From assembly GCA_016930175.1 (NCBI GenBank), contig JAFGHJ010000037.1, positions 1 to 35,629 of the forward strand: 35,629 bases of DNA, written 5' to 3'. This document shows, piece by piece, positions 1-35,629 of the stretch; position 1 is the stretch's first letter; each line of letters starts with the position of its first letter. Made by a program: the position numbers and the translations under genes. The stretch comes from Caldifarciminota bacterium. Its GTDB lineage: Bacteria > Hydrothermota > UBA3072. Below the pieces are notes generated by a model that was not told the origin of the DNA, made no database searches, and worked only from the letters and a program-made list of their open reading frames with translations.

Positions 1-318
1 ATACAGGAAGCATTGGAAGAAGGAGCGGGAGTTGAGGATCTTGCGGAAGAGAAACCAATCGCGTTTAATTTGTATAACAATCCGAATCCTTTTACTTCGA
101 GAACTTCGATAAACTTCGAGATTTTCGGAAGAAGTAATGTAGATTTAAAGATTTACGATATATCTGGCCGGGAGCTATTGACAATATTCTCCGGAGAAGT
201 TGAAGCAGGAAGCCATTCTGTGGAATGGAATCCTGGAGATTTGGCATCCGGTATTTATTTCTGTATTATGGAGTTAGAAGATATTGTTTTGAGAAACCGG
301 ATGGTACTTGTCAAGTAG
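1..318 (+). CDS. C-terminal end of a T9SS-exported protein (partial)
   Basis: The reading frame is open from the first base of the window to a TAG stop at 316-318, so only the last 105 codons of a larger gene are visible. The final 80 residues form a T9SS type A sorting domain: an NPNPF motif, then a KIYDISGREL stretch, then a GIYF strand and a basic C-terminus ending MVLVK. In the FCB group such domains direct secretion through the type IX system and are removed at the cell surface. Nothing of the catalytic or adhesive part is present, so the function of the protein is unknown. The sorting domain resembles those of the GH30 and GH8 proteins further along. Confidence 0.85.
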   Translation: MQEALEEGAGVEDLAEEKPIAFNLYNNPNPFTSRTSINFEIFGRSNVDLKIYDISGRELLTIFSGEVEAGSHSVEWNPGDLASGIYFCIMELEDIVLRNRMVLVK

Positions 319-330
319 ATTTCTGAACTT

Positions 331-409
331 AGCTTTCATATTTTCGCTTTTAGCCGTTAGCTTAAAGAAAAAATAAAAACTTTGTGTCTTAGTGGCTTTG
401 TGTGGGAGT
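331..409 (+). repeat. Intergenic heptamer array with A-rich and TTTGTGT tract
   Basis: Five units of 7 bases run from 331 to 365; three of them begin AGC. They are followed by an A-rich segment (366-380) and then a CTTTGTGT-type tract to about 407. This is one copy of a composite intergenic repeat seen repeatedly in the window. It fills the gap between the stop of the partial plus-strand gene and the stop of cutA, which converge here. Confidence 0.6.
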
Positions 410-727
410 TTATTGTTTCGTGGTTTCTTTCTTTATCCAGGAAAGATAATCGTTTAGACCTTCTTTAATTTCATAAGAAACGATTGCGGGAACTTCGTAG
501 GGATGAATTTCGTTCAATCTTTTTTCAACTTTTTTATATAAAGATTTCCTTGTCTTCATAATGAGCGCGTATTCCTTATCTTCTGTGAGTTTTCCATTCC
601 ATTTGTATATGGATTCTATGGGGAAAAAATTGACGCACGCGACCAAATTTTCTTCGACCAAAGTTTTAGCGATTTTTTTTGTTATAGCTTTATCGGGAAG
701 CGTTGTGTAAATCATTATGAATTTCAA
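410..727 (-). CDS. cutA: CutA-family divalent-cation tolerance protein
   Basis: The 105-residue product has the normal length of CutA1, a small trimeric ferredoxin-like protein. Family features visible in order are the N-terminal strand ending YTTLPD, the LVACVN segment (around residue 31), the YKW(N)GK turn (around 44), the acidic DKEYALIMKT strand and the HPYEVPAI motif near residue 77. CutA was named for copper tolerance in Escherichia coli, but its physiological role is unsettled. The start is ATG with an AAGGAGA ribosome binding site about 12 bases upstream. It follows the 90-aa gene by 18 bases and is probably co-transcribed with it. Confidence 0.93.
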   Translation of the reverse strand: MKFIMIYTTLPDKAITKKIAKTLVEENLVACVNFFPIESIYKWNGKLTEDKEYALIMKTRKSLYKKVEKRLNEIHPYEVPAIVSYEIKEGLNDYLSWIKKETTKQ

Positions 728-745
728 GATTCGTCTCCTTTACTT

Positions 746-1018
746 TTAATATGGGATCCAGATTTGTTGTGCGGCAATGATTTCGGCGTTTCCGGGTAGA
801 TTTATTTCTTCTTTTGTTCTTGCAAAGAAGACAAATCCTTTATAAGCCAGTAAATAATCGAAATCCTTTTTCATGAATCCTCCTCTCGATACTACAACAG
901 CAGGATTATCAGCCCGGGATATTACTTTAATAAAATCTTCCTCTTTTAATCTGACTATAACCCCTGAAGCTTTAATCGCATTTGCGATTGCGGCAGCGGC
1001 AGCTCCTCCTCCATTCAT
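746..1018 (-). CDS. Conserved hypothetical protein, 90 aa
   Basis: The product begins with a glycine/alanine-rich stretch (MNGGGAAAAA) followed by a helix, then a strand-rich region with VVVSRGGF near residues 42-49 and a C-terminal AAQQIWIPY. I recall similar short proteins starting MNGGGAAAAA in environmental bacterial genomes but know no function for them. There is no signal peptide or membrane segment, so it is probably cytoplasmic. A clear GGAGG lies 6-10 bases upstream of the ATG. It is the first gene of a likely two-gene unit with cutA and is separated from the upstream barrel-like gene by a strong terminator hairpin. Confidence 0.75.
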   Translation of the reverse strand: MNGGGAAAAAIANAIKASGVIVRLKEEDFIKVISRADNPAVVVSRGGFMKKDFDYLLAYKGFVFFARTKEEINLPGNAEIIAAQQIWIPY

Positions 1019-1072
1019 TTTTAACCTCCTTTTTTTATATTATTCATTTTTCAATAATTTATTCATAAAAAT

Positions 1073-1121
1073 TAAAGCACACAAAAAAAGCTTACAGAAA
1101 AGAGGTTTTTTGTGTGCTTTA
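1073..1121 (-). terminator. Rho-independent terminator of the 1142-1687 gene
   Basis: Bases 1073-1088 and 1106-1121 form a perfect 16-bp inverted repeat with a 17-base loop. Read on the minus strand the stem is followed by a T-rich run, which is the expected layout for termination just after the stop of the gene at 1142. The stem itself contains A6/T6 tracts, so it could work in both directions. Confidence 0.8.
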
Positions 1122-1141
1122 TTGATGTTATCTGCTTAAAG

Positions 1142-1687
1142 TTAAATGCTTATTTTTATTCCACCCCTTATGGGAATGTGAGTGTAATTGGCATCGTCGG
1201 CAAATATCATTCCGTAACCGGTTTCGGCAAATACCGCGAAAAGTCCCAGGCTCAAATTTAAACCACCGTAAACGAGAAATCCGCTGTCGGTTATGGAACC
1301 GTCGGCTCCGAGATATTCGCCGTAGTCGGTTCCTATCGTTGATATTTCGTAGCCGCCTCCGAGATAAAGAGATAGGGGCACAAGAGGAGGAGAAATCGAG
1401 TATTGAACTGCGATAAGAATAAAGATATCGGAAAGTTTGATGCCCCCGGCTGGAGTTTCTACATCTTTCCACGCGTATTCGATGTCTCCGCGGATGCCTA
1501 CCGGAATGATCGGCGGAGAGAAACTTGCTGTCAACCCGATTGCTTTAAGGGATTGGTTTTCCTCTCCCTCCGCGTCGAGTTTCCAGTTTTCTACCCCTCC
1601 GGTTATTCCGGCTTCTAAACCCAGAATCCCGGCAGAAAGAGGAACGCTTAAAAGTAATAAAATAGCACACAATGCTAATTTTTTCAT
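1142..1687 (-). CDS. Small exported outer-membrane beta-barrel-like protein
   Basis: The 181-residue product starts with a typical signal peptide (MKKLALCAILLLLSVPLSAG, cleavage after about residue 19). The rest is rich in glycine and in alternating hydrophobic strands, for example LSLYLGGGYEIST near 103-115 and GLFAVFAETGYGM near 147-159. The C-terminus ends in GGIKISI, as expected for a barrel strand. This pattern fits a small outer-membrane barrel of the OmpW/OmpA-like size class, but no specific family signature is visible and the ligand or role is unknown. The ATG is preceded by GGGAGG. A near-consensus promoter lies just upstream, divergent from the xylanase operon promoter, and a hairpin terminator follows the gene. 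Confidence 0.75.
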   Translation of the reverse strand: MKKLALCAILLLLSVPLSAGILGLEAGITGGVENWKLDAEGEENQSLKAIGLTASFSPPIIPVGIRGDIEYAWKDVETPAGGIKLSDIFILIAVQYSISPPLVPLSLYLGGGYEISTIGTDYGEYLGADGSITDSGFLVYGGLNLSLGLFAVFAETGYGMIFADDANYTHIPIRGGIKISI

Positions 1688-1725
1688 CTGACCTCCCTTT
1701 TTAGGTTGAGTTTGCTGCTTGGAAA

Positions 1726-1754
1726 ATCATAAGATTTTTCAAGGGAAATGTCAA
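1726..1754 (-). promoter_or_regulatory. Sigma70-type promoter for the 1142-1687 gene
   Basis: On the minus strand a perfect TTGACA (-35, plus-strand 1749-1754) is separated by 17 bases from TATGAT (-10, plus-strand 1726-1731). The -10 lies about 38 bases upstream of the start codon. Confidence 0.75.
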
Positions 1755-1762
1755 GGGTTTAC

Positions 1763-1790
1763 TTGACAGAGAGTGGAGAATTCTTATACT
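1763..1790 (+). promoter_or_regulatory. Sigma70-type promoter of the GH10-GH140-GH105 operon
   Basis: TTGACA at 1763-1768 is followed after 16 bases by TATACT at 1785-1790. The start codon of the xylanase gene is 42 bases downstream, preceded by AAAGGAGG. It is back-to-back with the minus-strand promoter at 1726-1754, only 8 bases separating the two -35 boxes. Confidence 0.75.
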
Positions 1791-1832
1791 TATCTTTATC
1801 TTATTAAGAATTTAGAAAAAGGAGGATAAATT

Positions 1833-3095
1833 ATGAAGATAAGTTTAATATTTTTATTTAGTTTTGCTCTTACCTTCATAGGAATTTTTTGTTTTGCCGA
1901 AGATGATGTTTCTAAAAAAATTACGGATGAAGCTATTGATGCGCGTATAGCTGAGATCAGGATGGGTGATATAATCGTAAAGACAGAACCTGGCGCGGAC
2001 GTTAAGATTGAACAGGTGCGTCATGAGTTTCTTTTCGGCGCAGCGATTACCGATAACCTGGCTGAAAAATCCGGAAACGCGATGTCGGATAAGGATAGAA
2101 GGAAATTTCTGGAAGTACTCGAAGATAATTTTAACTACGCTGTGCACGAAAATGCTTTAAAATGGTATGACACGGAAGTAGAATATAAGAAAGTGGATTA
2201 TTATTTGGCGGATAGAATTTATGAACTCTGCCATGAGCGTAATATACCTATGAGGGGGCACTGCATATTCTGGGCAAAGGATAAGTATGTTATGCCCTGG
2301 TTAAAGGAACTCGATAATGACGAGCTCAGAGCGGCTGTGGTTCGCCGGGCAACCGATGTCGCCAAGCATTTTAAAGGCAGGATAGACGAGTTCGACCTCA
2401 ACAATGAGATGATCAACGGTGATTTCTTCCGCCGTCGGTTGGGATACGGTATCGTAAATGAAATGGCGTGGATGGTTAAAGCGGTTAATCCCGATGCTAA
2501 ATTATATGTAAACGATTACGGTGTTCTTGTTGAAAATGGTTTTAATAAAAGCTCTTACATAACTCAAATCGAGAATCTTCTCGCGAACGGCGTCCCAATA
2601 GACGGAATAGGATGTCAGGCGCATTTCGTAACTTCTGATAAAAATAATTCCGCTGCCAGAGCCGCTACCACATCGGAACATGTTCAAAAAACGCTCGATG
2701 AGTTGTCAAAATTCGGTCTTCCGATAAAAATTACCGAATGTCTTGTTTCTGCGGATACGGAAGAAGGTAAAGCGGAAGAGCTGCGAAGATTTTTCCGTCT
2801 TTGCTTTGCTCATCCCGGTGTTGAGGCAATTATTATGTGGGGTTTCTGGGAGGTAGGACACTGGGTGCCCGAATCGGCGATGTGGAAAAAAGACTGGGCA
2901 CCAACGAAGCAGGCTCTTGCTTACCGTGACCTTGTTTTTAATAAGTGGTGGACTAAAGTATCCGGAAAAGCCGATAAGAAAGGAATATACAAAAACCGGG
3001 CTTTCTACGGCGATTATTTGATTACTTCGAACGAAGAGACTAAAAAAGTGACACTGAGCAAGAAAGACAAATCGATAGAGGTTAATTTTAAATAA
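1833..3095 (+). CDS. Secreted GH10 endo-1,4-beta-xylanase
   Basis: The enzyme is expected to hydrolyse internal beta-1,4 bonds of xylan. Residues 1-22 are a signal peptide (ends CFAEDD). The GH10 barrel shows the expected landmarks: HENALKW at 105-111, RGHCIFW at 141-147, the acid/base region FDLNNEM with Glu192, the QAHF histidine at 264, the nucleophile segment KITE with Glu302, and WGFWE at 336-340. The last 40 residues are a short tail without a recognisable binding module, and no T9SS sorting domain is present. The ATG follows AAAGGAGG. It is the first gene of an operon; the apiosidase-like gene begins 13 bases after its stop. Assignment to GH10 is firm; the exact substrate is inferred. 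Confidence 0.93.
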   Translation: MKISLIFLFSFALTFIGIFCFAEDDVSKKITDEAIDARIAEIRMGDIIVKTEPGADVKIEQVRHEFLFGAAITDNLAEKSGNAMSDKDRRKFLEVLEDNFNYAVHENALKWYDTEVEYKKVDYYLADRIYELCHERNIPMRGHCIFWAKDKYVMPWLKELDNDELRAAVVRRATDVAKHFKGRIDEFDLNNEMINGDFFRRRLGYGIVNEMAWMVKAVNPDAKLYVNDYGVLVENGFNKSSYITQIENLLANGVPIDGIGCQAHFVTSDKNNSAARAATTSEHVQKTLDELSKFGLPIKITECLVSADTEEGKAEELRRFFRLCFAHPGVEAIIMWGFWEVGHWVPESAMWKKDWAPTKQALAYRDLVFNKWWTKVSGKADKKGIYKNRAFYGDYLITSNEETKKVTLSKKDKSIEVNFK

Positions 3096-3108
3096 GGGAA
3101 AAAATCAT

Positions 3109-5001
3109 ATGAAATCTAAACCTTATATTAAGTTATCTTTTTTTGTTTGTTTTTTATTTTTTGTATGGTTTATGCCTTGTTCACTGGAAGGCGCGGGTTC
3201 TTCGGATATTCACGTATGGGAAATGCAGGAAATTACCCTTAAAGCTGAGAAGCATCACGATAACTATTACAAGGAGATAGAATGCTGGGTAGACCTTGAG
3301 GGTCCTGATTTCTCCAGACGGGTTTACGCTTTCTGGGATGGGAATAATGTTTTCCGTGTGAGGATAGTAGCAACTGTACCGGGTAAATGGACTTACCTGA
3401 GCGGCTCAAATCAAAAGGATGATAAAGGACTTAACAATCAAACCGGAGGATTTAATGCTGTGGCGTGGACTGAAGGAGAAAAGAAAGAGAATCCTAACCG
3501 CCGCGGATTTATTCGTTCTACATCAAACGGTCATGCATTACAATACGCTGACGGAACTCCTTTCTTTCTTGTTGGTGACACATGGCTTGCCGGGAGTACC
3601 TGGAGGCTGCCTTTCAGGGGCGTTGCCGCAACAGAGAATTATATACCTGGACCCGGTATAGGTTTTGAAGATGCGGTAGCTTATCGTAAGCAGCAGCGTT
3701 TTAATTCCGTCAGTATGATTGCATGTTTTCCGAACTGGGAATCCGATTACAATCCCAGTACTTACGCTGATAAGAAGGGCATTTATCTCAGAAATGCGTG
3801 GGAGAAATTTGACTATTACACTGAAGAAGGCAAGCTGACCGCCAAGAATATGCGTGATGAATACGGTAATCTCTCTTTTCAAATGTTATCCGAGCATAAA
3901 GGCGTCGCAGATTTTGACCGAATCAATCCTGACTATTTCAAAAGCCTGGATAAAAAAATGAAGCATTTATCTGATGAGGGTTTTGTGCCTTTGTTGGAGA
4001 CCGTGAGAAGAGATAACTGCCCGTCATGGAAGGCATATTTCGATTTTAATGAATCATACGCAAGGTATGTACAATATCTTATTTCAAGATACGGCGCGTA
4101 CAATATTATCTTCAGCGGAATTCATCTCGATTGGATTCCGAAGGAGTACAGCCTGACGGCTTTGGAGTTCAACAGGGCATTGACATATCATTTTAGAAAA
4201 TATGGGACTTTGCCTTTTGGTCAGCCCCACACAACCCTGATAAATAATTCCACATACACTCAGTTCGGTCATGGGGAAGATTGTCCGTGGCTTACAATGC
4301 ACAGTGTTGGTAATAAGCCGCGGGACCACCGTGTTTCCGATTCGATGGAGATACTTTTCAATCTCGAACCTGCATACCCTGCTATCAATTTTGAACCGTA
4401 TTATACCGGCTGGGACCATGAAATAAATATGCCAAATGGTGAACGACCGGCGGCTAATTCCGCCCGCGATAATTATTTCTCACGCGCGCAGATGTACGGG
4501 TCGGTTCTTTCGGGAGGACTTTCAGGACATGTTCACGGCACATCCGCTTATGATATAACTACGACCGGTGAACCTGAGGGTATGCGTCATTACTTCTGGG
4601 ATGCGTTGAGATTCAACTCCGCATCTTATATGCAGCATCTGAGCGCATTTATTTTGTCTGAGGGTAGTAAGTATCAAGAATTAGAGCTCTGTCACGGATC
4701 CGTACATCCGCGAAAGGCTGCCGGTAGTCCCGAAAAAGGTCTGGACGGCTGGGCATATATGATGTGTACTAAGGAAAAGGATTTCGCCCTTCTTTATTTT
4801 GAGACCCAATCGGTTCTTCCTAAATTGAGCGGTTTTAAAGAAAATGCATCATATAATTTTCAGTGGTTCAATCCGCGTAATGGCGAATGGATGAAGAACA
4901 TAGTCGTTAAATCAGATGAAAAAGGTTTCTTGAAATTGCCTTTTTTCCCCGACGGCGGAAATACATCTTCAACCGACTGGGCGGCTAAAATACGGGAATA
5001 G
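3109..5001 (+). CDS. Apiosidase-like glycoside hydrolase (DUF5060/DUF4038, GH140-related)
   Basis: After a signal peptide (residues 1-30) there is a DUF5060-type beta-sandwich (about 35-105, ending GKWTYLSG). A DUF4038 barrel follows, opening with GRxF-like and YADGTPFFLVGDTW motifs (145-159) and containing the LSGGLSGHVHG segment at 467-477. The C-terminal part (about 540-625) has FQWFNPRNGEW, characteristic of the PF12904 collagen-binding-like sandwich found at the end of these enzymes. Characterised relatives (GH140) remove apiose-containing side chains from rhamnogalacturonan II. The usual glutamate-bearing motif after RYGAY is replaced here by NIIFSGIHLDW (331-342), so the activity may differ; Glu429 in NFEPYY is a nucleophile candidate. 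It lies between xylanase and GH105 genes in one operon. Confidence 0.83.
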   Translation: MKSKPYIKLSFFVCFLFFVWFMPCSLEGAGSSDIHVWEMQEITLKAEKHHDNYYKEIECWVDLEGPDFSRRVYAFWDGNNVFRVRIVATVPGKWTYLSGSNQKDDKGLNNQTGGFNAVAWTEGEKKENPNRRGFIRSTSNGHALQYADGTPFFLVGDTWLAGSTWRLPFRGVAATENYIPGPGIGFEDAVAYRKQQRFNSVSMIACFPNWESDYNPSTYADKKGIYLRNAWEKFDYYTEEGKLTAKNMRDEYGNLSFQMLSEHKGVADFDRINPDYFKSLDKKMKHLSDEGFVPLLETVRRDNCPSWKAYFDFNESYARYVQYLISRYGAYNIIFSGIHLDWIPKEYSLTALEFNRALTYHFRKYGTLPFGQPHTTLINNSTYTQFGHGEDCPWLTMHSVGNKPRDHRVSDSMEILFNLEPAYPAINFEPYYTGWDHEINMPNGERPAANSARDNYFSRAQMYGSVLSGGLSGHVHGTSAYDITTTGEPEGMRHYFWDALRFNSASYMQHLSAFILSEGSKYQELELCHGSVHPRKAAGSPEKGLDGWAYMMCTKEKDFALLYFETQSVLPKLSGFKENASYNFQWFNPRNGEWMKNIVVKSDEKGFLKLPFFPDGGNTSSTDWAAKIRE

Positions 5002-5017
5002 GAGGCATGCTATAAAG

Positions 5018-6142
5018 ATGAACACAAAACGATTAAAAAATAGTATAAAAGTTGTTTCTCTTTACCTTTTATTGATAATTTTCTTAGTCGGATTTTTTTC
5101 GTGTAAAAAATGCGAGCTGAATGAATCCGTAACATTCTGGGCGGAAGGTAGTTCACCGGAAAAGATAGGAAGAATGATCATTGATGATTTGTTTACGAGG
5201 GCCGATTTTATGATGTATGTGACTGATTTCTGGACCGGTATCCATTATGCGGAAGCCTGTACTGGTTTTGGCGCTGCGCGCTTTGCCGGTTTATTGAATG
5301 ATTCGTATATTATTAATAAATTATCAGAGCGTTACATGAAAGTAATAGATGATAGTCTTGTAAAAGGTGCTGAGCATGTCGATGCAAATGTTTACGGGAT
5401 ATTACCCTTTGAGTTGTATATGCAGGGAGCCGGAGAAATATTTTTGCAGGAGGGGATTGAATTGGCTGACGAACAGTGGAAAGATACCCTTTCTAATGGA
5501 CTTACGAGTCAGGTAAGATACTGGATCGATGATTTGTGGATGATTGGCAGTTTACAGGTTCAGGCGTACAGGGCAACTGGTAATGAAATATATCTCAAAA
5601 GAGCGGCAAAAGTTGCCGAGGCTTATCTTAATAGATTGCAGCAGCCGAATGGATTATTTTATCACGGCGAAAACGCACCTTTTTTCTGGGGGAGAGGAAA
5701 CGGTTGGATGGCTGCAGGATTGGCTGAACTTTTATCGGAGCTTCCCGACAGCAGTAAATATTATGCTTCGATTCTTGAGGGTTATAAAAAGATGATGGAT
5801 GCATTATTAAAGTATCAGGCTGAAGACGGTATGTGGAGGCAGTTGATTGATAAGGAAGAGGCGTGGAAGGAGACTTCTTCGACTGCAATGTTCGGGTATG
5901 CTATAACTGTGGGAGTTAAAAAAGGGCTTTTGCCTGAAGATAAATTTACGCACTCTTATCAAAAAGCATGGTTATCTCTGGTTGAATACATAAATGAAGA
6001 TGGGAAAATAACCGATGTTTGTGCAGGTACGGGAAAAAGCGCTGATTTAGAATATTATTTAAATCGTCCGCGGAACACAGGAGATTTACACGGACAGGCT
6101 CCTGTTTTATGGTTCGCGTACAGCTTGTTGGCGAAATATTAG
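5018..6142 (+). CDS. GH105 unsaturated rhamnogalacturonyl hydrolase-like lipoprotein
   Basis: The family is an alpha6/alpha6 barrel that removes 4,5-unsaturated galacturonyl or glucuronyl residues from products of polysaccharide lyases. Motifs seen are RYWIDDLWMIGSLQ (168-180), in which an Asp (171 or 172) would be the catalytic acid as in YteR, FWGRGNGW at 223-230, and LHGQAPVLWF near the C-terminus. The N-terminus has a hydrophobic segment ending FFSC (Cys29), suggesting a lipoprotein. The length of 374 residues is normal for the family. No lyase gene is visible in this window, so the upstream enzyme must be elsewhere. The start is ATG at 5018, 16 bases after the previous stop, with GGAGG upstream. 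Confidence 0.87.
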   Translation: MNTKRLKNSIKVVSLYLLLIIFLVGFFSCKKCELNESVTFWAEGSSPEKIGRMIIDDLFTRADFMMYVTDFWTGIHYAEACTGFGAARFAGLLNDSYIINKLSERYMKVIDDSLVKGAEHVDANVYGILPFELYMQGAGEIFLQEGIELADEQWKDTLSNGLTSQVRYWIDDLWMIGSLQVQAYRATGNEIYLKRAAKVAEAYLNRLQQPNGLFYHGENAPFFWGRGNGWMAAGLAELLSELPDSSKYYASILEGYKKMMDALLKYQAEDGMWRQLIDKEEAWKETSSTAMFGYAITVGVKKGLLPEDKFTHSYQKAWLSLVEYINEDGKITDVCAGTGKSADLEYYLNRPRNTGDLHGQAPVLWFAYSLLAKY

Positions 6143-6177
6143 TTATTAGGTCTTAGGTTTTAGGTATTAGTGAAAAA
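6141..6177 (+). repeat. Heptamer array (four units) after the GH105 gene
   Basis: Four consecutive 7-base units starting AGT or AGG occupy 6141-6168 and are followed by AGTGAAAAA. The array begins inside the stop codon of the GH105 gene. It belongs to the same family as the arrays at 331, 7077, 14457, 14545, 21083 and 22252. Confidence 0.6.
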
Positions 6178-6224
6178 TAAAGTGAGGATTTCTGGCTAAA
6201 AATCAATCTGGAGGTGGGTAAATT

Positions 6225-7064
6225 GTGAGAAAATTATTTATTATAATTGCGATTATCCTTTTTTGTTTTTCCTGTGAGTCAATTAATGATGATCTTCAAA
6301 ATTATCTCGATTTACTGACCGAATACTCCTCGTATGATTATGAAGAAGTAAATAATATAGAATTTATTTATATGGATAGCAGCGATGAAAATCTTCGAGC
6401 CCTTAAAGAAGAATATAATTTAGAGACTATAGCGGGGGAAGGCGATGAGCTATCCCGGATAATGAACTTGATGTTATGGGTTAACGAAAATTTAGAACAC
6501 GATGGTAGTTCTGAAAATCCGTATCCACCGAATGCATCAAATATAATAGAGACTTGCTGGAATGAGGATAGGGGAGTGAACTGCAGAATGCTGTCTATCG
6601 TGCTTAATGACTTCTATTTATCCATGGGATTTAAATCGAGGTTCGTGACCTGTGAACCTTATGAATATGATTTTGATGATTGCCATGTAATAAATATTGT
6701 GTATTCGACTCAATTTGATAAGTGGATTATGGTGGACCCTTCTTTTGCCGGATACTTTAAGGATGAAAATGATACTTTTTTGGACCTTTTTGAAGTCAGA
6801 GAAAAATTAATCGATGATGAAGTTTTAGTTTTTAGCAGTCATTTAAATCATAACGGGGGTATATATACAGAGCAAGCTTATAGAGCCTATCTTGCAAAGA
6901 ATCTATTTCGCTTTTCATGTCCGATTGAAAGTGCGTTTAATTATGAGGCGCAGCCCTATAGCAGCCTGGAATATATAGAGTTAATTCCTTTGAACTATTC
7001 TTCGCCCGGGCAAGGCCGTTACATATATACTAGAAATCCGGATATTTTCTGGGCAGAACCGTAG
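6225..7064 (+). CDS. Transglutaminase-like cysteine protease-fold lipoprotein
   Basis: The 279-residue product has a lipoprotein signal ending CFSC (Cys17). A transglutaminase-like core follows with all three catalytic positions in order: Cys120 in GVNCRML, His154 in DDCHVINIVY and Asp171 in WIMVDPSF. The preceding helix (NLMLWVNENLEHDG, 81-94) is also typical. Prokaryotic members of this fold are mostly proteases or amidases, and no substrate can be deduced here. The start is GTG at 6225, chosen because GGAGGTGGG lies 8 bases upstream and the signal peptide begins at once. It is separated from the GH operon by a heptamer array and may be transcribed separately. It converges with the M20 gene. 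Confidence 0.78.
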   Translation: MRKLFIIIAIILFCFSCESINDDLQNYLDLLTEYSSYDYEEVNNIEFIYMDSSDENLRALKEEYNLETIAGEGDELSRIMNLMLWVNENLEHDGSSENPYPPNASNIIETCWNEDRGVNCRMLSIVLNDFYLSMGFKSRFVTCEPYEYDFDDCHVINIVYSTQFDKWIMVDPSFAGYFKDENDTFLDLFEVREKLIDDEVLVFSSHLNHNGGIYTEQAYRAYLAKNLFRFSCPIESAFNYEAQPYSSLEYIELIPLNYSSPGQGRYIYTRNPDIFWAEP

Positions 7065-7076
7065 GAGCTTTTAACC

Positions 7077-7116
7077 GGTTAAATCGTTAAATAGCTAAAT
7101 GGTCAAATAGTAAAAA
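7077..7116 (+). repeat. Octamer array (five units), convergent gap
   Basis: Five 8-base units run without interruption from 7077 to 7116. Four end in AAAT and the last reads AGTAAAAA. An A-rich stretch and a weak TCTTGTGT-like tract follow to about 7145. The unit sequence matches, in inverted orientation, the array at 9204-9235. It lies between the converging transglutaminase-like and M20 genes. Confidence 0.65.
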
Positions 7117-7169
7117 CAAAAAATCTTGTGTAATCTCGTGGTTTAATTAAAGGTAGAGTAAAGTTGTGT

Positions 7170-8312
7170 TTATTTGGTTGCCAGAGAATAAAATAATGCG
7201 GTGCCCAGGGGTAGTGCGTTTTCGTCGATATTGAATCTAGCAGTGTGAAGCTTGGATTGAATTCCCTTTTTCTTGTTGGCTCCTCCCATAAAGACAAAGG
7301 TGCCGGGCACTTCCTTTAAGTAATAGGCGAAGTCCTCTCCGCCCATAATCGGACTTTCCATAAGGTTTATTTCTTTAAATATACTTTTTGCGATTTTTAT
7401 TAAGCTTTCTGATTTTTTAGGGTCGTTTTTCAAAATCGGATATCCTCTCTGGTAAATAAGTTCATAGTCTATACCCGAGGAAATATTGAGACCTTTTAAA
7501 ATGTCACCGATCCATTCGGGTGCTTTTTGCCATAATTCTTTTTCTACTGTCCTTACCGTACCCAGCATTTTCACTTCTTCGGGTATTATATTGAATGCCG
7601 TTCCTCCGTTTATTGTACAGATCGAAATAACAAAGGGGCTTTTCGGGTCGGCTTTTCTGGAAACGAGACTCTGTGTTTGATTTATAAATAAAGAAGAAGC
7701 ATAAATCGGGTCTATTGATTTGTGCGGCTCTGCGGCGTGAGCTCCTTTACCTTTTATTGTAATTGTCATTTCATCCGCGGCTGCAAGCATAACTCCGGAT
7801 TTCAAGATCAGGGTACCAACTTCTGATTCCGGTTCAATATGAATGGCGTAAATTTCCGATATTCCTTTTAAGGCTCCTTCCTCAATCATTCCTTTCGCTC
7901 CTCCGGGAATTTTTTCCTCGGAAGGTTGAAAAATAAATCTTACCGGAGGAGGATTTTTCTCCTCGGATAAGAGCTTTGCAGCTCCGAGAAGCATTGCCAT
8001 ATGTGTATCGTGTCCGCAGGCATGCATATACCCTTTGTTTTGGGATTTATGCGGCAGAGAGTTTTCTTCCTCGATAGGCAGAGCATCCATATCCGCGCGT
8101 AACGCTATTCGATTTTTACCTTTACCGATATCCGCTGTAAGCCCTGTTTTATTTAAAGTCTTTGGTTTATATCCGAGATTTTTAAGTTGTTTTTCGATAA
8201 AATCGTGCGTCCATTTTTCTTTGAACGCGGGTTCGGGATGTTTGTGGAGTTCTCGTCGAGTATTTATTATGTATTCTCTAATTGAGTTTGCTTTTTTGAG
8301 CTCGTTTTTCAT
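7170..8312 (-). CDS. M20 family amidohydrolase (N-acyl-amino acid/hippurate hydrolase type)
   Basis: The protein belongs to peptidase family M20, subfamily D, whose members cleave N-acyl or amide bonds of amino-acid conjugates with two metal ions. Visible motifs are RRELHKHPE (19-27), RADMDALPI (72-80), the metal site HACGHDTH with Cys99 and His101, the QPSEE pair at 129-133, the GAHAAEPH lid-domain segment and the C-terminal GGEDFAYY. The 380-residue length is standard and no signal peptide is present, so it should be cytoplasmic. The ATG has no Shine-Dalgarno sequence, and a promoter-like pair ends 6 bases before it, so the message may be leaderless. The specific acyl-amino acid substrate cannot be told. 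Confidence 0.93.
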   Translation of the reverse strand: MKNELKKANSIREYIINTRRELHKHPEPAFKEKWTHDFIEKQLKNLGYKPKTLNKTGLTADIGKGKNRIALRADMDALPIEEENSLPHKSQNKGYMHACGHDTHMAMLLGAAKLLSEEKNPPPVRFIFQPSEEKIPGGAKGMIEEGALKGISEIYAIHIEPESEVGTLILKSGVMLAAADEMTITIKGKGAHAAEPHKSIDPIYASSLFINQTQSLVSRKADPKSPFVISICTINGGTAFNIIPEEVKMLGTVRTVEKELWQKAPEWIGDILKGLNISSGIDYELIYQRGYPILKNDPKKSESLIKIAKSIFKEINLMESPIMGGEDFAYYLKEVPGTFVFMGGANKKKGIQSKLHTARFNIDENALPLGTALFYSLATK

Positions 8313-8318
8313 TAATGT

Positions 8319-8346
8319 AATTTATTAAAAAATGCGCTTAAATCAA
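8319..8346 (-). promoter_or_regulatory. Candidate promoter of the M20 gene, possibly leaderless
   Basis: On the minus strand TTGATT (plus 8341-8346) and TAAATT (plus 8319-8324) are 16 bases apart. The -10 ends only 6 bases upstream of the ATG at 8312, placing a likely transcription start at or next to the start codon. Confidence 0.45.
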
Positions 8347-8357
8347 GGGTAATAAAA

Positions 8358-8460
8358 CACGCAGATTTATAGAGGTTTGAAGCGTTATTATGAAATTATT
8401 AAAAATCATAATAATAAGGGGAAGGGGGTTTCCTTTAAGCGAAAATCATAAATCTGCGTG
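8358..8460. repeat. 13-bp perfect inverted repeat in the gap between two minus-strand genes
   Basis: Bases 8358-8370 (CACGCAGATTTAT) and 8448-8460 are exact reverse complements, 77 bases apart. The loop contains a G-rich run at 8418-8429. The arms resemble the ACGCAGAT-type phrase found again at 21037-21056. It could act in termination of the 8478-9032 gene, but the spacing is large for a simple terminator. Confidence 0.5.
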
Positions 8461-8477
8461 CTTTAAAGGAGTAGTTC

Positions 8478-9032
8478 CTATTCGATTGATATCTTTACTT
8501 TTTCATGTTCATCGTCAACCTCTACGAGGGTAAAGCTCCCTTCGACTTTTTGTATTTGTTTAATCGCTTTCCTGATGAATATTTTGGTTTCTTCGATGTG
8601 TTCAGCATCTTCGCCCACTTCGGGCAAAAGGAAAGGCAGTATCTTTACCAGGGTTAAAGGCAGCCGTATATTTACGTTTTCTTCTTCATTTTCGCTTTGA
8701 ACATTTATATGCAGTCTTTTAGGGGTGCCGGTTTTGTTTACTATATCTTTACTGTCTCTTACCCAGAAGCGAACAATATCTTCTCCCTCCGTGATTTCAA
8801 TAACCGGTTCGTCGCCTATTCCCGCTTCCTGTAAGATCTTAAGAATGCTGTCCGGCGGGATTTTTTTGCCGTCGATATCTATATCCCAATCTTCGTCGCA
8901 ACTTTTCGCAAACTCGACAGATTCTTCAATCAAAGTTTTCGGTACGTTGACCCTGACCTTTTCTCCGTCTTTTTCCGTGACTTCTAAAGTTAGAAAAGGT
9001 ATAGCCAAATTTAACAAAATAAATAAATTCAT
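8478..9032 (-). CDS. Hypothetical protein with duplicated DUF2089/SHOCT-like module
   Basis: The 184-residue product contains two similar halves. Each starts with a beta segment rich in charged residues followed by a (V/L)P-x-(T/L)-L-(I/V) helix start: LTLEVTEKDGEKVRVNVPKTL at about 15-35 and LHINVQSENEEENVNIRLPLTL at about 107-128. Each half ends with a strand pair (PVIEITEGEDIVRFWV and TLVEVDDEHEKVKISIE). This arrangement resembles the C-terminal module found in DUF2089/SHOCT-like proteins, here in tandem. The N-terminus is mildly hydrophobic but not a convincing signal peptide. AAGGAGGA precedes the ATG. A stand-alone gene with its own promoter; function unknown. Confidence 0.7.
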   Translation of the reverse strand: MNLFILLNLAIPFLTLEVTEKDGEKVRVNVPKTLIEESVEFAKSCDEDWDIDIDGKKIPPDSILKILQEAGIGDEPVIEITEGEDIVRFWVRDSKDIVNKTGTPKRLHINVQSENEEENVNIRLPLTLVKILPFLLPEVGEDAEHIEETKIFIRKAIKQIQKVEGSFTLVEVDDEHEKVKISIE

Positions 9033-9060
9033 AAGTCCTCCTTTTATATATTGTACTAAT

Positions 9061-9088
9061 ATAATAATACAAAATCAAAATTTGTCAA
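9061..9088 (-). promoter_or_regulatory. Promoter of the 8478-9032 gene
   Basis: Minus-strand TTGACA (plus 9083-9088) is followed after 16 bases by TATTAT (plus 9061-9066), about 28 bases before the ATG. Confidence 0.65.
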
Positions 9089-9105
9089 GGGTATTTTTGA
9101 TTTTT

Positions 9106-9235
9106 TGCCACAAAGGCACTAAGGCACAAAGAATTTTTGTTGTTTTTTTTCTTCTTGGACTCCTGAAGCCTTAAATTAACCACAAGGGGTGCGGAAATTT
9201 TTTGCTATTTTACTATTTTTCCATTTAACTATTTA
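9106..9235. repeat. Composite intergenic repeat: CACAAAG tract plus octamer array
   Basis: The 306-base gap between the divergent gene at 9032 and the GH30 gene holds two modules. A CACAAAGGCAC-type tract with an A/T-rich TTGTTGTTTTTTTT segment lies at 9106-9150. An array of four 8-base units lies at 9204-9235. On the minus strand these units match those at 7077-7116. The rest of the gap contains promoters for the flanking genes and no open reading frame of note. Confidence 0.55.
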
Positions 9236-9268
9236 ACGCCGATGCGAACAATCTTTTAATTGTGGTTC

Positions 9269-9296
9269 TTGACACAATTGTTAAATTCCTTAAATT
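9269..9296 (+). promoter_or_regulatory. Candidate promoter of the GH30-GH8-GH8 cluster
   Basis: TTGACA at 9269-9274 is followed after 16 bases by TAAATT at 9291-9296. The -35 is perfect and the -10 is weak. The GH30 start codon is 43 bases downstream, preceded by AAAGGAGG. Confidence 0.45.
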
Positions 9297-9338
9297 AGGT
9301 ATAAAGGTAAAATAAGGCTATAATAAAGGAGGATAGAA

Positions 9339-10958
9339 ATGAAGGAATTTAAACTTTTATTTATTTGTTTTTTTGTTGTGGTGGGGATGATTGTTCCTGC
9401 CCGGAATGGTGTTCTTGCCGCTACGGCGACTGTCGATACAAGTGAAGTTCATCAGACGATGGAAGGTTTTGGCGCATCGGTTGCCTGGGAAGTCTGGCAG
9501 CTTTACAGTCATGATAAAAATAGTGAAGTTTATAATTATTTATTCAACGAACTTGGGTTGGATATCCTTCGCCTGCGGAATGTATATTCCAGAGGTGAGG
9601 ATTATATTTTTGGAAATTATGAATCGATTGTGGATAGCTTTTACGCTTATTCCGATCCTAATACCACTCCGAAAATTATAATATCTTCCTGGACTCCTCC
9701 CACAGATTTGAAGAGTAACAATAATCTTGTTGGCGGTACCCTGGATAAAATAGGTGGTGAATATGTGTATGGTGATTTTGTCCAGTACTGGATGGATGCC
9801 TTAGCCGAGTTTGAAGAGTATGGAATCGTACCTGATTATATCAGTATTCAGAATGAACCCGACTGGGGTCAGGATCATGCAACATGCAGATTTGGTCCGA
9901 CTGAAAATACTACGTATGCTGGTTATGATCAGGCTCTTGATTCGCTTTACCATAGGGTGCAGGAATTATCACCTACTCCAAAGATTCTGGGACCCGAAGT
10001 TTTAGGTATAGACTATAATAATTTTCAAAATTATGCCACCCAGTTTAATCAAGATTATGTGGATGGTTATGCTTATCATCTCTATCACGGTAACAACACT
10101 AATCCCGATGATTATATAACAAGATTGTCGGCGATAGCAAATAACTACAAAGGAAAACCTATCTTTCAGACAGAGTTTGATAGAGGCGGTTGGTTTAATA
10201 CGGCCTGGCTAATGCACAACTGTCTGGTTCATGGGAATGTTTCCGGGTATTTATACTGGTGGTCGGTGGTAGGTTCGTTTACGCCCGAGAATCCGCCGTT
10301 GATAACGCTGAACGGAAGTACAGCATATACGATGAATCAAATTTACTGGGCATTCAGGCAGTATTCCAAAGCCATTCATTCCGGCTGGAAAAGGGTTGGG
10401 GCGAGTGTAGATGAAGATAGCCTTAAGATATCGGCTTTTGTTAGCCCCGGAAATGACGAGTTATCCATTATAATACTTAATGTGAGTCATAGTGAAAATT
10501 CTGTGGATTTAAATGTTTCGGATTTTAATATTTCCGGAGCGAATATGCTTCGAACATCAGAAGAAGAGAAATGCGACTATATCGGTAATTATAATGGTTC
10601 TGCTGTAGATCTTCCTGCAAGATCGATTACTACGATTTCAACCCTGTATATTGAAGATGTGTCGGGTATCGAAGAGGAAGATTATGATTCTCCGGCTGCG
10701 GTTTGCCTTTCTCAGAATTATCCTAATCCCTTCAGCGCGTCGACGACTATCGAGTACTCTATAGCGGATGCGGGTTTTGTTAAACTTTCGATTTATGATA
10801 TTTCGGGTAGAGAGGTAGAAACTTTAGTTGAAGAAGTTAAGCCTGCAGGAAAATATACCGTTAATATCGACGCGAAGGGTTTATCGCAGGGAGTTTATTT
10901 CTATCGGTTGAAAACCTCTGGTAATAGTCTTCAAAAGAAGATGATTTTGCTTAAATGA
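9339..10958 (+). CDS. Secreted GH30 glucuronoarabinoxylan-type xylanase with T9SS sorting domain
   Basis: After a signal peptide (residues 1-28) the mature protein opens with HQTMEGFGAS, the classic GH30 start. The barrel carries SSWTPP at 116-121, the acid/base in ISIQNEPDW (Glu173) and the nucleophile in FQTEFDRG (Glu279), followed by a YLYWW strand. The small beta-sandwich typical of GH30 follows to about residue 445. The overall layout is closest to the subfamily 8 enzymes that cut xylan at glucuronic-acid decorations; whether the decoration-binding arginine is present was not established. A linker (SGIEEEDYDSP) leads to a T9SS type A domain (about 460-539: NYPNPF, LSIYDISGRE, GVYFY, ending KMILLK). 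It starts a three-gene GH cluster. Confidence 0.9.
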   Translation: MKEFKLLFICFFVVVGMIVPARNGVLAATATVDTSEVHQTMEGFGASVAWEVWQLYSHDKNSEVYNYLFNELGLDILRLRNVYSRGEDYIFGNYESIVDSFYAYSDPNTTPKIIISSWTPPTDLKSNNNLVGGTLDKIGGEYVYGDFVQYWMDALAEFEEYGIVPDYISIQNEPDWGQDHATCRFGPTENTTYAGYDQALDSLYHRVQELSPTPKILGPEVLGIDYNNFQNYATQFNQDYVDGYAYHLYHGNNTNPDDYITRLSAIANNYKGKPIFQTEFDRGGWFNTAWLMHNCLVHGNVSGYLYWWSVVGSFTPENPPLITLNGSTAYTMNQIYWAFRQYSKAIHSGWKRVGASVDEDSLKISAFVSPGNDELSIIILNVSHSENSVDLNVSDFNISGANMLRTSEEEKCDYIGNYNGSAVDLPARSITTISTLYIEDVSGIEEEDYDSPAAVCLSQNYPNPFSASTTIEYSIADAGFVKLSIYDISGREVETLVEEVKPAGKYTVNIDAKGLSQGVYFYRLKTSGNSLQKKMILLK

Positions 10959-10983
10959 GTTTTACAGCCTGAAGGAGATTGGT

Positions 10984-12420
10984 ATGAAATATAGAGTTAT
11001 TTCGGTCGTGTTGTTTTTTGTTTCAGGCAGTTGTCTTTTTGCTCAACTGCGGCCTTTCCCTCAAAACGTTAATTATCCTTACGGTTATAAAACGTCGGAA
11101 ATTTCCGCAGATGATGTACAGAGCGCATACAACAGATGGAAGGGTAAGTTTATAAAAGAATGTAACGGTATGTATCGTGTTTGTACGGACGATGAGGGTG
11201 AGACCAGGTCGGAAGGTATGGGCTATGGCATGTTGTTGAGCGCATATTTCGGAGAAAAAGGGGTTTTTGACAGCCTTTTCGCTTTTTATAAAAGCAAGAG
11301 GACAAGCCAGGCGCTTAATCTTATGGCATGGAAAGTGTCCTGTGCCGGTATCACAGATTACGGAAGCGCTACCGATGGGGATCTGGATGTTGCTTTTGCT
11401 TTGATTATTGCGCATTATCAGTGGGAAGAACCTCCGATTGAAGATTACCTTACCGAAGCAAGGAATATACTCTCGATTCTTCAGAATGATTATTTCTTTA
11501 CCTGTGGTGGGAGTGTTTATACGATGAGCCCGGGTTGCAATACTGTTCACTGGGGTGGTTGTGCTCTAACGGATATATCATATTACACTCCTGCGTATTT
11601 CAAAGTATTCGCTTATGTAACGCAAGATGGTTTCTGGGATGATGTTGCGAATGATGCTTACACAATATTGTACAACGGTACAAATAGTAGTACCGGATTG
11701 GTTCCGGATTGGCAGTCGTACGACGGTGTTCCCGGCGGGGATCCCCCTTCGGGGAGAGACGATTATTATCACTATGATGCCTGCAGGGTTCCGTGGAGGA
11801 TGGCTCTGGATTACCTCTGGAATGGGGATGTAGATGCCCGCGACTGGTGTATTGAAATATCAGACTTTGCTAATGGTATAGGAGCAAGCGGTATAAGAGA
11901 TGGATATGAACTGGACGGAACTGTTGTTGGGTCATATAACAATAGTTCTTTTGTAGGAGGATTCGCGGTCGGCGGAATGAGTCACAGTCAGACCATGGTA
12001 GATAACTTTGCCTCGAGATTATTGACCCTGGATGGTGTGGGGTGGGACGATCAATATTTTAATTTTTCCCTTAGATGTTTGTACATGCTTGTGTTGACGG
12101 GAAATTTCTGGGACCCGCTTTCGCCAGCCGGCATCGAAGAAACAGATTCTTTACCGGAGGGATTTAATTTGGCTCAAAATTACCCCAATCCGTTTCATAC
12201 GGTGACAACCATCGAATATTCTATATCGGAAGCGAGTCACGTACGTTTAAAAATTTATGATATATCAGGGCGTCATATAAAAACACTGGTTGATAAAAAA
12301 ATACCGGCTGGAAAATACGCTGCTCGTTTAGAAGCAGATGATTTATTGCCTGGAGTTCATTTTTATCAGTTGGAAACAGATAAAAATCGCATTAAAAAGA
12401 GAATGCTCTTGCTTAAATAA
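10984..12420 (+). CDS. Secreted GH8 glycoside hydrolase with T9SS sorting domain
   Basis: GH8 enzymes are inverting alpha6/alpha6 barrels acting on beta-1,4-glucans, xylans or xylo-oligosaccharides. The protein shows the acid motif SEGMGYGM (Glu77), the ATDGDLDVAFAL segment (129-140) and YDACRVPWR (264-272), which in relatives carries the catalytic base region. A signal peptide covers residues 1-20. The catalytic domain ends near NFWDPLS at about 380, and residues 395-478 form a T9SS type A domain (NYPNPF, KIYDISGRH, GVHFYQL, ending MLLLK). Given the GH30 gene 25 bases upstream, a role on xylan or xylo-oligomers is likely, but endoglucanase activity cannot be excluded. A second GH8 gene follows at once. 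Confidence 0.9.
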   Translation: MKYRVISVVLFFVSGSCLFAQLRPFPQNVNYPYGYKTSEISADDVQSAYNRWKGKFIKECNGMYRVCTDDEGETRSEGMGYGMLLSAYFGEKGVFDSLFAFYKSKRTSQALNLMAWKVSCAGITDYGSATDGDLDVAFALIIAHYQWEEPPIEDYLTEARNILSILQNDYFFTCGGSVYTMSPGCNTVHWGGCALTDISYYTPAYFKVFAYVTQDGFWDDVANDAYTILYNGTNSSTGLVPDWQSYDGVPGGDPPSGRDDYYHYDACRVPWRMALDYLWNGDVDARDWCIEISDFANGIGASGIRDGYELDGTVVGSYNNSSFVGGFAVGGMSHSQTMVDNFASRLLTLDGVGWDDQYFNFSLRCLYMLVLTGNFWDPLSPAGIEETDSLPEGFNLAQNYPNPFHTVTTIEYSISEASHVRLKIYDISGRHIKTLVDKKIPAGKYAARLEADDLLPGVHFYQLETDKNRIKKRMLLLK

Positions 12421-12445
12421 GATTAATACCCGGAGGAAATTTTTT

Positions 12446-13594
12446 ATGAGAAGAGGAGATATTTTAATTATAGTGGTTCTTTTTTCGGGAGCCAGTCTCT
12501 TGGGTCAGAAAAGACTGTTCCCTCAAAATGTGGATTACCCTTACGGTTATAAAACCTCGGTAATTTCCGCGATAGATGTACAGATTCCTTACGAGAGATG
12601 GAAAAATTTATATTTAAAAAGATGCGGTGAGACGTATCGTGTTTGCACGGGAGATACCGCGATAACCATTTCGGAAGGTATGGGTTACGGGATGTTGTTG
12701 ACAGCATATTTCGGGGAGAAGAAATGGTTTGACAGACTTTTTGAATTTTATAAAACTAAAAGAACGGATAAAGCGCATAATCTTATGGCATGGAAGGTAA
12801 CCTGTGGTAGTATTATCGATCCCGGAAGCGCTACCGACGGGGATTTAGATGTCGCGTTCGCTCTTATCGTCGCTCATTATCAATGGGGAGAAAATTACCT
12901 TAAAGAGGCAAAAAATATAATTTCGAGCCTTAAAGAGCATTATTTCGTTAACTGTGAGGGCATTTACACTATGAAGCCGGGAGGGCATTGGGGCGGTTGT
13001 GATATAACGGATATATCGTATTACTCACCCGCTTACTTTCGAGTGTTCGCGGAAGAAACCGATGATGCATTCTGGGATACAGTGGCAGACGATGCTTATA
13101 CGATATTATACAACGGAGCCAATGAAAATACGGGATTGGTTCCGGACTGGCAGTCGTACGACGGTGTTCCTGGCGGTACTTCAGATTCGGATTGGGAATG
13201 GATAGATTATTATCGCTATGACGCCTGCAGGGTTCCGTGGAGAATGGCTCTGGATTACATCTGGAATGGAAGTCAGGATGCCCGCGATTGGTGTGTTAAA
13301 ATATCAAACTTTGCCGATTCTATCGGAGCAGCCAATATAATTGACGGATATAGGTTGGATGGGAATCCCCATCCGGATGCGAAGTGGAATAATACTCCTT
13401 TTGTGGGGGGATTCGCAGTTGGTGGAATGAGTCACAGTCAGGCTATGGTCGATTCGTTTTCCTTAAGATTATTATATCTTGATGGTACGGGAGAGGACGA
13501 TCAGTATTTCAATCTTTCGCTTCGGTGTTTGTACGAGCTTGTTTTAACGGGTAATTTCTGGAAACCTGGTGCCGCGAATACAGATATAAGGTAA
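12446..13594 (+). CDS. Secreted GH8 paralogue lacking a sorting domain
   Basis: This 382-residue protein aligns with the preceding GH8 product along its whole catalytic domain. It has the same FPQNV(N/D)YPYGYKTS opening, SEGMGYGM with Glu77, ATDGDLDVAFAL, LVPDWQSYDGVPGG and YDACRVPWR. Short stretches are nearly identical in DNA as well, so it is a tandem duplication that has since diverged. It stops shortly after NFWKPGAAN, just where the first copy begins its linker, and so has no T9SS domain. The signal peptide (residues 1-20) suggests a periplasmic or otherwise non-T9SS fate. The ATG at 12446 was chosen over the longer frame from 12338 because CGGAGGAAA sits 9 bases upstream and a signal peptide follows. 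Confidence 0.9.
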   Translation: MRRGDILIIVVLFSGASLLGQKRLFPQNVDYPYGYKTSVISAIDVQIPYERWKNLYLKRCGETYRVCTGDTAITISEGMGYGMLLTAYFGEKKWFDRLFEFYKTKRTDKAHNLMAWKVTCGSIIDPGSATDGDLDVAFALIVAHYQWGENYLKEAKNIISSLKEHYFVNCEGIYTMKPGGHWGGCDITDISYYSPAYFRVFAEETDDAFWDTVADDAYTILYNGANENTGLVPDWQSYDGVPGGTSDSDWEWIDYYRYDACRVPWRMALDYIWNGSQDARDWCVKISNFADSIGAANIIDGYRLDGNPHPDAKWNNTPFVGGFAVGGMSHSQAMVDSFSLRLLYLDGTGEDDQYFNLSLRCLYELVLTGNFWKPGAANTDIR

Positions 13595-13659
13595 TTATTC
13601 TTATAGGTCTTTGAATATTCCTGATATTTAAAACTTTTGTTAAAACGTATAAGGTAAAG

Positions 13660-14385
13660 ATGAGAAAAAATAATACGGTTACAAAAAATTGGTTTAAAGA
13701 TTGGTCTAATGAATACGATAACACCTTGGGGAAAGTTAAACGCCATCATAAATTACTGGATCTGGTCGTCGAATCATCCGGATTAAAAGACGGAGATGCA
13801 GTACTCGATATAGGCTGCGGAACAGGATTGTTGTCGTTGAAATTTTTAAATAAAGCAGATTGCGTTATATACGGTATAGATAGTTCCCGGGAAATGCTCG
13901 AACTATTTAAAAGCAAAATCGATAAGTATGATCTTTCCGGGAAAATCTCACTCGAACCTGGAGACGCTGAAGATCTTGATTTCGAAAATGAAAAATTTGA
14001 TATAATCGCTTCAACGGTTACTCTTCATCACGTGAAAAACAAGTACCCGGTTATAAAAAAAATTTATAAGCTCTTAAAACCGGGCGGAAAATTTATTCTC
14101 GGAGATATTGATGTCGATACCACCGGAAATCTTGAAGATCCCAAACGGTTGTTGAGAATTATCGATTTTTTAAAAGAGGAATTTGTTCTCGCCTTAAAAG
14201 AAGGAGGCGTTAAAGCGTTCAGCAGAATGTACGATAACGGAAAGAAACACATCTTGAATGATGGTGAATTCTGTGTAAGTTTTAAACAATGGAAAGAAAT
14301 CTGCAAAAATGCCGGATTTAAAAAGATCACAATAAAACCTCTTCCGAAATTTAAGTGGTTCAAGGTTTTGATTGCGGTTAAATAG
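13660..14385 (+). CDS. Class I SAM-dependent methyltransferase
   Basis: The 241-residue product has a Methyltransf_11/25-type core. Motif I is VLDIGCGTG at 48-56, the acidic residue after strand 2 is in YGIDSS, PGDAEDLDF follows, and the FDIIAS strand leads to a LHHV motif and LLKPGGKF. The N-terminal WF(K/x)DW(S/A)xEYD region is common in ubiquinone- or arsenite-type methyltransferases, but no substrate-specific feature is recognisable. The ATG lies 65 bases after the GH8 stop with only a weak AAGGTAAAG ribosome binding site. It might be read through from the GH cluster but looks functionally unrelated to it. Confidence 0.85.
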   Translation: MRKNNTVTKNWFKDWSNEYDNTLGKVKRHHKLLDLVVESSGLKDGDAVLDIGCGTGLLSLKFLNKADCVIYGIDSSREMLELFKSKIDKYDLSGKISLEPGDAEDLDFENEKFDIIASTVTLHHVKNKYPVIKKIYKLLKPGGKFILGDIDVDTTGNLEDPKRLLRIIDFLKEEFVLALKEGGVKAFSRMYDNGKKHILNDGEFCVSFKQWKEICKNAGFKKITIKPLPKFKWFKVLIAVK

Positions 14386-14456
14386 TAGCTTTATAAATAT
14401 GCTGTTAACCTTAATAGAAACTTAGTTTTTTATATCGCTATAGTTGACTGATGCTT

Positions 14457-14640
14457 AGGTTTCGAGGGTTTAAGGACTCAAGGGTTCGAGTAAAAAACAA
14501 AACTAAAAACTTTGTGTTCTTTGTGTACTTTGTGTGAGTAATTTAGTAATAAGTCACTTGTCATTAGTCAGAAAAACAAAACAACAAAAAAATCTCTGTG
14601 TGCTCTGTGTGTTCTTTTTTTTCTCTGTGTCCTCTGTGGT
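14457..14640 (+). repeat. Composite intergenic repeat with octamer and heptamer arrays
   Basis: Two complete copies of the composite repeat stand in tandem. The first has five 8-base units at 14457-14496, each beginning AG and the last reading AGTAAAAA, then an A-rich segment and a three-unit 9-base tract of CTTTGTGT type (about 14510-14537). The second has four 7-base units at 14545-14572, the AAACAAAACAACAAAAAAATC segment (about 14575-14594 and following) and a CTCTGTGT-type tract to 14640. It fills the gap between the converging methyltransferase and spermidine-synthase-like genes. The heptamer copy reappears inverted at 21063-21110. Confidence 0.7.
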
Positions 14641-14656
14641 TAAAATTAGGATGGTT

Positions 14657-16735
14657 TTACGCGAAGAGATATGCAAGCAGGCATATACCTATGAAACAAA
14701 TAATAGTTGGTATTATTCCGAAGACGGGCAGGAATAGAAAGGAAAATAGTAGTGCTCCGACGCTTCCGCCGATAAGATCGAAAGCGTAAACTGAAGGTGC
14801 CGCGCTGTATTTTACTCCTTTCTTTTCAAGAATTATTCCGGCATTTGTATAAGTCCATCCGACAACAGCACCGCAAACGAAGCTTATGAAAGGAATGAGT
14901 AAAAACGCCCAGAAAATAGGATTTTCCTTATTTATTATTAGAAACTGAATAATGAGTAATAGCCCCAGAGTGAGAAACGGAACTTTTAAATTTTTTTGCA
15001 GTTCTATTTTCTCGGTGAGGTAGGTTCCCGTTCCGACTCCAAACATAAATAAACCGGTTATAAGTCCTACAAGATGATATACATTTCCGTATATAATCTG
15101 AAGACTTACGATGCATAAGTAAGAAATTCCGATAGATATTCCCCCTATAAGAGATATTCTAAATCCGGTTTTCCGAAAGATTATCGGTACAGGAAGAAGT
15201 AAAAAGATTAGAAAAATCGGAGCATTAAAAAGAGGTCTTAAAAATCTGATTGTCTGATTGTATTTTTCCATGTAGTGGAGTAGTGCAAGAAGAAAAGCCT
15301 TTGGTCTTTTGTCGCTATTGAGTCCTATAAAGTTAGTGTTTAACTGCTCTTCGAATTCTTTAATTCTAAAAGCAGGTAATTGGGATTGTATAATGTATTC
15401 GTCTAAATATTGAAGATTTAGCTTTTTTATTTCTCTCTTAATTCTTTCTTCTTCGTAAGCAATAGGGGAGTTTGAAAAAATATATCTTGCAGTATAGCCA
15501 GGTATTACAAGGAAATTGGTAAAGTTGAATTTGTATGTCCAGAAAATAAGGGAATTATAGTCAAGTGTGGTTTTGTTTAAGTAATTTTCGCCCGAAGAAA
15601 TTGAGAAGGAAACTATGCCTCCTTTATTTATCCTTTCTTTCAGGAGTTTACTGAATTCCTCAGTGTAAAAACGGTTGCTTGAAATTGAAAGAGGATCACC
15701 CGTTCCAAGGAATATAGCGTCAAACTTTTTCTCTGTTTTTTTAAGAAAAAGTCTTGGATCGGAAGCTATATAACTTATTTTTTTTAATGATTCGCTATCG
15801 ATGTGCTGTTCTAACATTTTTTGAACTCTGTCATCGGCGTGTACTATTGTGAAATTTTTATACTTTGAAAGTTCCTTTGCTAATCCCGGGTCTGCCAATC
15901 CCAAATAGAGTATTTCTTCTTCTTGATAGGGGGAAAGCAGCAGGGGTATGTGAATATATTCGGAAGTTATTTTGTCAGGATATGTATATGATAAGGTTCC
16001 ATTTGAAAAAAAGGAGAACTGTCCATCCTTTTTGATTTCCGTGTACCTACCGTATTTCGTCTCTATTATTTTCTCGACTGTAAAGCCTGTGTATAGTTTT
16101 TCATATGTCTTTTTTATTGAGTTTTTAATACCGGGTAAAAATAAGACGCCGAGAAAAATTAAAGCTAAAGGTATAAATTTTTTACCTTTTAATATTACTA
16201 CCGGTATAATAAAAAGAACACTTAGCAAAAGAGGTTTTCTTGCGGGAGAAAGAAAAGAAACAAATATATAAGAAAAGAAAATTCCGCCTAAAAGGTCCCC
16301 AATAGAGTCAACAATGTATGGTCTTGTTATACCTTTTAAATCGCTTTTTGATAGCTGGGAAAATTTTTTCTGACCTACTGCAAATATCAGTCCGAAGTTA
16401 AGATAGATCGGAAAAAGAAGGAATGCGGTTTCGATCAATAAGAGAGAAATACTAAAAATTTCTCCCGGTCTATAACCTAAGATTCCCGGTAGAAATCGAA
16501 GTAAATATATTGAGAAGGGAAAATATAATGAGAGAATCAAAAAAGGCAAATATAGCTTCCCTTCGTCGATTCTTCTGCCCCAGAAAGACCCTATCCCTGC
16601 TCCAAAAAGCCAGAAGGATACGACCAGTCCGTATGTTAGCTCGTTGCCGTGAAATATCATGTAGATTTCACGAATTAATATATTTTGTGAAAGGACGGAT
16701 AAGATTCCGGAAAGAAAAAGGAAAAATAAATACAA
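14657..16735 (-). CDS. Membrane protein with spermidine-synthase-like domain
   Basis: The 692-residue product has about six to seven membrane helices (1-205), a soluble Rossmann-like domain (about 215-450) and another block of six or so helices (500-692). This is the layout of membrane-fused spermidine-synthase-like proteins. The soluble part keeps the family pattern around SEYIHIPLLLSP (258-269) and RFYTEEFSKLLKERINKGG (355-373). However, the cofactor-binding glycine motif is degenerate (YLGLADPGL, 277-285) and the acidic residue expected after strand 2 reads VHADDR. Aminopropyl transfer is therefore doubtful. The start is TTG at 16735, one base after the stop of the upstream gene, which indicates translational coupling. 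It is the last gene of a six-gene operon. Confidence 0.8.
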   Translation of the reverse strand: MYLFFLFLSGILSVLSQNILIREIYMIFHGNELTYGLVVSFWLFGAGIGSFWGRRIDEGKLYLPFLILSLYFPFSIYLLRFLPGILGYRPGEIFSISLLLIETAFLLFPIYLNFGLIFAVGQKKFSQLSKSDLKGITRPYIVDSIGDLLGGIFFSYIFVSFLSPARKPLLLSVLFIIPVVILKGKKFIPLALIFLGVLFLPGIKNSIKKTYEKLYTGFTVEKIIETKYGRYTEIKKDGQFSFFSNGTLSYTYPDKITSEYIHIPLLLSPYQEEEILYLGLADPGLAKELSKYKNFTIVHADDRVQKMLEQHIDSESLKKISYIASDPRLFLKKTEKKFDAIFLGTGDPLSISSNRFYTEEFSKLLKERINKGGIVSFSISSGENYLNKTTLDYNSLIFWTYKFNFTNFLVIPGYTARYIFSNSPIAYEEERIKREIKKLNLQYLDEYIIQSQLPAFRIKEFEEQLNTNFIGLNSDKRPKAFLLALLHYMEKYNQTIRFLRPLFNAPIFLIFLLLPVPIIFRKTGFRISLIGGISIGISYLCIVSLQIIYGNVYHLVGLITGLFMFGVGTGTYLTEKIELQKNLKVPFLTLGLLLIIQFLIINKENPIFWAFLLIPFISFVCGAVVGWTYTNAGIILEKKGVKYSAAPSVYAFDLIGGSVGALLFSFLFLPVFGIIPTIICFIGICLLAYLFA

Positions 16736-16736
16736 T

Positions 16737-18470
16737 TTAGTGAGTTATTTTCGAGATAATTTCTCTGATTTTTTCGCTTTCCACAGGTTTGTCACCGCTG
16801 GAAATAAGAGCAATCAAAATATCCGTTTTTGTCATTTCTATCCTTGAAAGTGTTATTTTATATTTGCTGCAGAAATCAAGCAATTTTCCTGATAGAATCT
16901 TTTCTTTAGGTGAGAGGAATATAATTATGGTGCCGTTTGCCACTTCTATATCTTCATATAAAATTTCATCTTTTTGATGTTTGCTGAGTAATCTGTGTAT
17001 TGTTTCTACGATTCTTAATATATCTGAGCTTGGAGCTCCAATTCTCCAGAAATCTTCTAAAGAAAAATAAATTTTCCTTATTTGTTTTTCCGGAATATTT
17101 GGGGAATTCTTAATTATTACTTCTATCTTTTTAGAGTCTATTTCTCTCATTCCTTCGTCGAAGTCGCGAAATTTACCGAGTGTTTCGGTAAGAATCTTCT
17201 TTGTTTTCTGATATAATTCGGATAGCGCTTCAAATTCATCAAGATCGGCTTTTATGTCGAATATTAATAAATTTGAATTTTCCAATTCTCTTGGTTGGTG
17301 GGTAGATAGAAGTTTAAGACCTGTTATTTTATTGAAGCCGGCTATTATTTTTCTGCTTTTAGATTCTGCGTCTTCTTTTTGAGTAACTATTATGATTTTA
17401 AACTCCAGAAAAAACTCTGTTGAGTTCGTAAGGAAAAAGTAAACTTGCGGCAGGCCGCTTCTTTTGAATTCTTTAACCAGAAGGGGTATTATTGCCCGGA
17501 CGTAAAGTTCCAATCCTATAATAGCTTTGGCTCCTTTTTCGGTGTCTTCTTTTTCTTTTTCATGTATTCTCTTTAAAACCTTTTTTATTTTTTTATGAGC
17601 AGCAAGAGTATAAGGTTTTCCGTCTCTATCACTAATTTCGATTCTTGCTATAAGTACTCCTTCGGGAGTTGTAAACTCTTTGTTATATATAATTTTAGAG
17701 TCCGGAAGAACAAAGGATATTGTGCCAAGTATTACTTTAAGTGGTAACTCTTTTTCATAAACACCTACGCTTATACAGGTAAGGTTCTCTTTTGTCGTTT
17801 TTATATTTTTTGTATGAATTTGAATTTCGCCGTTTGTCTTTATCACTTCTTCCCTTACCCTGTAATTAGTGATAATCTGTTCGGCTAAATCTTTAGGGGT
17901 TCTTTCTGTTATATAGGCTTTTGTACGGGAAGCAAAGAATTTGAATGTTTCTCCTTCCGGACCTAAAAGATCAGGTACAAAATCTTCTTTGCATTCTTTT
18001 TTTATTATATTTATGACTTTTGAGTATACTTCAAGCCTTTTTGACTCGATTGACAGAAGCAACCTTTTTGCCAGACTTCCCTCTGATATGTTTAAGATGT
18101 TATCAATTATTTCTTTTTTATCTTTTTGGAATTTTTTAAGAGCGGGTTTGTTCTTAATCTCTATTACCAATATTATAATACCTAATTCGTTTCCGTTCGC
18201 TTCGATTCTAATTCCGGATTCATAAGATATATTCCAGCCTTTTCCGTGAATTGTCCCGAGGATAGCAGTGGAAAAACCCGGCCAGTCCTTGCCAATTATT
18301 CCCATAGAGAAGAATACCGGAAAAGAGGTTCTTTTTGGGATATTGTTTTCAAGAATTTGGATTCCTTTCGAATTTATTTCCCATTTGCGGATTAGTTTCT
18401 CAACGAGTTTTTTTTCTTCATCGAGCGAAAAAAAATCACGGGTTTTTTCGTAATTATATTCTTTCATCAA
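16737..18470 (-). CDS. ACT-like domain protein, function unknown
   Basis: The 577-residue soluble protein has an ACT-like segment at about 52-115 (FSMGIIGKDWPGFSTAIL, then a GWNISYESG strand), resembling the KDRPGL motif of regulatory ACT domains. A second segment of similar type may lie at 228-300 (ISVGVYEKELPLKVILGTIS). The stretch between them (FFASRTKAYITERTPKDLAEQI, about 178-200) recalls the N-terminal regulatory part of the very large NAD-dependent glutamate dehydrogenases, but no dehydrogenase domain is present. I do not recognise the family. Its ATG overlaps the DUF4159 stop by 4 bases and its stop is one base from the next start, so it is tightly coupled within the operon. Confidence 0.65.
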   Translation of the reverse strand: MMKEYNYEKTRDFFSLDEEKKLVEKLIRKWEINSKGIQILENNIPKRTSFPVFFSMGIIGKDWPGFSTAILGTIHGKGWNISYESGIRIEANGNELGIIILVIEIKNKPALKKFQKDKKEIIDNILNISEGSLAKRLLLSIESKRLEVYSKVINIIKKECKEDFVPDLLGPEGETFKFFASRTKAYITERTPKDLAEQIITNYRVREEVIKTNGEIQIHTKNIKTTKENLTCISVGVYEKELPLKVILGTISFVLPDSKIIYNKEFTTPEGVLIARIEISDRDGKPYTLAAHKKIKKVLKRIHEKEKEDTEKGAKAIIGLELYVRAIIPLLVKEFKRSGLPQVYFFLTNSTEFFLEFKIIIVTQKEDAESKSRKIIAGFNKITGLKLLSTHQPRELENSNLLIFDIKADLDEFEALSELYQKTKKILTETLGKFRDFDEGMREIDSKKIEVIIKNSPNIPEKQIRKIYFSLEDFWRIGAPSSDILRIVETIHRLLSKHQKDEILYEDIEVANGTIIIFLSPKEKILSGKLLDFCSKYKITLSRIEMTKTDILIALISSGDKPVESEKIREIISKITH

Positions 18471-19084
18471 TGAGTCATTGCATAAATATATATGTTTATG
18501 CCCATTTTTAAAGCTTTTTCCCTTAGCTCTTCAGGGTCTTTATAAACAGAAGGAGATGCCCATCCGTCTGAAATGTTGCTGTTGTATGTATAAAAGAGTG
18601 CCAGTCTTCCTTTTAAAAACAGCCCATAGCCTTTCGGAGCTCCTTTATAATGTTCGTGTATTTTCGGTAAGCCTTCGCCTAATTCATAGTATATTTTATA
18701 AATTTCGTGATCGGTCGGTATTTGTACTAATTCATGCTGCGGAAAAGCTTTGTTTATTTCTTCTCGAAAATATTCGTCCATTCCATAGTCATCGTCTACA
18801 TAAATGAAGCCTCCGTTCCATAGATAATTTTTTAAATTTTGTAATTCGGACTTTGCAAACTCTATTTTTCCGTGTCCGGTAATGAAGAGAAACGGGTAAT
18901 AATATATTTCGGGATCGTTTAAGGATAAAACTATTTCTCTTTCCGGTATTTTTATGTTGGTCTTTGTGTTTATTGCCTTTGCAAAATTTGTAATGATATC
19001 CGGATCGTTATACCAATCTCCGCCAGAGTACCTTACCCTTACTATTGATGGATTCATTAAGGAGAGAATAAAAAGAAAAATCAT
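18467..19084 (-). CDS. DUF4159 domain protein
   Basis: Nearly the whole 205-residue product matches my recollection of DUF4159: VRYSGGDWYNDP near residue 17, the PFLFITGHG segment (63-71), the NYLWNGGFIYVDDDYGMD core (85-102), FPQHELVQIPTDHEIY (114-129), LPKIHEHYKGAPKGYGLF and the GRLALFYTYNSNISDGW strand near the end. The domain has a glutamine-amidotransferase-like fold, and in other bacteria it often sits near MoxR/VWA-type clusters; its activity is unknown. A short hydrophobic N-terminus may be a signal sequence. It follows xerD by one base and overlaps the next gene by 4 bases. Confidence 0.88.
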   Translation of the reverse strand: MIFLFILSLMNPSIVRVRYSGGDWYNDPDIITNFAKAINTKTNIKIPEREIVLSLNDPEIYYYPFLFITGHGKIEFAKSELQNLKNYLWNGGFIYVDDDYGMDEYFREEINKAFPQHELVQIPTDHEIYKIYYELGEGLPKIHEHYKGAPKGYGLFLKGRLALFYTYNSNISDGWASPSVYKDPEELREKALKMGINIYIYAMTH

Positions 19085-19085
19085 C

Positions 19086-19967
19086 TTATCCTCGAGGATG
19101 ATAAGAGGTCAATATTTCTCTGAGATAATTTCTGTCTACGTGTGTATATATTTGGGTGGTCGAAATGTCGGCATGTCCTAAAAGGAGTTGGACTGTTCGC
19201 AGAGTAGCTCCTCGCTCGAGGAGGTGGGTCGCGAAGGAATGTCTGAGTGTATGTGGTGTACAGCTTTTTGTTATTCCACTCTTAATAAGGTGTTCTTGGA
19301 ATCGTTTCCAAAGACCCATCCTGGAAAGTTTATTACCTCTTCGTGTAAGGAAAAGAAAAGCGGATTTTTTTTTGTCAAGAACGGGTCGTTCCTCTGTAAT
19401 GTATTTGATAAGAGCTTTCTTTGCTTTACTTCCAACAGGAATTATTCTTTCTTTACTTCCCTTTCCTTTGACGCGGATGAAGTCTTCCTTTAAAAAAATA
19501 TCTTCTCTTCGAATACTAAGGAGTTCGGAAACTCTTAACCCGCAGCCGTAGAGTAATTCTAAAATCGCTTTGTCTCTCATAGAATATTTGAAATCGCCGT
19601 TTACGCTTTCGATTAATTTCGCGATTTCATCAGCGGACAGAAATTTGGGTAGCTTTTTTTCCGCTCGCGGAGATTGAACGTTATTCATTGGAGTTACTTC
19701 TATCAATCCTTCTCCCAGGTGGAAAAGAAAAAACATCCTCAGGGATGATGTTTTCCTTGCTATAGTTGCAGTAGAAAAATTTGAACTATGCAAGCCGCGG
19801 AGGTAATTTTTAATATCCTCTCCATCTATATCTTTAATATTTTTTTTTGTGTTTTCTAAAAAAGACAGGACATCACTTTTGTAGCTTTCTACAGTATTAC
19901 CGGATAAACCTCTTTCTGCCTGTAGGTAATAAATAAAATCTTTGACAAGATTTTCGGTACTATTCAT
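19086..19967 (-). CDS. xerD: Xer-type tyrosine recombinase
   Basis: The 293-residue length and layout match XerC/XerD: an N-terminal SAM-like DNA-binding domain (1-100) and a catalytic domain with all six active-site residues in place. These are Arg145 (GLRVSELL), Lys169 (VKGKGSKER), His239 and Arg242 ([14 protein letters not shown]), His265 (LLGHADIS) and the nucleophile Tyr274 (TQIYTHV). The enzyme resolves chromosome dimers at dif by site-specific recombination. XerD rather than XerC is a guess from overall similarity. It overlaps the upstream lipoprotein gene by 8 bases. There is no sign of a mobile element around it, so a housekeeping role is more likely than integration. Confidence 0.92.
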
Positions 19968-20583
19968 TTAATTTGAAAGATATGAGCTCCCAAACTACTG
20001 AGTCAGCCGGTATCTCTTTTTTTATAAGGCCTATGTTAGGCGCAAACCATTCATATTCAATTGTGGAATCATTGTCTTCGACCACTGTTCTTTTTAAGCG
20101 ATACACATTTTCATAGTTTTCCGAATTTACAACTATTGAAGTGTGTATGACCGAATCGACTGATATGCGGAAATCTTTTACGAGTATCTCCTCCCTATAG
20201 ATTGACGAAAGCTTAAATTCTTTTTCCCAGTTTTCTCCCTCGATAGGTGGTAGTAAAAGATAAGGTTCATATACTATTCCGAAATCTATACGTTCCCCTT
20301 CGTAAGTAGTAAACAGCTCCCTGATTCTTTTCACCGTACCTGATTTTCTTTCAAATTGATAAACTTCACCGCCTACATCAACTAAGAATAAACTGTCTCC
20401 ATGTGTTGCCCCGATGTCTTTTACCTCTATCGTGATTTGATAATTGTTATCTCCTTTTACATCGAATAGCCACTCATTTCCTCTTTTTAAGGGGAAATAA
20501 TCCGCAGTCATTCTTGTGGAAAAGGAATTCCTACATCCTAAAACCAATGCCAAAATCAAGGAAGTCAAAGCCAGGTTCTTCAT
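19960..20583 (-). CDS. Predicted lipoprotein
   Basis: The 207-residue product begins with a lipoprotein signal ending LVLGC (Cys17). The mature part opens with [15 protein letters not shown], a phrase typical of a large, poorly characterised set of FCB lipoproteins, and continues as an all-beta protein with many aromatic residues (for example [15 protein letters not shown] near 104-118). No catalytic motif is visible. The gene starts inside the upstream barrel-like gene (53-base overlap) and its end overlaps xerD by 8 bases, so it is part of the operon. AGAGGT serves as the ribosome binding site. Confidence 0.75.
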
Positions 20584-20959
20584 TAAAAACCTCTCTTAAG
20601 GAAAATCCGATTTGGAAAGTTGAACTTTCTGTTGAAAATAAATATGCGAAACGGACTATAAAAATGGGTGGCAAACCGCTTTCAGAAGTATCTTCCCTTG
20701 TCCTTGTAACTTTTGCTATTCCTATCTCTGGTAGAATCGAAAATTTTTGCCCTAGAAAAATTTCTTTACCCAAAGATATTCCGTAAAGTCTCACTTCATA
20801 ATCGCTTTTAGTATAGTATGAAGCAATAAGATCGTAGTTAACTTTATATTTTTCTCCAATCATTACGGAGAACCCGGAAGGAGTATCTAATGCTGCTGCA
20901 CCCTGTGGAACCGAAGAACTTACGAACAAGTTAAAGCCAACGAGCAAAATTATATTCAT
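20531..20959 (-). CDS. Small exported beta-barrel-like protein
   Basis: The 142-residue product has a signal-like N-terminus (MNIILLVGFNLFVSSS) and then a series of amphipathic strands, such as KVNYDLIASYYTKSDYEVRLYG (39-60), ending in a phenylalanine-rich C-terminus (LDFGIGFRM) typical of outer-membrane barrels. No specific family is recognised. It is the first gene of the six-gene operon. No Shine-Dalgarno sequence precedes the ATG, and a promoter-like pair ends about 6 bases upstream, so the transcript may be leaderless. Its 3' end overlaps the next gene by 53 bases in another frame. Confidence 0.68.
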   Translation of the reverse strand: MNIILLVGFNLFVSSSVPQGAAALDTPSGFSVMIGEKYKVNYDLIASYYTKSDYEVRLYGISLGKEIFLGQKFSILPEIGIAKVTRTREDTSESGLPPIFIVRFAYLFSTESSTFQIGFSLREVFNEEPGFDFLDFGIGFRM

Positions 20960-20965
20960 ATCTGA

Positions 20966-20993
20966 ATATTAAAAAACTATTTAAATTTGTCAA
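20966..20993 (-). promoter_or_regulatory. Candidate promoter of the six-gene minus-strand operon
   Basis: Minus-strand TTGACA (plus 20988-20993) is separated by 16 bases from TAATAT (plus 20966-20971). The -10 lies 6 bases upstream of the ATG at 20959, which would give a leaderless or nearly leaderless message. Confidence 0.5.
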
Positions 20994-21008
20994 CAGTTGA
21001 AAAACATT

Positions 21009-21120
21009 TACCACGGAGAACACAGATATAATAGGACGCAGATGAACGCAGATTGAAAAGGATTTTTTTGTTGTTTTGTTTTTTTGACTAATGACCAGTG
21101 ACAAGTGACTTAGTTGACTA
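21009..21120 (-). repeat. Composite intergenic repeat, inverted relative to the copy at 14545
   Basis: From left to right on the plus strand there is a CCACGGAGAACACAG tract (21012-21026), an ACGCAGATGAACGCAGATTG phrase (21037-21056), a T-rich segment, and four 7-base units at 21083-21110. Reverse-complemented, the heptamers and the A-rich segment closely match 14552-14594. The copy sits between the divergent operon promoter and tatA. Confidence 0.65.
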
Positions 21121-21142
21121 ATTCAAAGAATCCTTTGGGGTA

Positions 21143-21171
21143 TTGACTTTTGCCTTTTCTGGTTTTAGTAT
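21143..21171 (+). promoter_or_regulatory. Candidate promoter of tatA-tatD
   Basis: TTGACT at 21143-21148 is followed after 17 bases by TAGTAT at 21166-21171; the tatA ATG is at 21191 with AAGGAGGA just upstream. Confidence 0.5.
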
Positions 21172-21190
21172 AACAAAAAGGAGGAAATCA

Positions 21191-21388
21191 ATGTTTGGAC
21201 CTATTGGATGGCCCGAAATAATAATTATATTGATTATTGCCCTCTTATTGTTCGGCGCAAAAAGATTACCTGAAATAGGCAGGTCAATGGGAAAGGCGAT
21301 AAGAGAATTCAAAAAGTCTTTTAAAGATGTAACGGACGAATTGGACAACGATGAGTTGAATTCCTCTGAGAAAAAAGAAAAAAAGTAA
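21191..21388 (+). CDS. tatA: Sec-independent protein translocase subunit TatA
   Basis: The 65-residue product has the standard TatA/E form: a short N-terminus, a single membrane helix (WPEIIIILIIALLLFG, residues 7-22), the FGxxxLPEIG hinge, an amphipathic helix (RSMGKAIREFKKSFKD) and a charged lysine- and glutamate-rich tail. TatA forms the pore for export of folded proteins. The start at 21191 is fixed by AAGGAGGA and by the expected short N-terminus; the frame is open further upstream but has no ribosome binding site there. tatC and tatB are not in the window. Confidence 0.93.
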   Translation: MFGPIGWPEIIIILIIALLLFGAKRLPEIGRSMGKAIREFKKSFKDVTDELDNDELNSSEKKEKK

Positions 21389-21423
21389 CTTTAATTTAAA
21401 CTGAAATAATCTTTTCCGGTACG

Positions 21424-22185
21424 ATGAATTTCAAAATATGTGATTCGCATTGTCATCTTCAGGACAGAAGATTCAGAGGGGAAGTCGAAGAAGTTATACG
21501 TAGCGCCAGGGAATCCGGTGTGGAAAAAATATTGGTTCCCGGATGGGATCTTCGCTCAAGTAGGGAAGCGGTAGTTATCTCGGAGAAGTTTGATGATGTT
21601 TATTCGGCTTGCGGGGTTCATCCTCATGACGCGAAATTTTACAATGATAGCGTTGAGAGAGAAATAATAAAGCTGTCCAAGAGTAAAAATGTAGTGAGTA
21701 TAGGAGAAATAGGTCTTGATTATTATAGAGACCTCTCTCCGAGAAATGTACAAAAAGATGTGTTCGAAAGGCAGCTTAGAGTCGCCGAAGAGAACGATCT
21801 TCCTGTAATTATACATACAAGGGATTCGATTGAGGATACGATAGAAATAGTTACAAGATTTAACTGTAAGGGTGTTTTTCACGCTTTTGATTATACTAAG
21901 AATTTTGCAATGAAGATTATAGAAATGGGTTATTTTATAGGGGTAGGCGGAGTCGTTACTTACCCTAACAGTAAGATATTTTCTTCTATAAAGGAAATTC
22001 CGCTTACTTCTGTTTTGGTTGAGACTGACGCTCCGTATTTAACGCCTCAACCGCATAGGGGTAGAAGAAATGAACCCTCATATACAAAATATGTGGTTAA
22101 AAAAATCGCGGAACTAAAGTCTAAAAGTTTTGAGGAAGTTGCAGAGAAAACATACAACAATACAAAAAAATTATTTGGAATTTAG
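21424..22185 (+). CDS. tatD: TatD family metal-dependent DNase
   Basis: The 253-residue protein carries the complete TatD metal site: DSHCHL near residue 7 (two histidines), CGVHPHDA (62-69), GEIGLDYYRD (98-107) with the bridging Glu, VIIHTRD, a GVFHAFD histidine and ETDAPYL near 206-212. TatD proteins are TIM-barrel 3'-5' exonucleases; the link with the Tat system is mainly genomic. It begins 35 bases after tatA without a strong ribosome binding site and is likely co-transcribed with it. Confidence 0.94.
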   Translation: MNFKICDSHCHLQDRRFRGEVEEVIRSARESGVEKILVPGWDLRSSREAVVISEKFDDVYSACGVHPHDAKFYNDSVEREIIKLSKSKNVVSIGEIGLDYYRDLSPRNVQKDVFERQLRVAEENDLPVIIHTRDSIEDTIEIVTRFNCKGVFHAFDYTKNFAMKIIEMGYFIGVGGVVTYPNSKIFSSIKEIPLTSVLVETDAPYLTPQPHRGRRNEPSYTKYVVKKIAELKSKSFEEVAEKTYNNTKKLFGI

Positions 22186-22251
22186 AAACCGGCAGGGGAA
22201 TGAAAAAAGGACTTTGTACACCTTGCATGTTTTTCAATTAGTTGATGTTTA

Positions 22252-22405
22252 AGGCTCGAGGTTCCAAGGTTTCCAGGTTTCAAGGGTTCAAGTAAAAACA
22301 ACAAAAAAATCCCTGTGTTCTTTTTGGCTTTGCGTGAAAATCATTTTGGTGGTGTGGTTTGGGTTCTAAACAACAAAAAATCTTTGTGCTCTCTGTGTTA
22401 AACTG
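22252..22405 (+). repeat. Composite intergenic repeat with octamer array
   Basis: Octamers beginning AGG run from 22252 to 22290 and end with AGTAAAAA at 22291-22298. The CAACAAAAAAATC segment and a CCCTGTGTTC tract follow, and then a second A-rich plus CTCTGTGT tract at 22371-22405. The layout is the same as at 14457. It occupies most of the 300-base gap between tatD and the membrane-protein gene. Confidence 0.68.
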
Positions 22406-22420
22406 TGTTAAAAAAGGGGG

Positions 22421-22448
22421 TTGACAAAACAGAAAATAATGATATTTT
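22421..22448 (+). promoter_or_regulatory. Candidate promoter of the membrane protein-regulator-TonB receptor cluster
   Basis: A perfect TTGACA at 22421-22426 is followed after 16 bases by TATTTT at 22443-22448. The start codon of the first gene is about 38 bases downstream of the -10. Confidence 0.5.
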
Positions 22449-22485
22449 CTTTGTATAGCAAAGGACTTTGGAAAGGAGGTTTAAA

Positions 22486-23073
22486 ATGATGGATAAAAAA
22501 GAGGCAGAAAAAAGTTTGAAGGAGATAAAAAGGCATCTTGGGGAAACAGAAGAAGAGCTGAAGAAAATGGGTGTATGCGCCATAGATATTCATTTCCTAT
22601 GGGGAATTCTTGCGCTTGTTGGTCTTGCTTTGACGAAATTTTTTTATAATCAGGGAATGTATAATCTAATATGGATTAGCTGGGCTTGTATTGTTAGTGT
22701 TTGTACCTTTTTCGGTTACAGAATTGCGAGAAAGATTGCGATGATGACCGGTATTACCTCTTTTGCGGCTAAGCTGACATGTATGGTTTGGGTTGGAATT
22801 ACTGTAAGTATTTTTTTGGCGATGTTTATTCTCTGGGCTACCGAATATACTCATTTTTTAGAAAGTGTAATAGCTTTGTTTATAGGCATAGGTTTCTTTG
22901 TAGAGGCTTTCGTTACGTGGAGAGAATTCATTGCTGCGGCTATTCTTTGTTGGTTGGGTGCCATAGTTGTCGCTTTCTTCCCGGAATTGGTTAATTTTAT
23001 TTTTTCTTTTCTCATTTTTGTTACTATGCTTGTTCCGGCAATTATCGTTAAAATTCGCTATAGAGGGAAATAG
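22486..23073 (+). CDS. Integral membrane protein paired with a winged-helix regulator
   Basis: The 195-residue product has a charged N-terminal helix (MMDKKEAEKSLKEIKRHLGE, probably coiled coil) and five or six membrane segments from about residue 35 to 190. A central amphipathic stretch reads GYRIARKIAMMTG. No catalytic motif is visible and I do not recognise the family. The ATG at 22486 was chosen for its AAAGGAGGT at 6 bases; a second ATG follows directly. Its stop codon touches the start of the regulator gene (TAG then ATG), so the two are translated together. This suggests that the regulator and membrane protein work as a unit. Confidence 0.75.
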   Translation: MMDKKEAEKSLKEIKRHLGETEEELKKMGVCAIDIHFLWGILALVGLALTKFFYNQGMYNLIWISWACIVSVCTFFGYRIARKIAMMTGITSFAAKLTCMVWVGITVSIFLAMFILWATEYTHFLESVIALFIGIGFFVEAFVTWREFIAAAILCWLGAIVVAFFPELVNFIFSFLIFVTMLVPAIIVKIRYRGK

Positions 23074-23379
23074 ATGGAAGATTTTAATCCTGCGGAAGTA
23101 AATAAATTGATTCATGCGCCTATAAGGCTTGGAATTATGACTATTTTGAACTCGGTCAGAAAAGTGAATTTTCTTTATCTGAGAAAAAAGCTTGACGTTA
23201 CAGATGGAAATCTTAGCAGTCATATGGAGAAATTAGAGGAAGCCGGTTATGTGAGCGTAAAGAAAACGTTCTTGGATAAAAAACCGAATACAATTTACAG
23301 GATAACGGAAAAAGGGAAAAAGGCTTTCAGGTCTTATCTGGAGCATTTGGAAAAGATACTTGAAGGAAGCGAAAACTAA
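23074..23379 (+). CDS. Winged-helix transcriptional regulator (HTH_34/ArsR-MarR-like)
   Basis: The 101-residue product is almost entirely one winged-helix domain of the HTH_34 type. It has LIHAPIRLGIMTIL near residue 12, a recognition helix region VTDGNLSSHMEKLEEAGYV (43-61), and a wing with KKTFLDKKPNTIYRITEKGKKAF. Such small regulators commonly repress the neighbouring membrane protein or transporter. It begins immediately after the upstream stop codon and overlaps the start of the TonB receptor by 20 bases, so it may control the whole cluster. No metal-binding cysteines are present, arguing against a metal sensor. Confidence 0.85.
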   Translation: MEDFNPAEVNKLIHAPIRLGIMTILNSVRKVNFLYLRKKLDVTDGNLSSHMEKLEEAGYVSVKKTFLDKKPNTIYRITEKGKKAFRSYLEHLEKILEGSEN

Positions 23380-25501
23380 AATAAGTAAATTCTTTATTAT
23401 CTTTCTTTTGCCTTTAATACTTAAAAGTAGTACTATTATTGAGGGTAGGGTAGGGAGTGAGACTGGGGAATTCCTGGAAGGGGCAAATGTTTTTCTGGAA
23501 GGAACTCTCGATGGAGCTTCCTCGGATAGGGATGGTAATTTCAGGTTTACGACAGAGGAAACCGGCAAGCATAATCTTCAGGTAAGAATGATTGGATACG
23601 GAGCATTCAGAAAAGAGGTCTTTCTTGAAGGTAAAACTATAAAGATAGAAGCAAGATTAAAAGAAGAAACGCTTAAAGGCGAAGGCGTAATTGTTAGAGC
23701 TTCTTCTTTTTCGACGGGTGAGGAAAGCGGTGTTACTTTAACTCCGCTCGAGGTAGTAATGACTCCCGGAGCAGCGGCTGATATTTGCTGGGCTATTAAA
23801 TCTTTTCCCGGAGTTCAGCAGGTGGAAGAAGGAGCGGGTTTGTTCGTTAGGGGAGGGGAGGTTACCGAAACCAAGTTTCTGCTTGACGGAGCGAATGTAT
23901 ATCATCCTTATAGGTATGAATCCCCAACAGGTGGTTTTTTCGGGACCTTTTCACCTTTTCTTTTAAAAGGAACTTATTTTTCGTCGGGTGGGTTCGGAGC
24001 TGAGTACGGTAATGCTTTGTCGGGAATTATGTCAATGGAAAGTTTGGATTTGCCTTCAGAAAGAGTAATAAGCTTGGGCGTGGGGCTTGCGAATCTCTCG
24101 GCAGGTGGAGCAGTCCCCTTAAGAGATAATTTAGGAATAAATTTCTCGGGAAACCAAAGCAATACAAAACCGCTTTTTGATTTTAATAATGTTGAAGATG
24201 ACTTTACGGAGTATCCTTTCTCTTATGATTTAAACCTGAATCTTGCGTGGAGTTATTCTGAAAAGGGGCGGGCTAAAATTTTTTTCTTTAAAGAAAAAGA
24301 TAATGTTGGTGTTTCTCTTCAGGATCCTACCTGGGGAGGGAATTATTACGGAACAGAGACCAGCGATCTTTACAATTTGCTAATAGATCATGCTCTATCT
24401 GATAATACTTTTTTCAAATTTAATTTGTCCCGTACTGATTTCGAAAAGGAAACGGAAATAACTGCCGGTGGTGAAGATATTATCGATTTGAATGAAACGG
24501 ACGAAATTAACCAGGCAAAGTTCCTGCTGGAGAAAAAAACATTTATGTTTTTAAAATTTGGGGGTAGTCTTGAGCAGAGAAAGAGTTATTTTGAAGGTTT
24601 TGTGCCCTCCGAGGAAGATACTTTAGACCCTTCGGTTCCAAGTAATTATTACGATAGAGAATACATGAGTTATATAAGTTCAGCTTTTTTGGAAGAGACA
24701 TCCTTCTTTCCTTATAATTTGTCGCTCACGTCCGGGATAAGGTTTGACCGTGACTCAAAGAGCGCTAAGAATGCTTTGGACCCGAGATTCTCTTTGTCCT
24801 GGAACGCAGCCGATGAAATTACTCTGTCTTTTGCCGCGGGAATATTTCACCAGTTTTACCAGCCCTGGAGATATGACACGTTTTACGGGAATCCGGAGTT
24901 GGACCCAATGGAAGCAAGACACTATATAATTTCCGGAACATGGGAAAACGACGCGGGTATGATAAGATTGGAAGGCTATTATAAGGATTATGAAAAATTG
25001 ATGAAAGAGAATGATACCCTTAATTATGTATCTTCGGGCTTTGGCTACGCGAAGGGTGTCGATTTTTTTGTAAAAAAGAGTTCTGAAAAGATAGAAGGAA
25101 GAATTGCTTATTCTTATCTGGAATCCAAGAGAGAGTGGCAGGATTATCCGGGTCTTTTCCCGCCTGATTTCGATATTACGCACAATTTTAGCGCTATTTT
25201 GAATTTTACCCCGGTTACGTTTTTTCAGTTGGGAGCAAAATACATGTACGCGACGGGAAAACCTTTTACTCCTGTGGGCGGAGATTTTCGTTCGGCTCGT
25301 CTTCCCTCGTATTGGATGCTTGACCTTAGCGCGTCTTATTTGTATTCTTTCTTCGACAATAATCTAACTGTGTTTTACTTTGCGGTTAATAACGTAACAA
25401 ACAGGAATAACATTTTGGGTTACCACAATGGAGACATAAATGAGCCGATCGAGAGTTCCTATGGTCGTCTATATTATTTTGGTGTTTCTTTTCAGATGTG
25501 A
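23360..25501 (+). CDS. TonB-dependent receptor with carboxypeptidase-regulatory-like N-terminal domain
   Basis: The 713-residue product starts with a signal peptide (to about residue 25). A carboxypeptidase-regulatory-like domain follows (IIEGRVGSETGEFLEGANVFLEG, about 26-105), then a plug domain with SFPGVQQ and FVRGGEVTETKFLLDGANVYHPY (about 147-187), and a long barrel with alternating aromatic strands ending YYFGVSFQM. It imports or binds an unknown large ligand in a TonB-driven manner. There is no SusD gene next to it. The start is TTG at 23360, inside the regulator gene, with no strong ribosome binding site, implying translational coupling. The TPR gene follows within 15 bases. Confidence 0.88.
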   Translation: MKEAKTKISKFFIIFLLPLILKSSTIIEGRVGSETGEFLEGANVFLEGTLDGASSDRDGNFRFTTEETGKHNLQVRMIGYGAFRKEVFLEGKTIKIEARLKEETLKGEGVIVRASSFSTGEESGVTLTPLEVVMTPGAAADICWAIKSFPGVQQVEEGAGLFVRGGEVTETKFLLDGANVYHPYRYESPTGGFFGTFSPFLLKGTYFSSGGFGAEYGNALSGIMSMESLDLPSERVISLGVGLANLSAGGAVPLRDNLGINFSGNQSNTKPLFDFNNVEDDFTEYPFSYDLNLNLAWSYSEKGRAKIFFFKEKDNVGVSLQDPTWGGNYYGTETSDLYNLLIDHALSDNTFFKFNLSRTDFEKETEITAGGEDIIDLNETDEINQAKFLLEKKTFMFLKFGGSLEQRKSYFEGFVPSEEDTLDPSVPSNYYDREYMSYISSAFLEETSFFPYNLSLTSGIRFDRDSKSAKNALDPRFSLSWNAADEITLSFAAGIFHQFYQPWRYDTFYGNPELDPMEARHYIISGTWENDAGMIRLEGYYKDYEKLMKENDTLNYVSSGFGYAKGVDFFVKKSSEKIEGRIAYSYLESKREWQDYPGLFPPDFDITHNFSAILNFTPVTFFQLGAKYMYATGKPFTPVGGDFRSARLPSYWMLDLSASYLYSFFDNNLTVFYFAVNNVTNRNNILGYHNGDINEPIESSYGRLYYFGVSFQM

Positions 25502-25512
25502 AGGAGGTTAAA

Positions 25513-26280
25513 ATGAAAAGAATTTTATTGTTATTGCTTATCACTTTAACAATTGGTGTTCGGGCAGAAGAAAAAGCAACTGTAGATAGTCATATACTTA
25601 CGATTAAAGCCCTGCAGCAGGAAGCAGTTAGTAATGGAGATGTGGAAAAACTCAAAGAAATTTCCACGAAGTTAGAACGTCTTTCAACTTTTGGAGATAA
25701 AGAATGGCTGGTTAATTATTATCTTGCTTTAAACAATTATAGAATCAGTACAATTGCGTATGACGATAAGGAAATTAGTGAGAAGTATATTGAATCGGCG
25801 AAAGAGGCGGTCCAGAAGTCAATAGAAAGTAAAGATGACTTTGCTGACTCTCATGCGCTTCTTTCATCTATACTTGGAATAGAAATAGGTTTTAAACCTC
25901 AACTCGGAATGATCAATGGGATGAAAATAGGTCGTGAAATTGAGAAAGCTAAAAAGTTAGATCCTGAAAATCCTAGAGTCTACCTTATTGATGGAACCGG
26001 AAAATTATATACGCCGCCTATGTTCGGTGGTGGTATAGATAAGGCTATCGGGCTTTATGAAAAAGCTGCGGAATTATTTGCCAAAGAAAAAGATAAAGGG
26101 ATCTACCCCGATTGGGGTAAAGATGAAGTATATGTATTTTTAGGTAATGCTTATAAAGAGAAGGAAGATGATTCTACAGCAGCCCTATTCTATAAAAAAG
26201 CTCTGGATGTTAATCCGGATTATGGTTGGGCAAAAATTCTTCTTGAAGAGATGGCTAAGCCCGACTCCTCCGAGCAGTGA
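25513..26280 (+). CDS. Secreted TPR-repeat protein
   Basis: The 255-residue product has a signal peptide (MKRILLLLLITLTIGVRAEE). Helical repeats fill the rest: a central block around YIESAKEAVQKSIESKDDFADSHALLSS (about 93-120) and a C-terminal TPR pair with YEKAAELFAKEKD and AALFYKKALDVNPDYGWA (about 222-239). The YPDWGKDEVYVFLGNAY phrase is one I associate with a conserved FCB TPR family near TonB receptors. It probably acts in the periplasm as a partner of the adjacent receptor, though this is inferred from position. The ATG at 25513 was chosen because AAGGAGGT at 25501-25508 would lie inside the longer frame that starts at 25498. Confidence 0.8.
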   Translation: MKRILLLLLITLTIGVRAEEKATVDSHILTIKALQQEAVSNGDVEKLKEISTKLERLSTFGDKEWLVNYYLALNNYRISTIAYDDKEISEKYIESAKEAVQKSIESKDDFADSHALLSSILGIEIGFKPQLGMINGMKIGREIEKAKKLDPENPRVYLIDGTGKLYTPPMFGGGIDKAIGLYEKAAELFAKEKDKGIYPDWGKDEVYVFLGNAYKEKEDDSTAALFYKKALDVNPDYGWAKILLEEMAKPDSSEQ

Positions 26281-26658
26281 AGCCGTATTAAAGCATAGTT
26301 TGTTTAATATTAAGTAAAGAGATAATCGCATAGATTATTCTTTTGGTGAAGAATAAAATTAGGCATTTTAAAAAATCTAAATTTTGTATCCCGGTAATAT
26401 TAATTAGAAAAAAGGGATTGGCAAAATCTAATTTTGTATTATATGGTTGGTACAATTTATCATAGTTATATATTTTTTGGTTGGTTGAGAAATGTTGTTT
26501 TTTTAGGATAGAAAAAGAGAAAGTTTGTATATTGTTTTTAAAAGGCGATAAAATCATTTTATGAAATTGCTTCTATGGAACCTTTTATATCTTTAAAGGG
26601 TCATAGTGATAAAGTTGAAGACCGAAATATTGTGCTTTGCCAAAGGAGGAAAAATTAA
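26281..26658. other. AT-rich intergenic region, 378 bases
   Basis: The gap between the TPR gene and the second TonB receptor is strongly AT-rich. It holds an 18-base motif at 26372-26389 (AAAATCTAAATTTTGTAT) that recurs with one base missing at 26423-26439. No octamer array, convincing hairpin, promoter pair or reading frame of interest was found. An AAAGGAGG lies at the right end as the ribosome binding site of the receptor gene. Confidence 0.5.
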
Positions 26659-28920
26659 ATGTTGTTGTGTTCCTTTTATTTGATGCTGATTTTAGGTAAG
26701 TATAATGTTTTAACCGGTAATGTTTACGACGCCTCGACAAAAGAACCTCTGCAGATGGTAAATATAGTAATAGTCGGAACGGAATTTGGTACCGTAACGG
26801 ACGATAAAGGTTACTACAGTCTTATAATGTCTGATTCTCTAAACGAAATTCAGGTGCGGTATTCTATGATAGGTTACAGGCAGGCAGTAAAGGACATAAA
26901 ATTTTCCGGACAGGATTATTTGAGTGTTGATATTGCCATGAAAATGGAACCGTTGAAATTACAGGGTATAATGGTGTCGGCGAAAAAGAAAAAATTTAAA
27001 AACACGGCTTTTATGACTCCTCCTTCGCTTTCCGACAAGGACTTGATGATGCTGCCCTCGTTCGTTGAAGGAGATTTAATGCGAACTATCGAGGCTCTTC
27101 CCGGAGTTACTAAATCTTCCGATTTCTCAACCTCTGTTTCGGTGAGAGGCGGAAGTCCTGACCAGAACAGGGTTCTCCTCGATGATGTCCCTTTATTGAA
27201 CCCCTTTCATCTTTTCGGTCTGGTGTCAGCTTTCAATTCAAACGCGATAAAAAGCGCTGAATTGTATTCGAGTGGAATTCCTGTCAGGCATGATGCCTCC
27301 TTATCCTCGGTTCTCGATATAAAAACAAAAGGCGTGGGCAGAGATATAGAGGGTCTTTCAGGAGTTGCTTCTCTAAGTATTTTATCTGGTAGTTTTACTA
27401 TGGGAGGAAAGATTCCTTCCCTAAATAGTAACTATCTTCTGTCGGTTCGAAGGACCTATGCGGATAAACTTCTTGCTCTTTTTGATTATGATCTTCCCTA
27501 TTACTTTTATGACGGTTATCTGCATTGGGAGACGGATATAAATGATAATTGGTCTTTTGTGCTGAGTGGTTACACGGGTGAGGATTTTCTTGATATCAGG
27601 GATGAGGATGATGAGTCCATAAGACTGATAGCTTTTGACTGGGGTAATAAGGTTGTGGCTCTAAATTTATTTCACTCGAATGCAAATGAGGATTTGTTTC
27701 ATATATTCACCGGTTATAGCAATCATGACTTTTTCCTTAGAGCCATGGATACTGTTTTCATAACCGATGGAGATATTAACGTGGGCACTATCGGCGCGGA
27801 ATACACAAAGAATTTTAAAAGAAATGAGATTACAATAGGAGTAGAAGAATATTACCGCCCGTTCGAATACAATGTTAACTTCCAGATGGGTTTTGACTAT
27901 TCCTATGAGGATATCTGGAGTAATCGAGTTTCTATGTATATAGAAGATAAGTTTGATTTTTCGGAGCAATTGATTCTATCAGGTGGCCTTGCTTTCACGC
28001 ATTATTACTCAGAGAGCAAGGAGTTTGAGCAGGAGAATTCTGATTTTTTTCGGGCTTACAGATTATCGGCAAAATACTTTTTTGATGACTTGCGAGCTGT
28101 GACTTTTTCTTTTGGAAATTTCCATCAGTATATTGTACCGGGGGGGACTCTAATCAATATGGGAATAGACCTTCCTATTTACTACTGGATACCTCTTGGC
28201 GGGGAATACGATCCCGAGGAAGCTCATCACTTTAATCTTGGTTTTGAAGGCTGGTTAAAAGAGGATTTGTACTTCTCTTTAGAAGGATATTATAGGAGAT
28301 ACAATCGTCTGCTCAATATGAAAGATATGGAAGATATTCAGATTACAACTGAAAAAACTTATTATGAAACTATGTTAGAAGAGGGAAGCGGAAAAGCTTA
28401 CGGTTTCGATTTTCTTTTAAAAAAGGAAATTGGTAATTTAAGAGGCTGGTTGAGCTATTCTTTTCTTAAAACCGATGTCACTTTCGGAGAAGAAACTTAT
28501 CCGACCGATTGGGATAGAAATCACAATATTCATTTAACTCTTCTTGCTTTGTTGGGGAAGAGATATGAAGCAGGAGTGCAATTCGCTTTTTGTACGGGAA
28601 ATCCATATACGACAGATCTTGCGCGGTGCCGTTACAGAAAGGAACTTATGCCTTATGGTGAAAACGAAGCTACGTGGATACAATTGTGGGGTGACAAAAA
28701 TCAGGTCAGGTATCCGTCGTATGTTCGTCTGGATGCGAGCTTGGGGAGGTCTTTTTATTTCGGAAACAACGAGTTGGACGTGAAATTGAGTATCTACAAT
28801 GTATTGGATTCTAAAAATGTCTTCATGTATTATTATGACTACGATGAAGAACCGCCCATTAAGAAAGCTTTTAATATGCTGCCTCGTATTCCTTCAATTG
28901 AATTTATTTATAAGTTTTAG
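26659..28920 (+). CDS. Second TonB-dependent receptor with carboxypeptidase-regulatory-like domain
   Basis: This 753-residue protein has a short signal peptide (to about residue 17). A carboxypeptidase-regulatory-like domain follows (VLTGNVYDASTKEPLQMVNI, about 19-95, with TDDKGYYSL). The plug contains LMRTIEALPGVTKSSDFSTS, SVRGGSPDQNRVLLDDVPLLNPFH and LDIKTKG (about 145-222), and a barrel of aromatic-rich strands ends IPSIEFIYKF. Despite a similar layout it differs clearly in sequence from the receptor at 23360, so it is not a recent duplicate. The downstream lipoprotein gene begins 10 bases after its stop. The start is ATG with AAAGGAGG. Substrate unknown. Confidence 0.9.
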   Translation: MLLCSFYLMLILGKYNVLTGNVYDASTKEPLQMVNIVIVGTEFGTVTDDKGYYSLIMSDSLNEIQVRYSMIGYRQAVKDIKFSGQDYLSVDIAMKMEPLKLQGIMVSAKKKKFKNTAFMTPPSLSDKDLMMLPSFVEGDLMRTIEALPGVTKSSDFSTSVSVRGGSPDQNRVLLDDVPLLNPFHLFGLVSAFNSNAIKSAELYSSGIPVRHDASLSSVLDIKTKGVGRDIEGLSGVASLSILSGSFTMGGKIPSLNSNYLLSVRRTYADKLLALFDYDLPYYFYDGYLHWETDINDNWSFVLSGYTGEDFLDIRDEDDESIRLIAFDWGNKVVALNLFHSNANEDLFHIFTGYSNHDFFLRAMDTVFITDGDINVGTIGAEYTKNFKRNEITIGVEEYYRPFEYNVNFQMGFDYSYEDIWSNRVSMYIEDKFDFSEQLILSGGLAFTHYYSESKEFEQENSDFFRAYRLSAKYFFDDLRAVTFSFGNFHQYIVPGGTLINMGIDLPIYYWIPLGGEYDPEEAHHFNLGFEGWLKEDLYFSLEGYYRRYNRLLNMKDMEDIQITTEKTYYETMLEEGSGKAYGFDFLLKKEIGNLRGWLSYSFLKTDVTFGEETYPTDWDRNHNIHLTLLALLGKRYEAGVQFAFCTGNPYTTDLARCRYRKELMPYGENEATWIQLWGDKNQVRYPSYVRLDASLGRSFYFGNNELDVKLSIYNVLDSKNVFMYYYDYDEEPPIKKAFNMLPRIPSIEFIYKF

Positions 28921-28930
28921 GAGGTTGGTG

Positions 28931-29671
28931 ATGAAAAAAAATATATTTATGTTTTCTTTTTCTCTGTTGTTGCTAATTTCCTGCAGCACCAGTGAAGTTC
29001 CTTTCGAACACAGATATGTGATTAATCTTGTTTTAAAACCGGATATGAAGTTTCAGCGAGCTTTTGTTGATTCCACGTATAGATTAGATTCTCCTCTCGA
29101 CAGTGATCTCACTGGTGTATCGGGTGCGGAAATTTTTATTGTGAATGAACATTCGGATACATTCAGATACAGCGAATCTGATACTATGATGGGACTTTAC
29201 TACAGTAATGATTCTTTTTGTGTAGAACATGGCATGGAATATTTAGTTAATGTATCCATCGAAGGAGAAATTATAACGAGAGAAGTTCAAGTTCCGGGTT
29301 TACTAACGATATTTTCGCCGGGCCTTCTTGATACTGTTTCCTTAAGCGCTCCTCCGCTTTTAATATGGAATACCTGTGAGCATTGTTTCGATAATACATA
29401 TCTTATAGCTTCCTATTTCACGGGGGAAGCAGATTCGGCAGATAAATTTGCTCCCATGTTAACGACTGATACAACCCTGGGTATTTTTTTGAATGGACTC
29501 TTATACAAGGAAAAAGATACTATGTATACGATTTCAGTGGAAGCCATGGATTCGAATACATATCATTTTGGCAAGATGTGGTACGAATACGATGAGCTAA
29601 AGGAAGGAGAAATTCTCGGTCTGATTGGCGCGATTACTTTTGATACAGTGGCAGTCTGGGTCACAGAGTAA
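28931..29671 (+). CDS. DUF4249-like lipoprotein partner of the TonB receptor
   Basis: The 246-residue product has a lipoprotein signal ending LLISC (Cys18). A beta-rich body contains LTGVSGAEIFIVNEHSDTFRY (about 59-79), YLVNVSIEGEIITREVQVPG near 106-125 and a C-terminal strand. This order matches the DUF4249 family, whose genes normally follow TonB receptors of this type in Bacteroidota. It probably sits in the outer membrane as an accessory ligand-binding partner. The ATG at 28931 was chosen for its TAGGAGGT site overlapping the receptor's stop codon and for the signal peptide; the frame extends further upstream into the receptor gene. Confidence 0.75.
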   Translation: MKKNIFMFSFSLLLLISCSTSEVPFEHRYVINLVLKPDMKFQRAFVDSTYRLDSPLDSDLTGVSGAEIFIVNEHSDTFRYSESDTMMGLYYSNDSFCVEHGMEYLVNVSIEGEIITREVQVPGLLTIFSPGLLDTVSLSAPPLLIWNTCEHCFDNTYLIASYFTGEADSADKFAPMLTTDTTLGIFLNGLLYKEKDTMYTISVEAMDSNTYHFGKMWYEYDELKEGEILGLIGAITFDTVAVWVTE

Positions 29672-29687
29672 AATAAATCGAAATTTG

Positions 29688-29767
29688 TTAGTGTGTTAGT
29701 GCGTGGGTGTGTTGGTGCGTTTTTTGACAGACCAACGGACTAACTGACCCACAGACTAACTGATTTA
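29688..29767. repeat. Two facing octamer arrays between convergent genes
   Basis: Four 8-base units of TTAGTGTG type fill 29688-29719. They are followed by a T6 run and then five 8-base units of CAGACTAA type at 29728-29767. The second array is the approximate reverse complement of the first, so transcripts could fold into a long imperfect hairpin around the T-rich centre. This fits a terminator for both converging genes. Confidence 0.65.
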
Positions 29768-30430
29768 ATCCCCTTTTATCATCGGGACAAATCTTACCGG
29801 AACTATACTTTTTTCCGTTATACCTGTTGAATCTTTTGTTATAAGGAGTAGTTCCTGATAATAAGAACCCACAGGTATTACCATTCTTCCCCCTGTGTCG
29901 AGCTGTTCTAAAAGTAAAGCAGGAACTTCATCCGGAGCACAGGTAACAATTATTCCGTCGAAAGGAGCGTGTTCTTTCCATCCTTTATATCCGTCTCCGG
30001 CTTTAACAGTAACGTTATTATATCCAAGGCTATCCAGCCTTTTTTCCGCTGAGTGAGCAAGTTCCGAAATTATTTCTATCGAGAAAACTGAATCGGCAAG
30101 GAGAGCAAGTACAGCAGCCTGGTATCCCGAACCTGTTCCCACTTCAAGGACCTTGTGGGTCTTCTCTACTTCAAGTAATTCCGTCATAAGAGCGACTATG
30201 TAGGGTTGAGATATTGTTTGGCCGTATCCTATCGGCAGGGGATGGTCTTCATAGGCAGATGAGGTAAGTGTTTTAGGAACAAAGAGGTGTCTTTTGACTT
30301 TAATAATAGCATCTATGACCAGGGAATCGTTCACTCCTCTTGCTATTATTTGTTCTTCTACCATTCTTTGTCGGGAAGGTTCATACACATCTTTAACGGG
30401 ATTAGAGATAAGAAGGAAAAGTAGTAACAT
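29765..30430 (-). CDS. pcm: Protein-L-isoaspartate O-methyltransferase
   Basis: The enzyme methylates isoaspartyl residues in damaged proteins to start their repair. The 221-residue product has the Pcm signature in order: RQRMVEEQIIARGV near residue 20, RHLFVP, YEDHPLPIGYGQTISQPYIVALMTELL (about 62-88), motif I VLEVGTGSGYQAAVLA (95-110), the IEII acid, and FDGIIVTCAPDEVP near 155. An N-terminal hydrophobic stretch (MLLLFLLISNPV) precedes the usual start and looks like a short signal peptide, which would place the enzyme outside the cytoplasm. It begins 9 bases after htpX with no clear ribosome binding site, suggesting coupling. Confidence 0.92.
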   Translation of the reverse strand: MLLLFLLISNPVKDVYEPSRQRMVEEQIIARGVNDSLVIDAIIKVKRHLFVPKTLTSSAYEDHPLPIGYGQTISQPYIVALMTELLEVEKTHKVLEVGTGSGYQAAVLALLADSVFSIEIISELAHSAEKRLDSLGYNNVTVKAGDGYKGWKEHAPFDGIIVTCAPDEVPALLLEQLDTGGRMVIPVGSYYQELLLITKDSTGITEKSIVPVRFVPMIKGD

Positions 30431-30439
30431 AATAATTTG

Positions 30440-31408
30440 CTATCTGTTGTATTCCGAGAGCTTTTGTATTCTTTTAAGCATATTGGGATGCGTGCTTAAA
30501 GCCTCGAGCAGTCTGTCGGAAAAAGTAATTTTCATTTTTTCGGAACGTAAATATTGAAGTTCGCCTGCGTCTAATGTTCCGCTTCTGTCAAGATCAATCT
30601 GAACAAGTTCTCGTATTTCTTTATTCGCTCTTGAGGGGTCGTTTACAAAAAACGCTTTCAAACCTTCGACGTCTTTTATCGCCTGTTTGTTTGTTCGGGC
30701 TGAACCATAAACAAGTTTATATAAAGCCGATGCAAGCGCCGAAGGTTGATTTCCCAGTTCCACGGAACCTTTATCTGCGAAGTATTCTCTTATTCTGGAA
30801 GCGTAAAGAACAAGAAGATTTGTTATAAAGTAAAATAATAAAGCGGCAACACCTATTAGTGCCGTGTAGGCTGCTCCTTCTCCTCTTCTTCGTCCCACAC
30901 TTCCGAAAAAAAGAAAATGCCATGCGATTCTGTACATTAGCATGGGTATTACGGAAAGTAAAGTTATAGTCAGCATATCCCTGTTTACTATGTGTGTTAT
31001 TTCATGTCCGAGTACCGCTTTAAGTTCTTCTCTATCCAGTAAATTTAATATCCCCCGGGTTACGCATACTCTGCCGTCTCTTCGGCTTCTCCCGAAGGCG
31101 AATGCGTTTGGAAGATTAGTTTCGGAAATCCCTACTTTAGGTTTTGGTATTCCGGCATTTCTGGATAACTCCTCTACCATTTGATGTAACCGGGGATATT
31201 CGGACTCATCAACATATTTAACTCTCATAGACCATTCGACGATTTTTGGACCAATAAGGTATTGAATAAACATAAAGAAAAAAGCCAGGATAAGATAGAA
31301 GTAAAAATTAGTTATTCCCATATATGACCCTATTATTGTGACAACGGCATAGACGATACCGAATAATGCGGCTACCAGCAAAAACATTCTTAATTTTAAA
31401 CCAAACAT
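30440..31408 (-). CDS. htpX: HtpX-like M48 membrane metalloprotease with EF-hand-like insert
   Basis: HtpX is a zinc protease in membrane-protein quality control. Two N-terminal membrane helices (about 8-55) precede the zinc site HEITH (135-139) and Glu208 in RIREYFAD, the third ligand. Two further membrane segments (about 147-170 and 180-203) lie between them. Near the C-terminus is DLDRSGTLDAGE (272-283), a textbook 12-residue EF-hand loop with acidic or oxygen-bearing residues at positions 1, 3, 5, 9 and 12. A final STHPNMLKRI motif (305-314) is typical of the family. The ATG is preceded by AAAGGAG. It lies upstream of pcm, so the pair would be a protein-quality operon. Confidence 0.92.
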   Translation of the reverse strand: MFGLKLRMFLLVAALFGIVYAVVTIIGSYMGITNFYFYLILAFFFMFIQYLIGPKIVEWSMRVKYVDESEYPRLHQMVEELSRNAGIPKPKVGISETNLPNAFAFGRSRRDGRVCVTRGILNLLDREELKAVLGHEITHIVNRDMLTITLLSVIPMLMYRIAWHFLFFGSVGRRRGEGAAYTALIGVAALLFYFITNLLVLYASRIREYFADKGSVELGNQPSALASALYKLVYGSARTNKQAIKDVEGLKAFFVNDPSRANKEIRELVQIDLDRSGTLDAGELQYLRSEKMKITFSDRLLEALSTHPNMLKRIQKLSEYNR

Positions 31409-31424
31409 ATTTCTCCTTTTTCTT

Positions 31425-31452
31425 AATATAATTCTTTGTAGGTGGAAATCAA
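31425..31452 (-). promoter_or_regulatory. Candidate promoter of htpX-pcm
   Basis: Minus-strand TTGATT (plus 31447-31452) and TATATT (plus 31425-31430) are 16 bases apart, the -10 ending 16 bases before the htpX start codon. Confidence 0.5.
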
Positions 31453-31547
31453 GAGAGAGTTGTTGGCTGACATCCTCTCAAAATTTTTATGCCGACGCAA
31501 TAAAACTTAAATTAGTGAAAGATTTGTAATAATTTTATGCAGGTGTC

Positions 31548-31882
31548 GTTCAGGTATACCTTTCTAAAAAACCGCAGTCAGTTTCCCCTGCGGTTTATTT
31601 CGCAAGGAGTGCTGTTCGAGAAAGACGTGGTCAATTTCCCCTGCGAGGAAATTGCCACTCGGCTCTCGGGTTCGCTCCTCTTGAAATGGTAGCATTTCAA
31701 GAGTCCTTGCCCACTCACCCTCCGAGACGCTTCCTTGAACAGCGCTCCTTGTTCATTTTATTGATAAAAGTCCATGCCAGCTCAGTCTCCGAGACATTTT
31801 TCACGAAAGGCATACCTGAACTTTCAGAATTTAAAGATAATAAAAAAGATACCATGTCCGCTCACTCTCTGGGACACTTTCC
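31548..31882. repeat. Nested inverted repeats and hairpins in the DUF3160-htpX gap
   Basis: An outer pair (31548-31564 with 31805-31821, one mismatch in 17) encloses a perfect 9-bp hairpin (31569-31577 with 31588-31596). It also encloses a second long pair (31603-31617 with 31737-31751, 15 positions, one G-T). Inside the second pair are a perfect 8-bp hairpin (31632-31639 with 31647-31654) and a perfect 11-bp hairpin with a 4-base loop (31678-31688 with 31693-31703). The two left hairpins share an 11-base direct repeat, TTTCCCCTGCG (31582-31592 and 31635-31645). A structured RNA, or palindromic elements inserted into one another, would explain this. No protein-coding signal is convincing here, and no known RNA family is recognised. 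Confidence 0.7.
31658..31882. repeat. Imperfect repeat family, three to four copies, CTCA-n-CTCCGAGAC core
   Basis: A core of 15 bases occurs at 31714-31728, 31781-31795 and 31861-31875, and in degraded form at 31658-31670. Copies are preceded by a TCCATGCC-like stretch and followed by a (C/A)(T/A)TTTCC-like stretch, giving about 30 related bases each. Spacing is irregular (56, 67 and 80 bases). The core is itself partly palindromic (GTCTCcGAGAC in the second copy). Confidence 0.6.
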
Positions 31883-31934
31883 TAAAGCGGTAATCCCTCT
31901 GATTCTGCGAATATTAGTAAATAGCTTATCTCCT

Positions 31935-34256
31935 CTAATTGCTGTAAAAACTCTTTATCCACTTCGGTCTTTCAGGTATTTTTCCGCTTTCAAGCATTTC
32001 TCTCCATTTTTCGTCAGTAAGCCGATCGCTCATTTGATGTTTAAATTCATAGTAGGAGAGTACGGGTCCAACGGCGAGGACTATATCTTCTGAAGGTCTT
32101 TTGTAAGCGACTATAATGTAGTCTAAATAGCCGGATGCTTCTTCGAGGCATTTTTTTGTATTTATATCGGTGTGAACATCCGCAATTATGGTGGTTTTTA
32201 ACCCTGCGTCCTCTATATCTCCGATTGAGTTTTTTAATTTCTCGGCGAGATTTCCAAGAAAGACATTATCTTCTTCGCTTAAGGGTTTGTTTTCAACTTG
32301 CTTTTTACATATCTCGTAGAGTTTTTCCAGCAGACTTATTAAATATGATAATCTCTTTTCCGATGATGGTGTTAGAGCGTTCAGGTCTTTTAATCCTGCG
32401 TAAGCCATTTTAGCAGTGGTCAGTATGTTTGTGTAAAATTCGGGGAGAGGCTCTAAAAGTCCTTTTGGAGGTGGAGGTGGTGGGGTGTATGAAGTTATCC
32501 CAACGTGCACCGGTGTGTAACTTTGTTTTGCGTATAGAATAGTGTTGTGTCTTAAAGCGGACCAGGATGCTAGGGCGGTATTTAATTGTCTGTCGAGCCA
32601 GGCTTCGGTCTTTTGATAAGTTTGATAACCTTTTGCTCTTTCTTCTGTGAGAGTTTTTAGGGCGTATAACCACGACCAGTAAAGATTACGATTCCAATCT
32701 TCTTCCGTAAGCTTCGAGAATTCGTTTCTTAGTTCTTCTAACTGGTCATAGTATTTCGGATATTCATCATCAGTGAAGTCTTTGATGTGCTTTTCCGCTC
32801 TTTTACTGCCAAAAACGCTGAAAACATCCAGACCTCGAGGGAATCCTCTAATGGAATAATATAAATCGGGCTGGATTCGCTCATCCGGAATATAAACAAC
32901 CGTGAATCTTTCCGGTATTTTTTTAGGAATAGTCCCAGCTGCTGGAGAAACGAGCTGGCTTAGTATATAGGAATCAGGTATATAACGCTGACCCATGAAA
33001 CGAAGACCCATGGTTTTCGAAAGTATAGAATCCAATTGTTCTACGGAAGTTAATTCGTGACCCTCTACATTTCCGGGGTCTATTCCGGCTCCTCCTGTTC
33101 CCGAGAAAATCGCGGGAGGAGTGAGTTTTGAAAGTCCTAAAAGAAATTGCGCGAATTTTTTCTCGTCTTCCAGCTCCTTTGTCGTGAATTCGTTGCCGAA
33201 GACTTCCCTTAAAGATTTCCTGTAATCATAAATTGTCAAATCGTCGGAAAAACCGGAGTAAAAAGCTGATACCGCGTAAATTCTGTCCCATACCTCGGAT
33301 ATGCTTCTTCCGTCTTTAAGTTTCAAATTGCCGGAGTTTATTGAGATTAAAGAAGCTTGAAGAGTTTGAATCTTCGCCGTTTCTCTGTCGGTTAGAGCTT
33401 CTGCAGGAGGACTTATTGGACCGAAGTTCGTATGGCCTTTCATCAGAAAAGTCATCCGTCCGTACCACATCATTCCCTTGAAATATTTTTTTAGTTCTTC
33501 ACTTCGTGTGTAATGACCTCGCGGCTTATACTGGCTGTAATCTTCGGGAATTCTGAATAAAGCAAATTCTCGCGCGGTCGAATAATCGGGTAGACCTTTA
33601 TGTTCTTCTATTTTACTTATTTCCCAATCTACCCATTTTTTGACATAACCTGGTGGAGAATAATCAGGGTCCAGCAATTTCATTGCTACCGAGAAATAAG
33701 CGACATTTCTCTTCGCCGCTTCTTTTAATTCACCGCTAAGTTTTTTATAATCTTCTTTTGATGCTTCGAGGAACTTTTTCGTTACAGCTAAAATATCCGG
33801 GTAAAAATTTTCTTCTTCTATTTCTTTTAATGTTTCATCGAATAAAATATGAAATAGATGAAGAGGCGTGTCGGCAGTCACGTAAATAGGAATGTTTTCA
33901 TTGAGAAGGTTTTTATAAAATGTGGTTATATCGTCGGTCGCCCCTCTTTTTACGACCACAAACCCATTTTTCTTGAGAAGGTCTTTTTGTTGTTGATTTT
34001 CAATATATTTATCCGAAACGGAAGAAAAATTAATTATTTTGTCAAGTTTAAGAGGAAGAGTATAAGCGGGCATATCGATAGTAAAATCTTCCTTTATGGG
34101 TTCGTAATATTTTAAAAAAGCACTGCTTAAGTCTTTACCTTCGGATACCGGTGGAATCTCGATAGTTTCCGACCGGGAAGAAGCGCAGTTTAAAAAGCTG
34201 AACAAAAAGTTTAATAACAGAAAAAATCTGAGGAAATTATTTTTTAATAATTGCAT
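31935..34256 (-). CDS. DUF3160 domain lipoprotein
   Basis: The 773-residue product has an N-terminal signal ending FLNC (Cys24), so it is probably a lipoprotein, although Asn before the Cys is unusual. Nearly all the rest matches DUF3160 as I know it. It has an early IPIYVTADTPLHLFHILFDETL segment (about 122-143), a long helical middle with the GQRYIPDSYILSQLV motif (about 437-451), SVFGSKRAEKHI and a C-terminal region with ADVHTD near residue 706 and VGPVLSYYEF near 739. The fold is predicted helical and the function is unknown; members are secreted proteins of environmental bacteria. It has its own promoter and is separated from htpX by the 526-base structured gap. Confidence 0.88.
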   Translation of the reverse strand: MQLLKNNFLRFFLLLNFLFSFLNCASSRSETIEIPPVSEGKDLSSAFLKYYEPIKEDFTIDMPAYTLPLKLDKIINFSSVSDKYIENQQQKDLLKKNGFVVVKRGATDDITTFYKNLLNENIPIYVTADTPLHLFHILFDETLKEIEEENFYPDILAVTKKFLEASKEDYKKLSGELKEAAKRNVAYFSVAMKLLDPDYSPPGYVKKWVDWEISKIEEHKGLPDYSTAREFALFRIPEDYSQYKPRGHYTRSEELKKYFKGMMWYGRMTFLMKGHTNFGPISPPAEALTDRETAKIQTLQASLISINSGNLKLKDGRSISEVWDRIYAVSAFYSGFSDDLTIYDYRKSLREVFGNEFTTKELEDEKKFAQFLLGLSKLTPPAIFSGTGGAGIDPGNVEGHELTSVEQLDSILSKTMGLRFMGQRYIPDSYILSQLVSPAAGTIPKKIPERFTVVYIPDERIQPDLYYSIRGFPRGLDVFSVFGSKRAEKHIKDFTDDEYPKYYDQLEELRNEFSKLTEEDWNRNLYWSWLYALKTLTEERAKGYQTYQKTEAWLDRQLNTALASWSALRHNTILYAKQSYTPVHVGITSYTPPPPPPKGLLEPLPEFYTNILTTAKMAYAGLKDLNALTPSSEKRLSYLISLLEKLYEICKKQVENKPLSEEDNVFLGNLAEKLKNSIGDIEDAGLKTTIIADVHTDINTKKCLEEASGYLDYIIVAYKRPSEDIVLAVGPVLSYYEFKHQMSDRLTDEKWREMLESGKIPERPKWIKSFYSN

Positions 34257-34276
34257 GAAATTCCTCCTTTAGTGTT

Positions 34277-34305
34277 ACTGTAAATTTATTCGGGAAAAAT
34301 GTCAA
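34277..34305 (-). promoter_or_regulatory. Promoter of the DUF3160 gene
   Basis: Minus-strand TTGACA (plus 34300-34305) is followed after 17 bases by TACAGT (plus 34277-34282), about 20 bases before the ATG; AAGGAGGAA is the ribosome binding site. Confidence 0.65.
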
Positions 34306-34444
34306 GCCCTTCCCTCCCCACATATCAAAATTATTCTCTTACTAAAGATACTAGAAACTACAGAGAAAAAATATATTTTTGTTTTAATAAATCGTATTTT
34401 TTACTGCGAGGAAAAAAAGATGTAAGAAATTCAGCAAAAAAACC

Positions 34445-34473
34445 TTGACAATTTCAATCGAATTGGTTACAAT
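34445..34473 (+). promoter_or_regulatory. Promoter of the Ig-like repeat protein gene
   Basis: TTGACA at 34445-34450 is followed after exactly 17 bases by TACAAT at 34468-34473. The start codon is 78 bases further on, leaving a 5' untranslated region of about 70 bases with AAAGGAGG near its end. Confidence 0.75.
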
Positions 34474-34551
34474 GTTTTAGTAAACTGAAATCTTTTAGGA
34501 GCAGATAAATAATCATATTGTTTAGCAAAACCAACAAAAAAGGAGGTTTGT

Positions 34552-35629
34552 ATGAATTGTAATACGTGGAAAGTGATGCTCGTCTTTTCCGCACTGCTTA
34601 TGTTTGCGTTTACAGGCGAGTTAGCCGCCCAGTCTCTTACTTTGGAACCGGATGGTCAAACGATTGGAATTGGTGAAAATTTTGATTTGACTGCGACTCT
34701 TTTAGATGGATCAAGCAGTCCTCTTGCAGATTCGGCAGTTTATTTTTGGATGATATCTGCGAACGGTAATGTGGCTCCTAATACTGATAATACTGATGCT
34801 AGTGGTGAAGCAAACTCAAGATATTATAGTCAATCAACTCTTTTAGAAAGAACCGATACGTTGTACGCAATTGGTATATACAATAGCGGTGCCGATACTT
34901 TAAGCGATACAATTAGTGTCGAGGTAGTAGCCAAGCCTGCGTCGCTTACTCTTGCGCCGACAGGACAAATGATTGGGATTGGTGAAAGTTTAGATTTGAC
35001 TGCGACTCTTTTAGATCAATTAGATGATCCGGTTGTAGATTCAACGGTTTCGTTTTCGGTGGTGTCCGGCGGCGGCAGTGTACTTCCTACGAGTGATGTA
35101 ACTGACGGAAACGGTGAGGCGGTAACGACATATACCGCGGGAGGTTCCGAGGGAACCGCTAGAGTTGCAGCCAGGGGTATTTATAGTAATAGTGCTGGTA
35201 CTGATACATTGGTAGATACAATCGATATCGTAGTATCCGCCAAACCCGCATTGCTCAATCTTTCGCCGACAGGACGATCGATAGTGTTTAACGAGCAGTT
35301 ACAATTGACCGCGACTCTTTTGGATCAATTAGATGATCCGGTTGTTGATTCAACGGTCTCGTTTTCGGTGGTATCCGGCGGCGGTAGTGTATCTCCTTCG
35401 AGTGATGTAACTGACGAAAGCGGTGAGGCGGTAACGATATATACCGCGGGAAGCTCCGCGGGAACCGCCAGGGTTGCAGCCATGGGTATTTATAGTAATA
35501 GTGCTGGTACTGATACAATAGTAGATACGATCGATATCGTAGTAGTAAACGCGCCGAGTCAGGTTACTTTATTGCCTGAGACTGCCTCGCTTGCGCTTAA
35601 CGGAAGCCGAATATTCCAGGCGAGAGTGA
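34552..35629 (+). CDS. Secreted protein of tandem Big_1/Ig-like repeats (partial, 3' end outside window)
   Basis: The frame is open from the ATG at 34552, which follows AAAGGAGG, to the last base of the window without a stop; 359 codons are visible. A signal peptide ends near LAAQS (about residue 28). Three Ig-like domains of invasin/Big_1 type follow, each with the pattern L-x-L-x-P-x-G, then LTATLLD, V(A/V)DS-V-F, a SGGG(S/N)V turn, TD-GEA, TY and a DT(I/L) end. The repeat period is exactly 309 bases (103 residues), with the LTATLLD codons at about 34690, 34999 and 35308. Repeats 2 and 3 are almost identical in DNA. A fourth domain begins near residue 343. Such proteins are surface adhesins or structural stalks, commonly T9SS-exported in this group. 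Confidence 0.85.
   Translation, partial: MNCNTWKVMLVFSALLMFAFTGELAAQSLTLEPDGQTIGIGENFDLTATLLDGSSSPLADSAVYFWMISANGNVAPNTDNTDASGEANSRYYSQSTLLERTDTLYAIGIYNSGADTLSDTISVEVVAKPASLTLAPTGQMIGIGESLDLTATLLDQLDDPVVDSTVSFSVVSGGGSVLPTSDVTDGNGEAVTTYTAGGSEGTARVAARGIYSNSAGTDTLVDTIDIVVSAKPALLNLSPTGRSIVFNEQLQLTATLLDQLDDPVVDSTVSFSVVSGGGSVSPSSDVTDESGEAVTIYTAGSSAGTARVAAMGIYSNSAGTDTIVDTIDIVVVNAPSQVTLLPETASLALNGSRIFQARV

Follow-up and report, generated by a model that had tools for sequence, protein, structure and literature searches.

The stretch of DNA analysed here, referred to as the window, comprises 35,629 nucleotides of contig JAFGHJ010000037.1 from a Caldifarciminota bacterium. Its intergenic gaps carry short repeat modules, namely tandem arrays of 7- or 8-base units, A-rich joints and tails of TGTG words, which are listed in Table 1. 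Arrays were detected by TRF and by our own scan with a score cut-off, using dinucleotide shuffles as the control. Seven arrays with a period of 7-9 were found in the window alone, and none in its shuffles. An earlier note on this DNA had given a list of gaps with such arrays; those at 6137-6170, 7071-7115, 9200-9237 and 22259-22292 are clear, the one at 21085-21120 is reported by TRF, those at 14456-14493 and 14545-14573 are visible below the score cut-off, and the one at 331 is weak and was found by neither program. The inverted octamer pair at 29686-29763 (RNA fold z = -4.2) had been overlooked. The array at 14545-14573 is homologous to that at 21085-21120 on the opposite strand, with a difference of one heptamer.

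Table 1. Repeat modules in the window, with the basis of each assignment
Feature	Position	Strand	Basis or remark
Weak 7/8-mer array (AGCTTTCATATTTTCGCTTTTAGCCGTTAGCTT)	328..363	+	read from sequence; missed by TRF and our scan
A-rich joint, then tail CTTTGTGTCTTAGTGGCTTTGTGTG, both plain	363..409	+	read from sequence; tail word is one of 6 exact genome matches
Heptamer array (TTAGGTN; 6137-6170, period 7) and A-rich end, without tail	6137..6180	+	TRF, our scan
Octamer array (GTTAAATN, 7071-7115), joint AAAAACAAAAAATC, variant tail CTTGTGTAATCTCGTGGTTT	7071..7146	+	
Tail CTTTGTGCCTTAGTGCCTTTGTGG preceded by joint AAAAAAAACAACAAAAATT	9108..9152	-	
Octamer array (GTTAAATN), A-rich end, period 8	9200..9237	-	clear by scan
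Four GGTTTCGA-type octamers (14456-14493), joint AGTAAAAAACAAAACTAAAAA, tail of three 9-mers CTTTGTGTN	14456..14536	+	array below score cut-off
TTAGTCA-type heptamer array (14545-14573), joint AAAAACAAAACAACAAAAAAAT, tail CTCTGTGTN twice, spacer, CTCTGTGTCCTCTGTGG	14545..14638	+	array below score cut-off; homologous to 20960-21142
Heptamer array 21085-21120, joint 21062-21084, 10-mer word ATCTGCGTTC 21034-21055, 9-mer word 21011-21026	21011..21120	-	array by TRF
Octamer array (AGGTTTCA, 22259-22292), joint AGTAAAAACAACAAAAAAATC, tail	22259..22342	+	clear by scan
G-rich module (GGTGGTGTGGTTTGGG), second joint TAAACAACAAAAAATC, second tail	22343..22412	+	module order recurs in other gaps
Inverted octamer-array pair: GTTRGTGN arm, T-run, arm GTTRGTCN on opposite strand	29686..29763	.	

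The parent genome was surveyed through a sample of 424-558 kb, partly selected for holding tail matches, together with whole-genome pattern counts. In 424 kb of it, 23, 20 and 12 degenerate tandem arrays have periods of 7, 8 and 9, respectively (n = 55), and the shuffles contain none, which establishes that the intergenic short-unit arrays described earlier are real. Only these periods are enriched, the remaining periods from 4 to 24 yielding 0-6 arrays each. Unit identity is 0.74-0.77 at a lag of one unit versus 0.26-0.31 at other lags, in agreement with the earlier description of a unit length fixed per array and letters that vary. The arrays have dozens of different consensus units, and the word positions of GTTRGTSN are fixed across 56 units. 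The octamer arrays had been set apart from the heptamers; however, one genome holds both, and either may stand before the same joint and tail.

The drifting letters had been considered odd for slippage, and this holds in part. For arrays picked on a two-unit lag, identity is 0.741 between units one apart and 0.744 between units three apart, that is, neighbouring units are no more alike than distant ones, which is unexpected under plain slippage; on the other hand, the differences between homologous copies do come in whole units. A previous estimate of greater likeness between neighbours was dropped, since the arrays had been chosen on that very lag and the corrected test was flat.

The modules follow a preferred order. 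An A-rich stretch and then a tail lie within 75 bases of 13 of the 63 arrays (21%), compared with 3.6% of random intergenic points, and the succession of array, A-rich joint and TGTG tail has one polarity throughout. Array and tail occur together in 23 gaps versus 15.3 expected (p = 0.0045). Thus the dispersed composite of the earlier note is upheld, although its consistent module order is an enrichment and not universal. The joint, once called constant, is better described as A-rich, and is found at 57% of arrays versus 36% of random points. Apart from 7 of the 63 arrays and 5 of the 86 tails, which lie inside ORFs, the modules are intergenic. The word CTYTGTG occurs 250 times outside ORFs and 101 times inside in a genome that is about 89% coding, versus 24 and 73 times for the reversed-word control. 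Modules are carried by 31-33% of convergent gaps and by 18-23% of codirectional gaps, and are present in gaps of every gene orientation.

Alignments between copies from different gaps span 120-230 bases, with identities of 68-80% and E-values as low as 1e-52. A cassette with one polarity recurs in many gaps: a 7/8-mer array, an A-rich joint, tandem 9- or 10-mer TGTG/TGCG words, a G-rich stretch, a joint and a second tail. Homologous copies are separated by alignment gaps of 7, 8 and 16 bases, which are unit-sized, and in one aligned pair by 21 bases, equal to three heptamers. Considering the alignments between gaps and the whole-unit differences, the copies therefore constitute a dispersed cassette family. 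Our preferred overall reading, that the arrays of the window belong to a dispersed intergenic repeat family, non-coding and non-autonomous, which spreads by the copying proposed below, has a probability of roughly 0.4. Among relatives, exact tail matches are patchy, with 29 in the parent genome, 1 in a congener and 43 in a second genus from the same family, followed by 31 and then mostly 0; the arrays are severalfold rarer in the congener than in the parent genome. Because the sole relative in the genus is only about 70% identical, comparison of orthologous gaps is impracticable there.

Outside the family, exact copies of the tail word CTTTGTGTYCTTTGTGGTTAA are present in at least 120 stretches, where about 0.2 would be expected by chance; these represent roughly a dozen phyla, and the word frequently forms the arms of inverted hairpins, and the tail 21-mer is exact in Calothrix and Dulcicalothrix. 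Copying within lineages alone does not account for this sharing. A viral origin was set aside, IMG/VR giving only 11 stretches with the 21-mer. In other phyla, elements have the inverted ends AACCAC...GTGGTT and are near-perfect palindromes.

Turnover could be followed in one genus of Holophagaceae, whose species spell the word either CTTTGTG or CTTCGTG; the same orthologous convergent gap keeps its hairpin while the spelling differs between species. Orthologous gaps of relatives about 94% identical exhibit gain, loss and change of unit number. For example, the element at site A is present in G070, G124 and G116 and absent from G117 and G093, that at site B is present in G070 only, and site C carries a pair of hairpins in G070, a single hairpin with two additional 9-mers in G117, and an older GC hairpin in the others. 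Clear target duplication was not seen at sites A-C, and no clean empty site with such duplication was found in the orthologous gaps examined; therefore insertion and deletion are not distinguishable at every site. Since both gap presence and spelling vary among related species, these stretches change fast, and the movement or fast turnover that had been suspected is demonstrated for Holophagaceae gaps rather than for the window's own genus. It is conceivable, though rather unlikely, that the tail is one member of a class of tandem words found between genes throughout the bacteria, with the opposite-strand consensus CRCNRAK (CACAAAG, CACGAAG, CACAGAG, CGCAGAT), whose spelling would be switched genome-wide between sister species by a putative trans-acting copying or recognising factor, so that dispersal would proceed without a known mobile-element enzyme.

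A templated element had been suggested earlier, with a search for a reverse transcriptase whose presence follows copy number; the survey does not support such templating. Neither RVT_1 (PF00078) nor the Y1 transposase (PF01797) gave a hit in G070, G117 and G093, draft genomes of uncertain completeness, of which the first two are the richest of 47 genomes in the genus; PF00078 matches occur in low-copy genomes. A reverse transcriptase tracking copy number, as for a retroelement or DGR, is thus not seen across the 47 genomes, and the REP-type Y1 (RAYT) transposase does not track it in 60 genomes of the phylum or in the 47 of the genus. Nor is the RAYT flanked by its own repeat as for REPINs, the inverted repeats beside the single Y1 gene of the window genome being different from these modules. 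In this one genus, reverse transcriptases and REP-type transposases are unlikely to be the drivers.

Could the modules nevertheless be MITE- or REPIN-like, with a transposase acting in trans on the AACCAC...GTGGTT ends and recognising the tandem words that make up the arms? The hairpins with inverted arms in several phyla (L153, z = -7.8; also L139, these doublets being Holophagaceae/Gemmataceae copies), the palindromes, presence or absence at orthologous gaps, and genome-wide dialects resembling transposon subfamilies speak for it. However, the Y1 results and the lack of target duplication at sites A-C speak against it, as do the window copies, mostly one-armed and, except for 29686-29763, folding no better than shuffles (z from -1.0 to +1.7), so that we regard this reading as rather unlikely. 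The same values led us to reject the idea that the copies in the window generally form RNA hairpins.

Unlikely to a slightly greater degree is that selection holds the modules at gene borders as host-protein binding sites or RNA signals, such as terminators and 3' end or 5' leader elements. Intergenic location, fixed word positions, similarity that does not decay along arrays, the somewhat higher share of convergent gaps and the hairpin persisting through a spelling change would all fit. But modules accompany every gene orientation, close relatives lack them at the same gap, and all window copies other than 29686-29763 fold like shuffles. Rfam gave no match at the gathering threshold across the window, and a known RNA family was accordingly rejected as their identity.

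Polymerase slippage producing simple-sequence repeats, with point mutation later, gains from the whole-unit gaps and from the statement that the long SSRs of many bacteria are most often heptamers (Mrazek 2007, as cited in PMC4679880). It is improbable, and as the whole story already hard to sustain, given the flat similarity between units, identical words at many loci, ordered cassettes homologous across 200 bases and exact 21-mers shared by many phyla. Uptake sequences of natural transformation, which sister-species dialects and inverted pairs might recall, are very improbable, as known uptake sequences are over-represented also in coding DNA and not tandemly arrayed, whereas here the word is near background in ORFs (101 versus 73) and abundant outside (250 versus 24).

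We tentatively favour, and infer from these patterns, a mechanism in which host replication or repair copies short segments, together with whole-unit change. A hairpin or short single strand derived from one intergenic copy may serve as template or donor at another site, through template switching or ectopic conversion, and insertions inside genes would be cleared by purifying selection. Array length would be altered through whole-unit slippage. Conserved word positions could reflect descent from a few recent donors, and perhaps also recognition by a host factor, and the dialect of a lineage would be that of the donor amplified there. Degenerate runs of 7- to 10-letter words are found in the gaps of many bacteria, and a testable handle is offered by the ordered modules, by the identical word in different phyla, by the dialects of species and by the gain or loss seen at orthologous gaps. 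Identifying the responsible factor would account for a rapid and perhaps general way in which gene borders change.

Tandem heptamers in gaps are also known from the STRR/LTRR of heterocystous cyanobacteria, and the earlier comparison with STRR is supported; here, however, degenerate 7-, 8-, 9- and 10-mers coexist and are joined into ordered cassettes. The TTAGTCA-type array at 14545 and 21085 presumably resembles STRR words. Taken as a kind, the heptamer SSRs (STRR, GGGANTN, TAACTGA) share the tandem 7-base intergenic units seen here (23 period-7 arrays versus 0), but keep to units of 7 bases with one word dominating, whereas periods 8 and 9 are enriched here as well and the consensus units number dozens. 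The degenerate intergenic heptamers of Xanthomonas (GGGANTN) and Nostoc (GGGGA(T/C)T) resemble our arrays in that the unit length is constant, some positions are conserved and others free, and close relatives differ in length and sequence at a given gap; they differ in having one G-rich word per genome, a quadruplex focus and no described A-rich joint or tail (PMC4692102). The TAACTGA heptamers of Beggiatoaceae, cyanobacteria and Bacteroidetes are likewise intergenic, tandem and sporadic across phyla, with 7-base indels between strains, but consist of a single exact word whose near-variants are seldom repeated, and in Beggiatoaceae lie mainly right before start codons, unlike here (PMC4679880). 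REPINs and REP doublets with RAYT are also short, extragenic and dispersed, and their inverted hairpins recall the Holophagaceae and Gemmataceae copies and 29686-29763, though not most window copies; they have a conserved 16-mer and a RAYT, whereas here the arms are tandem word arrays and RAYT is absent from the high-copy genomes tested (PMC3116915). According to PMC2884548, which cites Elhai 2008, the small dispersed repeats (SDR) of cyanobacteria are likewise very small, dispersed and possibly mobile. A literature search with the literal words returned no relevant paper. Degenerate intergenic heptamer arrays are thus already known from STRR, GGGANTN and TAACTGA, and the composite, cross-phylum and dialect-switching form is new.

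The window corresponds to contig 46 in a draft genome of 2.34 Mb. Tandem periodicity was scored with tolerance of mismatches over the window and a further 388 kb from the same genome, and dinucleotide shuffles served as the control. In this 424-kb scan, 23, 20 and 12 arrays were found with periods of 7, 8 and 9, respectively, against none in the shuffles, and no other period between 4 and 24 exceeded six arrays; as the sample was partly picked for tail matches, the absolute densities may be somewhat high, while the contrast among periods is unaffected.

Arrays and gene run located in the window
Feature	Position	Remark
Array	6137-6170	Clear in periodicity scan
Array	7071-7115	Clear in periodicity scan
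Array	9200-9237	Clear in periodicity scan
Array	22259-22292	Clear in periodicity scan
Array	29686-29721	Clear in periodicity scan
Array	21085-21120	Detected by TRF
Arrays	331, 14456 and 14545	Weaker than other window arrays
Polysaccharide-degradation gene run	1833-10958	GH10, apiosidase-like, GH88, transglutaminase-like, GH30-like

The GH30-like gene of this run bears a Por_Secre_tail sorting domain. Two adjacent similar genes (10984-12420 and 12446-13594) look like a tandem duplication. A separate dispersed repeat of about 225 bases, with GTCAATTT-CCCTGCGAGG...CCGAGAC motifs, lies between genes at 31577-31795 and in another stretch examined (L008, ~18909-19132), with 68% identity.

Because arrays were chosen by their two-unit lag, the lags of one and three units are free of that choice. 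Units one apart prove just as alike as units three apart: for 7-mers, identity was 0.741 at one unit and 0.744 at three units in the window genome, and 0.776 and 0.774 in other phyla, compared with about 0.26 at non-unit lags. The words mix fixed and free positions, such as GTTRGTSN across 56 units, whose fixed positions are partly imposed because the units were gathered by pattern. Inverted octamer elements mostly have GTTRGTG in one arm and GTTRGTC in the opposite one.

With arrays oriented so that the A-rich side is downstream, a joint (at least 9 A in 14) is present at 57% of arrays versus 36% of random intergenic points, and joint and tail together at 20.6% versus 3.6%. Gaps holding both array and tail number 23, with 15.3 expected from gap length (p = 0.0045). 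The tail takes the form of 9-mers (CTTTGTGTN, CTCTGTGTN, TTTCGTGNG) or of 10-mers ATCTGCGTTY. The 10-mer family (ATCTGCGTTY, AATCCGTGTA) occupies the position of the 9-mer tail at 21034-21055 and in many other gaps of the genome, and seems to have the TGYG core in common with it. In an all-against-all gap comparison, cassettes in different gaps are homologous over 120-230 bases (68-80% identity, E down to 1e-52), with identical module order. Homologous copies differ by whole units: aligning two copies in one stretch (L009) leaves a 21-base gap equal to three heptamers, other pairs have gaps of 7, 8, 8 and 16 bases, and the arrays at 14545 and 21085 differ by one heptamer. Within arrays, 5 of the 12 gaps in that alignment analysis are whole units and the rest are not.

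ORFs predicted by a simple caller contain 7 of the 63 arrays and 5 of the 86 tails, in a genome that is about 89% coding. Every gap orientation carries arrays or tails, convergent gaps at a slightly higher rate. Uptake sequences of Haemophilus and Neisseria have plentiful copies in coding DNA. The tail core CTYTGTG occurs 250 times outside ORFs and 101 times inside, versus 24 and 73 for its reversed control, which speaks against reading it as an uptake sequence.

Among 60 genomes of the phylum, exact CTTTGTGTYCTTTGTG occurs 29 times in the window genome, once in a congener, 43 times in another genus of the same family and 31 times in a different family, and is mostly absent elsewhere; the reversed pattern gave 0 in all 60. 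The congener has four arrays of period 7 and two of period 8 in 378 kb scanned. The 21-mer CTTTGTGTYCTTTGTGGTTAA was found in at least 120 stretches in GTDB contigs, where we calculate about 0.2 by chance. Among the matches listed, its carriers are Bacteroidota, Chloroflexota, Planctomycetota, Verrucomicrobiota and relatives, Acidobacteriota, Desulfobacterales, Calditrichia, Spirochaetes, Cyanobacteria, Sumerlaeota, Desantisbacteria, WOR-3 and Gammaproteobacteria, and it is often a single arm of an inverted repeat AACCACAAAG...CTTTGTGGTT. Loci picked by this tail alone contain 65 period-7 arrays, versus 0 in shuffles, some joined to the tail via an A-rich joint. A shorter tail pattern has 379 matches in one Calothrix genome, and the 21-mer is scarce in viruses.

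Across one Holophagaceae genus (47 genomes), the counts of CTTTGTGNYCTTTGTG and CTTCGTGNYCTTCGTG split by species (0/51, 0/32, 0/22, 49/2, 48/2 and 25/1), although some genomes are mixed, for instance 105/38. Genome G070 has a CTTTGTG hairpin at an orthologous convergent gap where relatives have a similar CTTCGTG hairpin and two have none. The earlier note had proposed comparing relatives for presence or absence at the same gap. In this Holophagaceae genus, three gaps in a collinear stretch of 20 kb vary between G070 and its approximately 94%-identical relatives. The element is present in some relatives and absent in others at the first, and occurs in G070 only at the second; the third has two hairpins, one hairpin with two extra 9-mers, or an older GC-rich hairpin. 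These differences thus show gain and loss as such at orthologous gaps, not their direction or exact ends. A GC-rich palindrome TCGGAATCGGCTGCGCCGATTCCGA occurs in three stretches (L350, L348, L323) at a convergent gap with word hairpins in G070 and G117, and its diverged remnant is retained in G070 next to the second hairpin. At one gap (L313 13960-14040; orthologues in G117, G124 and G116), three relatives carry about 670 bases, the size of an ORF, that G070 and G093 lack.

As for a dedicated enzyme, PF01797 (Y1 transposases including RAYT) does not track copy number in the 60 phylum genomes or the 47 Holophagaceae genomes. Nor do hits to PF00078 (reverse transcriptase), an enzyme that the earlier note had proposed searching for, in the Holophagaceae genus. 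The highest-copy genomes have neither PF01797 nor PF00078 hits, although a missing hit in a draft does not prove that the gene is absent. In the window genome, the Y1 gene is bordered by other inverted repeats. This single RAYT-like gene (L254 ~8900-10100; contig C29 ~64510) has inverted AAATTACACATTCTGGTCGCGGAA copies, then a G-rich stretch, on its flanks, and these repeats may be the REP element of the gene itself. A CCGGATG heptamer array (L269 839-894) lies close to a Y1 transposase gene in another genome (G042).

Most likely, we infer, short segments would be copied between gaps during replication or repair, whole units would be gained and lost inside arrays, and selection would keep copies out of genes. 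Such copying explains most of the data without a dedicated enzyme. It accounts least well for the identity of the tail word across phyla and the genome-wide dialects (CTTTGTG or CTTCGTG spelling), which are the strongest hint of a candidate recognition factor.

We found neither the composite cassette nor a cross-phylum CTTTGTG family with its dialects described in the literature searched, which covered few subscription papers. Xanthomonas and Nostoc are known to have degenerate heptamer arrays in which some positions are conserved and others free (PMC4692102), TAACTGA arrays show a sporadic spread across phyla (PMC4679880), and REPINs are hairpin doublets linked to RAYTs (PMC3116915).
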